The notes under the pieces were generated by a model. It was not told the DNA's origin. It did no database searches and worked only from the letters and a program-made list of their open reading frames with translations. Both the position numbers and the translations under genes were made by a program. This document shows, piece after piece, positions 1 through 64,000 of a stretch of 64,000 nucleotides of DNA (its first letter is position 1; every line of letters starts with the position of its first letter). Source of the DNA: Desulfomonilia bacterium (GTDB lineage: Bacteria > Desulfobacterota > Desulfomonilia > UBA1062); contig DATCTV010000034.1 of assembly GCA_036567785.1 (NCBI GenBank), positions 166,468-230,467 on the forward strand, in the 5' to 3' direction.

Positions 1-2
1 GG

Positions 3-938
3 CTTACCATGGAGACGGCAGCTGAGATCGCCTCGCGTACAGGCCGAGACCTCTCGCAGACAAGCGAACTTCTTGAAACCATGAGGCGGGATGGCCAGGT
101 CTTTTCAATTAATTTCGAAGACACAAGGTGGTACAAAATGATGCCCTGGGTCTTCGGTATCTTTGAATTCCAGCTGCACCGCCTTGATAAAGAGATGGCC
201 GAGCTTGCGGATGAGTTCGAGGAATATTCGAAACAGTTCTTCTCAATAAGACCTCAGCTTATGCAGGTGCTTCCCGTAGAAGAAGATATCCCGTCTATAC
301 AGACTGCTCTTCCCTGGGAAAGGGTCTCCTCGATTATAGAACACGGCCAGTCATTCAGGATTATGGACTGCATCTGCAAAAAGAAGAAGTCGCTTCTGGG
401 CAAGCCCTGCGACAGGACTGTCAGGGTATGCATGGCGATTGCACCGGTTCCCGGCATTTTTGAGAACGACGAGCAGGGAAGGGTAATCTCTCGTGAAGAG
501 GCATATTCAATCTTGAAGAAATCAGAAGAGGAGGCGCTTGTCCACCTGACCGCCAACACACAGTTCGGACAGTTTTACATCTGCAACTGCTGTTCATGCT
601 GCTGCGGAATTTTAGGTTCGATTGAGAGATACGGCATCCCGGCTTCATCCGTTGTCAATTCCCAGTATTATGCCGAGATTGACCAGGGCACCTGCACAGG
701 GTGCGGCATTTGCGCTTCAGAGCGCTGTCAGGTGAGGGCTATTGAAGAAGGTGATTCCTTCAAGGTTATCAGGGACCGTTGCATCGGCTGCGGGCTTTGC
801 ATATCGACCTGTCCATCATTTGCAATAAAGCTTGTAAGAAAACCCGAAGTGGAAATAAGCATACCGCCCATTACTGAAAATGAATGGTTTGAAGAGCGCG
901 GCAAAAACCGCGGGGTTGATTTCAGCAGATTTAAATAA
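3..938 (+). CDS. 4Fe-4S ferredoxin-domain protein, 5' end cut by window edge
   Basis: The reading frame is open to the left edge, and the residues before the first Met look like family sequence, so the true start lies outside the window. The visible part begins with a winged-helix-like segment. A central cysteine-rich region follows (CICKKKK...KPC near residue 121 and CNCCSCCC near residue 193, counted from the first Met). It ends in a two-cluster ferredoxin module: CTGCGIC plus a later Cys near 229-240, then CIGCGLCISTCP near 258. Proteins of this build are common in anaerobic deltaproteobacteria and probably pass electrons to or from a partner oxidoreductase. It converges on the AOR gene. 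The substrate is unknown; the iron-sulfur assignment is firm. Confidence 0.85.
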   Translation, partial: LTMETAAEIASRTGRDLSQTSELLETMRRDGQVFSINFEDTRWYKMMPWVFGIFEFQLHRLDKEMAELADEFEEYSKQFFSIRPQLMQVLPVEEDIPSIQTALPWERVSSIIEHGQSFRIMDCICKKKKSLLGKPCDRTVRVCMAIAPVPGIFENDEQGRVISREEAYSILKKSEEEALVHLTANTQFGQFYICNCCSCCCGILGSIERYGIPASSVVNSQYYAEIDQGTCTGCGICASERCQVRAIEEGDSFKVIRDRCIGCGLCISTCPSFAIKLVRKPEVEISIPPITENEWFEERGKNRGVDFSRFK

Positions 939-1024
939 CGATAATCCCAGGTGGTCGTTTTTCAGTCAAAACTTGCTAAGGGTGGAATTGATAAACATAC
1001 CTTATCGTCTATGGCTGCTTTACT

Positions 1025-2992
1025 TTAGATAAGCCCCAGTTTTTCAATGGTTCTTTTATCCGGTTTGCCGTCTTCATCAAAGCCTATATGCCTGTAGTAG
1101 GCTTTAATGAATGGAATAATATCGATTGTGACGTTTTTGTGCACGCCGTCTTTTCTGGGCGGGATGCCCAATGCGCGCATATTGACATCTATTTTCAAAG
1201 CGCCTTCGCGGTCATTGAACAGCTGACGCAGCGTCTGAATGCGCCAGCCTGTTTCAAGAAGCTCTTCGGGCGTGATATCCCAGCCGGTTATCGCGCTGAA
1301 CATTTCCCATAATGGATACATGCCGCACCATACGCTGAATTCACAGAATCCCAGAGAGTTGAATGCCTGTTTGAATTTCACCGCCCGGGCCTGGCCTTCA
1401 CCTTTTGCTTCCGGATCTTTTCCCGTCTTGAATTTTATGCCCTTTGCAAACCGGTTTGCTGAACCCATCAGAATAAAATCCACGCCACCTGCAGTATGAC
1501 GGCCCGGGGTCGGGTCAGCCGCATAGGTCAGCATCAGTCCGGGCATCTTGCGTGCATCGTGCATGGGCAACTCCTGGCCCCCTGAGGTAACTGCAAATTC
1601 TTCGGAGCCGGCTATTATCTTTGACGCGGCCTTTGAACCATTTGCAAGCAGGTCACCGATACCTTCCCTGTTGACAATGAGCCTGAGCAGCGGAAGTATA
1701 GTCTCTGCTTTTCCCCATCCGGGAAGGAACCCTTCCGGGAAATCTCTGCACCTGAAATCCTCTTTTGCAAGCAGCCCTTTTTCCACACATTCAATTGTGT
1801 ATGCAACAACACCTCCGGCTGATATGGAATCTACTCCCTCACGGTTCAGGTATTCGTTGATTTCCATAATTACTTTAAAGTCACTGTTAAGTATAAGTCC
1901 GCCGAATGCCGCTATTGTTTCATATTCAGGTCTGTGCGTCTCCTTTTCATGGTAGTGCAGTTGAGGCACGGTTAATATGGCACCGCACTGAACAGGGCAC
2001 CCGAAGCATCCATATGCCTTTGTCCTGTACGGCAGGCTTGCATTCTTATTCAATTTCCTTGAAATCTTTTTTTTGAAATCTTTTACATCACCTGCATAAT
2101 TTTTGATGGGGGTATCCCCGGTTTCATGGCTTATAACGGTCGCAAAGGGCGTCCCCCATCTGTGCAGGAAATATCTGAACAGAAGAGGTGCAAATGCCTG
2201 GAATTTGCCTGCAATATCAAAACCGATCCTGAAAAGTCTCATGAAAAATGTGAAATTGTCCGCGACTGCCATCATCATTCCGATAACAGGATTCGTCATG
2301 GTGAATTTCAGCATCTGATTGTATTCCCTGGAAAGCTCTACAGCCTTTTTTCTGTCTGCATAATCTCTTCTGGCCGAGCCCCTTATGCACAGCGCCTTGA
2401 GATTTTTGCTGCCCATCACAGCCCCGAGCCCGCTTCTGGCCGCTATCCTGCCCCTGTCACAGACAATGCCGGAAAAAAGAACTTTATTTTCTCCGCCTTT
2501 ACCTATTACAGCAACCTTAAATCCATTTCCGTGTTTTGAAATAAGGCTTTCCTCGGCTTCAACAACATCTTTTCCCCAGATGTCCGAAGCATCGCAAAGT
2601 TCTTTTTTATCATTATTTATCAACAGATAGACCGGCTTATCGGATGCCCCTGTAAAAAATATGGCGTCATAGCCTGCCTGTTTAATGACCGGTCCGAAAT
2701 GTCCGCCTGAATTTGCATCTCCCCATCCTCCGGTCAGCGGACTCTTGCCGCAGACCATGTAACGGCCGGTGAAAGGAGCCGGGGTGCCTGTGAAAAGCCC
2801 GGGGCAAAAACCAAGGATATTATCGGGACCGAGAGGGTCGCAGCCCGCTTTCATTCTGGAATAGATGTAGTATGCGCCCAGCCCGTAACCGCCAAGATGT
2901 TTTCTGTAGATTTCCTCGGGCGGCGCTTCCTCGGTAAAAGTCCCGGACGATAGATCCACCCAGAGAATCCTGCCCATGTAACCGTTCGGCAT
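1025..2992 (-). CDS. Tungsten-dependent aldehyde:ferredoxin oxidoreductase family protein
   Basis: The 655-residue protein has the usual AOR length. The N-terminal pterin-binding domain is recognisable (GYMGRILWVDLS start, then GRYMVCGKSPLTG and GGHFGP). A CFGCPVQC motif near residue 329 and a later GFCEF cysteine can supply the four ligands of the [4Fe-4S] cluster. AOR enzymes interconvert aldehydes and carboxylic acids using ferredoxin and bind a tungsten bis-pyranopterin. The gene is the last of a long minus-strand run that includes sugar-phosphate and lipid-transport genes, so an aldehyde product of that pathway is a plausible substrate, by inference only. The start has a GAGG ribosome site, and a strong hairpin lies just upstream. 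Confidence 0.92.
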   Translation of the reverse strand: MPNGYMGRILWVDLSSGTFTEEAPPEEIYRKHLGGYGLGAYYIYSRMKAGCDPLGPDNILGFCPGLFTGTPAPFTGRYMVCGKSPLTGGWGDANSGGHFGPVIKQAGYDAIFFTGASDKPVYLLINNDKKELCDASDIWGKDVVEAEESLISKHGNGFKVAVIGKGGENKVLFSGIVCDRGRIAARSGLGAVMGSKNLKALCIRGSARRDYADRKKAVELSREYNQMLKFTMTNPVIGMMMAVADNFTFFMRLFRIGFDIAGKFQAFAPLLFRYFLHRWGTPFATVISHETGDTPIKNYAGDVKDFKKKISRKLNKNASLPYRTKAYGCFGCPVQCGAILTVPQLHYHEKETHRPEYETIAAFGGLILNSDFKVIMEINEYLNREGVDSISAGGVVAYTIECVEKGLLAKEDFRCRDFPEGFLPGWGKAETILPLLRLIVNREGIGDLLANGSKAASKIIAGSEEFAVTSGGQELPMHDARKMPGLMLTYAADPTPGRHTAGGVDFILMGSANRFAKGIKFKTGKDPEAKGEGQARAVKFKQAFNSLGFCEFSVWCGMYPLWEMFSAITGWDITPEELLETGWRIQTLRQLFNDREGALKIDVNMRALGIPPRKDGVHKNVTIDIIPFIKAYYRHIGFDEDGKPDKRTIEKLGLI

Positions 2993-3008
2993 TTACGATT
3001 CCTCACCT

Positions 3009-3038
3009 AGACCCTCTCCATTAACAGGGAGAGGGTCT
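3009..3038 (-). other. 11-bp perfect hairpin between DUF1302 and AOR genes
   Basis: The arms 3009-3019 and 3028-3038 are exact reverse complements (AGACCCTCTCC / GGAGAGGGTCT) with an 8-base loop. On the minus strand the hairpin follows the DUF1302 stop and sits directly before the AOR ribosome site. No T-run follows, so it is more likely an RNA processing or stabilising stem, or a dispersed repeat, than an intrinsic terminator. Confidence 0.6.
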
Positions 3039-3045
3039 GGATATA

Positions 3046-4872
3046 TTAGAAGTTGTAGGTAGCCATAATGCTAAATTCATCCCTCCTGTCCATCATGCCG
3101 AGAGTGCCTGAATAATTGTTTGCCCCTGAGAAAAAATAATTGATTTCAAAATCCCAGTTCCTGTAAGTATATGCAACAGACGGTATGAAAACCAGAGACT
3201 GCGGTTCAAGTTCATACATCACGACAAGCTGCGGTGCAAGGTTTGCGGTCAGGTACGAAAGCCTTGTAATTAATATAAAAGTGTTCGAATATTCCGGATA
3301 ATAAACAACATCAAACTGACCGTCGAAGTCATCATCCCATGGTTCGTACCACGGTTCAAGCAGATGGTCTTTTTTCCATCCGAGTATCTTGCTGCCGACA
3401 TATTCGAGTTTGAACATCACATCATCACTGGGAATGATATCAGAAATGACAGGGATATGTTTTTTCGGTGCAAGCCATGAGAAATTGTAGAACTTGTCTA
3501 TTCCGATACCGTATTTTATCACATCGTATTTTTCTACTTCGCCTGTGGAAAACGGCAGAATCATTTTATCTATGTTTTCAAGGTCTTTTTTGTAGAATGT
3601 GTTTAGAAACCATACCACGTCGTGAGGCTGTCCATCAAAGTATATTGTTATTTTGGGGTTGAACTGGTCCACCATATCCGAAAGCTTGCCCGGCGTCATA
3701 TACGGTACCTGCGAAAAATATGCGAACTCGCCTCTGAATACGGTGTTTATTGCTTCCATCTGGTAGTTGAAGCTGCCTCCATAAACGTTGACATTATCAC
3801 GTGTAAGATCCACTTCAAGCAGTTGTCCTCCAAGTATCGAACCCATGGGGTTCTTGGGATTCACCTGTGTTATATCATAGATGACAACGGGCTGGAGGGC
3901 ATCCGAATTGATAACAGCAACCGGAATATCAGAATACATTCTGTAATATACCAGATTCAGATTAAGCCCATGAAATACAAAGCCGGCCTTAAGACCGTAT
4001 CTGTCGGAATCAATGTCGCTGTTCACCTGGTTCATATTGAGCTTGAGCGATGCCATTGAAAAAGGATTTTTATAATCATCCACAGTATCTCTGCCGATAC
4101 TGGGCAGAATCGGAGAACCGTCAATCATGGGTTCCTCATAGGTATTGTCAATCTTTCCGGGTACATAATACGCTTCGAAGGACATCGAATCGAAGGGACC
4201 CACATAGGCAAACGCATAATTGGCGCGGGCCATCCAGAGCGGTATGCGCCTTTCAAGAAGGTCGACTGCAAGCGATGATGTGTCGAGAGGGTTTTGTCCC
4301 TCAAGAATTCTGAGCGTACTCATCTCGCCCCATGCCATAACCTGCTTCCCCAGCCGGCAGAATGCCCCGCCTTTCATAAAATCGACATATGCCATGTACA
4401 GATCAACATCCCATTTCAGGTGATTGATCTGGTCACGGTTGTCATAGGTGTAATATCGCCTCTGGTGCTCATAATCTCCAGTTGCCTCTTTCCATTTCTG
4501 GTTATAATTTCTGTCAGGGTTGTTTACGTCATAATAATCACCGTCGGTTGTCAGTATCTTTGCGCCGTAATCATATGCTCCGTCGTAAAAAACTCTGCCC
4601 TGGAGAAAACACTTCGACTTGAAGCCTTTGCCAAGGTCGCCGAAATCGCCGCTGAATTCAGCAAGCAGAAGATTCCTCTGGCTGATAAGGTCGCCTTTTT
4701 CAATGGGAATAGGGTTGTTGACAGGAGTATCCTCCGTGCGCCATGTCGCCTGGGACTTTGCCTTGCCTATCATCTTGTAATTGCCTGATTCGTCAGTCCA
4801 GAAGGCATAAGCCTGAGCCTGGACAAGCAGAACAAGAATAAACATCAAAAACATTATTCTAAGTTTTTTCAT
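3046..4872 (-). CDS. DUF1302 family outer-membrane protein
   Basis: This 608-residue protein has a clear signal peptide (first 23 residues or so, ending AYA) and a body of alternating aromatic strands. It ends in Phe (MATYNF), typical of an outer-membrane beta-barrel. The sequence matches the DUF1302 pattern, for example the GKQVMAWGE segment and the LLERRIPLWMARANYAF region. DUF1302 proteins are often encoded with DUF1329, YCF48 and MMPL/RND genes in loci for steroids, terpenoids and other hydrophobic compounds, and all of these are here. The start overlaps the transporter gene by 14 bases and has a GGAGGTG ribosome site. Probable role: outer-membrane entry or exit of a hydrophobic substrate. 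Confidence 0.85.
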   Translation of the reverse strand: MKKLRIMFLMFILVLLVQAQAYAFWTDESGNYKMIGKAKSQATWRTEDTPVNNPIPIEKGDLISQRNLLLAEFSGDFGDLGKGFKSKCFLQGRVFYDGAYDYGAKILTTDGDYYDVNNPDRNYNQKWKEATGDYEHQRRYYTYDNRDQINHLKWDVDLYMAYVDFMKGGAFCRLGKQVMAWGEMSTLRILEGQNPLDTSSLAVDLLERRIPLWMARANYAFAYVGPFDSMSFEAYYVPGKIDNTYEEPMIDGSPILPSIGRDTVDDYKNPFSMASLKLNMNQVNSDIDSDRYGLKAGFVFHGLNLNLVYYRMYSDIPVAVINSDALQPVVIYDITQVNPKNPMGSILGGQLLEVDLTRDNVNVYGGSFNYQMEAINTVFRGEFAYFSQVPYMTPGKLSDMVDQFNPKITIYFDGQPHDVVWFLNTFYKKDLENIDKMILPFSTGEVEKYDVIKYGIGIDKFYNFSWLAPKKHIPVISDIIPSDDVMFKLEYVGSKILGWKKDHLLEPWYEPWDDDFDGQFDVVYYPEYSNTFILITRLSYLTANLAPQLVVMYELEPQSLVFIPSVAYTYRNWDFEINYFFSGANNYSGTLGMMDRRDEFSIMATYNF

Positions 4873-7180
4873 TTTCAGCCACCTCCTCAGTATTCATTGT
4901 GAATAAAACCGGTAAGAAAAGCATGGCGAATATCCCGCCAGATATTGCTGTAACCGCAAATCCCATTATCATGAGCGCCTGGAACCTCATTCCTATGAAG
5001 AACCAGGGCAGGCACATCAACAACACGAGTACGGATGCAAAAAGGATTACTCCGGTCTTTCTCCTGTCCAATGCCTTTGAAACAATCACAACAGCTGCGC
5101 CTGTTCCTGTCGCCGCCACTGCTGCAAATGGCATGGAAAGAGGTATCCCCATGAATAACAGCTTCATTGAAACCGTCATCCCGGAAATCATCACAATGAC
5201 AGAATAAAAAACGCCCGTTTTTAATGAGCGGAACAGGAGTATTGAAAGGATCAGAATTATTGCCGCCATTGCCGCAAGTATTACCTTGAAGCTGCCTTCA
5301 ATCCCGTCATTTATCAGTTTTGTCATGCCGAGCATACTGCCGCCAAGGGAGAATGTAACTGATTCAGACGGATGAGCATCGATATATTCCTGCATCAGTT
5401 TTGCATATTCGTTGATGCTTTCTCTATCCCTGTAAGGGAAAAACGGCGAGATTGTCGCTTGCGTATATGAAGAGTCAATGAATTCCTTTACATCGCTGTT
5501 TTCGGTCACCGTACCGCCCAGGCCTTTTCCTTCCCGGTCAGTTTCGGGCAGCGTCTGCCACTTCGGGCTGCCGTCGCTCATGGTGTAACGGGCCATCTCA
5601 ATCATATAATCAAATGCAATTGAGTCCTTGGCCCCTGAACGGTATTTCAGGAAATTGCTGAAAGCGCTTATATCCTGAAGGGCTTCCGGTTTGCACAGAC
5701 CGCCTTCTTCCTTTGCCTTCACATAGACAAGGAGTTGATTAGGACCCATGAATTTTTCCGTAAAGAGATTGAAAGCCTTGTTCCATTGATTAGTGCACCA
5801 TAGATAAGAAGACCCCGGGATGTTGTCTCCAGACTTGTTTGAATAGACCGAGAAGACGCCAAGGGCGAACAATGCTATAAGAACAGCAATTGCCAGGTAT
5901 TTTATTCCTCCTGTCGGTGAAAGCGCCGAGGAAATCCCTTCCCAGGAGCGCGGCTTATTTTGAGGCTGAGGCAGGATCGAGGCAATCGCAGGCACGGCGA
6001 GGCATGTAACAGCAAGCACCATCAAAAGACTGATCGCACCAATAATGCCTAACTCTCTTAAAATCATAACCTTTGCAGCCAAAAGCGCGAGAAATGATAT
6101 CGCTGCTATAGCCAGACCGGCAGGGACCTTTCCCCATGATGCAATGACAGCCGATATCCTGTCGCTTCCCTCTGATACGGCCCTGTAGTAACCGTCCATG
6201 ACCAGCACCGAAGCCGCCACACTCGTTATTGCAATTGTCAGCGGGAACAGGACCGCCATCGGATTCAAGCTTCTTCCGAGAAGGCTGAAGAGGCCGAGTC
6301 CGGCTCCTGCGGGGAATATCATTGCTATTATCGAGATAAGCACAGACTGCCAGCTCCTGAAATAGACTGCCACCATTGCTATCATCAGGACAAACATCAA
6401 CCCGCCTGCAACAGGCATCTGTGTCATGCCCATCCTTGTCATGTCGGCCTTTATGACCTCTTCACCCATGAACAGAAGCTCGTAATTCTTATCATTCACT
6501 TTTTTCTTCAGTTCATCGAGTTTCTTCATCAGCTTCGGGTCGAATTCGCCCTCTGCATCAGCCTTGTATTTTTCAAATGTCCTGCCGGCCTTTTGTTTGT
6601 CATCGAGCAGCTGCCACGCAGACTGGGCCGTCTGCTCCACGCTCATGAAGTTTGCCGTGATCATAACCGCCTTGCCGTCATAGGATACATACTTGCCTGG
6701 TCCCATCGGGTTTGTGGCGACTCTTTCCTTGAGTTCTTCAAACTGTGCCGGGGTTTCCGGCCAGGTGCTTCCCATGACCGATGCGATGTTAAGGCCGTTT
6801 GCAGTGAATATATAATTGTCCATCCCCTTTGTAAGCGAGGTAACCGAGGTCGGATTTATTACCTCGCAGTCCATAAGGGCTTTTGTTATTTCATCTATTT
6901 TATTGATCGCAACGGTATTGTAGATGTCGCCGTTTTTCGCTTTAAGCAGGCAGACAAGCATATTGGTTCTGGGGGCCATTTTTTCAATAGGCTTGAGACC
7001 ATTCAGGAAAGGGTGCCCGTCAGGGTACATGCTTGCCATAGGGTCTTCGTCAAGTTTTACATCCTTAAGAAATACCATGCAAAGGGCGCATGCGATCAAA
7101 ACCGCAGCAAAGACAGGAATCCTGAACTGGTAAATCAATGCGCCGAGCACTGCCTTAACCGGAGTATTGTTCTCTTTCAT
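4859..7180 (-). CDS. MMPL/RND superfamily transporter
   Basis: This large inner-membrane protein has two repeated halves, each with one N-terminal helix, a large periplasmic loop and a bundle of helices (about 12 in all), as in MMPL/RND lipid and hydrophobe exporters. I place the start at the ATG at 7180 (773 residues), because GGAGG lies 7 bases upstream and the ATG shares one base with the YCF48 stop (TGATG). An upstream in-frame start at 7213 would add 11 residues without a good ribosome site. Together with DUF1302, DUF1329 and YCF48 it forms a putative envelope-spanning transport set. Substrate and direction cannot be read from sequence. Confidence 0.88.
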   Translation of the reverse strand: MKENNTPVKAVLGALIYQFRIPVFAAVLIACALCMVFLKDVKLDEDPMASMYPDGHPFLNGLKPIEKMAPRTNMLVCLLKAKNGDIYNTVAINKIDEITKALMDCEVINPTSVTSLTKGMDNYIFTANGLNIASVMGSTWPETPAQFEELKERVATNPMGPGKYVSYDGKAVMITANFMSVEQTAQSAWQLLDDKQKAGRTFEKYKADAEGEFDPKLMKKLDELKKKVNDKNYELLFMGEEVIKADMTRMGMTQMPVAGGLMFVLMIAMVAVYFRSWQSVLISIIAMIFPAGAGLGLFSLLGRSLNPMAVLFPLTIAITSVAASVLVMDGYYRAVSEGSDRISAVIASWGKVPAGLAIAAISFLALLAAKVMILRELGIIGAISLLMVLAVTCLAVPAIASILPQPQNKPRSWEGISSALSPTGGIKYLAIAVLIALFALGVFSVYSNKSGDNIPGSSYLWCTNQWNKAFNLFTEKFMGPNQLLVYVKAKEEGGLCKPEALQDISAFSNFLKYRSGAKDSIAFDYMIEMARYTMSDGSPKWQTLPETDREGKGLGGTVTENSDVKEFIDSSYTQATISPFFPYRDRESINEYAKLMQEYIDAHPSESVTFSLGGSMLGMTKLINDGIEGSFKVILAAMAAIILILSILLFRSLKTGVFYSVIVMISGMTVSMKLLFMGIPLSMPFAAVAATGTGAAVVIVSKALDRRKTGVILFASVLVLLMCLPWFFIGMRFQALMIMGFAVTAISGGIFAMLFLPVLFTMNTEEVAENEKT

Positions 7181-8241
7181 CACTGAACCTCCGGGATCAC
7201 AGGGATCTGCCATGAGACATTCCCGTTTTCATAAACACCTGTTATTCCGTACTGGCCTGTAATGAGGCCTTTTGTGCCTGAAGGGGTACGTCTGAGATCC
7301 ACTCCCGACAGCCAGGCCCGTTTCAAAATTTCCGGAATACCAATCTTTTTCCATGTCGCGCCTGCATCTGATGAGACAATAACTGTTCCGGCTGAACCCA
7401 CGGCAAGACCGGTCCGGCCTTCAAGGTCTATGCCGAATATTTCAGGCTCATGTACTACGGTGTCAGTTTCAGCCCAGGTCAGGGCATTGTCTTCAGACAA
7501 TAAAATCGCCATATCGACTCCGGCCGCGGCAAGCCCCCCTCCTGCTCCACCGGCCAATGTAAATATTGTCCTGCCGACCTGATTTTCAGAATCATACAAT
7601 GGTGACTTTATTTCAGCCCACGACTTCCCTGCATCTTTTGTCAGAAAAATCCTTCCCATGTAGCCTGCAACACAGATCGTGTCTGCATCGATCATTTTAA
7701 CCCCGAAGAGGTTGAATCCCGCAGCCGGGGGCTGTCCTTCCTTTGCCTGTTCTTCTCCCGGACGGGATGCCTTGATCCATGTTGCGCCGCCGTCCTGAGT
7801 AATAATCACGGTCGAGTCAGCGCCCGTTGCACATGCATTTAATGCGTCAAGGGCATGTATTCCGAGCAGGGAAACTTCAACTCCCGACCTCTGGGCCGTC
7901 CAGGTTTTCCCTCCGTCTGTCGTGTGCAGTATTACCCCTGACTGGCCAACAGCCCATCCGCTTTTATCATCGCTCATGCTCAGATCAAGAAGAGCAGCCC
8001 TTGTCGGCGTCTGAATTTCATGCCAGGTTTTTCCCGCATCTGCACTCAGATATGCTTTTCCGAGATCTCCAACGACAAGCATGTCTGTTTCAGTCAGCAC
8101 GGCACCCGCAAACAGGTTTGATTCAATCTGATTTCTCACAATCACGGCCGTTTTCTGATGCGGCCTTGCCAGTAAGACTGCAATAGAAACGGCTACAGCA
8201 ACCGCAATCAGCACGATAAGTATATTTCCCGCTTTCTTCAT
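7180..8241 (-). CDS. YCF48/BNR-repeat periplasmic protein
   Basis: The protein has an N-terminal membrane anchor or signal (residues 5-27), then repeated beta-propeller blades with the DAGKTW / DGGKTWT / DAGATWK signature typical of YCF48-like (photosystem II stability factor-like) and BNR proteins. The ATG at 8241 is preferred over a TTG two codons upstream because TGAGG lies 8 bases before it. In proteobacteria such proteins sit between DUF1302/DUF1329 and MMPL genes, probably as an adaptor or assembly factor of the transporter. It has no relation to photosynthesis here. It is translationally coupled to the MMPL gene. Confidence 0.85.
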   Translation of the reverse strand: MKKAGNILIVLIAVAVAVSIAVLLARPHQKTAVIVRNQIESNLFAGAVLTETDMLVVGDLGKAYLSADAGKTWHEIQTPTRAALLDLSMSDDKSGWAVGQSGVILHTTDGGKTWTAQRSGVEVSLLGIHALDALNACATGADSTVIITQDGGATWIKASRPGEEQAKEGQPPAAGFNLFGVKMIDADTICVAGYMGRIFLTKDAGKSWAEIKSPLYDSENQVGRTIFTLAGGAGGGLAAAGVDMAILLSEDNALTWAETDTVVHEPEIFGIDLEGRTGLAVGSAGTVIVSSDAGATWKKIGIPEILKRAWLSGVDLRRTPSGTKGLITGQYGITGVYENGNVSWQIPVIPEVQ

Positions 8242-8251
8242 AATCAATGCC

Positions 8252-11200
8252 TCATGCCATCATGTCTGAAAGGCTTCTGATTTTTTCCACAACTTCCACA
8301 GGGACTTCGGGTGGTGTTATGCCCAGAGACCTACAGGCCAGAAGCGTTTTGGATGTAGTTTCTATCACTTCGGTCGTATCGGCAGCACGCCTTAGCGACG
8401 GCCCGGCAACTATCAGCCCGTGGTTTCTCAATACTACTGCGGAACCGGCTCCTATTGCCGCTCCCACTGCATCGGCAAGCTCCTTTGAACCGGGCATGAT
8501 GAAAGGTACGACCGGAAGATCTGGAATAAATGCGGCCTCCGTGTTTATCGGCCTGAAAGGTGTGCCTGTCATATCAAGGATGGTAGCCATCGGCGGATGG
8601 GAATGGATCACGGCATTAACCTCGGGCCTGAACCTGTATATGGCCGCATGCATATGTCGCTCCGAAGACGCGGGATATCCGCAGTCATCGAGAGTCTTGC
8701 CGTTGATATCTATCCTTACCATCATATCCGGCTGGAGATCGCCTTTGAATATATGCGAAGGCGTGATCCAGAGCTCATCCGGTTTTCCCGGAATGCGGAC
8801 GCTCAGATTTCCGCCGGTGGCAGTGATCAGCCCTAAGGCATAAAGTTCGTTTGTCACTTTCAGGAGGTCGTCCCTGATATCGCCGACCTTGATGATGGCA
8901 GGCGCACCGATTACGGCACCCTGTATCGCTGAAGCCGGTTTTGGTTCATTGGTTTTGCCGATCTTTGTCAGGTCACCGGGGTCTCCGATCTCGGTTCTTG
9001 CTTCCTGATAAAGCCTCATCATATCCTTTTGAATCTGCTGAAATGTCATTGCCTTTGCGGTGTCGCCGCTGAATGAAAGCTTGCCGCTCATCGCCGCATC
9101 CATACCGCTCACCCTGCCGGTGAACATGCCATCGAGTATGTCGGCCTTCATCTTGAGCACGACATCGGCCTCTGCCGGTTCAACCGCCTCGGCCTTGACC
9201 TCTCCTTCCCTGAAGAGCATGTAGAAAGGCAGCCCAAGGTCAGTCAATATAAAGAGCATGACTACATCCTTATCTGCTGCAAAATTCTTGATCTCGGCAT
9301 CCGCTTCGATCAGAGAAGTGAATGACGTTATTATCTTGAGCATATGCTCCCTGATTGCTTCATCTGCCGCGGAAATATCGGCTTTACATGAAGAAACAGC
9401 CTGCTTCTGCCTCTTGCCGCCAGCCTCAAGGTCGGTAACAGAGGCGCCAGGTTTCTTGATGAGCTTTTCCAGCACTTCCGCTGCCGGCTTCTTTGATTTT
9501 TCAGTCCAGCAGAATTCGTTCAGGGCTTCAGGGTTAAGGAGACACTGCGGTCTGCCGCCCTTCAAAAGAGTTGTTACGGCATTAACCGCGCTCCTCCCCT
9601 GATGGACAGCCACCTCGACCGTGTTTCCTCCTATATGCGGAGTGGCGATAACATTGGGCATGTTGACAAGAGGGTCGTCGGCTGCAGGAGGCTCCACATT
9701 AAAAACATCGAGTGCTGCCCCTGCCAGCTTTCCTGCTTTCAATGCATCAAGCAACGCATCATAATCCACGAGAGCGGCTCTTGCCGTGTTAACAAGGCAG
9801 GCCCCGTCTTTCATTTTACTCAAAACTTCAGCGTTTATTATCGACCTTGTGCCATCCGTGACAGGAGCATGCAGGCTAACGACATCGCTTGATGAGATCA
9901 GCTCATCCAGCTCAACCTTTTTCGCCCCGGCGACAACTGCCTTTTCAGCGCTGACATACGGGTCATATGCAAGCAGCGTGGCGCCGAAAGATTTCAGCCT
10001 TTTTGCAGTCTCCTTCCCGACTGCGCCAAGGCCGACAAGACCTATGGTAAGCCCTGCAAGTTCGCGGCCCTGGAATGCGTCATGCGCCATGCCCATTCGT
10101 CCCATGTCCCCCGCTTCGCCACCCGGTTCACGGATGAAGGCGTCCGCAGGGATTATCTTCCTGGCAAGATTCAGTATATACGCCGTCGTAAGGTCGGCTA
10201 CCGCCAGGGCATTTCGCCCGGGGGTGTTGACCACCGGTATGCCGAATTCGGTAGCGGCCTTTATGTCGATATTAACAGGATCAGCACGGCAGACCACGAT
10301 CATCCTTAAATCGGGCAGCTTTGCAAGCGATTTGGCGTCGACCACGTCGACCTCGGTTATGAATATATTCACACCTGCAAGCGCCTTGACAAGGTCATCG
10401 CCAGTAAGCAGTCTTCTTGCCTCCCGGTAGCTTGCATATTCAACGGAACCTAAAGCTTTCAGTGCCTCCAGCGACTCCTCATCGATTTCCGCGGAGACAA
10501 AAATCCTGGGCCTGAACGAGAGGTCTGTCCTGGCCTCGCTCGTCTCTGCCGTGCCCATTATCGCATTGAGCACGATCCCGCCTGTAACGCTGTCCAGCTG
10601 CTTTGCAGGCGCCAGCAGGCCTGTCCAGCCCTGATAGAGCCCCTGGTATTTCGCCGAACTGCCCGAGGGAGCATGCTCACGGATGACTCTGCCCAGTTTT
10701 GAAGCACCTTCTTCGAGGCTTTTGTAAACGCCGGCCCCGACACCTGCTGCGATAGTAGCGCCGAGGCATGTCGCCTGAGGGTTCGCCACACCTATGGCCG
10801 TATTCATGACATCCGAGAGCATCTGCGTGAATATCCCTGATTGCGTCAGTCCTCCGGTCACCCGTATTTCCTTCGGCGGATTTCCAGACACGCGGGTTAT
10901 CGATTCGATGTTCGCCCTCAACGCAAAGGCCATACCTTCCACTATTGAACGCGCCGTATCAGACCTTCCCGAACCCTTGAGCAGGCTCATGTACGAGACT
11001 GACAGATTGCCCATCGGCACTCCGAGGTCACTGCCGTTGAAGACCTGTGCGCCCAGAGTCGAAACAAGGCCATTGGAGCCCGGAGCCGCCTGCGCGGCCT
11101 CCGCCATCATGACTTCTGCGGCGTTGTCTCTGTCGGGGGCCATTATCCCGGCAAAAAGTTCGAGCGTTGTCCCCATTGGCCCCGAGTTGCTTTCAAGCAC

Positions 11201-12079
11201 ATACTGGCCGGGCAAAAGGCCCAGTCCTGTCCACAGCTTGTTTTCCGGGTCGATGAGAGGTTTTTCCGATATCATCATGAGAGGAACGGTTGTGCCAGCT
11301 ATTATTCCGAGCTGCCCTGGGACTGTCACCCCCGAGCCCAAAAGCCCGCACTGTGTATCGCTGCCGCCTGCTGAGACTGGTATTCCTGCAGTAAGTCCCA
11401 GATGCTGCGCGGCCGTTTCTCCAAGAGTGCCGATAACCTCCCCGCTGTTTACAACCTTCGGGAATATCGAGAATGGCAGGCCGTAGGAATCTATAAGGGG
11501 CTTGGACCATTGTCTTTTATTGATGTCATATGCCATTGACTCGGCGGCCAGAGAGGCCTCGATCACTGCATTGCCTGTAAGTTTGAAACCTATCCAGTCA
11601 GCCACTGAGAGATAGGCTGATGCCTTTAAAAAGGCATCCGGCATATTGGCTTGCATCCACTTGAGCCTGCATGCGGCAAAAACAGGGCATGGCCATCGAC
11701 CGGTAATTTCATAAAGTTCCCTGCCCCGCTCGACAACAAGGGTGATCGATTCCATTGCCGCACGGGCGTCCACTGCCGGCGATGCCATCAGGGGGTTGCC
11801 CTCATCGTCAATCACCACTATGCCATGGCGCATTGATGTAGTTGCAATACCTGTTACTTCAGTTGGTTTTATTCCTGCTTTTTTCATTGCCCTGCGGCAG
11901 GCAAGCGCCATCTTGTTCCAGATATCAGCAGTGTCCAGGTCGTATTCAAACCCCATTGAACCCGGCATTGAAGGATGGGTCCAGGCGACAGACGCTGAAT
12001 AGGATTTGCCGGTTTCAGAATTGACAATTACAGCCCGGCCGCTCCCGCCGCCCAGGTCAAGACCCATTATATAAGACAT
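8252..12079 (-). CDS. Four-domain fusion: FGGY kinase, 2-hydroxyacid dehydrogenase, SCP2, class II aldolase
   Basis: One uninterrupted frame encodes 1275 residues. Residues 1-500 are an FGGY carbohydrate kinase (MGLDLGGGSGRA phosphate loop; GGSDTQCG near 240 with the likely catalytic Asp). Residues 525-855 are a D-2-hydroxyacid dehydrogenase (GLVGLGAVGKE NAD motif near 680; Arg, Glu and His of the catalytic set near 597, 796 and 813). Residues 905-1020 are an SCP2 sterol-carrier-like domain. Residues 1065-1275 are a class II aldolase/adducin domain (GGNLS; SSE; HSH near 1158; RNHG near 1216, zinc ligands). The parts could phosphorylate, oxidise or reduce, and cleave a polyol or sugar acid. 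A lipid-binding domain in the middle is unexpected and matches the stand-alone SCP2 gene nearby. No key residue looks missing. Confidence 0.9.
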   Translation of the reverse strand: MSYIMGLDLGGGSGRAVIVNSETGKSYSASVAWTHPSMPGSMGFEYDLDTADIWNKMALACRRAMKKAGIKPTEVTGIATTSMRHGIVVIDDEGNPLMASPAVDARAAMESITLVVERGRELYEITGRWPCPVFAACRLKWMQANMPDAFLKASAYLSVADWIGFKLTGNAVIEASLAAESMAYDINKRQWSKPLIDSYGLPFSIFPKVVNSGEVIGTLGETAAQHLGLTAGIPVSAGGSDTQCGLLGSGVTVPGQLGIIAGTTVPLMMISEKPLIDPENKLWTGLGLLPGQYVLESNSGPMGTTLELFAGIMAPDRDNAAEVMMAEAAQAAPGSNGLVSTLGAQVFNGSDLGVPMGNLSVSYMSLLKGSGRSDTARSIVEGMAFALRANIESITRVSGNPPKEIRVTGGLTQSGIFTQMLSDVMNTAIGVANPQATCLGATIAAGVGAGVYKSLEEGASKLGRVIREHAPSGSSAKYQGLYQGWTGLLAPAKQLDSVTGGIVLNAIMGTAETSEARTDLSFRPRIFVSAEIDEESLEALKALGSVEYASYREARRLLTGDDLVKALAGVNIFITEVDVVDAKSLAKLPDLRMIVVCRADPVNIDIKAATEFGIPVVNTPGRNALAVADLTTAYILNLARKIIPADAFIREPGGEAGDMGRMGMAHDAFQGRELAGLTIGLVGLGAVGKETAKRLKSFGATLLAYDPYVSAEKAVVAGAKKVELDELISSSDVVSLHAPVTDGTRSIINAEVLSKMKDGACLVNTARAALVDYDALLDALKAGKLAGAALDVFNVEPPAADDPLVNMPNVIATPHIGGNTVEVAVHQGRSAVNAVTTLLKGGRPQCLLNPEALNEFCWTEKSKKPAAEVLEKLIKKPGASVTDLEAGGKRQKQAVSSCKADISAADEAIREHMLKIITSFTSLIEADAEIKNFAADKDVVMLFILTDLGLPFYMLFREGEVKAEAVEPAEADVVLKMKADILDGMFTGRVSGMDAAMSGKLSFSGDTAKAMTFQQIQKDMMRLYQEARTEIGDPGDLTKIGKTNEPKPASAIQGAVIGAPAIIKVGDIRDDLLKVTNELYALGLITATGGNLSVRIPGKPDELWITPSHIFKGDLQPDMMVRIDINGKTLDDCGYPASSERHMHAAIYRFRPEVNAVIHSHPPMATILDMTGTPFRPINTEAAFIPDLPVVPFIMPGSKELADAVGAAIGAGSAVVLRNHGLIVAGPSLRRAADTTEVIETTSKTLLACRSLGITPPEVPVEVVEKIRSLSDMMA

Positions 12080-12108
12080 TGTAACCTCCGGTAATTAAAT
12101 TTGAAAAA

Positions 12109-12193
12109 GTGAGTGGCGTTTCGATTTGAACGTTTTTAATAAGTCCAATAAGTCATATAAGACCAATTAAAACCGATCTTTCTCACCACTCAC
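12109..12193. repeat. Inverted-repeat element with 9-bp tandem repeats
   Basis: The spacer between the DUF1329 gene and the fusion gene is bounded by exact 8-base inverted arms (GTGAGTGG at 12109-12116, CCACTCAC at 12186-12193). Inside, from 12139 to 12174, are four units of a 9-base degenerate tandem repeat: ATAAGTCCA, ATAAGTCAT, ATAAGACCA, ATTAAAACC. It looks like a short non-coding dispersed repeat. Its effect on transcription of the run is unknown. Confidence 0.6.
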
Positions 12194-12201
12194 AAATGTT
12201 C

Positions 12202-13512
12202 TTATTTATAGAATTGCTTGAATCCTCCTGCCGTGAAAAGAGTGGGCTCTGCGTTCTTTATGAGAATCTTGAAGTAGGCTCCCTTGTAATAAGTGCCTGG
12301 ATAGACCGAGCCGTGGTCGCGCCTCATGTCGACGACGACCTGTCCTTCGAGAGACATCTTCTTGAATTTGCCGTCAGTGCACTCAACGGGCAGATTCACA
12401 TAGTATAATCCCTTCCACAGCTTGCCGTTGACGTCGGTTATGCGTTTGTAAATATGGGAGAATGTCCCTTGTTCCACCCAGCCTTCGCATTCACCGTATT
12501 TATAACTGCGGTCCGTGCTTCTGACCGTAAAGACCCAGACCTTGGATTTTACCCATATGATGTTGGTAACATGCCATGGGGCGCCGGTCCATCCAGGGGT
12601 ATTATATCCCATCTTGAGTTCATAACCGGTTTCGGCACTCCCGATCCCGAGGTAATTCTTGTCCTTCCAGGAAACCTTCAGCGGACCTTCAACGACATAA
12701 GGTATGAGCGCATCCTGTTCACGTACGAATTTATAAATACCTTCATTAATGGCAGTCTTGGGACCACCGACCCATGAGTCATCAGGGGCGGCATCGAACC
12801 CGAAATGGTCATCGGAGCCTGTCAGTTTTGTATCAAGACGGAGTTCCCTTCTCATTTCGGTTGAATAGGCAAATCGCTGTCCCTTGCCGATATCAAGCGG
12901 GTACAGAGGATAGAGGGCAAGTGTTCCTGTTCCCGCCATGCTCATAGGCTGGCGGAAGACCGAAAGCTGTGCGTAATCGCAGCCGGGCCGCCAGGGTTTC
13001 ATGATATAGGTAAGGTCTTCAAGGGCAAATATTTTTTCCGGCCTGCTTTTGTCGTTTCTGCCGAAACAAAGCCAGTAGTTCATGCTGTGCTTGTTTCCCT
13101 GAAGAAAATATTCCTCGAAGATATTGTTCCACATTAGCATGACAGGCATCTTCGGGTCTTTTATATCGGGTTCGGGGAAAGGCAGCCCCTTTATGTCATG
13201 CGCCGGCTTACCGGTCTTTACATCTATTATGCCGTTATTTTCATCGATTTTATAGCGGCCGACATTTGACTTCCAGTTTGCCTTGACGTCATCGCTCCAG
13301 TAGGATGCAGGGTCATAATCCAGCTTGCCTATTTTCATGGTCATATCGCCGTTTTTAACCCACATGACGATGTAATCCGGGACAAGGCCCTGTATTTTCT
13401 GCCAGTTTGTTTGATTGATTGTTTCGCCTGGTGTCACATCGGCATATGCCATGGTTGATAAAAAGAAAAAGAACAGTACGGAAAACAAGAGTATTTTTGT
13501 GGATAGCTTCAT
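12202..13512 (-). CDS. DUF1329 family secreted protein
   Basis: The start at 13512 is chosen because AGGAGG lies just upstream; a longer frame to 13548 lacks support. The protein has 436 residues, with a signal peptide (hydrophobic stretch about residues 5-18, cleavage after AYA). The body matches DUF1329, as seen in the PGETINQTNW start, the W-rich strands and the YWLCFGRNDKSRP region. DUF1329 proteins have a LolA/LolB-like fold and are regularly encoded with DUF1302 and MMPL genes in hydrophobe-degradation loci. Likely a periplasmic or outer-membrane-attached carrier for the same substrate as the MMPL and DUF1302 proteins. Confidence 0.85.
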   Translation of the reverse strand: MKLSTKILLFSVLFFFFLSTMAYADVTPGETINQTNWQKIQGLVPDYIVMWVKNGDMTMKIGKLDYDPASYWSDDVKANWKSNVGRYKIDENNGIIDVKTGKPAHDIKGLPFPEPDIKDPKMPVMLMWNNIFEEYFLQGNKHSMNYWLCFGRNDKSRPEKIFALEDLTYIMKPWRPGCDYAQLSVFRQPMSMAGTGTLALYPLYPLDIGKGQRFAYSTEMRRELRLDTKLTGSDDHFGFDAAPDDSWVGGPKTAINEGIYKFVREQDALIPYVVEGPLKVSWKDKNYLGIGSAETGYELKMGYNTPGWTGAPWHVTNIIWVKSKVWVFTVRSTDRSYKYGECEGWVEQGTFSHIYKRITDVNGKLWKGLYYVNLPVECTDGKFKKMSLEGQVVVDMRRDHGSVYPGTYYKGAYFKILIKNAEPTLFTAGGFKQFYK

Positions 13513-13646
13513 AAATCCTCCTGATAATATTGTACAAAAGCAATTCATGATGCGGTTTAATTTGGTCAGACCAATATACCCCAGATAGAATCAAAATTCC
13601 ACAGGAGAAGAAAGCAAAAATTATTTCATCATGTTTAATATTTCAG

Positions 13647-14546
13647 TTAATCGGCCTCTTCAACCGCGACGGCTTTCTCAGAGGCAAGCTGTTCCCCTGA
13701 AAAGCGTACAAGAAGGATGGTGCCGAAAAGCACCATGATGAAACCGGCAAGCCTCAGCCATCTGTGTACCGGATCAACTGGAAGCAATTCACCCATTGCA
13801 AAAATGCCTATAAAAATTGCAACCAGCCTGGCACAGAAGTCATTTACCGCGATGGCCACGATGGCCCTGCCATGCTGGTAGGCGCTTGAAAGAATGAATA
13901 TCTGGGTGATGTAGAAAAAGATGAGCAGAGGGAACATCATTCCGAAGGCAATGAAGTATTCCTTGCTGTCAAGCTCTACGACCACCGCCTTGGTGAAGAC
14001 ATCGCCAAGCCCAGCAAAGGCCCCTGAAATGATGCTGAATATGACAAGGAGACCGACTTCAAAGCTCCATAACTTCTTTGACATGTAAACAAAGAGGCAG
14101 ATCAGACAGCATATGCCGACTCCCGTGAAGAATCTTGCCGGAGTTATGACGCTGACTGTCTGCTCCTGAGCGGGTTCGCTCATCCCCAGCGCGACGATAC
14201 CGAGAGTGACGATGGCCACTGCCGCCCATTCATAGGCCTTGAGTCGATGGTTGAGGAAGAATATGGAAAAAAGGGCCAGCACCACGAAACCTGATCCCTG
14301 AATGGAGCGTGCAAGCGAGATAGGTGTAAAATTGAGGGCCCAGACGAAGAACCCCCATCCAATTCCGCTTATGATGAGCCCGGCCATCCATTTTTTGGAG
14401 GTCAGGAACTTAATGATGACTTTGCCCGAACCTTTTCCCAGTGAAAGCTGCGGCAGAGTATCCGCGGCCTGCTTCTGGAACACCACACCCAGATTCACCG
14501 ATACCGCAAAGATTGTAATGAAAATTATTGAAACCCATATGGACAT
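13647..14546 (-). CDS. EamA/DMT-type permease
   Basis: The 299-residue protein is almost entirely hydrophobic with about 10 predicted helices in two halves, the pattern of drug/metabolite transporter (EamA) permeases. AAGGAGA lies 6 bases before the ATG at 14546. It follows the amidohydrolase gene by 19 bases, so the two are probably co-transcribed. EamA proteins carry small metabolites across the inner membrane. In this context it may import or export a pathway intermediate, but the sequence does not give its substrate. Confidence 0.82.
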   Translation of the reverse strand: MSIWVSIIFITIFAVSVNLGVVFQKQAADTLPQLSLGKGSGKVIIKFLTSKKWMAGLIISGIGWGFFVWALNFTPISLARSIQGSGFVVLALFSIFFLNHRLKAYEWAAVAIVTLGIVALGMSEPAQEQTVSVITPARFFTGVGICCLICLFVYMSKKLWSFEVGLLVIFSIISGAFAGLGDVFTKAVVVELDSKEYFIAFGMMFPLLIFFYITQIFILSSAYQHGRAIVAIAVNDFCARLVAIFIGIFAMGELLPVDPVHRWLRLAGFIMVLFGTILLVRFSGEQLASEKAVAVEEAD

Positions 14547-14565
14547 GTAATCTCCTTATATCTGT

Positions 14566-15474
14566 TCAGTTCAATTCTCCCATCAGCACCCGGGCGTTTT
14601 TGAAAAAGAACTTTTCACGCAGGGTTGAGCCGCCCTTTGTGGCAGCCATGCCGACCCTCACTGCATATTTCGGCAGGGAGAACGGGAAATCGGAAGCATA
14701 GAGCACACGCTCATGCCCCATGCGCCTGAATGCCTCCCTGATGTTCCTGGCACACTGGAAGCTGGTATCCACGAACACATTCACGTATTTCCGGGCAAAC
14801 TCCCATACCAGCTCGAACTGCAGCATGCCCATATGGCCGAATATGAACGGCACATCGGGGAATGCCTCGACAAGCTTTTCGTATGTGCTTACCTCGCCGT
14901 ACTGGTGTCTTTTTAATTTTGGTATGTAATACTGACTGACCCCGGAGTGCATGATTACAGGTTTTTTATAACGCCTGTACTCTTCCATGATTTCAAACCA
15001 GAGGGGGTCTGTCAGGGGAAGATTCTGAATTATTGGGTGGATCTTAATCCCCAGACAGCCGGACTCCATAAAACGGTGAAGTTTTCCGATCCGCAAAGGA
15101 TCCCTCGGGTCGACAGAAGCAAAAGGGAAAAGCCGCGGCGAGTTCTGGCCTGAATCCATGCGCGATCTGCACATTTTAATAATATCATCGGTTTTGACAA
15201 ACGGCTCTATGGGCAGAACCAGGCAATGTGTAACGCCTGCCTGAGAAGCGTAAAAATCCAGGTTACGCTCCGTACCGAGGTTGTTGCGCTGATGGTTGTG
15301 AATAACCTCGAGGTAGCGGGTGATCGTTCGCATGCCGAATGGAGGCCTGCTTGTACGATAACCCGTCAATTCGGCGATCATGCCGGGGCTTAAGGCCGGT
15401 TTGGTATATGCCTCGTCAAGTGGCCAGCCGTTGATCAGATCGCCTGTATGCGTGTGGATATCGACGATCTTCAT
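14566..15474 (-). CDS. Amidohydrolase family metal-dependent hydrolase (COG2159-like)
   Basis: The 302-residue TIM-barrel enzyme opens with DIHTHTG, the HxH metal pair at residues 7 and 9. Later metal or catalytic positions are visible in KIHP, IMHSG, FGHMG and YASDFPF (terminal Asp). This order is typical of amidohydrolase-2 enzymes, which hydrolyse C-N or C-C bonds or decarboxylate acids. It lies between the EamA permease gene and a repeat-filled spacer. The reaction here is unknown. Retained metal ligands suggest an active enzyme. Confidence 0.85.
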   Translation of the reverse strand: MKIVDIHTHTGDLINGWPLDEAYTKPALSPGMIAELTGYRTSRPPFGMRTITRYLEVIHNHQRNNLGTERNLDFYASQAGVTHCLVLPIEPFVKTDDIIKMCRSRMDSGQNSPRLFPFASVDPRDPLRIGKLHRFMESGCLGIKIHPIIQNLPLTDPLWFEIMEEYRRYKKPVIMHSGVSQYYIPKLKRHQYGEVSTYEKLVEAFPDVPFIFGHMGMLQFELVWEFARKYVNVFVDTSFQCARNIREAFRRMGHERVLYASDFPFSLPKYAVRVGMAATKGGSTLREKFFFKNARVLMGELN

Positions 15475-15482
15475 TAAAGAAA

Positions 15483-15549
15483 GCGGTGAGTTACTAGTGG
15501 TAAGTTGAGAGAAAAATTCACCAATCTTTTCTCAAACATTCATCACCGC
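15483..15549. repeat. Nested hairpin repeat upstream of amidohydrolase gene
   Basis: Outer arms GCGGTGA (15483-15489) and TCACCGC (15543-15549) enclose inner arms TTGAGAGAAAA (15505-15515) and TTTTCTCAA (15527-15535, pairing with a two-base bulge). It is non-coding and directly abuts the larger palindromic element at 15561. Confidence 0.55.
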
Positions 15550-15560
15550 CTACAATGGTT

Positions 15561-15738
15561 ATTCCGATTTGCATTCAAGATGATAACGAGGAGGCCAGGA
15601 GAAAATGGGATCTCGTGCATCCTGTTTCGCTCCTCAAGCCGAAGGCGCAGAGAAAGCGACGCAGGCATACTCAGTTATGTATGTCGAGGAGCATTCCGAC
15701 ACAGCCGACAAAGTTAGCGCTTGAATGCGAAGCGGAAT
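15561..15738. repeat. 178-bp imperfect palindromic element (MITE- or REP-like)
   Basis: The terminal arms are 15561-15579 and 15720-15738: ATTCCG and GCATTCAAG pair with CTTGAATGC and CGGAAT, with a four-base unpaired stretch between. Inner arms GCTCCTC (15629-15635) and GAGGAGC (15686-15692) and a central CATAC/GTATG pair extend the fold into one long hairpin. The right end runs into the stop codon of the SCP2 gene. No transposase frame is present, so it looks like a non-autonomous mobile or dispersed repeat dropped into the operon. Confidence 0.6.
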
Positions 15739-16067
15739 TAAATGATGCCCAGCTTCTGCATCTTGATGCCGGCTGTCATGCTCCCCTTGAACTTGAGTTT
15801 TCCGGTCATGAATGCCTTCTGGCCGGAAAGTTCGCCATTCACCAGCTTGACGAAATCATCGTCCTTCATCTTCAGGCTGATGGTAGGATTTGCCGTTTCG
15901 CCCGGTGAAACCTTGGCCTCTTTGTTTTTGATGGCGAGAAACCATTCACCTGCATTTACCCCTGTAATGTTGAACTGGATTGTCATATCCAGTCCTTCGA
16001 GTTTGTCCGTTGTGAGTTTGGATGGCAGAACCACTTCAATGAATTCCTTCGGTGTACTTACTGGCAT
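15738..16067 (-). CDS. Stand-alone SCP2 sterol-binding domain protein
   Basis: This 109-residue protein is a single SCP2 domain: a beta-sheet with FNITGVNAGEW, then SLKMKDDDF and a helix followed by MTGKLKFKG, the typical end of the lipid-binding pocket. TAAGGAGG lies before the ATG. SCP2 domains bind sterols, fatty acids or acyl-CoA. A second SCP2 domain sits inside the 1275-residue fusion in the same run, which supports a hydrophobic substrate or product for the whole locus. The stop codon lies in the end of the palindromic element. Confidence 0.85.
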   Translation of the reverse strand: MPVSTPKEFIEVVLPSKLTTDKLEGLDMTIQFNITGVNAGEWFLAIKNKEAKVSPGETANPTISLKMKDDDFVKLVNGELSGQKAFMTGKLKFKGSMTAGIKMQKLGII

Positions 16068-16116
16068 TTTTACCTCCTTATATTTTCAATAATATTTCTG
16101 CTTTTTAACCTCTCAA

Positions 16117-17142
16117 TTAACGTGGCTCTTTCAAAGATATCCTGGCCAACTGTACGGGAAGCACAGCCCCTGTTTCAATATAATACCTGACAGCCTTTAA
16201 CATCGCTATGCGTATGTCATTCTGCGGCAGACCCAGTTCATTGACGGCCTTGGTGCAATCGACAAACTCATCATATCTGAGATGAAGCGCCTGTTCAACA
16301 GCCGCCAGCGGCGGTTTTTTTGTTATATCGGCTATGCGTTCGTTGACCTCGGCGACAACCCTGACCACAGCCCTGGGTATTTTCACGGCAGGCTCTTTCA
16401 ATCCGGTAAGCAGAGAAAGCTCATGGAATATCTCCTTGAGGTGGATGTTTTTGTTGCCGAGTATATATCGCTGGCCTGTTCGCCCCCTTTTTTCCGCATT
16501 TACAAATCCGATCGCAAGATCATCCACGTCGATGAGGTTCATTCCCACATCCACATAGGCGAACATCTTGCCGTTGAGGAAATCCAGGATGGTTCTGCCG
16601 GTAGGAGTCGGCACCCAGTCGCGCAGGCCGATAGGCGAACACGGATTCAGAATGACCATAGGAATCCTGTCCATATACTTCCAGGCCAGCATCTCGCTCA
16701 GATATTTGCTCTCGCGGTACGGCTGCCTTCTGCAGTCCTTCGGGTCCGGAAAATCGTTTTCATTGCTTATTCTATGAGGGAAAAACCCTACAGACGACAC
16801 CGAGCTTGTGTAGATGACCTTTTCCAGATCACGGTTGAGAGCCGCATCCAGGATGTTACGGGTGCCTTCGATATTCACGTGACGGATGTAATCGCCACCC
16901 TTCGGATGCCAGTGCCTGTAGATTGCTGCAAGCTGGTACAGTTTGTTGCAGCCATCGAGAGCTTTTTCTAGGGATGGCCTGTCAAGCAGGTCACCCTTTA
17001 CTATCTCGATGTCAAGCCCCGTGAGGTTCCTGATGTCTCCGTCCGGGCGCACCATGGCTTTAACTTCCTGTCCGTCGTCAATAAGTGCCCTGACGACAGC
17101 CGAACCGATTATACCGCCGGCTCCCGTAACAAGAGTCTTCAT
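16117..17142 (-). CDS. NAD(P)-dependent epimerase/reductase, extended SDR (HpnA/DFR-like)
   Basis: The 341-residue extended SDR has the nucleotide motif VTGAGGIIGSAVV at the N-terminus and the catalytic YRESK (YxxxK) in the middle with a preceding SSVSS serine. It resembles dihydroflavonol-4-reductase and hopanoid-associated sugar epimerase (HpnA) proteins. The start overlaps the aminotransferase stop by 4 bases (ATGA), so the two are translationally coupled. Probable role: oxidation, reduction or epimerisation of a hydroxyl or keto group in the pathway. The exact substrate is unknown. Confidence 0.82.
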   Translation of the reverse strand: MKTLVTGAGGIIGSAVVRALIDDGQEVKAMVRPDGDIRNLTGLDIEIVKGDLLDRPSLEKALDGCNKLYQLAAIYRHWHPKGGDYIRHVNIEGTRNILDAALNRDLEKVIYTSSVSSVGFFPHRISNENDFPDPKDCRRQPYRESKYLSEMLAWKYMDRIPMVILNPCSPIGLRDWVPTPTGRTILDFLNGKMFAYVDVGMNLIDVDDLAIGFVNAEKRGRTGQRYILGNKNIHLKEIFHELSLLTGLKEPAVKIPRAVVRVVAEVNERIADITKKPPLAAVEQALHLRYDEFVDCTKAVNELGLPQNDIRIAMLKAVRYYIETGAVLPVQLARISLKEPR

Positions 17143-18515
17143 GACATCAATTTGGATTCCATAATGGGAATCGCCTTATCGAGAGTATCTATTATCCGGT
17201 CTATCTCCTTTTTCTCGATGCACAGGGCAGGTGCGATGCATACAGTCTCCATGGATGACGAACGGATAAATATGCCCCTGTCCCAGCACTCTTCGGCGAG
17301 CACATGCGGGGCCGAGTTTTCAGGCAGTATCGCCGTACGCTTCTCCTTGTCGTCAACCAGTTCGATGGCAGCCACCAGACCGAGCCCGCGGACATCGCCG
17401 ACAGAACGGTGCCTGGTGAGCGTCTTTAGACCGTCAAGCATGTATTTGCCGTTCTCGGCCGCCTTCTCAACCAGGCCTTCCTCTTCGATCACCTTGATGT
17501 TCGCAAGGCCCGCCGCACATGCGACCGGATGGTTCATGTATGTAAACCCGTGCATAAGAGGCAGTCTCTCGTCCTGCAACTGGCCTATGGTATCATATAT
17601 GTCCGCGTTTATGACCGAAGCGCCCAACGGTATCTGGCCTGAACTGATGCCCTTTGCAAAGCTGAGCATGTCGGCGCGTATCCCCCCCCAGTACTCGTGA
17701 CCGAACATTTTGCCGGTGCGTCCGAAGCCCGTGATGACTTCGTCAAGAATAAGAAGAATGTCATTTTTATCGCATATTTCCCTTATCTTCGGAAAATACT
17801 CATCCGGAGGTACGATGACCCCTCCGCTTCCGATTACAGGTTCGGCGATGAAGGCAGCTATTGTTTCAGGGCCTTCGTTCTTGATGGTCTCTTCCATTTC
17901 CTCAATGCATTCGAATGCGCAGCCCGGATAGCTCTTTTCAAACTCGCACTGGTAGCAATATGGCGCCGAACACTGGATAAAGCCCTCGGCGAGCGGCTCT
18001 ATGTTCCAGTGGAACGGGAAAATGCCGGTGGCCGCTGTGGTGGAGAGCCCCATGCCATGATAGGAAAACCGGCGAGAAAGGATCTTGTTCTTGTCTGTCT
18101 GGCCCTTCAACTGCCAGTAGAGCCGTGCCAGCTTAAGGTTGGTCTCGTTTGTCTCACTGCCGCCGCAGGTAAACCATGTCCGCGTCAGATTGTAGGAAGG
18201 GTCAAGCATGGAGGCGACCTTTTCGGCCAGCTCGATTGAAGGAACCGTGCCGTGTCCGTGGAACGAGGTGAAGTATGATATCTTTTTCATCTGCTCATTA
18301 ACGGCCTCGATCACCTTGGGATGGTTGTGGCCGATAGCGACGCACCACAGACCTGAAAATCCGTCGATGTATTCTTTGCCGTCAAGGTCCCACATATATA
18401 CCCCCTGGCCCTTGACTATTATTCTGGGCGGCTCGTGGTCGAAATCTTTTGGATGAGTCAGCGGATGAATAAGATACTTCTTGTCCAGCGCAATCAGTTC
18501 CTCTTTTGATTTCAT
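17139..18515 (-). CDS. Class III PLP-dependent aminotransferase
   Basis: The 458-residue fold-type I aminotransferase carries the PLP lysine in SFAKGISSGQIPLGA (near residue 286), the LILDEVITGFGRTG Asp that contacts the cofactor, and GGSETNETNLK near the phosphate-binding site. Family members include omega-amino acid:pyruvate and putrescine aminotransferases. GGAGGAG precedes the ATG. It is coupled to the downstream epimerase gene and lies 31 bases after the SDR stop. It could transfer an amino group to or from a terminal aldehyde. The substrate is unknown. Confidence 0.88.
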   Translation of the reverse strand: MKSKEELIALDKKYLIHPLTHPKDFDHEPPRIIVKGQGVYMWDLDGKEYIDGFSGLWCVAIGHNHPKVIEAVNEQMKKISYFTSFHGHGTVPSIELAEKVASMLDPSYNLTRTWFTCGGSETNETNLKLARLYWQLKGQTDKNKILSRRFSYHGMGLSTTAATGIFPFHWNIEPLAEGFIQCSAPYCYQCEFEKSYPGCAFECIEEMEETIKNEGPETIAAFIAEPVIGSGGVIVPPDEYFPKIREICDKNDILLILDEVITGFGRTGKMFGHEYWGGIRADMLSFAKGISSGQIPLGASVINADIYDTIGQLQDERLPLMHGFTYMNHPVACAAGLANIKVIEEEGLVEKAAENGKYMLDGLKTLTRHRSVGDVRGLGLVAAIELVDDKEKRTAILPENSAPHVLAEECWDRGIFIRSSSMETVCIAPALCIEKKEIDRIIDTLDKAIPIMESKLMS

Positions 18516-18546
18516 AATCTCCTCCGGCTATATTTTTTATTGCAGC

Positions 18547-19368
18547 TCAAATTCCTGTCATCTGCGCAGAAATCTCCCAGAGTCTCGATGCAAGCACAGG
18601 ATCGAGAGCGTCTTTCTTTGGCCTTTTCGCCTTTTTTTTCTCATAATATTCACCTGAGACCCAGTCCTTTCCGGGTTCTCCTCCTGCAAGCCATACAAGA
18701 GTTTCCGCGCCTTTTTCCGGTGAACTCAGGAACAGGTGTTTCATCGGTGAATTATAAAGATAATAGATGAAACCCCTGGCATCACGCCCGAAGCTTGATG
18801 CGATATTGCCCGGATGGAAAGCGGCCGTGCTGATTCCTTGCGCAGACCATCGCCTGTGAATCTCTTTCATGAAAAGGATGTTTTCGAGCTTTGAAGCGCA
18901 ATATGCCTTCATGGCGGTATATTTTTTCTCGTTCTCAAGATCGTCAAGACTCACCTTGCCGTACTTGTGGCCGACGCTCGAGGTTATGATGATGCTGGCC
19001 TTTGATGATATCAGCCTTTCTTTCAAAAGATTGGTTAAGAGGAATGCCGCCAGGTGATTCACCTGGAATGTGATTTCATGGCCGTCCTTTGTAAGTGTCC
19101 GGTCGTTCCAGGTCATGCCTGCGTTGTTTACAAGAACGTCGATCTGTCCGTATTTCTGAAGAAGTTCTCCGGCAATCCTTCTTACCTGTGACAGATCCGC
19201 GTAATCAGCGGTGAATCCGTCTGTTCCCAGTTCATCCGCTATCGCTTTAGTCTTTTCCTTGGAGCGTCCGACCACCACGACCCGCGCCCCCCGGCGGTGA
19301 AGCATCCTTGCGGCGTTTGCCCCTATGCCGTCACTGGCTCCTGTGATTATTATTGTTTTCTTTTCCAT
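18547..19368 (-). CDS. Short-chain dehydrogenase/reductase
   Basis: A classical SDR of 273 residues from the ATG at 19368 (AAAGGA 6 bases upstream; a TTG two codons earlier is less likely). It has TGASDGIG for NAD(P) binding, NNAG, the catalytic serine in TSSVGHKYGK and YCASK. The C-terminal layout resembles retinol dehydrogenase/WW-oxidoreductase-like SDRs, which often act on lipophilic alcohols. The gene overlaps the upstream alcohol dehydrogenase by about 38 bases. Confidence 0.87.
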   Translation of the reverse strand: MEKKTIIITGASDGIGANAARMLHRRGARVVVVGRSKEKTKAIADELGTDGFTADYADLSQVRRIAGELLQKYGQIDVLVNNAGMTWNDRTLTKDGHEITFQVNHLAAFLLTNLLKERLISSKASIIITSSVGHKYGKVSLDDLENEKKYTAMKAYCASKLENILFMKEIHRRWSAQGISTAAFHPGNIASSFGRDARGFIYYLYNSPMKHLFLSSPEKGAETLVWLAGGEPGKDWVSGEYYEKKKAKRPKKDALDPVLASRLWEISAQMTGI

Positions 19369-20584
19369 CTGCAATCCTTTCCGTTTGCTTCATTTCAAAA
19401 ACGACCTTGATGACCGACCCCGGGTTTTCCCGTATTGCCCGGAAGGCTTCCCTGTAATCTTCAAGAGCAAATCGATGAGAGATAAACCCGTCGAACCCGA
19501 TACGTCCTTCCACCGCCCATTTTATCGCAAGCTCAAATGAACTGATCTTCCTTCCTTCGTATTCTTCCATGCCGTGAGCGTTGACGCCTGTCATTCTGAG
19601 TTCCTGATTCCACAGCGGAGTGATGTCAAAGTCTACAGGCTTCAACTGTGTTCCAACCATCACATAATCACCTCGCGGCGCTAGCCAGCGCAGCGAATCG
19701 TGGATGGTCGAGCTTGATCCGACCGAATCATAAATAACATCAAACCCTCCAAGTAGAGTGCTGTTTTTCATGTGCCCGTGAAAGACCTGTGCGCCGGTGG
19801 CAATACCTGCGGCATCATATGCATTTCCACCCGGCAGTGCCTCTGCTCCCATGCGTTTTGCAAATTCCAGTTTGAGAGGGAACGGCTCCGTCACAAAGAC
19901 CCTGCTCTCTGGGCAAACCGCTTTTGCTATCTGTATGATGTTGAGCCCTATCGTCCCGGCACCGATCACCAGTATCTTATCACCGGGCGATGGCAGCCTC
20001 CTGAACACCGTGTGTAAAGAAACCGCCGCAGGTTCGACAAGAACCGCCTGTTCATCGGTAAGCTCCTCCGGAATCCTGATAAGCTGCTCTTCATGAGCGA
20101 TAAATATATCGCTGAATGCCGCGCCAAGGTCCGAAGGCATCTTCCTTGAAGGAAAAGCCTGACATAGAGGAAAATTTCCTTCACTGCAGGGCAAACACGG
20201 CGGATCGATTTCAAGGGTGGCGCAGCAGGCAGTATAGCGCTGCATGGCCACCCTGTCGCCGGTCTTCAGGCCGGTGACGCCCGGGCCTGTTTCAACAACC
20301 CTCGCTGCCATTTCATGTCCCATGAAGACTTCGGGGAAAGGAGGGAGGGCTGCCATGGAGATACTAAGCCCCGCCTTTATGAAAAAAAGCGCGATATCCG
20401 AACCGCAGATGCCGGCCAGTTCGGGTTTTACCCGGACAAAACGTGGCCCGGGCAAAGGTTTGTCAGGATACGACCTCAGCCTGACGGGCGAGAGGCGGGA
20501 ATAATACAGGCCCGGAAACTTCGGGCCCAATCCCTTTGTAGCCAGAATCCTCAAAGGGCTGATGTCAAACACCAGCGTTTTCAT
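19331..20584 (-). CDS. Zinc-dependent alcohol dehydrogenase (MDR family)
   Basis: This medium-chain dehydrogenase of 417 residues has catalytic zinc ligands in GICGSD and MGHEM, and a structural-zinc lobe with four cysteines (CATLEIDPPC, LPCSEG, PLC). The Rossmann motif is VIGAGTIGLN. The ATG at 20584 is preferred to the adjacent TTG at 20587; AGGTGA lies just before. It follows the transketolase C-terminal gene by 4 bases. The N-terminus is longer than in typical MDR enzymes by some 40 residues. It probably oxidises a secondary alcohol or polyol in the pathway. Confidence 0.88.
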   Translation of the reverse strand: MKTLVFDISPLRILATKGLGPKFPGLYYSRLSPVRLRSYPDKPLPGPRFVRVKPELAGICGSDIALFFIKAGLSISMAALPPFPEVFMGHEMAARVVETGPGVTGLKTGDRVAMQRYTACCATLEIDPPCLPCSEGNFPLCQAFPSRKMPSDLGAAFSDIFIAHEEQLIRIPEELTDEQAVLVEPAAVSLHTVFRRLPSPGDKILVIGAGTIGLNIIQIAKAVCPESRVFVTEPFPLKLEFAKRMGAEALPGGNAYDAAGIATGAQVFHGHMKNSTLLGGFDVIYDSVGSSSTIHDSLRWLAPRGDYVMVGTQLKPVDFDITPLWNQELRMTGVNAHGMEEYEGRKISSFELAIKWAVEGRIGFDGFISHRFALEDYREAFRAIRENPGSVIKVVFEMKQTERIADGKENNNNHRSQ

Positions 20585-20588
20585 CAAT

Positions 20589-21584
20589 TCACCTGTTTAC
20601 AAGTTCAAGCACAGATTTGCGTATCCCGTCGCTGTCCAGTCCGTATCGCGGATAGAGGTCTTCGGGATATCCTATCGCAGAATAACAGTCCGGAACCCCT
20701 ACGCGTTTGAACCTGACTCCAAGGCCCGCATCGGAAAGTGTTTCGGCAACCGCCCCCCCAAGGCCTCCGATTATCGAGTGTTCTTCGGCGGTGATGATTC
20801 CGCCGGTCTCACGCGCCGCTTTCAGGACCGCCTCGACATCAAGAGGCTTTATTGTGTGCATGTTGATAACCCGTATGCCGATGCCCTCGTTCTCGAGCGA
20901 ATCCGCAGCATCCATAGCCGCTTTTACACATACCCCGCAGGCGATCACTGTCATATCACTTCCGTAATCCCGCATGACGATGCTCTTACCGAACTCGAAA
21001 TCATATGTATCATCAGTATAGGCGAGCGGTTCGAGCGAGCGGCCGATTCGTATGTAGATGGGGCCGTTGTAGTTTTCACCGGCGCGAACGGCCTTGCCGG
21101 TCTCTATGGTGTCAGCAGGCACCACCACGGTCATGTTGGCCATTGAGCGCAGGATGGCGATATCCTCCGTGGCATGGTGCGTGGTTCCTCCATTGCCCAT
21201 GGAAAGCCCGCTGTGGGTTGCAATCATCCGCACATTGAGATTCGGATAGGCTATGTCGGTACGGATGGCCTCGGCGCAGCGTAGCGAAAGGAACACGGCC
21301 ATGCTTGAAAGATAAGGCAGCTTGCCGCTCACGGCCATTCCTGCAGCAGCCGCCACCATGTTTGTTTCGGCTATCCCGAAGTTGAAGAAACGCTCGGGAT
21401 AATACTTTTTGAATGTGCCGGTCTTGTTGGAGCGCATCAGGTCAGAGGTTAGAACAACGATGTCCGGATTATTCTTTGCCATATCGGAGATGACCTGTCC
21501 GTAGACCTCGGCCTGCGAGATCATGTCGTATGTCTCCATGGTGAAGACAAACCCCTCAATTATTAAGCCGGCGGTATCACTCAT
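20589..21584 (-). CDS. Transketolase, C-terminal (pyrimidine plus transketolase-C) subunit
   Basis: This 331-residue protein equals the second half of a transketolase. The pyrimidine-binding domain carries the catalytic glutamate in FGIAETNMVAAAAG, followed by SMGNGGTTHHATED and a transketolase-C domain. Its start codon overlaps the stop of the N-terminal subunit by one base (TAATG) with GGAGGG 7 bases upstream, so the two halves are made together. Split transketolases move two-carbon units between sugar phosphates. Several are specialised in sugar catabolism rather than the pentose phosphate pathway. The context here points to a dedicated role. Confidence 0.92.
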   Translation of the reverse strand: MSDTAGLIIEGFVFTMETYDMISQAEVYGQVISDMAKNNPDIVVLTSDLMRSNKTGTFKKYYPERFFNFGIAETNMVAAAAGMAVSGKLPYLSSMAVFLSLRCAEAIRTDIAYPNLNVRMIATHSGLSMGNGGTTHHATEDIAILRSMANMTVVVPADTIETGKAVRAGENYNGPIYIRIGRSLEPLAYTDDTYDFEFGKSIVMRDYGSDMTVIACGVCVKAAMDAADSLENEGIGIRVINMHTIKPLDVEAVLKAARETGGIITAEEHSIIGGLGGAVAETLSDAGLGVRFKRVGVPDCYSAIGYPEDLYPRYGLDSDGIRKSVLELVNR

Positions 21585-22453
21585 TATTTTACCCTCCCTG
21601 CCGGACAGGTGCGGTCGATGCTGTCACATGCGTCTTTTGCGGTCTTTGTGTCCAGCATGGTGTAGTGATATATCGGGTTGTTTTCCATGAAGTCCACCCC
21701 CTTGCCCTTTACGGTTCGGGCTATGACAAGCTGCGGTACACGGCCCTCAGCAGGTTCCAGACCGTCGAACGTATCTATCAGGGACGCCATGTCGTGTCCG
21801 TCAATATCATATACCTTCCAGCCGAACGATTCCCAGCGTTCTCTGAGTGGTTCAAGTGCCATGATCTCCTCGGTGGCTCCATCCAGACTGAAGAAGTTGC
21901 GGTCTATTATAGCCACCATATTGCCCAGCTTGAAATGACTTGCTGCCATTGCCGCCTCCCATACCATGCCTTCGTCCAGCTCTCCGTCGCCCATTAGAAC
22001 AAAAATTCTGTATGAACGCTTGTCAAGACGGGCCGACAGGGCCATTCCCACGCCGATTGAAAGTCCGTGGCCCAAAGAGCCGGTGCTCATCTCAACCCCT
22101 GGTATCTTGTGCATATCCGGATGCATGCCGAAGGGACTGTCGAGCTTGTTGAATGTTGAAAGCCATTCGCCGGGAAAGAATCCGAGATCGGCCAGTATGG
22201 GAATATAGCCTATTGCCCCATGCCCCTTGGACAGTACGAAGCGGTCTCTCTCAGGCCAGCTGGGGTTCTTGGGGTCAATCCTTAAAACATGATAATAAAG
22301 GGCTACGATGATGTCCATCATGGAGAAGGAGCCTCCCATGTGGCCTCCGGTTGCGACTGCGGCAAGCTCGATAACTTTTTTCCTTAGATCCCTGGCCTTT
22401 TCATCAAGGAAGTCGAGAAGTTCAGCCCTGTTCTTAAATTCCTTTGGCTGCAT
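21584..22453 (-). CDS. Transketolase, N-terminal (thiamine diphosphate) subunit
   Basis: The 289-residue N-terminal half of a split transketolase. The thiamine diphosphate motif starts at GDGELDEG and ends at the RN of AIIDRN. Substrate or cofactor histidines are seen in GHMGGS, KGHGAIG and GSLGHG. The ATG at 22453 has a strong AAGGAGGTG site; a TTG five codons earlier is unlikely. It is the first gene of the long minus-strand run, so the promoter should lie in the spacer 22454-22645 that it shares with the divergent penicillin-binding protein gene. Confidence 0.92.
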   Translation of the reverse strand: MQPKEFKNRAELLDFLDEKARDLRKKVIELAAVATGGHMGGSFSMMDIIVALYYHVLRIDPKNPSWPERDRFVLSKGHGAIGYIPILADLGFFPGEWLSTFNKLDSPFGMHPDMHKIPGVEMSTGSLGHGLSIGVGMALSARLDKRSYRIFVLMGDGELDEGMVWEAAMAASHFKLGNMVAIIDRNFFSLDGATEEIMALEPLRERWESFGWKVYDIDGHDMASLIDTFDGLEPAEGRVPQLVIARTVKGKGVDFMENNPIYHYTMLDTKTAKDACDSIDRTCPAGRVK

Positions 22454-22619
22454 GCACACCTCCTTCAATTACTAAATGAATTAATGGTTGCCGGACAAAG
22501 GAGAGGATCTTTATTAATAGCATTTGTTTAATAATTAAGTAAAACCGTTTTGTTAAAAGACAATACCTGAGCATATTTTTTTAAATATACAGTCTTAAAA
22601 GGCATATGAGGACGAAGTA

Positions 22620-22648
22620 TTGACACCCGGATACTCACCTAATATATG
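22620..22648 (+). promoter_or_regulatory. Candidate sigma-70 promoter overlapping the PBP start
   Basis: TTGACA at 22620-22625 is followed, after exactly 17 bases, by TATATG at 22643-22648. The -10 box would overlap the first ATG of the penicillin-binding protein gene. Transcription would then begin near 22655, where an in-frame GTG lies, which would imply a leaderless message or a start different from the one annotated. Confidence 0.35.
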
Positions 22649-24952
22649 GGTCATGTGAGGAAAAAACATATTTTGCTGATCTCGCTGCTGGTCTTATTTG
22701 CCATGGCAATAGCGGTATCATCTTTTTCCATCTACAAGGCATATAACAGGATAAAGCACCTCGGCAAAGGGCCGGAATGGCATATCCCATCCAGAATATA
22801 TTCAAGCGAGACAGTCCTTAAACCCGGTACAAACATTGATTTGATCGGAATAGATGCCAGATTGAAACGGCTGCGTTATCATCAGACGAAAAGACTGAGT
22901 TCACCGGGAGATTTCAGAAAAACCGATCAGGCATATTTTATATACCTTAATGAATTCGATTACCCTGAAGAAAAAACCAAACCCAGGAAGATAAAGCTGT
23001 CACTTGAAGGAAGAACAATCAAACAGATCACCGACCCTGATTCGGGCAGCGAATTGAAAGAGGCGGCCCTTGAACCTGAAGACTTTGCAGCAATCTATGA
23101 CCAGAGCTTCGAGGATCGAACGCTGGTTACCTTGCAGGACTGCCCGAAGGTGCTCACAGATGCCATCATAGCGACAGAGGACAAACATTTCTATGAGAAC
23201 TGGGGAATAGACCCGCTCCGCATTTTCAAGGCAGGCATAGTAAACATCAGGGAGGGCAGGATATCCCAGGGCGGATCGACCATCACTCAGCAGCTCGTGA
23301 AGAACATCTTTCTTACAAGCGACAGGACTTTTTCCCGAAAAATAAAGGAGCTATGGCTGTCGATCGTGTTGAACGTCCTTTATTCCAAAGATCAAATCCT
23401 CGAGATGTACATAAATGAAGTCTATCTCGGCCAGCGCGGCAATGCCAGCATATGCGGGTTCGGCAGGGCATCACGTGTATATTTCGACAAGGACGTCAAG
23501 GACCTTAACCTTCAGCAAGCGGCATTTCTTGCAGGCATAATATGCAGCCCTAACCTGTATTCACCCTGGAAACACCCTGAAGATGCTAAAGAGAGACGAA
23601 ACACGGTCCTTGCCCTGATGCGGGACCAGAATAAAATAACGGAAAAGGAATATCAGAAAGCCATCAAAACCCCGCTGGGTGTTGCGCCGTTTTCACCGAA
23701 AACGAGGTATGCCCCTTATTTTGTCGATTATATCCTGAACCAGATGGAAGATGACATTCCTGCCGGAGATCTGTCAAAAGGCGGCTACAGCATCTACACC
23801 ACACTGGACATGACGGTGCAGCTCGCGCTGGAAAACAAACTTGAAAAAGGACTCAGAAACCTTGGAAACCAGAGACTACAGGGTGCTGTGGTTGCAGTGA
23901 ACCCGAACACCGGAGAAATCCTTGGAATGTCCGGAGGCCGCAGCTACTCATATTCTCAGTTCAACAGGGCTGTTCAGATGAGACGTCAGATAGGCTCACT
24001 GATCAAGCCTTTTATCTATTATGAGGCCTTGAAAAAAGGATACACCCTTAACAGGATGCTGGATGACAGTCCGTATACGATGCCTCAGGGTGACGGCACG
24101 GAATGGACGCCCTCCAACTTTGACAATGTATCGCACGGCAGCATAACAATGGCCGAAGCGCTTATTCAATCCTACAACATAGCAACAGTAAGACTCGGAA
24201 TGGATGTCGGCGTTGCAGATGTCGCATCCCTGATCAGGGACTTGTTTCCAGGCCAGAAGGTAAAGGAAAACCCTTCCCTGCTGTTGGGCGCCATGGAAAG
24301 CTCTCCTCTGGATATGGCCATCATGTTCTCCGCTTTTGCCAATGGCGGATACAGGGTCAAGGCTTCGGCCATCAAGGCGGTTAAGGTCAAGAATGATGTT
24401 GTTTACAGGGGAAGTTCCTACGCACCCGATAAAAGACTTGATGATACTGCGGTATTTCTGATCGATTTCTGCCTTATGGATGTGATCAGGTTCGGGACGG
24501 GAAAAACCGCCTCCGGATATGGAATGCCTGACGGCGTATGCGGCAAGACCGGTACCACAAACGATTTGCGTGATTCCTGGTTCGCATGTTTCACAAAGGA
24601 TATATCCCTTGTGTCCTGGGTCGGGATGGATAATAACAGCCCGGCAGGTTTTACCGGTGCAACCGGCGCCATGCCCATTGCCGCCATGATAATGGCCTCA
24701 CTCGGGCATGTCAGGCAGATACCTCAACCTGAAGGGATCGTTTTAAAGGATATTGACCCGGCAAGCGGCAAACTGGCCATGGAAACCGCCCCGAAGATAC
24801 TTCTCCCGTTTGTCGAAGGAACCGAGCCCACCGAATATTCGGACGGAGTTCCCGTTCCCGTAGAGATCCCTGCTGATGATTCGAAGGAAAACAAATCGCC
24901 CGCTCCGGCTGAAAAGGAAAAGGCGCCCGAAGGGGCAAAGGTTGTTTTCTGA
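22646..24952 (+). CDS. Bifunctional class A penicillin-binding protein (PBP1b-like)
   Basis: The protein has 768 residues: a short cytoplasmic tail and one transmembrane helix (about 8-28), a UB2H-like region, a GT51 glycosyltransferase domain (catalytic Glu in ATEDKHFYE near 175; QGGSTITQQL), then a transpeptidase domain with SLIK (active serine near 450), SYN and KTGTT. The C-terminal tail is proline- and lysine-rich. It polymerises and cross-links peptidoglycan at the inner membrane. The start is uncertain: no good ribosome site precedes the ATG at 22646 and an in-frame GTG follows at 22655. Its stop directly abuts the next start. Confidence 0.93.
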   Translation: MGHVRKKHILLISLLVLFAMAIAVSSFSIYKAYNRIKHLGKGPEWHIPSRIYSSETVLKPGTNIDLIGIDARLKRLRYHQTKRLSSPGDFRKTDQAYFIYLNEFDYPEEKTKPRKIKLSLEGRTIKQITDPDSGSELKEAALEPEDFAAIYDQSFEDRTLVTLQDCPKVLTDAIIATEDKHFYENWGIDPLRIFKAGIVNIREGRISQGGSTITQQLVKNIFLTSDRTFSRKIKELWLSIVLNVLYSKDQILEMYINEVYLGQRGNASICGFGRASRVYFDKDVKDLNLQQAAFLAGIICSPNLYSPWKHPEDAKERRNTVLALMRDQNKITEKEYQKAIKTPLGVAPFSPKTRYAPYFVDYILNQMEDDIPAGDLSKGGYSIYTTLDMTVQLALENKLEKGLRNLGNQRLQGAVVAVNPNTGEILGMSGGRSYSYSQFNRAVQMRRQIGSLIKPFIYYEALKKGYTLNRMLDDSPYTMPQGDGTEWTPSNFDNVSHGSITMAEALIQSYNIATVRLGMDVGVADVASLIRDLFPGQKVKENPSLLLGAMESSPLDMAIMFSAFANGGYRVKASAIKAVKVKNDVVYRGSSYAPDKRLDDTAVFLIDFCLMDVIRFGTGKTASGYGMPDGVCGKTGTTNDLRDSWFACFTKDISLVSWVGMDNNSPAGFTGATGAMPIAAMIMASLGHVRQIPQPEGIVLKDIDPASGKLAMETAPKILLPFVEGTEPTEYSDGVPVPVEIPADDSKENKSPAPAEKEKAPEGAKVVF

Positions 24953-25780
24953 ATGGGTTCCGGCGGGATAAAAAGTTTACTCCTGACAATAATAATCACT
25001 GTCGCCATTGCCCTGGCCGGATGCTCACACAAACCTGAAGTAAAACAGCTACCCTATTTCCCGCCTAAAAAAGATCAGCCGAAGGCCGCCGCAAGACCGG
25101 CCGCACCCGAACTTAAACGCATGGGATACACCGTTCAGGTGGGTGCTTTTTCAAATGTCGATAACGCGATCAGGCTTACGAAATCTCTTGAAAAGGAAGG
25201 CCTTGACGCGTTTTATTACAGGAATTCAGCCGGTCTTTTCAGGGTAAGGTTCGGTGACTACAAGACCAGGGCCGAGGCGGAAAAGGCCGCCGGGGAAATT
25301 ATCAGCAAAGGCATCGCGGAAACATACCGCATTATTTCTCCGGGTGAATATATCCAGACAAAAAACAATATTCCGGACAAAAGCATATCTGTCACCGGGG
25401 ATTCCCTCAGGGAACACATTGTAGTGACTGCATCAGGTTTTGTTGGTCTGCCCTATCAATGGGGAGACATCTCGCCTACGAAGGGATTTGACTGCAGCAG
25501 CCTTGTCATGGCCGTTTTCCAGCTTAACGGACTCGTTGTCCCCAGGACGTCAAAAGATCAGTTCATAAACGGCGTACCTGTTGATCCCGAAAACCTCGAT
25601 AAAGGAGATCTTCTCTTTTTTACGACAAACGGGACCGGACAGATAAGTCATGTCGGAATCTACGTCGGCGACGGCATGTTCATTCATGCCCCGGGCAAGG
25701 GCAAACCCATACGAGAGGAATCACTTAACACACAGTATTATCGCGACAGGTACATGGGTGCATGCACATACCTTCAATAG
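24953..25780 (+). CDS. SPOR and NlpC/P60 domain lipoprotein (peptidoglycan endopeptidase)
   Basis: The protein has 275 residues. A lipobox LAGC puts the lipidated Cys at residue 23. After a proline-rich linker, a SPOR domain (about 57-130, TVQVGAFSN) binds denuded glycan strands. An NlpC/P60 peptidase (about 150-275) follows with Cys in FDCSS, His in SHVGIYVG and a third polar His in FIHAPGKG. It should cut stem peptides in the periplasm, near division sites. The start ATG directly follows the PBP stop, so the two wall enzymes form an operon: one builds wall, the other trims it. Confidence 0.9.
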   Translation: MGSGGIKSLLLTIIITVAIALAGCSHKPEVKQLPYFPPKKDQPKAAARPAAPELKRMGYTVQVGAFSNVDNAIRLTKSLEKEGLDAFYYRNSAGLFRVRFGDYKTRAEAEKAAGEIISKGIAETYRIISPGEYIQTKNNIPDKSISVTGDSLREHIVVTASGFVGLPYQWGDISPTKGFDCSSLVMAVFQLNGLVVPRTSKDQFINGVPVDPENLDKGDLLFFTTNGTGQISHVGIYVGDGMFIHAPGKGKPIREESLNTQYYRDRYMGACTYLQ

Positions 25781-25869
25781 CATCACTTAGCATTTCACAG
25801 GGAAATTTATTTGATGAAACAAAAAATGAATGGTATTCATCACTTTAAAAAAGGCGGTGAATAAAGGCT

Positions 25870-27258
25870 ATGTCAGGCAGAACTGTCGCTTATGCCCAGA
25901 ATTTCAGCAGACTTTCTCAAAAGGCGTTGAAACATTATCTGCCTGATGCAGTATGTTCGGAGAAACCGTCCATCGATGCAGTATTCAAATCAGTTCTGGC
26001 GGACAAAAAAGCCTTCGGTTTCATTCCTGTTGAAAATGTTATTACAGGCCGCTATGCACAGACCCTTGACTGCCTTCTGAAATATCACGTCGGCTTTTCG
26101 ATCACAGGTTCGACGATTGTAACTTCAGGAAAGACGGAAGACGGCCGAGAAGATAAAACCCGCTTCATTCTCATAGGCCCCGGCGAGACAAAACCCAGCG
26201 GCAGGGATGTAACAAGCCTTGTTATCTATCCGCAACGCGACAGGGTCAAACTTCTCTTCGACATGATCGAAATAATCAGCGTGCGCTACAACCTCAACAT
26301 GACCGACATAGACCGCAGACCAGACAGGAAAGGGCTTTCCATATTTTACATCGATATCGAAGGGCATAAAAATGATGAAAACGTAAGCGCCTGCATAAAA
26401 GACATTCAATTGGCACTTTCCGATACCGAGGTGATAACATTAGGCTCTTATCCATATCAGCCGTTCAACGAGCCCCTTATAAAATCGATAGGCATCATAG
26501 GCGGCACCGGCGAGATGGGCTCATTCTTTGTGCCGTTTTTTAAAAACCTCGGATACAGGGTATCCGTTGCCGGGAGAAAGACCTCTCTTTCTCATGAGGA
26601 ATGCGCAAAAACCTGCGACGCGGTAATTGTAAATGTCCCGATAGATTATGCATGCGATGTCATTAAAAAGATCGCCCCTCATATGAAAAAAGGCCAGCTC
26701 CTGATCGACAACACAGGCATTAAGACAAAGGCGGTAAAAGCGATGCTGGAATCGTCACCCAAAGGGGTCGAGGTGCTTTCCATTCATACGATGTTCGGTC
26801 CGGGTGTTGAAAGCCTCAGGGCACAGAATGTCATATCGATCCCGACAAAAAGGTCGGGCCCCATGGCTCAGGAATTCGAAGACCTTCTTTTCAAGCACGG
26901 CGCAAACATCACACGGACGACCCCTGAAGACCACGACCGGTTCGTGACCATGACCCAGGGACTTGAGCATATAGACAGTGTCGCCAAGCTTGCAACTATC
27001 CTTAATATTGCAGGGCATCCGGACAGGCTGGAGCCTTTCTCCACGCCCAATTCCAGGAAATCGGCCGAGATATGGGGCCGGATCCACGGCCAGGACCCGC
27101 ACCTTTATGCGACAATGCTAAGGGAAAACCCTTATATTCTTGAAACGCTCAAAGACTATCTGCACAATCTTTCAAGTCTGATAAGCAACCTTGAACAAGG
27201 CAGGACAGCAGCCTTTGAAAAGGCCATGAATAAAAATGCTGAAAAACTTAAAAGCTGA
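25870..27258 (+). CDS. Prephenate dehydrogenase with N-terminal PheA-like remnant and ACT-like domain
   Basis: The 462-residue protein has three parts. Residues 1-105 resemble prephenate dehydratase (GFIPVENVITGRYAQTLD and the TRFILIG Thr-Arg-Phe motif), but the stretch between them, the second lobe of the dehydratase, is missing. Residues 115-195 look like an ACT regulatory domain. From about 205 (GIIGGTGEMGS) a TyrA prephenate dehydrogenase continues to the end. It likely makes 4-hydroxyphenylpyruvate for tyrosine. The dehydratase part probably no longer catalyses and may serve in feedback sensing. The gene stands alone, convergent with the epimerase gene. Confidence 0.82.
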   Translation: MSGRTVAYAQNFSRLSQKALKHYLPDAVCSEKPSIDAVFKSVLADKKAFGFIPVENVITGRYAQTLDCLLKYHVGFSITGSTIVTSGKTEDGREDKTRFILIGPGETKPSGRDVTSLVIYPQRDRVKLLFDMIEIISVRYNLNMTDIDRRPDRKGLSIFYIDIEGHKNDENVSACIKDIQLALSDTEVITLGSYPYQPFNEPLIKSIGIIGGTGEMGSFFVPFFKNLGYRVSVAGRKTSLSHEECAKTCDAVIVNVPIDYACDVIKKIAPHMKKGQLLIDNTGIKTKAVKAMLESSPKGVEVLSIHTMFGPGVESLRAQNVISIPTKRSGPMAQEFEDLLFKHGANITRTTPEDHDRFVTMTQGLEHIDSVAKLATILNIAGHPDRLEPFSTPNSRKSAEIWGRIHGQDPHLYATMLRENPYILETLKDYLHNLSSLISNLEQGRTAAFEKAMNKNAEKLKS

Positions 27259-27325
27259 CCTTGAGTAAAACAGAACGTGTTCGACCTTTTAACCGGCTTT
27301 AGAATATTTAAGGATTGTTGAGTTT

Positions 27326-28369
27326 TCAGCAGAAAACATTCTCCCCAATGAATGCAGCGATTTGTTTCGCCGCTGTTCCGCCGCCGAAGGGCATGACTGC
27401 CGGATTGATGCTTATGGTTTTCATTTTATTGACGGCAGCCTCAATTGCAACGGGTGCAGCATCTACAAGGACATTTGCTCCTGCCTCTATGGTTTCCGGC
27501 CATTCGGTTGTCGTGCGTACCGTCACGCAGGGCGTCTTTAATAAAAAGGCCTCTTTGACCAGACCGCCTGAATCTGTAAGGACACAGTCCCCATATTTAA
27601 CCAATGAAAGCATGGCCGTGTATTCAACAGGGTCGATTACCGTGACGCCGCCTGCTTCATTCATGAGGCCTGAATAGAGGTTGCGGGTTCTGGGATGGAC
27701 AGGAAAGATGACATTGATTTCCTTGGCCAGGTCTGTCATGGCCTGCCAGATGGCCTTAAAGCGCAACGGATTATCCGTGTTTTCCGCCCTGTGTATCGTC
27801 GCCAATATATATGGTTTTTTATAAGAAGGCTGTTCCATGGTTCTGGAAAATTCAAGCAGTGCATCAACCATGACATCACCTGTGAATATTCCTTTCATGC
27901 CTTCGGCGGCAAGCAGCCGGACAGCGTTTTCTGTCGGGCAGAAATGGTAATCGGAAAGCCTGTCGGCGATAATGCGGTTAATTTCCTCAGGCATTCTTTT
28001 GTCGAAACTTCGCAACCCGGCTTCGACGTGGGCTACTTTTATATTCAGCTTTGATGCGGCAAGGGCTCCCGCCAGAGTAGAATTGGTATCGCCATAGACA
28101 ATTACAAGTCCGGGCTTCTCGTTTATAAGAATATCTTCAATACCTTTGAGCATTCCCGCTGTCTGAACGGCATGCGAGCCCGAGCCAATGCCCAGATGAA
28201 AATCCGGTTCGGGCAGGCCCAGGTCGTCAAACAGTAGTTCATTCATTGCAAAGTCGTAATGCTGGCCGGTATGAATGGTCTTTGAAGAAAGCCCTTCTTC
28301 CCTGAACGCCTTGAGCACGGGCGAAAGCTTGATAAACTGCGGGCGTGCACCGACGACATGAAAAATCAT
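27326..28369 (-). CDS. wecB: UDP-N-acetylglucosamine 2-epimerase (non-hydrolysing)
   Basis: The 347-residue enzyme shows the family signatures [54 protein letters not shown] and [10 protein letters not shown]. It turns UDP-GlcNAc into UDP-ManNAc for surface polysaccharide synthesis. GGAGGGG lies before the ATG. No other sugar-nucleotide gene is next to it; it is divergent from seryl-tRNA synthetase with about 100 bases between. Length and residues are normal. Confidence 0.92.
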
Positions 28370-28472
28370 GAACCCCTCCGAAACGAATTTGGGAAATTAT
28401 TATCACAATGACACAAAAACCTTATGGAATCAATTCCTTGACGCCTCTTTTCCTCAATGCTACTTTATCCCT

Positions 28473-29735
28473 ATGCTTGACATAAAAATATTAAGACAAA
28501 ACCCGGAAATCGTCAGGAAGTCGTTGTTAAACCGCGGGACCGAGGTCGACCTCGACGGACTTCTGGAGCTTGACGCTAAAAGGCGCGCCATGATTCAGGA
28601 AGGGGATGACCTTAAGGCTAAGCGCAACCAGTTCTCTGAGCAGATGTCAAGGAACAGGGGCGGCACGCCTGAACAGAAGCAGGAAATCAGGCAGATTGGA
28701 GAGCGCATCAAGGCAATTGACACGGAAATGAAAGACCTGGAGCTTGCCATTGATGACATTATCAAACGCATCCCGAACATCCCGCATGAGACGGTTGCCA
28801 TAGGCTCTTCCGAAGAAGACAACCCTGTAATCAGGGTCGTGGGCGAAAAACCCACTTTTGCATTCACTCCCAAGGAGCACTGGGACATAGGCGAAGGACT
28901 AGGCATTCTGGATTTCAAACGTGCAGCAAAGATCACCGGGGCACGTTTCTGCCTGAACTGGGCGGCAGGTGCAAAGCTCGAAAGGTCGCTCATAAACTTC
29001 ATGCTCGATGTTCACACAAAGGAGCACGGCTGTACCGAGGTTTGGACGCCTTTCATGGCCAACCGAGACAGCTTCACCGCAACAGGACAACTTCCCAAGT
29101 TTGAGGAAGACCTTTTCAGGACAGACGATTATTTCCTGGTACCGACAGCGGAAGTACCTGTGACCAATATCTACCGTGACGAAACCCTGCCTGAGGATAA
29201 GCTCCCGATAAAACTTGTGGCATATACCCCGTGCTTCAGACGCGAGGCGGGTTCATACGGCAAGGACACGCGCGGGCTTATCCGTCAGCACCAGTTCGAC
29301 AAGGTGGAACTTGTACGCTTCGCTCATCCGGACCATTCATTCATCGATCTCGAAGAGCTGACCAACGAGGCCGAAGACATCCTCAAGAAGCTCGGGCTTC
29401 ATTACCGGGTCATCTCTCTGTGTACAGGCGACCTGGGTTTTTCCTCGGCCAAGACATATGACCTCGAGGTCTGGATGCCGGGACAGGGCGTTTTCAAAGA
29501 GATATCTTCCTGCAGCTGCTTCACCGACTTCCAGGCCAGAAGAGGGAACATGAGATACAAGTCGGCGCAGATGAAAAAGAGTGAGTTCTGCCATACGCTT
29601 AACGGAAGCGGCCTTGCAGTGGGCAGGACTCTCGCGGCCATACTTGAAAACTATCAGAACGAAGACGGAACCGTCAGAGTTCCAGATGCATTGAAGCCCT
29701 ATATGGGGCTTGACCTGATAGAACCAATACGTTAG
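28473..29735 (+). CDS. serS: Seryl-tRNA synthetase
   Basis: The start is the ATG at 28473 ([12 protein letters not shown], the usual N-terminus), giving 420 residues; a longer frame to 28368 overlaps the divergent epimerase start. The N-terminal coiled-coil arm (about 30-100) binds tRNA-Ser. The class II core has [15 protein letters not shown] (motif 2) and [16 protein letters not shown] (motif 3). It charges serine tRNA, and two different serine tRNA genes follow directly. Confidence 0.96.
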
Positions 29736-29748
29736 AAAGCTCTGAAGC

Positions 29749-29836
29749 GGAGGGATGGCCGAGTGGCTTAAGGCGGCGGTCTTGAAAACCGCAGTGTTTC
29801 ACGACACCGTGGGTTCGAATCCTACTCCCTCCGCCA
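29749..29836 (+). tRNA. tRNA-Ser (anticodon TGA)
   Basis: Acceptor arms GGAGGGA and TCCCTCC pair and the 3' CCA is encoded. The anticodon loop is CTTGAAA inside a GCGGT/ACCGC stem, giving TGA (reads UCA and related codons). A long variable arm and GGTTCGAATCC T-arm are visible, as expected for serine tRNA. It begins 13 bases after the seryl-tRNA synthetase stop. Confidence 0.96.
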
Positions 29837-29905
29837 GATTAAATAATCAGAGAAATCTGGAGATGGAAATTATTATAAGATTTCCTGCTTTTTCTGATGA
29901 AATAC

Positions 29906-29998
29906 GGAGAGATGGCCGAGTGGACGAAGGCGTTCGCCTGCTAAGCGAATGTAGGGCCAAAAGCTTTACCGAGGGTTCGAATCCCTCTCTCTCCGCCA
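29906..29998 (+). tRNA. tRNA-Ser (anticodon GCT)
   Basis: Acceptor arms GGAGAGA and TCTCTCC pair and CCA is encoded. The anticodon loop CTGCTAA inside TTCGC/GCGAA gives GCT (reads AGC and AGU). The long variable arm typical of class II tRNA is present. It lies 69 bases after the other serine tRNA, so synthetase and both isoacceptors sit together. Confidence 0.96.
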
Positions 29999-30046
29999 GC
30001 CTTTCTGATAATACCATTCAAATATAACTCCACATGAGGAGGGGAA

Positions 30047-31033
30047 ATGATCCGGAATTCAACCCGTATTTCAAAGAATGGCACTATTCTGAAAGGAATC
30101 ATTTTAATTTCTTCTTTCTTTTCCCTTATCATTTCGAACAATACTGCATCTGCAAATAATGAAATGACAATTTTTGAAAAAACAGAGATTCCCGAAAAGG
30201 CGGTGATAGCACACAGGGGGGCTTCCTGGTTTGGCCCTGAAGAAACCGAACCGGCTTATATTCTGGCCCGTGAACTCGGGGCGGATTATCTCGAATTTGA
30301 CATCCAGCTTACATCTGACGGGGTGCCGGTGCTTTTTCATGATGATACCCTCCTGCGGACCACAAACGTGGCCGATGTTTTCCCTCAGCGGAAAAATGCA
30401 GCGATTTCCGCTTTTACGCTTGCCGAGCTGAAAAGTCTTGATGCGGGCTCCTGGTTCAATCTCAAAAATCCCGACAGGGCTAGGCCGTCTTATAAAAATC
30501 TCAGGATCCTTACCCTTGAAGAGGTAATAAAAATCGCCTCGTCTGGCAGACCCGGGCAGAGGCTTTATATAGAAAGCAAGAGCCCAGAGGCATATCCCGG
30601 CATCGAGGAAAAGATTGTTTCTCAATTGAAAAGTGCGGGCTGGCTGGATAAATCAAAGGTTGTCTTTCAGTCCTTCAGCCTTGAAAGCTTGAAAAGATTT
30701 AAAGAACTCGCCCCTGAGATATCCAGGGTTTACCTCGTGGATGAAAAATTGAAAAAAGACTACGGCTGGAATAAACTAGTAAAAGACTCAGCGGATAATG
30801 CAACCGGCATAGGTCCCTCAGGGTACATAGCATGGCCGTGGAACATCAGTAAGGCGCATAAAAGAGGGCTTATCGTCCATGTCTACACAATCAATGCCCT
30901 GTGGCAGGCAAAACTGATCAACCTTTTCGGTGCGGACGGGATCTTTACGGACAGGTGCGACATGCTTTTAAAGCATTACGGCCGAGACAATAAAACCGAT
31001 CCTAACGATATCCTCAAAAAATACGGTTATTGA
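30047..31033 (+). CDS. Glycerophosphodiester phosphodiesterase, secreted
   Basis: The 328-residue protein has an N-terminal hydrophobic signal (about residues 14-33). A GDPD TIM barrel follows, with AHRGASW, PEETEPAY, YLEFDIQLTSDG and LFHDDTLLRTT as metal and catalytic motifs. Most family members have PENT where this has PEET. The enzyme hydrolyses glycerophosphodiesters from phospholipids to glycerol-3-phosphate and an alcohol, probably in the periplasm. GAGGAGGGGAA precedes the ATG. It is followed at once by an SDR gene. Confidence 0.9.
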   Translation: MIRNSTRISKNGTILKGIILISSFFSLIISNNTASANNEMTIFEKTEIPEKAVIAHRGASWFGPEETEPAYILARELGADYLEFDIQLTSDGVPVLFHDDTLLRTTNVADVFPQRKNAAISAFTLAELKSLDAGSWFNLKNPDRARPSYKNLRILTLEEVIKIASSGRPGQRLYIESKSPEAYPGIEEKIVSQLKSAGWLDKSKVVFQSFSLESLKRFKELAPEISRVYLVDEKLKKDYGWNKLVKDSADNATGIGPSGYIAWPWNISKAHKRGLIVHVYTINALWQAKLINLFGADGIFTDRCDMLLKHYGRDNKTDPNDILKKYGY

Positions 31034-31035
31034 AC

Positions 31036-31725
31036 ATGATCCCGGGCAAAGCTTTCATAATAGGCAATTCCGATGGAATCGGACTGGCGCTTACCCTCGA
31101 ACTCCTTAATAGAGGCTGGAAAATAAACGGCTTTTCCCGAAGCCCTTCTTCTGTAACACATGATGCTTATTCACATACCGTCATCACTGTAGAAGATGAT
31201 ACTTTCTCTTCAGTTCTGAAATCCGTCTTTGAAAAGGAGGTTGCCGACCTGTGTGTCTATTGCGCCGGAATAGGAGAAATGCTCGACCTTTCAGACATGA
31301 AAGACGAGGAAAAAATCTTTAAGGTCAATCTTCTCGGTTTGGTTAAAGCGGTTTCCTGCGTAATCCCGGTAATGGTAAAAGAGAGGAAAGGTCATTTTAT
31401 CGGCCTTTCAAGCATGGCGGATGAAATACTTGCCCCTGATTCTCCCAGCTACAGCGCCTCAAAGGCCGGTTTTTCAAACTACCTCGAAGGTCTTGCACTT
31501 GCAGTTCGGCCGAAGGGCGTCCACATAACAAATGTACGCTTCGGATTTGTCGATACAAAGATGGCAAAGGGGTCCTTCTTGCCATTCATGATGAGCACTA
31601 AAAAAGCGGTTGGCCACCTTTTCAGGTGCATCGAAAAAAGGCCTGTCCGGTATTCGGCTCCCATAATAATGATACCTGTCGTTAAAATGCTTGGCATGGT
31701 GAACAGGATAAAAACCTTAATCTAG
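31036..31725 (+). CDS. Short-chain dehydrogenase/reductase
   Basis: A short SDR (about 230 residues) with IIGNSDGIGLAL for nucleotide binding, an altered NNAG segment (YCAGIG), a catalytic serine in LSSMAD and the YSASK motif. The ATG at 31036 lies 2 bases past the upstream stop; a TTG at 31030 would overlap it. It is coupled to the glycerophosphodiesterase gene by position, but no functional link is evident. Substrate unknown. Confidence 0.83.
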   Translation: MIPGKAFIIGNSDGIGLALTLELLNRGWKINGFSRSPSSVTHDAYSHTVITVEDDTFSSVLKSVFEKEVADLCVYCAGIGEMLDLSDMKDEEKIFKVNLLGLVKAVSCVIPVMVKERKGHFIGLSSMADEILAPDSPSYSASKAGFSNYLEGLALAVRPKGVHITNVRFGFVDTKMAKGSFLPFMMSTKKAVGHLFRCIEKRPVRYSAPIIMIPVVKMLGMVNRIKTLI

Positions 31726-31860
31726 CAGTTAGGCTTCTTCATGAAAAATTACATGTTTTATGGGTTTTATACCATATGTCTTAATGGTTAAACGGCAACA
31801 GCCTGATATTTCATTTTCCGGTATGCTGTGTAATTCCGGCAGGTTGCCTGAATCAGTCAT

Positions 31861-31884
31861 TTGGCACGCATCTGGCAATATAAT
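31861..31884 (+). promoter_or_regulatory. Candidate sigma-54 promoter (with overlapping TATAAT)
   Basis: TTGGCACG at 31861-31868 and TGGCAA at 31873-31878 give the GG-N10-GC spacing of sigma-54 promoters, with one mismatch in the -12 box (TGGC for TTGC). A perfect TATAAT at 31879-31884 also exists, but its -35 region is poor. Either would serve the small zinc-binding protein gene at 31910. Confidence 0.45.
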
Positions 31885-31909
31885 ATAAAAAACCTCCAGG
31901 AGGTGACAT

Positions 31910-32140
31910 ATGCTGGCAGCCAGAAAGACCCAAGAGATATGCAAATGCGGAAATTTTCCTGTGGCATATTGCGAGGAATGCGGCGAACCTTTATGCGGGG
32001 ATTGCATGAAGACGGAAATAACGGGAATCGAAACAAAGAAAATCTCACAGAAAAATTTCTGCCTCAAATGTCATGCAGATCCCATAGTAAACATCTGGGG
32101 CTCGACATACTGGCCGAAACTGACGGGTATGTTCTTATAA
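31910..32140 (+). CDS. Small cysteine-rich (zinc-finger-like) protein
   Basis: The 76-residue protein has eight cysteines at residues 11, 13, 21, 24, 29, 32, 51 and 54, in paired spacing (CKC, CEEC, CGDC, CLKC) like B-box or RING-type cross-brace zinc folds. It has a strong AGGAGGTG site before the ATG, its own promoter and its own terminator, so it is very likely expressed as a single-gene unit. No enzyme motif is visible. A role in protein or nucleic-acid binding is a guess. Confidence 0.75.
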   Translation: MLAARKTQEICKCGNFPVAYCEECGEPLCGDCMKTEITGIETKKISQKNFCLKCHADPIVNIWGSTYWPKLTGMFL

Positions 32141-32175
32141 AAACAACGCTGTTCATTTACCTCCCAATTCAGCAG

Positions 32176-32200
32176 GGCTGCCGCAGGGCAGCCTTTTTTT
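32176..32200 (+). terminator. Rho-independent terminator after small zinc-finger gene
   Basis: Stem GGCTGCC (32176-32182) and GGCAGCC (32187-32193) with a GCAG loop is followed by seven T. It lies 36 bases after the stop codon. Confidence 0.9.
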
Positions 32201-32322
32201 ATCCTGTATATTCAGTTTTTTCAGCAGACTTTTCTTCTCCGATGTGTCAGTTTAAGTTTTTAAAACGGTTATGGTAATTTTGTTGGTAAACCCATAAAAT
32301 AAATCCAATTACTGGAGATCTG

Positions 32323-33720
32323 ATGGACAATTCATATCAAAGACTTGAACAGTTTTTCTCGCCACGGCATATTGTAGTAGTCGGTGCCAGCACGAAAAAT
32401 TTCTGGTTTGCCAATGCAGTGATGAATGCCTCAACCTTGGGATTCGAAGGGGCATTCTACCCGGTTAACCCGACCGCACAGGAGGTGGCGGGAATTAAGG
32501 CATACAAGGGAATCGAAACGCTTCCTGATGCACCGTTTGATTTCGGCGTAGTCATGGTCAAGGCCTCGCTCGTGAAAGACACTATCGGCAGACTCCTCTC
32601 TATCGGGATAAAAAATATTCTGCTACTAACCTCAGGCTATGCAGAAACAGGGCCACAGGGCAAAGCGCTGCAGCTTGAGCTCACGCAATTCTGCAAAGAG
32701 AACGACATCCTGCTCATGGGCCCCAACTGTCTTGGTTTTATCAATCCCCTCTCACGCTCAAGCGTCTTTGTCGGCGGCTCGGTCGAAGGAATTCCTGCCC
32801 CGGGAGGAATTGGCGTTATTGCACAGAGCGGGGCTACAAGTGAGATCCTCGTAAGCAAGCTTATCGGGAAAGGCCTGGGGATTTCGATTTATTCGACGAC
32901 AGGAAACGAGGCTGTGCTTACAGCCGAAGATATCCTGGAATATCTCGTGAACGATGCCAGCACAAAGATAATCACGGCTTTCTTCGAGGGTTTCAGGGAT
33001 ATTGCTAAACTGAAAGCGGCTGCAAAAACTGCGGCCTCAAGGGCCATCCCGATAATCATGGTTAAAGTTGGCAGGTCGTCACACGGGGTGAATATGGCCA
33101 GTTCGCATACAGGTGCGCTTGCCGGGAATGATGCGGTTATCGACAGCGCCCTGAGACAATTCGGCATTATAAGGGTCGATTCGATAGAAGAAATGGTTGA
33201 AACGGCTTCACTTTTTTCAAGATGCAGGCTTCCCGACGGCGACGGGCTCTGCATATACACGCTGTCTGGCGGACTTTGCGGAATGTATGCGGACCTGTGT
33301 GAAAAATACGGCATCAGCCTGCCTGAACTGAGCAACAGCACAAAAGAAAAACTCAAGGAAATCCTTCCCGAGTTTGCTCAGCCTGACAACCCTCTTGACG
33401 TCACAGGGTCAGGCTTTCAATCCGGCCTGGATTCGGTTTTCGACATCCTTCTTGAAGAAGAGAGTATTTCGATAATCGCTCCTTTGTGCATATCACCCCC
33501 GGGCCCCGACGATATTTTCTCTCCTCGAATAAACAGCGCTTTTTTAAGATATTCCGGTTCTTTAATAAAGACTGTTGTGCCTATTGCGTTCAGGGAAGTG
33601 AACTCTTATGCGCGGGAACTCTTTAAAAACCTGAATCTCCATGTCATGGAGCACCCGGATATTGGCTTTAAGGCGCTTTCGCATTTTATTAATTATGCAA
33701 AATATGTAAGACGCCCTTAA
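32323..33720 (+). CDS. ADP-forming acyl-CoA synthetase, alpha (CoA-ligase) subunit
   Basis: The 465-residue protein contains the CoA-binding Rossmann domain (VVVGASTKNFWF), succinyl-CoA synthetase-like domains with GPNCLGFINP, IAQSGATSE and the phosphohistidine loop SSHTGALAGND (near residue 260). It has the length of an alpha subunit only; the ATP-grasp beta subunit is not nearby. NDP-forming enzymes conserve energy by making ATP from acyl-CoA in anaerobes, or activate acids in reverse. TACTGGAGA precedes the ATG. A terminator follows. Confidence 0.9.
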   Translation: MDNSYQRLEQFFSPRHIVVVGASTKNFWFANAVMNASTLGFEGAFYPVNPTAQEVAGIKAYKGIETLPDAPFDFGVVMVKASLVKDTIGRLLSIGIKNILLLTSGYAETGPQGKALQLELTQFCKENDILLMGPNCLGFINPLSRSSVFVGGSVEGIPAPGGIGVIAQSGATSEILVSKLIGKGLGISIYSTTGNEAVLTAEDILEYLVNDASTKIITAFFEGFRDIAKLKAAAKTAASRAIPIIMVKVGRSSHGVNMASSHTGALAGNDAVIDSALRQFGIIRVDSIEEMVETASLFSRCRLPDGDGLCIYTLSGGLCGMYADLCEKYGISLPELSNSTKEKLKEILPEFAQPDNPLDVTGSGFQSGLDSVFDILLEEESISIIAPLCISPPGPDDIFSPRINSAFLRYSGSLIKTVVPIAFREVNSYARELFKNLNLHVMEHPDIGFKALSHFINYAKYVRRP

Positions 33721-33743
33721 AGCTGACTCTTAAAAAATAAAAA

Positions 33744-33764
33744 GGGCGCATGAATGATGCGCCC
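33744..33764. terminator. Bidirectional terminator between convergent genes
   Basis: Stem GGGCGCAT (33744-33751) and ATGCGCCC (33757-33764) is flanked by A-rich sequence on the left and CTTTGCTGTTTTT on the right. It can end transcripts of the synthetase gene (plus) and of the acyl-CoA dehydrogenase gene (minus). Confidence 0.85.
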
Positions 33765-33839
33765 CTTTGCTGTTTTTCAATTCCGGTCGGGCTTCCCTTC
33801 CCTTAAGTCCAACCCTCATGCATTCATATACCACTTTAT

Positions 33840-35009
33840 TTATCTATCCCTGCACAACTCCCTTGCGATTATTATTCTTCTGATTTCCGATGTGCCTGCA
33901 CCGATTTCAAGAAGTTTGGCATCGCGCCAGAGCTTCTGTATCGGATACTCCAGGCAATATCCATAGCCGCCGTGAATCTGTACGCCGTCGCAGCAGACCT
34001 TAGTTGCAGATTCAGCTGCAAAAAGGATCGCGGCCGCTGCAAGTTTATCAAGGACTGTGCCTTTTCCCCCTTTCTTTCCACCGGGGCCGTCGGCGAATCG
34101 GGCAGCATTGTAAACAAGACCGCGTGATGCCTCGACCAGGCAGTACATGTCAGCAAGCTTTGCCTGTATCATCTCGAATTCCCTGAGCTGCTTTCCGAAC
34201 TGCTCGCGCTCTTTTGCATATTTTATGGAATATTGAAGCCCCTGCTCTGCGGTTCCGAGTGAATTTCCCGAAAGGGTAATCCTCTCGTAGGCAAGGCCCG
34301 ATGTGACTATATGCACGCCCATATTCTCTTCAAGAAGCAGGTTCTCTGCCGGAACCTCTACATCTTCATAGCTGAGCTCAACGGTAGGAGAGCCCCTCAT
34401 GCCACACTTGCGGAGTTTTTTTGAAATCGTAACACCTTTACTTTCGGCATCGACAACAAATGCGCTGATGCCATGGGCTCCGCGTTCAGGAGCAGTCTTT
34501 GCATAGACAAGGTGCGTCTTTGCTATGGTTCCATTGGTTATGAACATCTTTGTTCCGTTGATTATATATTTGTCACCTGATTTTTTAGCAGTGGTTCTCA
34601 TCCCTCCGAGCGCATCCGATCCGGCTCCCGGCTCTGTCAGACAAAGCGCTCCGATCGCATCTCCCGTGCACATGGGGGGCAGGAATTTCTGCCTTTGCGA
34701 CTCATTACCGTTCTTGTAGATGTTGTTGGCGCAAAGGTTCGAGTGGGCCGCATAGCTCATGCTGAGTGCCGGGGATAATCTGGCGATCTGCTCTACCGCA
34801 AGCGTTTGCATCAATATGCCCTGACCCGCTCCCCCGTATGCCTCTCCAAGCGTTATGCCAAGAATGCCCAGGCCTGCAAGCTGTTTGAAGAAATCATCAG
34901 GAAGCTTGTCTTCTTCATCTATCGCCTCCTGTTTCGGGCCCAGATAATTTTCAGCCCATTTGTAAACCGTATCGCATAACATTAACTCTTCTGCCGTCAG
35001 TGATAACAT
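33840..35009 (-). CDS. Acyl-CoA dehydrogenase, isovaleryl-CoA dehydrogenase-like
   Basis: The 389-residue flavoenzyme has the family motifs CLTEPGAGSDA and QIHGGYGY. The catalytic base appears as Glu in LAYERITLSG (G helix), while the usual C-terminal position reads EIGAGTSE, with no Glu. That arrangement is the isovaleryl-CoA dehydrogenase type rather than the medium-chain type. It likely oxidises a branched acyl-CoA and passes electrons to ETF. AAAGGAGAA lies before the ATG. Divergent from an XRE-cupin regulator, which may control it. Confidence 0.92.
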   Translation of the reverse strand: MLSLTAEELMLCDTVYKWAENYLGPKQEAIDEEDKLPDDFFKQLAGLGILGITLGEAYGGAGQGILMQTLAVEQIARLSPALSMSYAAHSNLCANNIYKNGNESQRQKFLPPMCTGDAIGALCLTEPGAGSDALGGMRTTAKKSGDKYIINGTKMFITNGTIAKTHLVYAKTAPERGAHGISAFVVDAESKGVTISKKLRKCGMRGSPTVELSYEDVEVPAENLLLEENMGVHIVTSGLAYERITLSGNSLGTAEQGLQYSIKYAKEREQFGKQLREFEMIQAKLADMYCLVEASRGLVYNAARFADGPGGKKGGKGTVLDKLAAAAILFAAESATKVCCDGVQIHGGYGYCLEYPIQKLWRDAKLLEIGAGTSEIRRIIIARELCRDR

Positions 35010-35290
35010 TTTCTTTCTCCTTTTTCCGGTCGGTTATTAATGGATTTGCCAGACCGTTAATTTTTTAAAATTAACTTAAGTATCCTTTCCTGATGCGGTT
35101 CAGTCAGGGCCATCCTTCATATTCGCGAAAATAAACAACGGAAGGTTCAGATAGAATTTCAAACGGATTCCTGCCAACGAACGCTGCCTGTTTCACGGTT
35201 TCCCCCCTTTTTCCTTCACCCGCCGTAAGGGGCAGGGATTATTCAAGATTGAAGCAAGCAGATTAAAATATGACAAAAACGCACTGTTAT
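35010..35290. other. Non-coding spacer upstream of acyl-CoA dehydrogenase gene
   Basis: Part of the 360-base spacer between two divergent genes. I see no convincing frame or RNA. It holds the leader of the acyl-CoA dehydrogenase gene, with an AT-rich near-palindrome around 35058-35075 that could be promoter sequence. Confidence 0.4.
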
Positions 35291-35333
35291 TGTCAATACT
35301 TAATTGACAGTAAATATTAAGTAATGGTATATA
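35291..35333 (+). promoter_or_regulatory. Promoter with two overlapping palindromes before XRE-cupin gene
   Basis: Inverted repeat TGTCAAT-5-ATTGACA covers 35291-35309. A second, TACTTAAT (35297-35304) and ATTAAGTA (35316-35323), overlaps it. TTGACA at 35304-35309 and TATATA at 35328-35333 (18-base spacer) form a likely promoter inside these sites. The layout suggests autoregulation by the XRE-cupin protein. Confidence 0.55.
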
Positions 35334-35369
35334 TTGGATAATACATAAGACACACATTCTGGAGACAAC

Positions 35370-35918
35370 ATGAATCTCGGCGCAGTGCTGAAGAAAAGAA
35401 GAAAAGAAAAAGGGCTCATACTCAAGGCCGTGGCTGAAAAAGCCGGAATATCTGAGGGATTTTTGTCTCAGGTGGAAAACGATGTCAGCTCTCCTTCGGT
35501 TGAAACCCTTATCCGGATCTGCAATGCGATGGGCATAAATGCAGGTGAAATAATCCGCGAGGCCGAGAAAAAAGAGCGGCTTGTGGTGATACGCAGGGCC
35601 GAATGGGAAGAAGATATCGAGCTGCCCAAGTCCGGATTTGTCACCCGCCGTTTTTACTCTCCGGAATCGAGGCACATAATTGACAGCTCTGTAATGGTGC
35701 TTGAATCAGGCGCATCAATACCCGGCAGAAAAGGGATCAAAAACAGCCAGGAAATATTATGCGTTCTTAAAGGCACGGTTGAAGTTTCATGCGGGAACGA
35801 AACGGCTCTTTTACATGAAGGGGATGCCGTACATTATTATTGGTCGGTACCTGAAAAACAGGTGATTGAGAACAAATCGAAAGACCTTTCGGTTGTTCTA
35901 TGGGTTGGCACTTTGTAG
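35370..35918 (+). CDS. XRE-family regulator with C-terminal cupin
   Basis: The 182-residue protein has an N-terminal helix-turn-helix (about residues 4-60, ISEGFLSQVEND recognition region) and a C-terminal small-molecule-binding cupin barrel (about 105-180, ILCVLKGTVEV, EGDAVHYYW). Regulators of this type sense a metabolite and repress adjacent genes. It lies between an acyl-CoA dehydrogenase gene and the thiolase/DUF35 pair, so control of acyl-CoA genes is likely. CTGGAGA precedes the ATG. Palindromes in its own promoter fit autorepression. Confidence 0.88.
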   Translation: MNLGAVLKKRRKEKGLILKAVAEKAGISEGFLSQVENDVSSPSVETLIRICNAMGINAGEIIREAEKKERLVVIRRAEWEEDIELPKSGFVTRRFYSPESRHIIDSSVMVLESGASIPGRKGIKNSQEILCVLKGTVEVSCGNETALLHEGDAVHYYWSVPEKQVIENKSKDLSVVLWVGTL

Positions 35919-36015
35919 TTATTGGATTTGGAATTCTGTTTAAAAAAATGCCAATGTTTTGCAGCGGTCTTTTAAGACAGCTGCAAACAGAATAAAGACT
36001 GGGAAGGAGTTTTTT

Positions 36016-37452
36016 ATGATCAAGTTCAGTGAACAGCAGTTAAAGATCCCCAAGCTGATGAGGCCGGTTTATCTGGTAACCTCCGGTCAGTCGAAATTTG
36101 ACCGTGCATTTCCGGATAAGCGTACTGAGGAATTGTGCATCGATGCATTCAACCAGGCAGCCGAACTCATCAACATGCAGCCATCTGAGCTGAAGAAGTA
36201 CATCCACACTTGTTATTATGGTCATTTTGCGGATCACTTCGGCGATCAGCTTCTTGGCGAAGCCGTTATCCATGACAGGCTCGGACTGGATCCCCTGGGC
36301 AATGTCGGGATTAAAACCGGCGGCGCCACAGGAGGTTCGACGCTGTGGGAAGCGACAAAAGCGGTTGCTTCCGGCTACTCCGACTGCGTGCTTGCAATGG
36401 GTTGGGAACGCATGGACGAGGTTCCGACGGATGAAGGAAATTTCCTTATTTCCTGTGCGGCCGATAAGGATTGGGAAGGCCCTCTCGGTCACATATATAC
36501 GGGATACTATGCCGTCATGGCCCAGAAGTACTGGAAGGTTTTCGGCAAGGAGGAGGACTCGTTCCGCAGGACTCTGGCCGAAATATCCGTCAAGCATCAC
36601 GGATACGCCAGGATGAACCCCTACGCCCAGGCCCCCATGAAGATTACGGTTGAGGACGTTCTGAAATCGCCCGTCGTCGCATATCCTCTGCGCGCCCTTG
36701 ATGCATGCCTGATGAGTGTCGGTGCCGCTTGTGCGATCATCTGTGACGAAAAAACCGCAATTAAGCTGACAAAGGGAACAAAGAACAAACCTCTTCGCAT
36801 ATGGGTTACTGCAGGCTCGCATACACTGAGGCCAGCTGACAGAAGGGATATGGCCATTCCTCTTCTCCCGAATGAAACGGCCAAACAGTACAAGGACCTC
36901 GGAGAAAGATTCCCCGGCGGCGAAAGATATCCCGGTTTCACCGGATTCCTTGCGGCACGTATGGCGGCATATTATGCATACCGTATGACCGGCATAAACG
37001 ATCCGACAAAGGATCTCGATGTCATCGAACTACATGATGCATTCACCATAAGCGATGTCCAGACATATGAGGACGTCGGAATCAGACCTTACGGATACGG
37101 CAGGGATTATGTCGAGTCAGGCGATTGCTATCATACCAACCCAAAGACCGGCAAACCCGGAAAACTCCCTTCAAACCTCTCGGGTGGTCTCATCGGATGC
37201 ATGCACGCTGTCGGCGCCACGGGCATCATGCAGACATTCGAAATAGCCACACATCTCTGGGGCCGATGGGCGGAAATCCACGGTGATGAAAAGAGATGGA
37301 AGGAATTCAACAGAAAGAAGCCTGCCGACTGGACAGATCTCCAGGTCAAGGGCGCGAAGAGGGCGATGGCTATAAGCCATGCAGGCGTGGGTTCGCATGT
37401 AACCGCAACTATTCTGATGGACCCCGACCATCTTTTAAAGAAAGACGCATAA
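36016..37452 (+). CDS. Thiolase-superfamily protein lacking the nucleophilic cysteine (DUF35 partner)
   Basis: The start is the ATG at 36016 (GGAAGGAG upstream), giving 478 residues. The fold is clearly thiolase-like, of the SCP2/archaeal type: ELHDAFTISDV with the first catalytic His, MHAVGATGIMQ with the second. Where related thiolases have CATGG, this reads KTGGATGGST: the nucleophilic Cys is replaced by Gly. Ltp2-DUF35, a steroid side-chain retro-aldolase, is a thiolase-fold protein with a repurposed active site that also needs a DUF35 partner, so C-C lyase activity is possible. The next gene is that partner. Reaction assignment is inference. Confidence 0.85.
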   Translation: MIKFSEQQLKIPKLMRPVYLVTSGQSKFDRAFPDKRTEELCIDAFNQAAELINMQPSELKKYIHTCYYGHFADHFGDQLLGEAVIHDRLGLDPLGNVGIKTGGATGGSTLWEATKAVASGYSDCVLAMGWERMDEVPTDEGNFLISCAADKDWEGPLGHIYTGYYAVMAQKYWKVFGKEEDSFRRTLAEISVKHHGYARMNPYAQAPMKITVEDVLKSPVVAYPLRALDACLMSVGAACAIICDEKTAIKLTKGTKNKPLRIWVTAGSHTLRPADRRDMAIPLLPNETAKQYKDLGERFPGGERYPGFTGFLAARMAAYYAYRMTGINDPTKDLDVIELHDAFTISDVQTYEDVGIRPYGYGRDYVESGDCYHTNPKTGKPGKLPSNLSGGLIGCMHAVGATGIMQTFEIATHLWGRWAEIHGDEKRWKEFNRKKPADWTDLQVKGAKRAMAISHAGVGSHVTATILMDPDHLLKKDA

Positions 37453-37464
37453 AGGAGAACGACT

Positions 37465-38055
37465 ATGGGAAATTTTGCAACCGTTTCGGTTAAAGATAAC
37501 AAGTACAAGGTAAAGGGAGATTTCCATCATCTGACCCCTAACACACCTATCAGGGATATGGACAACAAGGGAAAGCTTCTTGGAGTAACCAACCCCAGGG
37601 ACATGACCTATATACACTCATACGGTGGAGAGGCGATATTCTTCGAATCGCTGAGCCAGGGCAAACTGATGGCTTCCCGCTGCGACAACAAAAAGTGCGA
37701 ATCCAAAGGAACCATTTATCAGCCTTTCAGGATTCACTGCATGGATTGCCTTGGAAAGAATACTGTCATCGACATGACGGAAATCGCCAAAAAGACCGCG
37801 CGCATACATACGTTCATGGTCTGCGAGCGATCGGGAGCCTTCAGCATTCTGGACAAGCCTATAAAATTCATAAACATCGAGTTTGACGGTGTATCAACGA
37901 TCCTTATGAGCTACCTCGCTGTAGGTGAACCTGAAATGGGCATGAGGGTTGTGCCTATCTTCAAGACACAGGACCCCACTTATACGATACTGGATCTCGC
38001 TTGGGTTCCTGAGGGAACAAAGAAGAACAAGCTGCCGCTTGGTTTCAGTTTCTAA
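37465..38055 (+). CDS. DUF35 OB-fold / zinc-ribbon partner of the thiolase-like protein
   Basis: The 196-residue protein has a zinc ribbon with cysteines in CDNKKCES and HCMDCLGK (about residues 73-96), followed by an OB-fold (about 100-175). DUF35 proteins form complexes with thiolase-superfamily enzymes and help bind acyl-CoA. AAAGGAG precedes the ATG, and the gene follows its partner by 12 bases. An N-terminal extension of about 50 residues precedes the usual DUF35 region. Confidence 0.9.
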   Translation: MGNFATVSVKDNKYKVKGDFHHLTPNTPIRDMDNKGKLLGVTNPRDMTYIHSYGGEAIFFESLSQGKLMASRCDNKKCESKGTIYQPFRIHCMDCLGKNTVIDMTEIAKKTARIHTFMVCERSGAFSILDKPIKFINIEFDGVSTILMSYLAVGEPEMGMRVVPIFKTQDPTYTILDLAWVPEGTKKNKLPLGFSF

Positions 38056-38070
38056 TAATTAATGCCTGTG

Positions 38071-38104
38071 TTCCCTGCCGGTAACTGTCAAGGCCGGCAG
38101 GGAA
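38071..38104 (+). terminator. Hairpin after DUF35 gene
   Basis: An 11-base perfect stem, TTCCCTGCCGG (38071-38081) and CCGGCAGGGAA (38094-38104), lies 15 bases after the stop codon. The following sequence has only scattered T, so termination strength is uncertain. A second, weaker stem (ATTATCTT / AAGATAAT, 38136-38163) follows. Confidence 0.65.
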
Positions 38105-38221
38105 ATTCCATCTTGTCAGAAGAACCTTTCCGTCGATTATCTTTTGCCTGTTGGCAAGATAATATCTTTAAGGTTATACCGATAACATCATAAACAACAA
38201 ATCCAAACCACAGGGGTTCTC

Positions 38222-39391
38222 ATGAGAAAAATCATTCTGGGGGTGATTATGGCACTGGCCTTGCTGCCGGATACGGGCTTTGGATATCAGAGGGCGCTTC
38301 CGCCGAAAGCCGAAGTGAAAAAACTAGAGGTTACATTCAACTCCGAGACTATAAATGCATATTACCTCATGATTGACGCCCGGACAAAAGAAGAAAAAGA
38401 AGCGGATAAGGCCAGGGGCGAACTGGGTGGTGCGGTGATTGTCTTTTTCCAGGGACACGGCCAGAGGCCGAAGGATTGCTACAACTTCACCGAGCTTCTC
38501 GGAGTCCAGAGCAAATCAGGCATTGTCATCGTGCCGGTCTGTGACACGCCATACGGCAAAGACGCGACCTTCAGAGGCGACAGCGGAAAGATGGTGATTC
38601 TGATGGACATTATCAGATACCTGCTCAATGAGAACGGCATCTCAATTGACGGGTACAGTCCCGTTACCAAGATGGAGATCAAGATTAACGGCAAGCCGGT
38701 TATTTCAAACCCGGATAATATCATGACGAAAATATGCCCCGTCGGATGGTCTCATGGCGGCATACTGGCAAGAGAGTTTGCACATAACTACCCCGGGGCT
38801 GCAACAGGGATGGCTGCCATATGTTCGGCGGGATATAAAAAATGGTGCTGTACCTGCCATCTTATGACCAGGTTTGCCTGGGAGGGCCTTCATATCGGAA
38901 CGCTAACCTTCAGCAGGCATGCATCGGAAGCGCTTGGAGCAGGCTGGGGGCTTGCATGCGGTGTTACAGGTGATGCGGCAAGGTCGGTGCCCGATAGTTT
39001 TTCATCCTGCCAGCCTTCAAAACTGGGCCGGTCATGCAGGGATATAAAAGACTGTACAAGGTATCTTGACGACACCAATGCCGCTATCACCGATATCAAA
39101 AAAATCACCGTTATATTCGGAAGGTCCGATACCTGCATGGATGCCAGAGATTACGGAATAAAAGACCTCGATAATCCTTCCGCGCAGGATGTACAGAAAT
39201 TCTGGGAGACATACTATCCATCAAATGTCGCCAACGGTTCGAAACTAACATTCATGATACTGCCAGGCATGCATGTGGGCCCTGCAACGAACAGCGATGT
39301 TTATGCAGAGGCGGTCCTTGAAGGGATTGATCAGATCGACAGGGAAAATGCGGGTCTGTTTCCGGCACCAGAAACAAAGGATAAGAATTGA
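38222..39391 (+). CDS. Secreted alpha/beta-hydrolase-like protein of unknown substrate
   Basis: The 389-residue protein has a signal peptide (about residues 1-21). GWSHGG (near residue 177) is a nucleophile elbow of the alpha/beta-hydrolase type, preceded by a VIVFFQGHGQ oxyanion-like segment. A late Asp (FGRSDTCMD) and His (GMHVGP) could complete a triad. There are many cysteines in the second half, including WCCTC, which may form disulfides in the periplasm. I do not recognise a named family. It may be an esterase or lipase; the nuclease gene follows at once. Confidence 0.7.
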   Translation: MRKIILGVIMALALLPDTGFGYQRALPPKAEVKKLEVTFNSETINAYYLMIDARTKEEKEADKARGELGGAVIVFFQGHGQRPKDCYNFTELLGVQSKSGIVIVPVCDTPYGKDATFRGDSGKMVILMDIIRYLLNENGISIDGYSPVTKMEIKINGKPVISNPDNIMTKICPVGWSHGGILAREFAHNYPGAATGMAAICSAGYKKWCCTCHLMTRFAWEGLHIGTLTFSRHASEALGAGWGLACGVTGDAARSVPDSFSSCQPSKLGRSCRDIKDCTRYLDDTNAAITDIKKITVIFGRSDTCMDARDYGIKDLDNPSAQDVQKFWETYYPSNVANGSKLTFMILPGMHVGPATNSDVYAEAVLEGIDQIDRENAGLFPAPETKDKN

Positions 39392-39876
39392 CATCTGTGA
39401 AACGATTCCCGTGGGCTGTTATTGCCGTTATTGCAGGGATATTAAGCCTTGCTGTCTACAGTCATGTCACTGGCTCCGATGTCCATATTGTTAAAAGAGT
39501 CATAGACGGCGACACTATTATCCTTGATGACGGCAGACACATCAGGCTTATCGGGGTCGACGCCCCTGAAGTCGATTCCCCGTACGAAAAAGCAGAGCCT
39601 TTCGGGAAAGAGAGCCGTGATTACATGAAAAGACTTGTCGAAAGAAGACTCGTAACAATAAAGACCGGCCCTGAACCTTATGACAAGTATGGAAGGACGC
39701 TTGCGTATGTTTACCTGGGCCCCACAATGGTGAACAGCCGCATCATAAGGGATGGGTATGCAAAGGCGTACAGGAGATTTAAATTTCCCGAACGTGACCT
39801 TTTCATCAATTATGAAAAAGAGGCCAGGTCAAGGGGTGTGGGCATGTGGAAGTATAAACATGGTAAAGCAAAATAA
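39388..39876 (+). CDS. Thermonuclease (staphylococcal nuclease-like), membrane-anchored
   Basis: The protein has about 162 residues, with an N-terminal hydrophobic anchor or signal (about 8-25) and an SNase OB-fold. Catalytic residues are in DGDTI, RLIGVDAPE, KESRDY and KYGRTLAYV. It cleaves DNA or RNA with calcium. I keep the TTG at 39388, which overlaps the upstream stop and has AAAGG 8 bases before; a GTG at 39397 is possible. It probably acts outside the cytoplasm. Confidence 0.9.
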   Translation: MTSVKRFPWAVIAVIAGILSLAVYSHVTGSDVHIVKRVIDGDTIILDDGRHIRLIGVDAPEVDSPYEKAEPFGKESRDYMKRLVERRLVTIKTGPEPYDKYGRTLAYVYLGPTMVNSRIIRDGYAKAYRRFKFPERDLFINYEKEARSRGVGMWKYKHGKAK

Positions 39877-39929
39877 GTATAAGGCTTCGGGGTTTATAAA
39901 ATAAGATTACTTTCTTTCAGGGAAAAGTT

Positions 39930-40520
39930 ATGTGGAAATATGTTGTAATCGCCTTTGTTGTCTTGATCGGGTTTTTTTCATGGTGCTCTCAACGGACACT
40001 TCATCACGCACCAGGCATCATTGCACCGGATATTCCAGTACAGGAAACTATCAATGATGCCGATCCGTTTACTTACAAGGACTATACTATCAAGCCCGTT
40101 GCAGCATTCAAGCTCAAGGCAAGAGTTCTCTCTCGCGAACGATACCGTTTTGACCGGTGTGCCGAGCTGAGCCCTGTCGACCTTGCTCTCGGATGGGGAC
40201 CCATGTCGGATGAAGCGGTTCTAAACAAGCTGAAAATCAGCCAGATGGGCAGATTTTTTTACTGGAAGGCAAGCGGGGTGCTTCCAATACCGCTGGAACA
40301 AATATGCGCCAATGCTTCTAACATGCATATGATACCAGCTAACAAATATGCCCGCAGAATACTCTTAAAGGTCAGGCCCGGTCAGATTATAGAAATAGAA
40401 GGCTACCTGGTCAATGTTTCGGGCAGGGACGGGATGACATGGCAAACTTCCCTGTCAAGGACTGACACTGGCAGGGGCGCATGCGAGCTTGTCTGGGTGG
40501 AAAAGGCGAATATCAGATGA
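39930..40520 (+). CDS. Conserved membrane-anchored hypothetical protein
   Basis: The 196-residue protein has a single N-terminal helix (about 4-18) and a soluble domain. The segments LALGWGPMSD and LKISQMGRFFYW look like a family seen in other proteobacteria, to which I cannot give a function. The last part (RPGQIIEIEGYLVNVSG...TWQTSL) resembles an OB-type beta fold. GGGAAAAG precedes the ATG. It follows the nuclease gene by 53 bases and may be co-transcribed. Confidence 0.7.
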   Translation: MWKYVVIAFVVLIGFFSWCSQRTLHHAPGIIAPDIPVQETINDADPFTYKDYTIKPVAAFKLKARVLSRERYRFDRCAELSPVDLALGWGPMSDEAVLNKLKISQMGRFFYWKASGVLPIPLEQICANASNMHMIPANKYARRILLKVRPGQIIEIEGYLVNVSGRDGMTWQTSLSRTDTGRGACELVWVEKANIR

Positions 40521-40631
40521 TCTGCGGCCGGTCATCGCCTGAAGAACGAGGCGGAACAATCTTTACTTGAAATAAATGCCTCATTCATCTATCTTTTGCC
40601 AGAAATGCAATAAAAATAAAGGGAGAAACTG

Positions 40632-42500
40632 ATGCTCAGTTACATGAGGAAGCATTCCAAAGGGTGGATGATAAAGATCATTTTCGGTGCGATTATTTTG
40701 ACATTTGTCATGTGGGGAGGAAGTTCATACCTCAACCGTGAGGCCAGCAAGGTAGCCAAGATAGACAAACACATCATATCAGATGATGTGTACCGGAAGG
40801 CATATGACAATACAATCGAAGCATACAAGCAGCAGTACGGCAATTTTTTCAGCGATGAGATGATAAAGATGCTGGACTTGAAAAACAGGGTGCTTGAACA
40901 GCTTATCAACAATTATGTCCTGGAGGTCGAGGCACAGAAAATGGGTATCAGGATTACGAAAGAAGACCTTCGGGACTCTATAAGAAAACTGCCGGTTTTT
41001 TCGACCAACGGCGGTTTTGACATGGATAAATACAACCAGATTCTGGAATATCTGAGGCTTACGCCTGCGGAGTTTGAAGATCAGCAGAGAAACGATATGA
41101 TAAGACAAAGGCTTAAGGACATAGTGACTGACAATGTCCATGTATCAAAACAGGAGGTAGAGGCGGCATACCATCAGAAGGAAGACATATTTGATCTGAA
41201 TTTGATCTGTTTTACACCGGATCAGTTTAAATCAAGTGTTAAAGTGGACGAGGCTGTAATCAAGGCCTGGTACGAGTCACACAAGGATTCATATAAGATT
41301 CCGCCCAAAACAAAGATATCCTATATAATATTCGACACTGCGAAAACTGCCCAGTCTGTCGTTATACCGGATAAGGTAAAACGGGACTACTACAATGAGC
41401 ATATTTCAGACTTTACCCTTCCTGCAAAGGTTCATGGAAGACAGATACTTATAAACGTACCCAAGACTTCAGACGAAAAAATGGTTAAGGAAAAGGAGAA
41501 GGATGCACAGAAGATCGCAGAAGAGGCAAAAAAAGGTGCTGATTTTGCCGAGCTTGCCAGAAAGTTTTCTCAGGACCCTGTAACCGCAAAGAATGGCGGC
41601 GACCTCGGAATGGCTGAAAAGGATAAGCTTCCGGAAGGACTTGGAGACACGCTCTTTTCCATGAAGCCCGGAGATGTAAAAGGTCCGCTTCGGACCGGTA
41701 CCGGGTTCAGGATAGTAAAGCTTGAAGCAAAAATCGATGAAAAGGCAAGGCCTTTTGAAGAGGTCGAGCTCATAATTACTGAGAAACTCACAGCCAGAGA
41801 AGCCAAGGATAAATCATATGATGAAGCCCAGAATGCATTTTCGGCCATTTTCGAAGACCCGAAAACCGATATTGCCGCCTATGCAAAAAAGAAAGAGCTT
41901 GAGCTGAAGGAATTCGGACCGTTTGCTGAAAACGAACAGCTGGCACTCCCCATGGGAGCAAAGGTTGCAAAAGATGCGGCAACCCGTCAGGAAGGCGATC
42001 TTGGAGATGTCATTGATACAGGCACAGGGTATATGGTGTACAAGGTAACAGGCAGGATTAATGCCAGAATCCCGGAGCTCGCCGAGGTAAGGGAAAGGGT
42101 TGTTGCCGATGCAACAAGCAACAAGACAGTCGAGGCCGCGAAAAGTTATGCATCCCAGCTTGCAGCAAAAGGGGCGGCGGCACTTAATGCAATGCCTCAC
42201 GAAACGACAGGCACATTCAAGCGCTCAGACGGCATGATCCCCATGCTTGGCAGCGACCCCAAGATCAAGGACGATCTGGACAGCCTTAATATACCAAAAG
42301 AATACACCATTAACGGCAAATCCTGCGTGGTATGGCTCAATCACTTTGTCAAGGCCGATCCTGCAGGCCTTACTCCAGAGAAGGCAACTTCCATCAGGGC
42401 CGATCTTCTAAGAAAGGGAAAAGAGGCCGTTTTCGAAGATTTCATAAATAGCGCAAAGAAGAAACACAAGATAGAAATAGTACATGAAAAACTGAAGTAA
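40632..42500 (+). CDS. PpiD/SurA-like periplasmic peptidyl-prolyl isomerase
   Basis: The protein has 622 residues, with an N-terminal transmembrane helix (about 12-28) and a SurA-N-like chaperone region rich in helices (about 40-210). A parvulin domain (about 260-375: KVHGRQILI, FSQDP, GGDLGMAEKDKLP, GPLRTGTGFRIVKLE) and a C-terminal helical part follow. The topology is that of PpiD, an inner-membrane foldase for exported proteins. AAGGGAG precedes the ATG. A hairpin follows the gene. Confidence 0.9.
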   Translation: MLSYMRKHSKGWMIKIIFGAIILTFVMWGGSSYLNREASKVAKIDKHIISDDVYRKAYDNTIEAYKQQYGNFFSDEMIKMLDLKNRVLEQLINNYVLEVEAQKMGIRITKEDLRDSIRKLPVFSTNGGFDMDKYNQILEYLRLTPAEFEDQQRNDMIRQRLKDIVTDNVHVSKQEVEAAYHQKEDIFDLNLICFTPDQFKSSVKVDEAVIKAWYESHKDSYKIPPKTKISYIIFDTAKTAQSVVIPDKVKRDYYNEHISDFTLPAKVHGRQILINVPKTSDEKMVKEKEKDAQKIAEEAKKGADFAELARKFSQDPVTAKNGGDLGMAEKDKLPEGLGDTLFSMKPGDVKGPLRTGTGFRIVKLEAKIDEKARPFEEVELIITEKLTAREAKDKSYDEAQNAFSAIFEDPKTDIAAYAKKKELELKEFGPFAENEQLALPMGAKVAKDAATRQEGDLGDVIDTGTGYMVYKVTGRINARIPELAEVRERVVADATSNKTVEAAKSYASQLAAKGAAALNAMPHETTGTFKRSDGMIPMLGSDPKIKDDLDSLNIPKEYTINGKSCVVWLNHFVKADPAGLTPEKATSIRADLLRKGKEAVFEDFINSAKKKHKIEIVHEKLK

Positions 42501-42508
42501 GGTCTGTT

Positions 42509-42545
42509 ATCAAGAGAGAGGTGCCGTCTGCGCCACTCTCTTGAT
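42509..42545. terminator. Hairpin between foldase and ATPase genes
   Basis: Stem ATCAAGAGAG (42509-42518) and CTCTCTTGAT (42536-42545) lies 9 bases after the foldase stop, between two convergent genes. No strong T-run follows, so termination may be partial. Confidence 0.6.
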
Positions 42546-42602
42546 ATATATCAAATAGTGAAGGAAATTTTATAAGGTTACTAAATTTCTTGTCAGGTTT
42601 GA

Positions 42603-43787
42603 TTAACTGAACCATTCCATCGGGTCCCGACTGAAAAATTCTTCCAGAGGGATGCCAGCACCACCCACAAGCATTGCCGATGTTTTGGGATAGGCTTCCC
42701 TGAAACGTTGCAGCCCGACCATTTTACCGCTACGGCCGCTCTTGATTTCAACAGCCCATAATTTTGAGCCTCTTGATATAATAAAATCAACTTCGTAATT
42801 TTTTTCCCGCCAGTATGTAATACTGTATTCAACTGAATTAAGGTTATTGCATAGATGTGCGCCAACAGCGTTTTCAACAATCCTGCCCCACCAGATGCTG
42901 TCCCCTATTGTTTCGGAAAAGGACTTGGTCGAGAGGGCATTTATTAATGCATTGTTCCACACCACAAGTTTCGGGCTGCTGCCCCTTTTGCGCTGAACGC
43001 CTTTTGAAAAAAACTCAAGTCCGCTCAAAAGAAAAGCCGCTTCAAGCAGCCTGATATAATGAGCCAGTGTTGTCGTGTTTCCTGCATCATGCAGCTGGCC
43101 AAGCATTTTTGTATATGAAACCGTTTGGGCGGGCAAGGTCGCCGCAAGTGCAAAGAGATGCCTCAAAAGGGCGGGTTTCGTAATTCTGCTCATCTGGAGA
43201 ACATCCCTTGCCAGGACTGTTTCGATAAGGGAATCAGAAATATAACGTTTCCAGGTCGGCTCATCATCAACAAAAACCGAAGCCCCGGGATACCCGCCGA
43301 AGTAAAGCCATTTTTCAAGGCCCCAGCCAAAAGCCTGCCTACATTCCGAATAGCCCCAGTGGGTGCACCTGTGCAGTAGAAATCTTCCGGCAAGGCTTTC
43401 AGTCAAACCCTCCTGCATCAGAAGGGCGGATGATCCAAGGATAAGCACTCGAATGTCTTTTTTTGCATTGCGGCCATCCCATAGTATTTTCAGAGTCTCG
43501 CTCCAGCCTGGAACCTTTTGAAGTTCATCAAGGATCAGCAGCACCGGGCCGCCGCTTGAATCAAGCTCGGCGCCTGCCCTTCGCCACTGCGTTTCAATCC
43601 AGGAATAATCAAGCTGAACCGGCGAGTCTGCTGATGCATAGATTGACGGGTATTCGATGGACTCCTGAAGCTGTTTTGCAATAGTAGTTTTCCCTACTTG
43701 GCGAGGGCCTATGATTGCATGTATGACAGGCGATTTTTTTGAAAATATTGCCTGCAGTGTTTTAAGAAGAGGTCTTTTGTAATCCAT
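42603..43787 (-). CDS. AAA-type ATPase with DUF4143 domain
   Basis: The 394-residue protein has the Walker A motif GPRQVGKTT (about residues 28-36), a Walker B LLILDELQKV (about 85) and a C-terminal DUF4143 part with a restriction-endonuclease-like core (YEVDFIISRG, AVEIKSG). These proteins are common in anaerobes and archaea, often in strain-variable places; their function is unsettled. It stands alone on the minus strand, next to a small frame and an IS remnant, which suggests a locally acquired segment. Confidence 0.88.
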   Translation of the reverse strand: MDYKRPLLKTLQAIFSKKSPVIHAIIGPRQVGKTTIAKQLQESIEYPSIYASADSPVQLDYSWIETQWRRAGAELDSSGGPVLLILDELQKVPGWSETLKILWDGRNAKKDIRVLILGSSALLMQEGLTESLAGRFLLHRCTHWGYSECRQAFGWGLEKWLYFGGYPGASVFVDDEPTWKRYISDSLIETVLARDVLQMSRITKPALLRHLFALAATLPAQTVSYTKMLGQLHDAGNTTTLAHYIRLLEAAFLLSGLEFFSKGVQRKRGSSPKLVVWNNALINALSTKSFSETIGDSIWWGRIVENAVGAHLCNNLNSVEYSITYWREKNYEVDFIISRGSKLWAVEIKSGRSGKMVGLQRFREAYPKTSAMLVGGAGIPLEEFFSRDPMEWFS

Positions 43788-43828
43788 AAATGTCTAATAA
43801 CACAAACATACCCTGACTGCAATTAATT

Positions 43829-43855
43829 ACTCAACGGTTGAGTAAAATTGCTCAA
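43829..43855. promoter_or_regulatory. Palindromic operator-like site in the ATPase upstream region
   Basis: ACTCAAC (43829-43835), one base, then GTTGAGT (43837-43843) form a palindrome, and a third half-site CTCAA follows at 43851-43855. The site lies between the divergent ATPase gene and a small frame, where it could control both. Confidence 0.4.
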
Positions 43856-43897
43856 TGCGGAACATATTTATATATCTGAATTAACGGAGGTTTGATT

Positions 43898-44002
43898 TTG
43901 GAATCAGAATTTCAACAGAAAAGTTTTCAAAAATACGGCAAGGTGTTTGTTCCGCCGGTTTATTCTGCGGAGAATATTTATAGGCGGTTTGAGGCAAAAT
44001 AA
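43898..44002 (+). CDS. Possible 34-residue peptide
   Basis: A short frame begins at TTG 43898 with GGAGG 7 bases upstream and ends at TAA 44002. The peptide (starting MESEFQQKS, ending RRFEAK) is charged and has no recognised motif. It could be a real small protein or a leftover gene end. The only support is the good ribosome site and the operator-like palindrome upstream. Confidence 0.35.
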   Translation: MESEFQQKSFQKYGKVFVPPVYSAENIYRRFEAK

Positions 44003-44020
44003 AATTTCCTTTACCTTTTT

Positions 44021-44047
44021 ATCAAGCTGCCCTGAGTGCAGCTTGAT
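44021..44047. repeat. 10-bp hairpin near IS remnant
   Basis: ATCAAGCTGC (44021-44030) and GCAGCTTGAT (44038-44047) form a perfect stem with a 7-base loop. No T-run follows on either strand in the right place, so it is not a clear terminator. Confidence 0.45.
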
Positions 44048-44100
44048 AAGCAGGTTGGAGGATTAAAACTCATAATTCAATGGACGTCCCGAAAAGGTTC

Positions 44101-44293
44101 TCAGCTGCATTGCTTCCTGATGCTTGCTTCGTGTCCGGGTTCTATCAGCATATGCTTGTCCTCAACCGATAAGTCCGACTTTTTTTTCAACCAGTCCAGT
44201 TCGACCTTCATTTTCCCTATCTGTTTGTAAAGTTCTTCCTTTTCAGCATCATCGGGCTTTTCCTTATTCAGTGGTCTGAAAAACGGGGGCCAT
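44101..44293 (-). pseudogene. IS3-family transposase remnant
   Basis: The minus-strand frame ending at 44101 reads FFRPLNKEKP, then EELYKQIGKMKVELDWLKKK, then LSVEDKHMLIEPGHEASIRKQC. That is the C-terminal coiled-coil of IS3-type OrfA running into the first residues of OrfB, with stops on both sides. No other transposase sequence or terminal repeats are visible within about 300 bases. The element is dead. The rest of the 580-base spacer 43788-44368 holds the small frame and hairpin listed separately. Confidence 0.75.
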
Positions 44294-44368
44294 CATAATC
44301 AACATAAGATCATAGTTATAGTTCCCGGGAGGGGATGTAAGATTGCATCGGGAATTTTACAATTGGTA

Positions 44369-45298
44369 TCAGGGTTCATACAGTTTCATATTATCCCGCA
44401 TCAGCAGGTTGATGCCGTCACCGAACGGGTAAAAATTTGTGAAATCAGGAGCATAGCTTTCCTGCGAATCAATATCCTGCGCATAGATCGTTTCAAACCC
44501 GAGTTCTATCGCCCTCGACAAAACAGCCTGATATTCTTCATAAGTGACGGCTCGTTTCATTTCCGGGATTTCGCCGGTGTAGAAGCGCGGATTGTACTGG
44601 GAAAGCAGGCTTAACGGTACCTTAAGCGAAAGGCAGGCAAGAAAATCGAGTACGCTGAAGGGTTTTGACAGCATGCCAGGCATGAGGAGATGCCTTACTA
44701 TAAGGCCTGATAAGGCGCGGCCTGTTTTATCCGTCTTTATAGGACCTTTTTCACGCCAGGCAAATTCAACCGCATCCATCGCCCTTGCCCAGTAGTCCGG
44801 AATGCCTCCGATAAAAAGGCCTGCCTCGTTGCTTCCGTAACGCATGTCCATGAGATAAATATCAATATGGGGACTTAACATTTTGAGAGTCTTAATATCT
44901 TCATATCCGCTAGAATTAAGCACGACAGGGATAACAAGGCCTTTGCTTTTTGCGGCGTCGAGCGAAAGAATCAGTTCATCGGCATAGTGCGTCGGGGTTA
45001 CGAGATTGATGTTTGAACAACCCATTTCCTGAAACTCAATCATGTATGATGAAAGCCTGTCAGGGGAAACATCGCAGCCGAGGTTTTTGTGGCTTATCTG
45101 ACTGTTCTGGCAGTATGGGCATTTGAGCGGGCATCCCGGAAAAAATATTGCACCCGAACCTGAACCCGTTACCAGAGGCGGTTCTTCTCCCTTGTGGATG
45201 ACAACGGCTGATACGCGCATGCCGCCGCCCGCACCGCACAGACCCCTTTCAGAAGACCTGTCGGCCCCGCACCTGATAGGACAGAGCGAGCATTTCAT
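44369..45298 (-). CDS. Radical SAM protein, PflX/COG1313-like
   Basis: The 309-residue protein has the radical SAM cysteines in CPLKCPYCQ (about residues 56-64) and a preceding N-terminal cysteine set (CSLCPIRCGADR, GLCGAGG). It resembles the uncharacterised pyruvate formate-lyase-activating-like proteins of COG1313. It binds a [4Fe-4S] cluster and S-adenosylmethionine for a radical reaction on an unknown target. The start lies 4 bases after the acyl-CoA ligase stop, so the two form an operon. Confidence 0.87.
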   Translation of the reverse strand: MKCSLCPIRCGADRSSERGLCGAGGGMRVSAVVIHKGEEPPLVTGSGSGAIFFPGCPLKCPYCQNSQISHKNLGCDVSPDRLSSYMIEFQEMGCSNINLVTPTHYADELILSLDAAKSKGLVIPVVLNSSGYEDIKTLKMLSPHIDIYLMDMRYGSNEAGLFIGGIPDYWARAMDAVEFAWREKGPIKTDKTGRALSGLIVRHLLMPGMLSKPFSVLDFLACLSLKVPLSLLSQYNPRFYTGEIPEMKRAVTYEEYQAVLSRAIELGFETIYAQDIDSQESYAPDFTNFYPFGDGINLLMRDNMKLYEP

Positions 45299-45302
45299 GT
45301 GA

Positions 45303-46778
45303 TCACTTTAAAAGGTCGAACCTGGCCTTTCCTTTTTCGTCCCTGGGTATCTCATCAACAAATACGACAATTCTTGGCGTTTTGTAGGGGGCAAGGCGCT
45401 TTCTGGCGTACATCTTAATATCATCCTCGGTAAGTTTCGGGTCATCCTTGACAATATACGCCTTCACCACGGCCCCCCGCATAAGGTCGGGTTCACCTTT
45501 TATGGCAGAATCCTTCACGCCGGGAATTTCGTCGAGCACACTCAGGACTTCCCTGCAGTAGACATTGAACCCGGAGGTGATGATCATGTCTTTCTTGAAG
45601 CCGGTGATATAAACATATCCGTCTTCGTCCAGATAACCCAGGTCACCGGTGTGGAGCCATCCGTCTTTTATGATGTCGGCGGTCTCCTTCGGCCTTTTAT
45701 AATAGCCCTTCATGATGTTGGGCCCTTTGAAGAGAATCTCTCCCTTTTGCATGGGGGCGAGGATATTGCCGTTTTCGTCGATGATCCTTGCCTCTACATT
45801 ATATACCGGAGGGCCTATCGACTCGGGCTTGTTGACACCGTATATCCTGTTGACAGTGCATACCGGGGAGGCCTCTGTTATGCCGTATCCATGCATTATT
45901 TCGATACCGGTCTTAGCCTTGAAAGATTCGTATATTTCTTTTGACAGCGCTGAGCCTCCGGCAATGAGGAAACGGATATCGGGATAGGTTATGTTCTGGG
46001 CATCGGGATGGTTTACAAGACCAAAGAAGAGTGTGGGAACGGCGCTGATGTTGGTTATCCCTGCATGGTTTATTGCCTGTGCCATCTCCTTGAAGTCCAG
46101 CCTTTTCATGAAATACACCGTGCCGCCGAGCCTTAAAAGGCTCAGCATGTTTATACTGGCGCTGAATGAATGAAAGCACGGAATAACGGTAAGGGACATC
46201 TCCCTGTCGGTCCCGTTATAGAGTATTTCCATGAGACTAGAGTTGTGCTCGAGATTGCCGTGTGTAAGCTGGGCGCCCATTGGGTAGCCAGTGAGACCGG
46301 AAGAATATACCATCGAGGCCACATCATCTCTCCGGGTAGCCTCAATTATCGGATCCGGACTGCCGGTTACCCATTCTTTGAAATTGCCGTTTTCGCCGGT
46401 GGTGATCACAGTCTTTAAAGGATATTGGTCTCTGATGGCAGTGTATGTATTGAGGTTCGAGTCCTCTATTATGAGCGCCTTGGCGTCGGAATCCGCTATG
46501 ATGTGCAGAAGTTCTCTCGATGTGTACGAAGGATTGACCGGTACTATCACCGCTCCCATGCCCGCTACCGCCAGATAGGAAACGATGAACTCGGGTATGT
46601 TGGGAAGCACCAGTGTGACATGATCTCCGAAGCCTATGCCCGCCTTTTTCAGATTCGTGCCCAGGGTTCTTGTCAGGGCTGCCAGTTCGGCATAGGACAT
46701 ATCCCTGTCCCTTGTCTTTATTGCTGTCTTCCCAGGCCTTGTTACGGCGTTTTCTTCAACAAAACCATATATGTTCAT
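45303..46778 (-). CDS. AMP-dependent acyl-CoA ligase (long-chain fatty acid type)
   Basis: The start is the ATG at 46778 (GAGG 5 bases upstream), giving 491 residues. ANL-superfamily motifs are seen: YSSGLTGYPMGAQ as phosphate loop, GYGITEASP (A5), GWLHTGDLGYLDEDG (A7/A8) and the C-terminal Lys in DEKGKAR. In the phosphate loop, the usual Lys of PKG is Met, so activity may be altered. It would activate a fatty or aromatic acid. It is the first gene of a pair with the radical SAM gene. Confidence 0.88.
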   Translation of the reverse strand: MNIYGFVEENAVTRPGKTAIKTRDRDMSYAELAALTRTLGTNLKKAGIGFGDHVTLVLPNIPEFIVSYLAVAGMGAVIVPVNPSYTSRELLHIIADSDAKALIIEDSNLNTYTAIRDQYPLKTVITTGENGNFKEWVTGSPDPIIEATRRDDVASMVYSSGLTGYPMGAQLTHGNLEHNSSLMEILYNGTDREMSLTVIPCFHSFSASINMLSLLRLGGTVYFMKRLDFKEMAQAINHAGITNISAVPTLFFGLVNHPDAQNITYPDIRFLIAGGSALSKEIYESFKAKTGIEIMHGYGITEASPVCTVNRIYGVNKPESIGPPVYNVEARIIDENGNILAPMQKGEILFKGPNIMKGYYKRPKETADIIKDGWLHTGDLGYLDEDGYVYITGFKKDMIITSGFNVYCREVLSVLDEIPGVKDSAIKGEPDLMRGAVVKAYIVKDDPKLTEDDIKMYARKRLAPYKTPRIVVFVDEIPRDEKGKARFDLLK

Positions 46779-46923
46779 ACACACCTCAAAAAGGATTTTC
46801 CCTGATATTATAAACTTGTTTCCGCTTAATTTATCAATACAATGTTTTTTAAAATGTGACGACCTTTTTACGGCAAAATGCGATCGATGAGGGTTTAGGC
46901 CTGGTTCTTGCTTTTACGGCTTT

Positions 46924-47175
46924 TTATTCCGGACAGTATTTGTAGCAGTCAAAATCCTCCCCGGGGGCCGGATCCCTCTGGAAATAACGGTTTCTTTCGC
47001 AGTATATTTCAAGCTCGGAATTATCCCTGTTGATGCATATGCTGCAGAAATCTTCAGCCGTGAGCCGGTTATTTTTCCTGCCGGTTATCTTGACATATTT
47101 CGGGCATGTTCCGCACCTTTCCAGAGGCCCGTTTTTATGTGCACACCACGCACACCTGTAGGTTCTGAAATCCAT
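46924..47175 (-). CDS. Small cysteine-rich protein of unknown function
   Basis: The 83-residue protein has nine cysteines: CAWC near 8-11, CGTC near 21-24, CSIC near 44-47, one near 59 and CYKYC near 77-81. The paired spacing suggests metal binding (zinc or iron-sulfur). No family is recognised. It has no strong ribosome site, yet the regular cysteine pattern is unlikely by chance. It stands alone between a ligase gene and the divergent LPP20-like gene. Confidence 0.6.
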   Translation of the reverse strand: MDFRTYRCAWCAHKNGPLERCGTCPKYVKITGRKNNRLTAEDFCSICINRDNSELEIYCERNRYFQRDPAPGEDFDCYKYCPE

Positions 47176-47318
47176 GGGGAGTTAAATAAAGCGGCCAGGC
47201 ACAAAGGGCAAGCAATTTTTATTTTAAAATATGTTCTCTATACATTATGAATTGTTGAATTATCAGGATGATCGGTTATTATAATTACACAAAGCTTGTT
47301 TTCCGGGAGACAGCCTTG

Positions 47319-48794
47319 ATGAATATAAAGTTGTTTGCTGCAGTCACATTATTGTCTCTTATATTAACGCCTTTTGCCGGTTTTGCCGAAGACAGGCCCG
47401 GCTGGGTGCTTAACGGCAGACATACATCATATAATCAGAAAGATTATCTTGTCGGCATCGGCATCGCCCCAGCAACCAGTGACAGCGGGGCTGATATCCA
47501 GAAGGCGGACAATGCAGCAAGGGCTGACGTTGCAAAGCAGATACGCGTAAGTCTTTCGGAGGATTTCTCCTCCCATGAAGAAAATGTGAGCGAAACGGGA
47601 TATGACAAAAAAGTAATATCTGGAGAACGCTCGAAGTTTAAGATAACCCTTAAAAACCGCCAGTGGGTAAATATTACCGTTGAAGGCGTTGAAATAGCGG
47701 AAAGATATTTCGATCAAAAGGCTAGCCTGTACTATTCGCTGGCGGTGCTGAACAAGGCAAGAGCCGCAGAAAGGCTTTCCAGTGAAGCCGCAGTAGGGTT
47801 TCACGATTCGGACAAAACACTAAAGGAAGCGGAAAAATCGATAAACAGCGGTAATTATGTAGACGGAATAATAAAACTTATTACCGCAACCGATCTTTTT
47901 GACAGGGCCAGAGAGGACAATAAAATCGCATGTGTTCTCGGGGCTCAGGCAATAAAAACATCTTCGTTTACAAATCCCTTTGCGATGCTGCTTGACGTCG
48001 CAGGCAGAATAGAGGTCAAGTGTGAAAGCGGATGCCATCAAAAGGCAAGGATAGGTGATCCCCTGCCCGAGAATGTTTTTGTAAAGGCCGTTTATTCTTC
48101 TAATCAGGCAATAATCCCACACCTCCCGCTCAAGCTTATCTATCCCGATGAAAAGGCCGCCCGGGGAGACACGTTTTTAACTTCTTCCAGCGGCACCGCT
48201 TCCATAAAGACAGGCGCCATCAAAAAAACGGGAAGTAAAAATAATACAATAGAAGTGGTCCCTGCATGGGAAGTTCTTGAAAAATATGCACTTGGGAAAA
48301 ACGCTGATTCCTGGCAGGACAGGTTTTCCTCTGACGGCGCTGTGATAAGCTATGAGACCAGGAACGAGGCATCAACAAGAATTATCATCTCAAGCTGTCT
48401 TAAAATAGACGGCAGACCCGCTGAGGACACCGTTGCCATTGATATTCTGAAAGGCCAGCTGCGAGCAGCAGGATTCATCGTATCCACCACGAATGACTGT
48501 CTGGAGTCAAAAGACATCGACGCCATTTCTTCCAGGATCAACGGAAGGGCCGAGCTTGTTGCAATAATCGATATGGATGCAATGAGGTCAACAAAAAGCG
48601 CCAGGACGGTTTACAGGGCGGGCGTCTCGTTCACCTGTTACGACATGCTGAGAAAAGAGATAACAGCTTCCATGGAAGGAGTGGCTGTAGGAATGGCAAA
48701 TGAAGACAGGGAGGCCGTTGACAGGGCGATTGCAAATGCATGCTCGGAGTCCGGAAAACTGTTCGTGGAGAAAATCAGGGAAAACCTGAGATAA
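47319..48794 (+). CDS. Secreted LPP20-like protein
   Basis: The start at 47319 is chosen for the signal peptide that begins there (cleavage near GFAED); a frame to 47268 would add 17 residues. The protein has 491 residues. The N-terminal third (PGWVLNGR, LVGIGIAP, A-rich helix with ADVAKQIRV) resembles LPP20-family outer-membrane-associated proteins. The middle has an Ig-like beta region and the C-terminal third a fold that may resemble the TolB N-domain (LRAAGFIVSTTND). Function unknown; likely periplasmic. Confidence 0.65.
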   Translation: MNIKLFAAVTLLSLILTPFAGFAEDRPGWVLNGRHTSYNQKDYLVGIGIAPATSDSGADIQKADNAARADVAKQIRVSLSEDFSSHEENVSETGYDKKVISGERSKFKITLKNRQWVNITVEGVEIAERYFDQKASLYYSLAVLNKARAAERLSSEAAVGFHDSDKTLKEAEKSINSGNYVDGIIKLITATDLFDRAREDNKIACVLGAQAIKTSSFTNPFAMLLDVAGRIEVKCESGCHQKARIGDPLPENVFVKAVYSSNQAIIPHLPLKLIYPDEKAARGDTFLTSSSGTASIKTGAIKKTGSKNNTIEVVPAWEVLEKYALGKNADSWQDRFSSDGAVISYETRNEASTRIIISSCLKIDGRPAEDTVAIDILKGQLRAAGFIVSTTNDCLESKDIDAISSRINGRAELVAIIDMDAMRSTKSARTVYRAGVSFTCYDMLRKEITASMEGVAVGMANEDREAVDRAIANACSESGKLFVEKIRENLR

Positions 48795-48813
48795 ACCCTT
48801 TCATAAAATACAT

Positions 48814-48846
48814 TTGACAGTTTGCAATTTTTTTGTAAACGTTTAC
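48814..48846 (+). promoter_or_regulatory. LacI-type operator overlapping promoter
   Basis: GTAAACGTTTAC at 48835-48846 is a perfect 12-base palindrome with the central CG typical of LacI/GalR operators. TTGACA lies at 48814-48819, so the palindrome covers the expected -10 region. It lies 28 bases before the Gfo/Idh/MocA gene, and a LacI regulator is encoded next in the operon, so repression by that protein is likely. Confidence 0.7.
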
Positions 48847-48874
48847 GAAATATTAAATAATTCAGAGTCAAGGA

Positions 48875-49900
48875 ATGAATATACGAAAATTTAATGTAGC
48901 GGTAATCGGCACCGGACGTATGGGTGCAATTCATATTGCCAACATCATGGATCATATGCCTTTTGTTGCAATCAGCGGCGTTTATGACACGGGTCCGCAT
49001 ATTGCCGAAAACGAGATTATGCGAAAGTACGGGCTACGCTGTTTCGTCTCTGATAATGAAATCTGGCAGGACACTTCAATCGATGCGATTATTATCTGTT
49101 CCCCAACCACAACCCATCTGGAATACATTCGAAGAAGCGCCCGGGCAGGCAAGCATATTTTTTGCGAAAAGCCGATAGGAGAGGATATCTCTGAAATCAA
49201 GGATGCACTTGATATGGTCAACTCGGCAGGCGTTACACTGATGACAGGATTCAACCGCCGCTTCGACGCAAATTTCCGGCGTGCCGTAAAAGCCATCCGG
49301 GAAGGCGAAGTCGGAAAACCCCAGGTGGTAAAGATAACCTCCCGCGATCCGCATCCGCCGACAATAGAATTCATCAAAACCTCCGGCGGTCTTTTTTTCG
49401 ACATGAGCATCCATGACTGGGACATGGCACGGTTCCTCATGGGAGATGAGATCGAATCGGTATATGCCACAGGCTCGAATCTCATTGACCCGGAAATCGG
49501 AAAGCTTGGAGATATCGATACTGCCGCAGCGTTGTTGCGTTTTTCAGGCGGAGGCATCGCCGTCATAGATAATTCCCGCCAGGCCGTCTACGGATATGAT
49601 CAGCGAATAGAGGTGTTCGGCTCCAAAGGTGCTGTCATTATCGGCAACCAGCCTGCAAACACGGCGTGCATAAGTACGGCGGACGGCATCAGGCATGATC
49701 CCATCCCTTACTTTTTCATAAACCGGTACATGCAGTCATATCTGAATGAACTGAAGGCTTTTTTTGAAGCCCTCGAAAATAAAGGCCCGTCGCCGGTGTC
49801 TGGCGAAGACGGGCTTGCGGCAGTAATAATTGCACGAGCTGCGCTTTTGTCTCTCAAGGAGAACCGTCCGGTTTCACCGAATGAGGTCGAATCGTCATGA
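48875..49900 (+). CDS. Gfo/Idh/MocA-family oxidoreductase
   Basis: The 341-residue enzyme has the NAD-binding GTGRMGAIHIANI near residue 8, the catalytic Lys in CEKPIGED, and a DMSIHDWDMARFLMG segment with the conserved Asp and His. Such enzymes oxidise or reduce hydroxyls on sugars or inositols (inositol dehydrogenases are members). It is the first gene of a six-gene operon behind a LacI-type operator. The stop overlaps the LacI start by 4 bases. Confidence 0.92.
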   Translation: MNIRKFNVAVIGTGRMGAIHIANIMDHMPFVAISGVYDTGPHIAENEIMRKYGLRCFVSDNEIWQDTSIDAIIICSPTTTHLEYIRRSARAGKHIFCEKPIGEDISEIKDALDMVNSAGVTLMTGFNRRFDANFRRAVKAIREGEVGKPQVVKITSRDPHPPTIEFIKTSGGLFFDMSIHDWDMARFLMGDEIESVYATGSNLIDPEIGKLGDIDTAAALLRFSGGGIAVIDNSRQAVYGYDQRIEVFGSKGAVIIGNQPANTACISTADGIRHDPIPYFFINRYMQSYLNELKAFFEALENKGPSPVSGEDGLAAVIIARAALLSLKENRPVSPNEVESS

Positions 49901-50892
49901 ACGCGACCATTAAAGACATCGCCCGAAGACTTGATATATCCTACGCAACCGTTTCCAGGGCGCTTAACGGCCGCTATGGAGTACATCCGAAAACGAAGGA
50001 AAATATCCTCAAGATGGCGCAGGAGATGAACTATCATCCAAATGCGATCGCCCGCGGGCTGGTCAAACAACACACGGAAACCATCGGCCTCGTGATCCCG
50101 GATATAACCAATCCTTTTTTCCCGGAAGTGGCCCGAGGAATAGAGGACAGGGCGGAAGAACAAGGCTACAGCGTTTTTCTCTGCAACACCAACTGGGAGC
50201 AGGAACGCGAAGCACGGTACCTGTCCCTTTTGAGGGAAAAGCGAGTTGACGGCATAATCCTTGCCCCTGTGTCCGACAAATCACCTTTGGACTGGAAGTT
50301 TGACGACAGAGCACTGCCGCTCGTATTCGTCAGCGAAGTCCGTCGCGGCATGGGCAAAAGCTATGTTGCCATAGACAATATCCACGGAGGATACATCGCA
50401 ACAAGGTATCTTATAAATAAAGGATATAAACGAATAGGCTTTTTCGGCGCTGCGGAAGATGAGCTTACCAGTGAAGAGCGCTACCAGGGATATGCCAGGG
50501 CTTTGAAAGAAGCCGGCCTCAGGGAATACAAGAAATTCGTCAGGTTCGGGGATTACGGCTCCAACACGGGAAACCGGCTTATAACCGACATGATAAGGAA
50601 AAAAGACTATCCCGATGCGGTATTCGCGGTCAACGACCTCTTTGCCCTCAGCGTCATGCAGGGAATTTTGGGCTCAGGGCTACGCATTCCAGGAGATATT
50701 GCGGTAATAGGTTTCGACGACATACCTTTGGCCTCTTTTCCAGAAATTATGCTCACGACCGTGGCCCAGCCGAAATACCAGATGGGCAGGATCGCGGCGG
50801 ATCTGCTTTTGGAGCAGATACAGGAAAAACCAGGCGCGGCAAAAAAGGAGGTCATCCTTGAAACGGAACTCATCGAAAGGGGAACGGCATGA
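49897..50892 (+). CDS. LacI-family transcriptional regulator
   Basis: The 331-residue protein begins with the LacI helix-turn-helix (IKDIARRLDISYATVSRALN) and the hinge YHPNAIARGL, followed by a periplasmic-binding-protein-like sensor domain. It lies inside the operon it probably controls, with ATGA overlaps on both sides. The palindrome GTAAACGTTTAC at 48835 is the likely operator. The inducer should be the operon's sugar substrate or an intermediate. Confidence 0.94.
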   Translation: MNATIKDIARRLDISYATVSRALNGRYGVHPKTKENILKMAQEMNYHPNAIARGLVKQHTETIGLVIPDITNPFFPEVARGIEDRAEEQGYSVFLCNTNWEQEREARYLSLLREKRVDGIILAPVSDKSPLDWKFDDRALPLVFVSEVRRGMGKSYVAIDNIHGGYIATRYLINKGYKRIGFFGAAEDELTSEERYQGYARALKEAGLREYKKFVRFGDYGSNTGNRLITDMIRKKDYPDAVFAVNDLFALSVMQGILGSGLRIPGDIAVIGFDDIPLASFPEIMLTTVAQPKYQMGRIAADLLLEQIQEKPGAAKKEVILETELIERGTA

Positions 50893-51731
50893 TAAAACTC
50901 ACCAGTGAAATACTAGGATACGGACCTGACGCAAGGCTTCTTATAATCAACATAGACGACTTCGGATTTTCTCATACGGCCAATGTTTCGGCAATACATA
51001 CGATGAGGCATGGTCTGGCAAGCTCGCTTACGGTAATGGTCCCCTGCCCTTGGGGACTTCACGGACTGAAGCTCCTTAAGGAAAATCCTGACATTCCCTT
51101 TGGTGTTCACCTGACTGCCATGAGCGAACATGAACTCTTCAGATGGGGACCGGTGTGCCCGCAAGAAGAAGTTCCGAGCCTTGTGGTCGATCGCGGATTC
51201 TTTCCAACAGAAGATGAGAGAGACGACTTCATCGCAAGGGTAAGCGTCAAAGACCTTGAAAAGGAATTCCGGAAACAGATCGAAATCGTGCTGCAATCAG
51301 GACTTACCCCCAACCACCTGGACAGCCACTGCAACATCCACGACAGCAGGGAGGATATCTTCGATATGACGGTGGGGCTGGCCAGAGAATACGGCCTGGC
51401 CTTAAGGGTCCATGAACCAGGCTTCATAAGAAAACTTAAAGAAGAGGGGCTCGCCGTTATCGACCACCCGGATGTGGACAGCTTCAGGTTGCCGACCGAT
51501 GGAAAGGATGCGCTGTACGAAAAGATGCTCAGGGAACTGCCGGTCGGGCTTTCAGAATGGGCAATCCATCCTGCAAGCGTTACCGACGAGCTTAAAAGCA
51601 TAACCGACGAATGGCCGGTGCGCGACGCCGATTACCGCTTCTTCAATTCCGAACGCGCCAAACAGGTAGTTCGAGAGGAAGGAATAAAGGTTATTACTTA
51701 CAAGGAACTGCAGAAGTTCTGGAAACAATAG
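50889..51731 (+). CDS. YdjC/ChbG-family carbohydrate deacetylase
   Basis: The 280-residue protein has the family metal site: Asp pair in NIDDFGFS, His in VHLTAM, and DSHCNIH with another His. Known members (ChbG, HpnK) remove acetyl groups from N-acetylated sugars or lipids. Here it is encoded between LacI and a DegT aminotransferase, so the likely substrate is an N-acetylated amino sugar or aminocyclitol. A 4-base overlap couples it to the LacI gene. Confidence 0.87.
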   Translation: MIKLTSEILGYGPDARLLIINIDDFGFSHTANVSAIHTMRHGLASSLTVMVPCPWGLHGLKLLKENPDIPFGVHLTAMSEHELFRWGPVCPQEEVPSLVVDRGFFPTEDERDDFIARVSVKDLEKEFRKQIEIVLQSGLTPNHLDSHCNIHDSREDIFDMTVGLAREYGLALRVHEPGFIRKLKEEGLAVIDHPDVDSFRLPTDGKDALYEKMLRELPVGLSEWAIHPASVTDELKSITDEWPVRDADYRFFNSERAKQVVREEGIKVITYKELQKFWKQ

Positions 51732-51747
51732 AAGGAGGAAACAGACA

Positions 51748-52950
51748 ATGCCTGGACCTGGAGCATATTTGATCGGAGACGAAGAATACAATGAGGTTGT
51801 CGAAGTTCTGAAATCGAAACATATAAGCAGGTACGGGAGCGACGACGATCCTTTGTTCAGACAGAAGGTGCATACCCTTGAAAGGGAGTTCGCGGAACAC
51901 ATGAACGCGCAATACAGTGTCGCTGTCAATTCCGGGACAAGCGCATTGATGGCTTCTCTAATAGCGCTCGGTATCGGCCGCGGAGATGAAGTTCTGGTGC
52001 CCGGATATACCTTTATCGCCTCCATGTCTTCCATCATCGCTGTCGGGGGCACACCTGTACTTGTCGAGGTGGACGAATCCCTCACCATGGACCCCGCAGA
52101 CATAGAGAGCAGGATTACAAAAAAGACAAAGGCCGTTATGCCGGTTCACATGCTCGGAAATCCATGCAATATGAAGGCGATATGCGACATTGCACACAGA
52201 CATGAACTGTCCGTTGTTGAAGACTGCTGTCAGGCGCTGGGAGGCTCCTTTCAGGGCAAGAAGCTCGGAACGTGGGGAAAAATCGGGGCCTATTCGCTGA
52301 ACGTCTACAAGGTAATCAGCGCAGGCGATGCAGGCATCCTTATAACCGATGACAAGAGCCTCTATGAGCGCGCCTTCGGATTTCACGACCAGGGCCATCT
52401 TCCCCGCCGCAAAGGTGTTGAAATCGGGAACCGCAGCCTCATAGGCATCAACATGCGTATGAACGAACTTACGGGCGCCTTTGCTCTTGCCCAGCTTCGG
52501 AAACTTGACAGGATCCTTGAGCTCCTCAGGGAGAAGAAGGCCAGGTTTAAAAAGGCCATCTCAGATGCCGGCCTCAAGGGAATGCATTTCAGGACCATAA
52601 ACGACCCCGGGGAGTGCGGCACGCTGCTTACGGTAATCTTTGAAAACGCCGAGCAGGCCGAAAAGGCTGCATCAGCGCTGGGGACGAAAACTCTCAACAA
52701 AAGCGGCTGGCACGTGTACAATAACATGGAACAGATGATCGCCTGGCGGGATGAAAATGGAAACGCCCCGATCAGAAAAAACATGCTGCCTCAAACGGAT
52801 AATATCCTTTCACGAAGCCTGAACCTGAGTGTAGGCGTAGTCGACGGCGGAATTGGATCTGATTTCGGTATTACAATACTCTCGGATGAGAATGAAATAG
52901 ATGGCAAGGCCGAAGAATTCATAAAGCGGATTAAACCGGTTACCGGTTAG
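51748..52950 (+). CDS. DegT/DnrJ/EryC1/StrS-family sugar aminotransferase
   Basis: The 400-residue PLP enzyme has SGTSALMASL for cofactor phosphate binding, VVEDCCQALGG with the Asp that contacts PLP, and the internal-aldimine Lys in SLNVYKVISAGDAG (near residue 188). The family converts keto-sugars or keto-cyclitols to amino forms, or the reverse in catabolism. GAAGGAGG precedes the ATG. Paired with the Gfo/Idh dehydrogenase it could deaminate an amino sugar after deacetylation. Confidence 0.92.
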   Translation: MPGPGAYLIGDEEYNEVVEVLKSKHISRYGSDDDPLFRQKVHTLEREFAEHMNAQYSVAVNSGTSALMASLIALGIGRGDEVLVPGYTFIASMSSIIAVGGTPVLVEVDESLTMDPADIESRITKKTKAVMPVHMLGNPCNMKAICDIAHRHELSVVEDCCQALGGSFQGKKLGTWGKIGAYSLNVYKVISAGDAGILITDDKSLYERAFGFHDQGHLPRRKGVEIGNRSLIGINMRMNELTGAFALAQLRKLDRILELLREKKARFKKAISDAGLKGMHFRTINDPGECGTLLTVIFENAEQAEKAASALGTKTLNKSGWHVYNNMEQMIAWRDENGNAPIRKNMLPQTDNILSRSLNLSVGVVDGGIGSDFGITILSDENEIDGKAEEFIKRIKPVTG

Positions 52951-52962
52951 AAGGGGGTGTTT

Positions 52963-54252
52963 ATGTGGTACCTTGCGGGCATTGTATGCACATGCTGCAT
53001 ACTTCTGATTCTGCTGAAGCCTCGCAAAAAGGGAAAAGCCCATGACAGCTACTTTGCCGCTGTCAATAATCTCCTCAAAAACGAAACCGACGGCACACCT
53101 AAAATATTCTGCGACCTTGATCGCCTTGACAGGAACATTGTCAGGGTAATGGAATATATCGGCAACCCTGAGAGGCTCAGGATCGTCGTCAAATCGCTGC
53201 CCTGTATCAGCCTTCTTAACTATATCATGGAGAAAACCGGGACGAAAAAGCTGATGTGCATTCACCCGCCCTTCATCCCGGCCATCCTTAACGAACTGGG
53301 TTATGACATCGACATTCTTATGGGAAAGCCGGTATCTGTAAAAACGGCCGGGAAGTTCTTTCAAACCATCGGGGAAATAGAAAAGGCTTCCCGGACTATT
53401 CAATGGCTAATCGATACGCCTGAGCGCATCCTTGAATACCGGAATCTGGCAGAAGAAATGAACCTCACATTGCGTGTGAATATCGAACTCAATATCGGCC
53501 TGAACCGCGGGGGAGTGGATTGCATTGAAGACCTGAAAAAAATGATGGAAACAATAAAGTCTAACCCGGAGACACTTAATTTTACTGGATTTATGGGCTA
53601 TGAGGGTCATGTGCCCCATGTGCCGGCCATTTCAGAAAGGATTCCCGCCATAAAAAAAGAACTGAAAAAAACCATGGACCGCTATAATGAATACTGTCGT
53701 TACGCATCGGAACATTTCGGTGATATTTATTCGAAAGCCTCTACCTTCAATACAGGAGGAAGCGGAACGCTCAGGTTTTATCATGACCAGTTCTACGAGA
53801 TGGAACTTGCTGCCGGCGGCGCATTCTTAAGACCGGCCTGCTATCCGGAAGTTTCTCTGGAAGGCTTCGAGCCGGCACTTTTCATAGCGGCGCCCGTCAT
53901 AAAAAAACCTGGCCCGGTCAGGATACCTTTTGTGGAGTTTCTGACTCCGCTCGTAACCTGGTGGAATCCGAACATGATGCAGTCTATATGTGTGTACGGA
54001 GGCGGATGGGCGGGGCATTTCATTTCCCCACCCGGAGTCGATCCTCTCAATATGCTTAATGATCCACCGAATCAGAACCTGCTGCCCAACCAGAGCCTGC
54101 TTAGCATATCCGACAGGGTGCCGATTTCCTTAGGAGATTATATCTTTTACTGGCCACAGCAAAGCGATGCAATGTTTCAGTTCCACAATCTGCTTACGAT
54201 TCGAGAAGGTGCAATCCACGGCGAGTGGAAGACCTTCCCGTTCGGATTTTAG
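52963..54252 (+). CDS. Membrane-anchored alanine-racemase-fold PLP protein
   Basis: The start is the ATG at 52963 with AAGGGGG upstream (429 residues). A hydrophobic N-terminal helix (about 4-20, with two adjacent cysteines) is followed by RKKGK, so the protein should sit on the inner membrane. The body has an alanine racemase-type barrel (FCDLDRLDRNIVRV; likely PLP Lys in IVVKSLPC) and a C-terminal domain as in D-threonine aldolase or D-serine dehydratase proteins. A membrane anchor is unusual for this fold. It may act on a D-amino acid or amino sugar fragment. Confidence 0.75.
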   Translation: MWYLAGIVCTCCILLILLKPRKKGKAHDSYFAAVNNLLKNETDGTPKIFCDLDRLDRNIVRVMEYIGNPERLRIVVKSLPCISLLNYIMEKTGTKKLMCIHPPFIPAILNELGYDIDILMGKPVSVKTAGKFFQTIGEIEKASRTIQWLIDTPERILEYRNLAEEMNLTLRVNIELNIGLNRGGVDCIEDLKKMMETIKSNPETLNFTGFMGYEGHVPHVPAISERIPAIKKELKKTMDRYNEYCRYASEHFGDIYSKASTFNTGGSGTLRFYHDQFYEMELAAGGAFLRPACYPEVSLEGFEPALFIAAPVIKKPGPVRIPFVEFLTPLVTWWNPNMMQSICVYGGGWAGHFISPPGVDPLNMLNDPPNQNLLPNQSLLSISDRVPISLGDYIFYWPQQSDAMFQFHNLLTIREGAIHGEWKTFPFGF

Positions 54253-54267
54253 AGAGGAGCGTAAACC

Positions 54268-55641
54268 ATGAAAAAAGGTTTTGTAGTACCATTGTTGGAA
54301 AAGATCGCCTTCGGCGTCGGAGACATGCCGGGCAATCTGACGTACCCGGCCCTTCAATTTTATTTTGTCTACTTCATTGTCAATATTTCAGGCGTCCCTG
54401 CGCATCTGGCCGCCCTCGTCTATCCCATAGGCAGGGTGTGGGGTGCGATCATGGACGTCATCATAGGAAGGATCTCCGACCGTACGGAAAGCCGGTTCGG
54501 AAGGCGGCGGCCCTATCTTCTCTTCGGTGCGATACCGCTTGGGGTGTTTTTCGTGCTTCTCTGGCTCATACCGTTCAAATCCACGACAGCCATGTTCATT
54601 TATTATCTTGTGGTTGTAGTCCTGTTCAATACCATATTCAGCCTCACGACAATCCCCTATAACGCACTCCATCCCGAACTGACACAGAACTATGACGAGC
54701 GGACTACGCTCTCCGGATTCAGGATAGTCTGTTCCTTCATTGCCAACATCATCGCCGCCGCAGGCGTTGCGGTCATCGTAGACAACATCTATCCGGGCCG
54801 TCAGGCTTACAGGGAAAGCTACCCTGTCATGGGATGGATTGTAGCCGCCCTGGTCGTTATAATGTACTTTTTCACCTTCACTTTCACAAAGGAACGGGTG
54901 AAATCCGAAGCAAAAGATACAGAAGGGATTCTTGAGACGCTCAAATCTTTCTGGAAACTTAAAGAGTTCAGGAGCGTCCTTGCCGTTTTCCTCTTCAATC
55001 AGATAGGTGCGGATGTCTTCATGTTCATAATCATTTTCTTCCTGAAAGATGTCATCAGGATTCCGGAAGACACCACCTTCATCATCATGGGCATCCCTAT
55101 CATCACTGCGATCATCATGGCTCCGTTCTGGGTCTGGATGGGGTCGCGTCTGGGTAAACCGAAGACGCTTACCATTTCGTCCATTTATTTTGCTGCGGCA
55201 TTGCTTTTCAGTCTTCTGGCGCCTGTGGGAAACCTCTACTTTGTGATCGGTCTGGCAATATTTATCGGGATTGGCATGTCGGCCTCGCAAGTCCTCATCT
55301 GGTCAATAATGCCGGATGTAATCGAGATCGATGAGTACGAAAACGGGGAGAGAAGAGAGGGTGCCTTTTATGGCATTACATCACTTATTTACAAGGCAGC
55401 CTCAGCAGCCGCTGTAGCTGCAGCCGGCTCCATAATAGCGTGGTTCGGTTATGTGGAAAACTGTGCATCGCAGCCCCAGTCATCTCTCACTGCCATAAGG
55501 TTTCTTATGGGCATAGGCCCGGCAGCATTCTTCCTGCTTACCGCCATTACGGTGAGCAGGCTGCCGATAACGAAAGAGCGCTTTGAAGAGATCATGATTG
55601 TCCTCAAAGAGCGTAAGAAACAAAAAGAACAGGTAATATAA
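54268..55641 (+). CDS. GPH-family (glycoside-pentoside-hexuronide) symporter
   Basis: The 457-residue protein has about 12 hydrophobic helices and the GPH/MelB features: KIAFGVGDMPGN start, DVIIGRISDRTESRFGRRRPYLL between helices 2 and 3 (the cation-coupling region), and MPDVIEIDEYENGERREG late in the protein. It imports a glycoside or sugar with H+ or Na+. AGAGGAG precedes the ATG. It ends the LacI-controlled operon; a long hairpin follows. Confidence 0.9.
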   Translation: MKKGFVVPLLEKIAFGVGDMPGNLTYPALQFYFVYFIVNISGVPAHLAALVYPIGRVWGAIMDVIIGRISDRTESRFGRRRPYLLFGAIPLGVFFVLLWLIPFKSTTAMFIYYLVVVVLFNTIFSLTTIPYNALHPELTQNYDERTTLSGFRIVCSFIANIIAAAGVAVIVDNIYPGRQAYRESYPVMGWIVAALVVIMYFFTFTFTKERVKSEAKDTEGILETLKSFWKLKEFRSVLAVFLFNQIGADVFMFIIIFFLKDVIRIPEDTTFIIMGIPIITAIIMAPFWVWMGSRLGKPKTLTISSIYFAAALLFSLLAPVGNLYFVIGLAIFIGIGMSASQVLIWSIMPDVIEIDEYENGERREGAFYGITSLIYKAASAAAVAAAGSIIAWFGYVENCASQPQSSLTAIRFLMGIGPAAFFLLTAITVSRLPITKERFEEIMIVLKERKKQKEQVI

Positions 55642-55650
55642 AAGAAATCC

Positions 55651-55705
55651 GGTGTGATGCTGCTGATTTTAAGAAGATCAACCCGTATATTCAGCAGCAT
55701 CCACC
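55651..55705. terminator. Terminator hairpin between convergent genes
   Basis: GATGCTGCTGA (55656-55666) and TCAGCAGCATC (55691-55701) pair exactly, and GGTG / CACC extend the stem by four pairs across a one-base bulge. The loop is 24 bases. It lies between the symporter stop and the EF-hand gene stop and can serve both strands. Confidence 0.75.
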
Positions 55706-55720
55706 TGAATATTTTTGAAA

Positions 55721-56239
55721 TTACTTGCCGGTTTTGTCCTTATCCTTTGCTGTTTCGGCGTCTTTGTTGATCCAGTACAGGTAGTATTCGTCAACCGTGA
55801 TGTTGCCGTCGGCATTCTTATCCATCACCATGACAACTTCTTTCAGTTTGGCATTGACATCGTCCAGTGACACTTTGCCGTTCTTGTCGGAGTCCAGCTT
55901 GTCATAGTAAACCGTCCACTCTTTCTTTATCTCATTGGGTGTGATGGTGCCGTCTTTGTTTACATCCAGTTTGGAAAATACCGTTCTCTCGTGGACAAGC
56001 ATTTCATCTTTGGAAAGTATGCCGTCCTTGTTGGTGTCTATAGAATCAAAGAGCTTCTGCCGCCGGGCCTTCAACTGTTCCGGTGTAAGTGCTTTACCAT
56101 TTTTGGTGTCCAGCTGCTGTAAAACGGAATCAGGTATTCCTATGCTCGGGACGGCCGTTTTGGCTGCCAGAACAAAGCTGGGACCTGCCAAAACAAAGAC
56201 TATTGAAAACAGTAAGCTGATTTTGAAATACTTTTTCAT
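55721..56239 (-). CDS. Secreted EF-hand calcium-binding protein
   Basis: The 172-residue protein has a signal peptide (cleavage near VLAAK) and four EF-hand loops with good Asp spacing: DTNKDGILSKDE, DVNKDGTITPNE, DSDKNGKVSLDD and DKNADGNITVDE. It binds calcium in the periplasm or outside. Two ATG codons stand in a row; the second (56239) has better distance from GGAGG. Single gene, convergent with the symporter operon. Function beyond calcium binding unknown. Confidence 0.88.
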   Translation of the reverse strand: MKKYFKISLLFSIVFVLAGPSFVLAAKTAVPSIGIPDSVLQQLDTKNGKALTPEQLKARRQKLFDSIDTNKDGILSKDEMLVHERTVFSKLDVNKDGTITPNEIKKEWTVYYDKLDSDKNGKVSLDDVNAKLKEVVMVMDKNADGNITVDEYYLYWINKDAETAKDKDKTGK

Positions 56240-56392
56240 CATTTCCTCCTTTAGTATATAACTTGTGTGAATATATCATATAAAATTTTACAGGCAAATT
56301 GAATAGCTTGCTTTCAAAATATGAATGGCTTGTATCGATGAACCTATTATGTTAACAATTTTAAAGCGTTTACTCATAATAATGGAGATCCC

Positions 56393-57802
56393 ATGAATTC
56401 TTTGACTCAGGCATTACTCTACTCAAACACCAGCCTTCCGGATTTTGATGTAATCAAAAACCTATTCAACAGGCTTAAACAAACTCCACTCTATAAATCC
56501 TCGTTTCAGGATTTGGAAATTGCCTCTTGGGATGATTTTATTAAACTTCCCCTTACTTCAAAAGAAGTTCTCAGAAATATACAGCCGACAGATAACCTTA
56601 TCACAGACAAAGATAAAGTATGGCATTATCACGAATCGTTCGGCACCACTGGCGCCCCGATTTCATCCTGGTATTCAAGAGAAGATTATCTCAACGAGAT
56701 CAAAATCACAGAAGGCTGGACATCCTGTATAAAACCCGGGATGAAGGTTCTCAACAGGTTTCCGTACAGCTTCGCCATACCCCCTTTTGTGCTTGAGGAA
56801 AAATGCCGGCAGGACGGCGGAATCGTTCTGCCTGTCGGGTATTTAAGCTGGAACATGCCTTATGCCAGGGTCTTGGATATCATGAAAAGGCTCGAGGTTG
56901 AGGTTATAGGCTGCCTTCCCACCGAGATGATCATCCTTGAAATGGTTGCAAAGAGCATGAAATACGATATCAGGAAAGACTTTAAAAGCCTCAGACATAT
57001 TCTTACTTCCGGTCGTATTGTCCCTGATTCTCTGCGAAACTACATCGAAGAAAAATGGGATGCGAAAATGTCGATGGTCTACGGCTGCACCGAATCGGGC
57101 GGGATTGCATCAACCTGCGAAAACGGGAGCCTGCATATTCATAAGGATGCCCATGTTGTTGAGATCCTGGATGAAAAGACCCTGCTGCCGGTCAAAAAAG
57201 GGGCTCCAGGGCTGGTGGTCCTCACATCATATTACAGGACGGCGTCCCCGATGATCAGGTATAATACGGGCGATTATGCCCGCATAACAGACAAAAAATG
57301 CAGCTGCGGCAATTCAAGCCCAGTTATCGAGGTTTTGGGAAGGGCGGACGAGGCAATACACTCTGGTAAGGGAAAGATCTATTTCCTCAATGCAGAAGAT
57401 GCAGTCATGGAATTCTCCAAACAATTCGACAGTCCTGTGTACTATTTGATCGTCAACGGGGATAAAATCGTGCTCAGGATAGAAACGCACAATGAAAGAA
57501 GAAAATACAGCCCTGAATCTTATGAAAGGCTTTGCGAAGTCTTTTCTTCAAGGTTAAAGGTCGACATATGCAGCCCCGGGGAACTGCTCGATGTGGATTT
57601 CCTTCTGAGGGCGCCGGAAGTCTACAAGCCCAAAAGCATCACCTTCTGGGATAAAGAAGACAGGAAAACCATCTCCATGACGGAAGGACTGATCAAATTC
57701 CCCGAATACTCTTTTACCGATTTTCTCTCTCTCAGCAAGAAGTCGATAAAAAATATGTTCGTCAAAAAAGGCTTGATCCGCCACTTCAAACCCGTTTCTT
57801 GA
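56393..57802 (+). CDS. PaaK-like AMP-ligase (aryl acid activation)
   Basis: The 469-residue protein resembles phenylacetate-CoA ligase: SFGTTGAPISSWYS as phosphate loop, YGCTESGG, RYNTGDYARI and a CSCGNSSP zinc-like motif. It likely activates an aryl acid, either as CoA ester or for loading on a carrier protein. It heads an operon with an aromatic ammonia-lyase, whose product (cinnamate or 4-coumarate) would be its natural substrate. TGGAGA precedes the ATG. The stop overlaps the ammonia-lyase start. Confidence 0.85.
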   Translation: MNSLTQALLYSNTSLPDFDVIKNLFNRLKQTPLYKSSFQDLEIASWDDFIKLPLTSKEVLRNIQPTDNLITDKDKVWHYHESFGTTGAPISSWYSREDYLNEIKITEGWTSCIKPGMKVLNRFPYSFAIPPFVLEEKCRQDGGIVLPVGYLSWNMPYARVLDIMKRLEVEVIGCLPTEMIILEMVAKSMKYDIRKDFKSLRHILTSGRIVPDSLRNYIEEKWDAKMSMVYGCTESGGIASTCENGSLHIHKDAHVVEILDEKTLLPVKKGAPGLVVLTSYYRTASPMIRYNTGDYARITDKKCSCGNSSPVIEVLGRADEAIHSGKGKIYFLNAEDAVMEFSKQFDSPVYYLIVNGDKIVLRIETHNERRKYSPESYERLCEVFSSRLKVDICSPGELLDVDFLLRAPEVYKPKSITFWDKEDRKTISMTEGLIKFPEYSFTDFLSLSKKSIKNMFVKKGLIRHFKPVS

Positions 57803-59370
57803 CAATTAAGGTGAATGCTAATAGCAGTTATCAAATGAGCTCTCACTTTAAACCGGACGTAGTTGTCGGCAATGAACACATAGGCCTTTCAAGACTTATT
57901 GATGTTGCCGACTCGCGTGCACAAGTCGTCATCAGCGGCTCCGATGAGTTTGTTTCGAGAATGGAGGCATCCAGGTCCGTCCTGCACAAGGCTATCAGAG
58001 AAGGTACTCCGGTATACGGTGTAACCACAGGCTACGGCGCCTCATGCGGAAACAGAATCGGGGCTGACGATATTGAGGCGCTGGGCAATAACCTGATTAC
58101 TTATCACGGATGCGGAACCGGTGAACCGCTGGGCATAAAAGAGACACGCGCCGCCATGATGTGCAGGATAGTTTCCCTTTCACGCGGACTTTCAGGCGTT
58201 ACAATAAATCTTTTAAAGCAGATCGCGGCATTTTTAAATGCCGGCATTACACCTGTCATTCCATCTCTCGGGTCGGTCGGGGCCTCTGGCGACCTCACAC
58301 CTCTTTCATACCTGGCAGCTACCCTGGCCGGCAAAAGAGAGGTCGTTTACAAAGGCAAAGTCATGGAATCCGCCAGGGCAATTACGGAGGCAGGCCTTAA
58401 ACCATACATTTTCGAACCGAAGGAACCTCTCGGTATCCTGAACGGGACTTCGATTATGACCGGGATAGCTTCTGTAGTATTATACCGTTCAAAAAAAATA
58501 CTCGATGCCGCTACTGCCGCAACCGCTCTGACCGTGCATGCGCTTAAGGGACATGCAGACCATTTCCATAAAGTTATTACCGATTCAAAAGAACATCCTG
58601 GCCAGATATCGATTGGAAAAAAATTAAGAGCTCTGCTTTCCTCAACAGGCGAACACGGTGAAATATCTTATATTGAACATTTGCAGGATCCTTATTCGAT
58701 AAGGTGCGTCCCTCAGATTCTGGGTGTTGTAGATGATACCCTTACCTGGGTTGAAAAATGGGTGGTTACGGAAATCAACAGCTCAAACGACAACCCCCTG
58801 TTCGATCCGGAAACCGGCGCAGTTCTGATGGGCGGCAATTTTTACGGCGGCCATATCGCTTTTGCAATGGACAGCCTTAAAAGCGCTCTCGCCCAGGTTG
58901 CGGACCTGCTTGACCGCCAGCTGGCCCTGCTTGTCGACACACGCTTTAACAGGGGTCTGCCTTCAAACCTGGTCAAGGTTAAGGATCAACAGCGATTCAA
59001 GCACCACGGGTTCAAGGGCATGCAGATAACGGCCTCGGCCCTGACCGCCGAAGCGCTTAAAAACACCATGCCCGTATCATCGTTTTCGCGTTCGACCGAA
59101 TCTCACAACCAGGACAAGGTCAGCCTTGGAACAATAGCGGCCAGGGATGCATTAAGGCAATGCGAGCTTGTCTCAAGCCTCGTTGCTGTTCATCTTATGG
59201 CATCGGTGCAGTCCTGCGAAATCAGAGGGGGGCTTGAATCAAGACCTGAAATAAAAAAAATCGTATCATCAGTTCGCAATATAGTTGCCGACGCGTCAGA
59301 AGACCGGGAAATGGGAGAAGATATCGGCATCCTGGCCTCGGCGCTATATGAAATGGTGTGGGATGAATAA
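57799..59370 (+). CDS. Aromatic amino acid ammonia-lyase (HAL/PAL/TAL family)
   Basis: The protein has 523 residues from a TTG at 57799; other in-frame starts are GTG 57811 and ATG 57835, and none has a clear ribosome site. The MIO cofactor triad ASG lies in SVGASGDLTPL (near residue 162). NGTSIM, SSNDNPLFD and NQDKVSLG complete the active site. The selectivity region reads TYHGCGTGEP, unlike the HL of typical tyrosine ammonia-lyases, and resembles lyases from bacterial pigment clusters. It should deaminate tyrosine or phenylalanine to supply an aryl starter acid. Confidence 0.9.
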   Translation: MTIKVNANSSYQMSSHFKPDVVVGNEHIGLSRLIDVADSRAQVVISGSDEFVSRMEASRSVLHKAIREGTPVYGVTTGYGASCGNRIGADDIEALGNNLITYHGCGTGEPLGIKETRAAMMCRIVSLSRGLSGVTINLLKQIAAFLNAGITPVIPSLGSVGASGDLTPLSYLAATLAGKREVVYKGKVMESARAITEAGLKPYIFEPKEPLGILNGTSIMTGIASVVLYRSKKILDAATAATALTVHALKGHADHFHKVITDSKEHPGQISIGKKLRALLSSTGEHGEISYIEHLQDPYSIRCVPQILGVVDDTLTWVEKWVVTEINSSNDNPLFDPETGAVLMGGNFYGGHIAFAMDSLKSALAQVADLLDRQLALLVDTRFNRGLPSNLVKVKDQQRFKHHGFKGMQITASALTAEALKNTMPVSSFSRSTESHNQDKVSLGTIAARDALRQCELVSSLVAVHLMASVQSCEIRGGLESRPEIKKIVSSVRNIVADASEDREMGEDIGILASALYEMVWDE

Positions 59371-59797
59371 ACCAGGGATTCTGTTTGAACATTCAGTGAA
59401 AATAAACATACCGTTTCACGACACCGATGCCATGCAGGTTGTATGGCACGGCAATTACCTTAAATATTTCGAGATTGCCAGGGATTCACTGTTTGCTGAA
59501 AAAGGCATTGACCTTTACGACTACTTTCTGAGATTTCATTACCTTTTCCCAGTCATCAGGGCTTCGGTAAAGTATATCGCTCCCCTGCGCGTAAGAGATG
59601 AAATCATCTGCACCGCTTTTCTGTTAGAGGCAAGAAGAAAAATCGTTATGGATTTCACCATTCGCAGGGTATCTGACAACACGCTCTGCGCAACGGGAAC
59701 AAGCGAACAGGCCGCCGTCCTTTTTACAGGAACAGGCATGGACCTTGAAATCCCGAAGGAAATACGGGCCGCTCTGGAGGCTTCCAATGACACCTGA
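59363..59797 (+). CDS. Hotdog-fold thioesterase (4-hydroxybenzoyl-CoA type)
   Basis: The start is the ATG at 59363 (144 residues), overlapping the ammonia-lyase stop by 8 bases. The 4HBT signature is clear: FHDTDAMQVVWHGNYLKYFE, with the catalytic Asp. It probably hydrolyses an acyl- or aryl-thioester in the pigment or lipid pathway, as an editing or release step. It overlaps the next gene by 11 bases. Confidence 0.9.
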   Translation: MNKPGILFEHSVKINIPFHDTDAMQVVWHGNYLKYFEIARDSLFAEKGIDLYDYFLRFHYLFPVIRASVKYIAPLRVRDEIICTAFLLEARRKIVMDFTIRRVSDNTLCATGTSEQAAVLFTGTGMDLEIPKEIRAALEASNDT

Positions 59798-61511
59798 ATT
59801 AATCTCAGCCCTTTCAACGGGGACAGAAAGGCTTGCAGCATGGTCGGACCTGCTTGACAGCATAAACGTATTTCCTGTCGCAGACGGAGACACCGGCAGA
59901 AATCTCGTCCTGAGTCTTTCGCCTTTAAGGGCTCTTCCCAGCGATACGATACTTGAAGACCTGCTGCTTTCTGCACGGGGAAATTCAGGAAACATCGCTG
60001 CCGGTTTTTTTACCGGATTCCTGTCATCCTCTCCTCAAGAAGACATGGCACATGCCGTCAGTACCGGCAGAAAAAAAGCCTTCGCCGCAGTCCCGGATCC
60101 CAGAAAAGGGACCATGCTTGATATATTCGACACTCTTGAAGAAATTGCCAGATATCCTGAAAGGATTGCTGATAAAAACTGCTTGCTGGAAACCCTCAGA
60201 GACACTGTAATTGCCACAGCTGAAATAAATCCCAAGCTCAAGAAAGCAATGGTCGTCGATTCGGGTGCACTGGGAATGTTCATTTTTTTCGATGCATTTT
60301 TCAATGCATTAAACGGCTCTCGCGAGGAAATGAACCACATAGCGGAACTCTTCAATAACCGCCTAACCATCAGCGATGACTGGAAAAAAGAAGAAGGAGT
60401 GTCAGGCAGTTGCATAGATTTTGTAGTGAAGGTAGCGGGTGACAACCGGCAGCTTACTGATGAACTTGTACGTTTTGACAACAGCGTTGTATCAATAAGG
60501 CACGACGATTATGTAAAGATTCACCTGCATGCCGATTCTTCAAAAGAGCTCCGCAGTTCCATATCAAAACTGGGAGCCGTCGTACAGTGGTCGGAAGACG
60601 ACCTGGGAGAGCAGGCAAAGAATTTTGCCGTGGCGTCAAAACCGGCTCTGCATATCCTCACCGATGCGGCAGGCAGCGTTACACGAAACGATGCCGCGCG
60701 CCTTGGATTTACTCTTCTGGACAGCTACATTACGCTGGGCAGGCTTGACATGCCGGAAACATGCCTTGAACCCTCAAAGCTGTACTCGGCCATGAGGAAC
60801 GGCATTAAGGCCACAACCGCTCAGGCCTCGGTTTTTGAAAGGCACCAGCACTACGAAAAGGTGCTCGGTCTTTACGGCAGGGCGCTCTACCTCTGCGTAG
60901 GTTCGGCTTTTACCGGCAACTTCAAGGTGGCAACCGACTGGAAGGCATCTCACGATCCTGAAAACAGGCTTACCATTATGGATACCGGCGCCGCGTCTGG
61001 AAGGCTCGGGCTTATAATTCTTTCTGTCGCCCGCTTTTCGCTCGAAGCGGCTTCTCCTGAAGAGGTTCTTGAATTTGCCGGAAGAGCTGTTACTTTGTCA
61101 GAGGAATATGTCTTTATCGACAAGCTTCAATATCTTGTCGCAGGCGGCAGGGTTTCAAAGACAAGCGGTTTTTTCGCTGACTTGCTGAACATGAAGCCTG
61201 TTGTGAGCCCCCAGCCCGAAGGGGTAAAAAAGCTGGGGGTGGTGCGAAACAGAAAAGACCAGGTGGCCTTTGCCTTAAAAAGGCTTGAAGAGCTTTTAAA
61301 AGATAAGAACGGGATAATAATGCTCGAGTATTCCGATAACCGGAGCTTTCTTGATGAAGAAATCAAGCCACTTTTACAAAAAAAATTCAAAGGCTCTGAA
61401 ATTTTTCTGCAGCCTTTATCGCTTACATCGGGTACGCATATGGGGCCAGGCACTTGGGCCCTTGCCGTCATGCCCTATACGGCAGGCCTCAAGATAAACC
61501 CGGAAGGTTAA
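59787..61511 (+). CDS. FakA-FakB fusion: DAK2-type kinase plus DegV fatty-acid-binding domain
   Basis: The start is the ATG at 59787 (GGAGG 6 bases upstream), giving 574 residues. The first part (about 1-275) resembles FakA: INVFPVADGDTGRN is the DhaL-like Mg-ATP site, then SARGNSGNIAAGFF and a middle domain. The second part (about 285-574) is DegV/FakB: LTDAAGSVTRND, TTAQAS (TTSQPS in typical members), DKLQYLVAGGRVS. In other bacteria FakA phosphorylates a fatty acid presented by FakB; here both are one chain. It may make acyl- or aryl-phosphates for the next gene's acyltransferase, by inference. Confidence 0.82.
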   Translation: MTPELISALSTGTERLAAWSDLLDSINVFPVADGDTGRNLVLSLSPLRALPSDTILEDLLLSARGNSGNIAAGFFTGFLSSSPQEDMAHAVSTGRKKAFAAVPDPRKGTMLDIFDTLEEIARYPERIADKNCLLETLRDTVIATAEINPKLKKAMVVDSGALGMFIFFDAFFNALNGSREEMNHIAELFNNRLTISDDWKKEEGVSGSCIDFVVKVAGDNRQLTDELVRFDNSVVSIRHDDYVKIHLHADSSKELRSSISKLGAVVQWSEDDLGEQAKNFAVASKPALHILTDAAGSVTRNDAARLGFTLLDSYITLGRLDMPETCLEPSKLYSAMRNGIKATTAQASVFERHQHYEKVLGLYGRALYLCVGSAFTGNFKVATDWKASHDPENRLTIMDTGAASGRLGLIILSVARFSLEAASPEEVLEFAGRAVTLSEEYVFIDKLQYLVAGGRVSKTSGFFADLLNMKPVVSPQPEGVKKLGVVRNRKDQVAFALKRLEELLKDKNGIIMLEYSDNRSFLDEEIKPLLQKKFKGSEIFLQPLSLTSGTHMGPGTWALAVMPYTAGLKINPEG

Positions 61512-61513
61512 AA

Positions 61514-62326
61514 ATGATCAAGCCTGCCGTTAGATATGCCAAGGGTGCATATATGTTTTTAATGTTTGCAGTGTTTGAAATCGGCATACTGTCGGTTTTC
61601 ATTTTTGCCGTCCCGCTTATAACCATCTATAATGCCCTGGGAGGAAGGGACAAATCACTGATGCAACGCATCAACAGGTTTCTCTTCGGATTGTGGCTGA
61701 AACTGCTCGATACAGGTGGGCTTTTCAAGGCTGTCAAAACAAAAGGTTCGATTGTCGATGGACCGTGCGTCGTGGTCGCAAATCACCCGGGGCTGTTTGA
61801 CGTTCTTGTAATGGTTCGCGATATTCCGGGATTGTCTCTGCTGGCAAAACAGTCTCTCGCTGCGCTCCCGGGGTTAAGTAAAATATTCGCACATGCAGGA
61901 TTTATTTTCGCATCCGGCAATGATGATTTGTCCGCTGCTGTTCAGCTTACCAATAATATAGTTGATATACTGAAGTCGGGCCGCAGGTTCATGCTTTTCC
62001 CGGAAGGCACCAGATCGCCGAAGGGAGAGCTGCTCAAGTTCAGATCAGGGGCCTTCAAGATTGCCAGGGCGGCAGGTGTACCGATACAGCCTGTTCTTAT
62101 AAAAAACATTCCCCCATTCATGCCCAAAGAAGACAAATGGTATTACCCGCCGTATGAAAAATCCTGCTTTGAAGCCGAGTTCCTTGATCCGATAGCACCC
62201 CCCGAAGCAGGAAGCGAAGTACAGGCTGCAAAAGAGCTGGAAATGATGTTCAGGGAACATCTCGGTCTTGCGCCTGATAACAGGCCTGCAAATAAATCAT
62301 GCTCAGGAGCCGTATATGACAAATGA
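61514..62326 (+). CDS. PlsC-family acyltransferase (1-acylglycerol-3-phosphate type)
   Basis: The start is the ATG at 61514 (GGAAGG upstream), giving 270 residues. A membrane helix pair lies near residues 12-45. The acyltransferase motifs are NHPGLFD (near 90, HxxxxD type) and FPEGTRSPKGE (near 163). It transfers an acyl chain to glycerolipid or a similar acceptor. In aryl-polyene-type clusters such enzymes attach the polyene to a lipid. It overlaps the next gene by 11 bases. Confidence 0.9.
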   Translation: MIKPAVRYAKGAYMFLMFAVFEIGILSVFIFAVPLITIYNALGGRDKSLMQRINRFLFGLWLKLLDTGGLFKAVKTKGSIVDGPCVVVANHPGLFDVLVMVRDIPGLSLLAKQSLAALPGLSKIFAHAGFIFASGNDDLSAAVQLTNNIVDILKSGRRFMLFPEGTRSPKGELLKFRSGAFKIARAAGVPIQPVLIKNIPPFMPKEDKWYYPPYEKSCFEAEFLDPIAPPEAGSEVQAAKELEMMFREHLGLAPDNRPANKSCSGAVYDK

Positions 62327-63548
62327 TGTACGCGTCGTTGTTACCGGCATAGGATTCCGTTCGCCGATAGGCCATACCATGAATGAGCTCAGGACATCGC
62401 TTCAGGAAGGCAGGAGCGGGATCAGATATATCCCCGAATGGGAAAAGGTAGGACATATGCGGACCCGCCTTTCAGGTGTATGCGACGGTATCGATGAAAA
62501 GATAATCCCGAGGCCGGTAAGAAGGAGCATGGGACGGCTGTCGGTGCTGGCCGCCCTTTCGGTGATGGACGCCGTCAGGGATTCCGGGCTCACGGAAGAT
62601 TTCATCAGTTCCGGGAAATGCGGTGTCTCCTACGGTTCGACGGAAGGCAGTTCGCAGGCAATGGAAGATTTCACCAAAGATTATGCCAGAAACAACAGCC
62701 TCCTCGGACTCGAATCATCCACATACCTCAAATTCATGAGCCATACATGTGCTGCAAATATTTCCATGATGTTTCACACCAGAGGGCCTTTGATCGCCTC
62801 CTGTACGGCATGCGTTTCGGGCTCTCAGGGAATCGGTTTCGGGTATGAAGCAATCAAGGCGGGAAAGGCAACCGTAATGCTATCAGGCGGCGCAGAAGAA
62901 ATGCACTTTTACAATGCGGCCATATTCGAGCTTCTCAGGGCGACTTCCGTAAAATACAACGACTGCCCTGATAAAACACCCCGGCCGTTTGATGAGAAAC
63001 GTGACGGGCTGGTGGTCGGGGAAGGTTCCGGCTGCCTCGTGCTTGAGGAATATACGCAGGCAAAAGAACGCGGGGCCAGGATTTATGCCGAAATCGCAGG
63101 GTATGCAACAAATTGCGACGGCGCGCATCTTACCAATCCGAGCGCAGACGGCATGGCAGGCGTTATGATGCTCGCCCTAAAAGATGCCGGTCTCTCCCCT
63201 GATGAAATCGGACATGTCAATGCCCATGCCACAGCCACTGATGTTGGAGATGCAGCCGAGGCTGAAGCAGTGTTCAGGGTGTTCGGAGATAAAACCCCGG
63301 TAAGCGCATTCAAGGGATATATCGGTCACACCCTGGGTGCATGCGGCGCCATCGAATCAATAATTACCATCTGCATGATGAATGAAGGCTTTATGGCTCA
63401 TACAAAAAACCTGGATAAACCGGACCCCGCGTTTCCGAAGCTCAACCACATCATGAAAGAAGCCGTTCATAAATCTTTTGATATCGGCATGAACAACAAT
63501 TTTGCATTCGGCGGCATAAACACCTCTCTTATTTTTAAAAAAATATAA
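62316..63548 (+). CDS. Beta-ketoacyl synthase (FabF-like)
   Basis: The start is the ATG at 62316 (CAGGAG upstream), giving 410 residues. The thiolase-fold ketosynthase has the active Cys in SCTACVSG (near residue 166) and catalytic His in NAHATATDVGD (near 303) and GHTLGACG (near 337). All three residues are present, so condensation activity is expected. With the aryl-acid activating and lyase genes upstream, it fits elongation of an aryl starter into a polyene, although typical clusters need more enzymes (ketoreductase, dehydratase, carrier protein), which may lie to the right. Confidence 0.9.
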   Translation: MTNDVRVVVTGIGFRSPIGHTMNELRTSLQEGRSGIRYIPEWEKVGHMRTRLSGVCDGIDEKIIPRPVRRSMGRLSVLAALSVMDAVRDSGLTEDFISSGKCGVSYGSTEGSSQAMEDFTKDYARNNSLLGLESSTYLKFMSHTCAANISMMFHTRGPLIASCTACVSGSQGIGFGYEAIKAGKATVMLSGGAEEMHFYNAAIFELLRATSVKYNDCPDKTPRPFDEKRDGLVVGEGSGCLVLEEYTQAKERGARIYAEIAGYATNCDGAHLTNPSADGMAGVMMLALKDAGLSPDEIGHVNAHATATDVGDAAEAEAVFRVFGDKTPVSAFKGYIGHTLGACGAIESIITICMMNEGFMAHTKNLDKPDPAFPKLNHIMKEAVHKSFDIGMNNNFAFGGINTSLIFKKI

Positions 63549-63562
63549 AAATAAGGTTCATT

Positions 63563-63952
63563 ATGCCCATTCTAAACAGGCTGGCTGACAGGATTGCGGC
63601 GACAAAATACGGCCGTAAAGCCCTGAATGAACCTGCCGATCTCGGATATTTCAAACAAAGACCGTCCCTCAGGCTGGTAATTGGACTGCTCCTGCTTGTT
63701 CTCAGCTATATCATATGCTGGCCGGTTATTGCGCTTCTTGCGTTTGCAGCCGCGTACTATCGAAACCCCCTGATAATTGTAATCGGCGGCCCTTTGGCAT
63801 ACGGGCTGTCGTGGGCGGTATTCGGCCTGTCCATGCTGCTTCTGGGTATACACAGTTACTATGGTGCAGAAGTCATAGGCCATTATTTTACAAGACAATT
63901 TTTAGAAAAATATTCCTCAAAAATCCAGGTTAAAGACCCTTATAAAGATTGA
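63563..63952 (+). CDS. Small membrane protein of unknown function
   Basis: The 129-residue protein has three hydrophobic segments (about 34-50, 50-68 and 73-95). It has charged ends and a basic N-terminus (RLADRIAATKYGRKAL). It follows the ketosynthase gene by 14 bases and is probably part of the same operon. I do not recognise a family. The last 48 bases of the window hold no gene. Confidence 0.65.
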   Translation: MPILNRLADRIAATKYGRKALNEPADLGYFKQRPSLRLVIGLLLLVLSYIICWPVIALLAFAAAYYRNPLIIVIGGPLAYGLSWAVFGLSMLLLGIHSYYGAEVIGHYFTRQFLEKYSSKIQVKDPYKD

Positions 63953-64000
63953 ACGATCTCACGGATTATTTTTTTTAGCAGCTGACAGTGACCATTTTCC

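Follow-up and report, generated by a model that had tools for sequence, protein, structure and literature searches.

Why should genes for sugar-phosphate enzymes stand in one run with genes for lipid carriers and for the transport of hydrophobic compounds? The question was raised by a 64,000-nt stretch of DNA (the window) from an uncultured anaerobic bacterium, for which the original prediction described sixteen closely spaced or overlapping genes and proposed a single substrate with a greasy and a polyol part. All the domains it named were found, and their genes form a single minus-strand run (22453 to 1025), but this run comprises 15 genes; the FGGY kinase, the 2-hydroxyacid dehydrogenase, one SCP2 domain, and the class II aldolase form a single 1275-aa protein. 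The spacing is short as described (-44 to +122 nt), with the sole exception of 263 nt between the free-standing SCP2 gene and the amidohydrolase gene. Gaps of 98-263 nt separate blocks within the run, so internal promoters are allowed. A divergent PBP1b gene at 22646 and a convergent 4Fe-4S gene (9-938), both on the plus strand, bound the run upstream and downstream, respectively.

Sugar-side genes and their SCP2 partners

The run opens with the two subunits of a split transketolase, the N-terminal ThDP subunit TKN (21584..22453; PF00456, 4e-45), whose ATG at 22453 is preceded by AAGGAGG, and the C-terminal subunit TKC (20589..21584; PF02779/PF02780). The ThDP and catalytic motifs are divided between them: GDGELDEG...IIDRN is intact in TKN, and GIAETNM with the catalytic Glu lies on the other chain. 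The closest solved structure to TKC is 6yaj (280 bits), the split transketolase of Carboxydothermus (6yaj/6yak), which likewise consists of two subunits. Unlike that enzyme, the window type is sister in our tree to a clade with a constant SCP2 partner: in every one of the 14 genomes with such a transketolase, a double-SCP2 protein (dSCP2) is encoded directly after it, and the window genome itself holds a TKN-TKC-dSCP2 locus outside the window. SCP2 genes are numerous in this genome (12 copies) and in that of a second genus, G004 (10 copies), compared with 4-8 in eight relatives. SCP2 folds may serve structure rather than lipid binding.

The next genes encode a zinc-dependent polyol/sugar dehydrogenase (19331..20587; PF08240/PF00107) and a short-chain dehydrogenase (18547..19374; PF00106, 9e-34; YxxxK present). 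The best NCBIfam match of the former is scyllo-inosose 3-dehydrogenase, below cut-off, and its relatives (52-53% identity) adjoin TKN-TKC in two other genomes (G007 and G116). They are followed by a class III aminotransferase, AT3 (17139..18515; PF00202, 9e-101; PLP lysine motif), and an HpnA-like NAD-dependent epimerase/reductase (16117..17142), which reaches 319.2 bits against the TIGR03466 cut-off of 367.65 and has 3wj7 as its closest solved structure. Together with its G004 counterpart, the HpnA-like protein is sister to the HpnA clade linked to squalene-hopene cyclase (SHC), with moderate support (92/96) and a long branch, and its nearest homologues outside G004 mostly adjoin SHC. The HpnA-like protein beside a class III aminotransferase recalls HpnA and HpnO of hopanoid synthesis, but the window gene lies in no hpn operon, and SHC was found neither in the window genome nor in G004. 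The absence of SHC from the window genome rules against a hopanoid biosynthesis cluster.

A free-standing SCP2 lipid-carrier protein (15738..16067; PF02036, 4e-19) comes next; relatives with 54-60% identity are found in a sugar locus of G004 and, in G042 and G116, adjoining or close to AmeB genes. The run also contains an amidohydrolase (14566..15474; PF04909, 7e-21) and a tungsten aldehyde:ferredoxin oxidoreductase, AFOR, as its last gene (1025..2992; PF01314/PF02730; closest solved structure 1aor), which had previously gone unnamed.

The fusion protein and the Ame-type transport cassette

The single four-domain protein, FUS (8252..12079), combines an FGGY kinase (residues 1-450), a 2-hydroxyacid dehydrogenase (527-850), an SCP2 domain (940-1018; PF02036 above cut-off, 3e-13), and a class II aldolase (1071-1246). 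About 20 genomes share this architecture; they belong to Chloroflexota, Myxococcota, Thermodesulfobacteriota, Mycobacterium, and Clostridiales. The distribution of the FUS family is patchy (6 of 395 genomes of the phylum). The Glu and three His metal ligands of the aldolase type are invariant in all 18 FUS aldolase domains compared. The top structural match of this domain is DrdA with DHAP (6btg; Z-score 28.1, r.m.s.d. 1.9 over 203 residues), tied with fuculose-1-phosphate aldolases (Z-scores 27-28), compared with 23.6 for a 4-epimerase. Judged from sequence and fold, the domain is of the ketose-1-phosphate aldolase kind, with their metal-site residues and a putative aldol-cleavage activity.

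The 5-deoxyribose disposal pathway of DrdK, DrdI, and DrdA (PMC6079011) and the L-fucose and L-rhamnose pathways pair a kinase with a class II ketose-1-phosphate aldolase and yield DHAP and an aldehyde, as the kinase and aldolase domains of FUS suggest. Unlike the Drd enzymes, FUS has a kinase of the FGGY type rather than an MtnK/MtnP-like kinase or phosphorylase, and an MtnA-like isomerase was not found in the run. A further difference is the fusion of these enzymes to a 2-hydroxyacid dehydrogenase and SCP2; this fusion hints that the substrate is lipid-bound. Across genomes, the neighbours of FUS include AFOR in two loci (L071 and L094; in L071, from Chloroflexi, directly before FUS and 42% identical to the window AFOR), aldehyde dehydrogenase in Mycobacterium, acyl-CoA ligase, and thiolase. 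P450 and KshA-type (steroid) Rieske oxygenase genes lie near FUS in three genomes.

FUS is embedded in a transport cassette of the order AmeB, FUS, AmeC-AmeD-AmeA, where all four Ame-type genes stand together: an AmeB-like periplasmic DUF1329/LolA-type protein (12202..13548), an AmeC-like YCF48/BNR propeller (7180..8247; PF14870, 3e-18), an AmeD-like RND/MMPL transporter, putatively of the HAE3 type (4859..7213; PF03176 above cut-off, 6e-6; TIGR00921 at 6e-10, far below its cut-off), and an AmeA-like DUF1302 outer-membrane protein (3046..4872; PF06980, 3e-29), a single copy in the window genome. The earlier DUF1329 assignment was correct, though visible only through orthologues: Pfam DUF1329 (PF07044) does not reach the window protein itself but matches those of G004 (58% identity; 3e-16) and G116 (52%; 1e-14). 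A DMT/EamA-type inner-membrane transporter precedes the cassette (13647..14546; NF038012, 4.5e-8, below cut-off); its relatives adjoin HpnA in G004 (57%) and AmeB in G116 (31%).

The same four families, with outer-membrane DUF1302, periplasmic DUF1329/LolA-like and YCF48-like, and inner-membrane HAE3 RND members (the HAE3 assignment of the window transporter being tentative), constitute AmeABCD, the apolar-monoterpene system of Castellaniella defragrans (PMC6394551, PMC10866462). PP_0765/0766/2018/2019 of Pseudomonas putida, related to Tween 20, likewise include DUF1302 and DUF1329 members along with an efflux transporter and a periplasmic protein. In contrast to these systems, the window cassette carries a fusion-enzyme gene between AmeB and AmeC and is accompanied by sugar-head enzymes.

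Conserved co-occurrence in other genomes was found in part. Nine genes of the run recur in the second genus with 40-72% identity, as the block AFOR-AT3-HpnA-DMT (54-72%; AFOR 54%, AT3 72% and adjoining the HpnA-like gene) and the block AmeB-FUS-AmeC-AmeD-AmeA (40-57%), spread over at least two contigs with the closest transketolase pair on a further one; the full 15-gene set was seen in the window genome only. With nine genes recurring in a second genus and the fusion recurring across phyla, the association of the genes is beyond chance.

A possible breakdown route and its candidate substrates

The fusion of SCP2 to sugar enzymes in about 20 genomes, the SCP2 partners of related split transketolases, and the lipid and steroid-type enzymes beside FUS all support the idea of one substrate with greasy and polyol parts. 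The run probably forms one catabolic unit that acts on an amphiphile taken up from outside, in which a polyol or amino-polyol head is C-C bonded to the hydrophobic part. By analogy with the Ame and PP_0765/0766 systems, the AmeABCD-like proteins would carry the lipid across the envelope. Inside the cell, the hydrophobic part might then be gripped by SCP2 carriers, and by FUS through its own SCP2 domain, during processing of the head, as domain fusion and gene pairing suggest. Any amine would be stripped by the aminotransferase, and a ketose or aldose could be made from the head by the three dehydrogenases (zinc-dependent, short-chain, and HpnA-like). From there, the FGGY domain might phosphorylate C1 of a ketose and the aldolase domain release DHAP and a lipid aldehyde, in the manner of the Drd and fucose pathways; alternatively or in addition, the split transketolase might transfer two carbons of the lipid ketose onto a sugar phosphate, with a lipid aldehyde left behind. 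AFOR would oxidise this aldehyde to a carboxylic acid, and a 2-hydroxy acid intermediate could be taken by the 2-hydroxyacid dehydrogenase.

Bacteriohopanepolyols may be the best-fitting and leading substrate, with sphingoid bases as the main rival. The original prediction named a bacteriohopanepolyol or a glycolipid as candidates; the former gains from the HpnA-like protein in a genome without SHC and from the KshA/P450 context, but has a serious competitor in a sphingoid-type aminopolyol. Hopanoids are a tentative choice, sphingoid-type bases a more doubtful one, and the remaining probability falls roughly to other polyol lipids. Without SHC in the genome, a bacteriohopanepolyol would have to come from an outside source. 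Ribosylhopane is chemically 5-hopanyl-5-deoxyribose (PMC12583986), so its ketose 1-phosphate would match the substrate of the Drd aldolase except that C5 bears a hopane. Aldol cleavage would give DHAP and a C32 aldehyde. We propose, as one possible reading, a lipid-tethered sugar pathway in anaerobes and aerobes, in which a bacteriohopanepolyol or similar C-C linked polyol lipid is broken down via the SCP2-fused kinase-aldolase and the SCP2-partnered split transketolase; the head would be isomerised or oxidised to a ketose and come off as DHAP or as a two-carbon unit, with a lipid aldehyde left over, in the hopanoid case the C32 aldehyde, oxidised further to C32 hopanoic acid.

A sphingoid-type long-chain amino-polyol is a less probable but still serious candidate. 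An aminotransferase would turn it into a 1,3-dihydroxy-2-ketone, which is what transketolase minimally requires of a donor. C1-C2 would be moved by the transketolase to a sugar phosphate, and the fatty aldehyde would pass to AFOR and beta-oxidation. To our knowledge, FumI pathways contain neither transketolase nor SCP2. FumI, a fumonisin-pathway aminotransferase of class III, acts on a long-chain aminopolyol: it removes the 2-amine from hydrolysed fumonisin, which is an analogue of sphinganine (PMC2933618). FumI-type aminotransferases, as a class closest to the aminopentol aminotransferase 6hbs (361 bits; next 168), share one operon with the split transketolase and SCP2 in two genomes, G414 and G076 (dSCP2-AT-TKN-TKC-dSCP2), and in G005 a FumI-type aminotransferase-dSCP2 pair lies within an acyl-CoA ligase/dehydrogenase/hydratase locus. 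The window genome has two such dSCP2 pairs besides its second transketolase locus, but all of these genes lie outside the window. The window AT3 was rejected as a FumI: it belongs to a different subfamily (about 24-27% identity), with 6io1 and omega-transaminases as its closest solved structures and 6hbs absent among the matches listed. A sphingoid substrate also leaves the HpnA-like protein and the KshA/P450 neighbours of FUS unexplained, and it gives no reason for the kinase and aldolase unless the base is of the phytosphingosine type.

Import by the Ame set of a triterpenoid, steroid, or lipid glycoside (saponin, steryl glycoside, or glycolipid), with the enzymes processing the freed sugar, seems unlikely. 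KshA and P450 near FUS, GH92 adjoining FUS in Mycobacterium, and, in G004, two SCP2 proteins accompanied by GH4, PIG-L, and kinases would fit it, but a glycoside hydrolase was not found in the window run, and a freed soluble sugar needs no SCP2 fused to a kinase and aldolase or paired with a transketolase. Improbable, too, is the view that the Ame transport genes, the transketolase, and the enzymes of a soluble sugar pathway are unrelated units brought together on one strand by chance. The single occurrence of the full set, the gaps between blocks, the Ame cassette without FUS in G116, FUS without Ame genes in other genomes, and a soluble FUS paralogue without SCP2 in the window genome speak for it; against it stand the position of FUS between AmeB and AmeC in both genera, the nine shared genes, and the recurrent SCP2 links on the sugar side. 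Synthesis or remodelling of a polyol lipid is very improbable despite the HpnA-like protein and class III aminotransferase known also from hopanoid synthesis, given that SHC was not found in the window genome, G004, or 21 of 25 FUS genomes, that FUS is so patchily distributed, and that breakdown is the direction indicated by the contexts with AFOR, acyl-CoA ligase, thiolase, and acyl-CoA dehydrogenase.

Bacteriohopanepolyols are major constituents of bacterial membranes and sediment organic matter, and hopanoids are hugely abundant. A fixed-phrase search of the open literature found no described breakdown genes for bacteriohopanepolyols or polyol lipids, and no described pathway with this gene combination was found. 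The cluster supplies named candidate enzymes for polyol-lipid breakdown and, if our preferred reading is true, a biological route for hopanoid side-chain breakdown. It also suggests a principle conserved across phyla, kinase-aldolase and transketolase chemistry on a lipid held by a fused or partnered SCP2; we know of no earlier description of sugar-phosphate chemistry on an SCP2-held lipid. The SCP2-aminotransferase-transketolase operon suggests, in turn, a lyase-free route for sphingoid-type bases.

Gene content and likely role of the run

The run comprises 15 genes on the minus strand, from 22453 down to 1025, in a host assembly (G000) of 3.96 Mb that is 97% complete in 64 contigs. The encoded proteins are, in order, the N- and C-terminal subunits of a split transketolase (TKN and TKC), a zinc-dependent dehydrogenase (ZnADH), an SDR, a class III aminotransferase (AT3), a protein resembling the hopanoid-associated epimerase HpnA, an SCP2 protein, an amidohydrolase, a DMT transporter, an AmeB-like protein, a 1275-residue four-domain fusion (FUS), AmeC-, AmeD- and AmeA-like proteins, and a tungsten aldehyde:ferredoxin oxidoreductase (AFOR). 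The computed intergenic spacing is between -44 and +122 nt, with the single exception of 263 nt between the SCP2 and amidohydrolase genes. The catalytic motifs of TKN, TKC, AT3, SDR, the HpnA-like protein and AFOR are all intact; the amidohydrolase has relatives at 28–36% identity only. A 309-residue 4Fe-4S protein (9-938, plus strand) is convergent with AFOR, and a 26% relative of it adjoins a ZnADH paralogue on contig C37 of G000 (L190:10898-11722).

We consider the run a probable pathway for the catabolism of a polyol-headed lipid. Its DUF1302, DUF1329-type, YCF48-like and RND proteins match AmeABCD of Castellaniella defragrans, in which AmeB is required for growth on monoterpenes (PMC6394551), and likewise PP_0765/0766 and PP_2018/2019 of P. 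putida, which are needed for Tween 20 (PMC10866462). These proteins might therefore import a lipid, which the SCP2 domains could bind. The DUF1329 membership of the AmeB-like protein was taken from orthologue scores (the 58% identical protein of G004 reaches 59 bits, where the cut-off is 23) because its AlphaFold model, built from two sequences only, had a pLDDT of 30.

Parts of the gene set recur in relatives. In G004, from the same family but another genus, AmeB-FUS-AmeC-AmeD-AmeA lie on one contig, preceded by an acyl-CoA dehydrogenase, a FadJ-like protein and an Ntn-hydrolase. A second contig of G004 has AFOR-AT3-TetR-HpnA-DMT, with window orthologues at 54–72%. G116 carries DMT-AmeB-AmeC-AmeD-AmeA with SCP2 farther along the same contig, and TKN-TKC-ZnADH with two aminotransferases on a separate contig; its 8.9 Mb genome has 57 DUF1329 matches. 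The order ZnADH-TKN-TKC-double-SCP2 is found in G007.

The four-domain fusion and its aldolase

FUS joins an FGGY kinase, a 2-hydroxyacid dehydrogenase, SCP2 and a class II aldolase. A search of genome contigs with an alignment as the query recovered relatives at 32 loci, where a single fusion sequence as the query gave no match. All four domains are present in about 20 of them, in Chloroflexota (including the cultured Bellilinea caldifistulae), Myxococcota, Thermodesulfobacteriota, Mycobacterium attenuatum and a Clostridiales bacterium, whose fusion has two SCP2 domains. The distribution is patchy (6 of 395 genomes of the phylum). A shorter relative of 888 residues without SCP2, with the aldolase as a separate gene, occurs in G000 and other genomes. 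The G000 copy of this soluble fusion (L012:8636-15833, contig C37) is accompanied by a pyruvate/indolepyruvate oxidoreductase-like ThDP enzyme and an FrhB-like protein, and soluble fusions were also seen in Smithellaceae and Actinomycetota; fused transketolases near them (L088, L090, L096) looked housekeeping-like and were given no weight.

A glutamate and three histidines are invariant in all 18 aldolase-domain sequences. In the fold search, which covered the aldolase half of FUS, the model (pLDDT 86) matched DrdA of 5-deoxyribose disposal (Drd) with bound DHAP (Z 28.1) and fuculose-1-phosphate aldolases (Z 27–28) more closely than ribulose-5-phosphate 4-epimerase (Z 23.6). The glutamate, which is an aspartate in L-ribulose-5-phosphate 4-epimerase, together with the fold ranking led us to reject the epimerase role, and these residues and this ranking make cleavage to DHAP and an aldehyde the most likely predicted chemistry.

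An aldolase acting on a lipid would need an aldehyde-oxidising partner, and the neighbours of FUS fit this. AFOR stands immediately before FUS in a Chloroflexi locus (L071, 42% to the window AFOR) and near it in L094, and an aldehyde dehydrogenase follows it in Mycobacterium. The neighbourhoods are lipid and steroid-type contexts: one type of acyl-CoA ligase (54–61%) lies upstream in L070, L079, L082, G276 and G352, and thiolases are adjacent in L083 and L097 and nearby in L074. G276 and G352 share the order acyl-CoA ligase, TetR, P450, FUS and a Rieske oxygenase with a KshA_C domain. Among solved structures, this oxygenase matches 3-ketosteroid 9-alpha-hydroxylase best, at 158 bits, while no unrelated entry exceeds 76. 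The ligase, P450 and KshA-like genes are again present in L079 (55–61%), and a KshA-like gene also in L074. Ntn-hydrolases (AAT/peptidase C69-like) lie on FUS contigs of one Thermodesulfobacteriota and two Chloroflexota genomes (L069:5760-7046, L072:15812-17185, L081:7354-8727).

Hopanoids as a candidate substrate

Hopanoid synthesis was rejected as the role of the run, since squalene-hopene cyclase (SHC) is absent from G000 and G004; it is also absent from 21 of the 25 FUS genomes. A hopanoid substrate would thus have to be exogenous. The HpnA-like protein scored 319 bits against TIGR03466, below the cut-off of 367.65. In a tree of about 50 homologues from the phylum, the SHC-adjacent members form one clade, whose sister, with moderate support (92/96) and on a long branch, is the pair from the window and G004. 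A transketolase beside HpnA in G066 and G279, first taken as split, proved to be a single DXS-size frame next to SHC; this is an ordinary hopanoid operon.

Catabolism of a hopanoid is the leading, if tentative, assignment. Ribosylhopane might be regarded as 5-deoxyribose carrying hopane on C5, and the Drd pathway converts 5-deoxyribulose 1-phosphate to DHAP and acetaldehyde (PMC6079011). The same cut on a hopanoid would give DHAP and a C32 aldehyde, which AFOR would convert to C32 hopanoic acid. Sediments commonly contain C32 hopanoic acids. We know of no other abundant polycyclic lipid class with a C-C bonded sugar chain, so the SCP2-fused sugar enzymes and the KshA and P450 neighbours point to hopanoids.

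Pairing of SCP2 with transketolase and aminotransferase

In G004 and on contig C44 of G000, an SCP2-similar protein of 253–262 residues comes after a split transketolase that shares about 50% identity with that of the window. This double-SCP2 protein was found in 15 of 395 genomes, and the copies with at least 43% identity stand directly after TKC in 14 of 14 cases. In the TKC tree, read unrooted because a bad row (L238) distorted the midpoint root, the window TKC is sister to the double-SCP2-linked ones; two further split transketolases of G000 fall elsewhere. In total G000 has four split transketolase pairs (contigs C34, C44, C4 and C17). SCP2 matches number 12 in G000 and 10 in G004, against 4–8 in eight relatives.

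A second double-SCP2 class has a class III aminotransferase as its partner at all six of its loci. For the one aminotransferase tested, the best match by a wide margin is the aminopentol aminotransferase 6hbs (FumI), which converts the 2-amine of hydrolysed fumonisin to a ketone (PMC2933618). Two pairs of double-SCP2 and FumI-type aminotransferase occur elsewhere in G000. Both pairings meet in an uninterrupted five-gene order, double-SCP2, FumI-type aminotransferase, TKN, TKC, double-SCP2, in G414 (L226:3979-8891) and G076 (L227:6457-11274), likely a separate lipid-aminopolyol pathway. For the run itself, a sphingoid-type base is a rather unlikely substrate; the remaining weight falls on other classes. 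Phrase searches of 5.39 million open-access papers gave no relevant match for hopanoid catabolism and no pathway joining transketolase, SCP2 and aminotransferase.

At L231 (G005 contig C12), a FumI-type aminotransferase and a double-SCP2 protein are embedded in a beta-oxidation locus that also encodes several acyl-CoA ligases and dehydrogenases. At L188 (G004 contig C116), two SCP2 proteins lie amid a GH4 glycosidase, a BadF-type kinase, a PIG-L deacetylase, a PfkB kinase, a KDPG-type aldolase, two GFO/IDH/MocA dehydrogenases and a BKACE protein.
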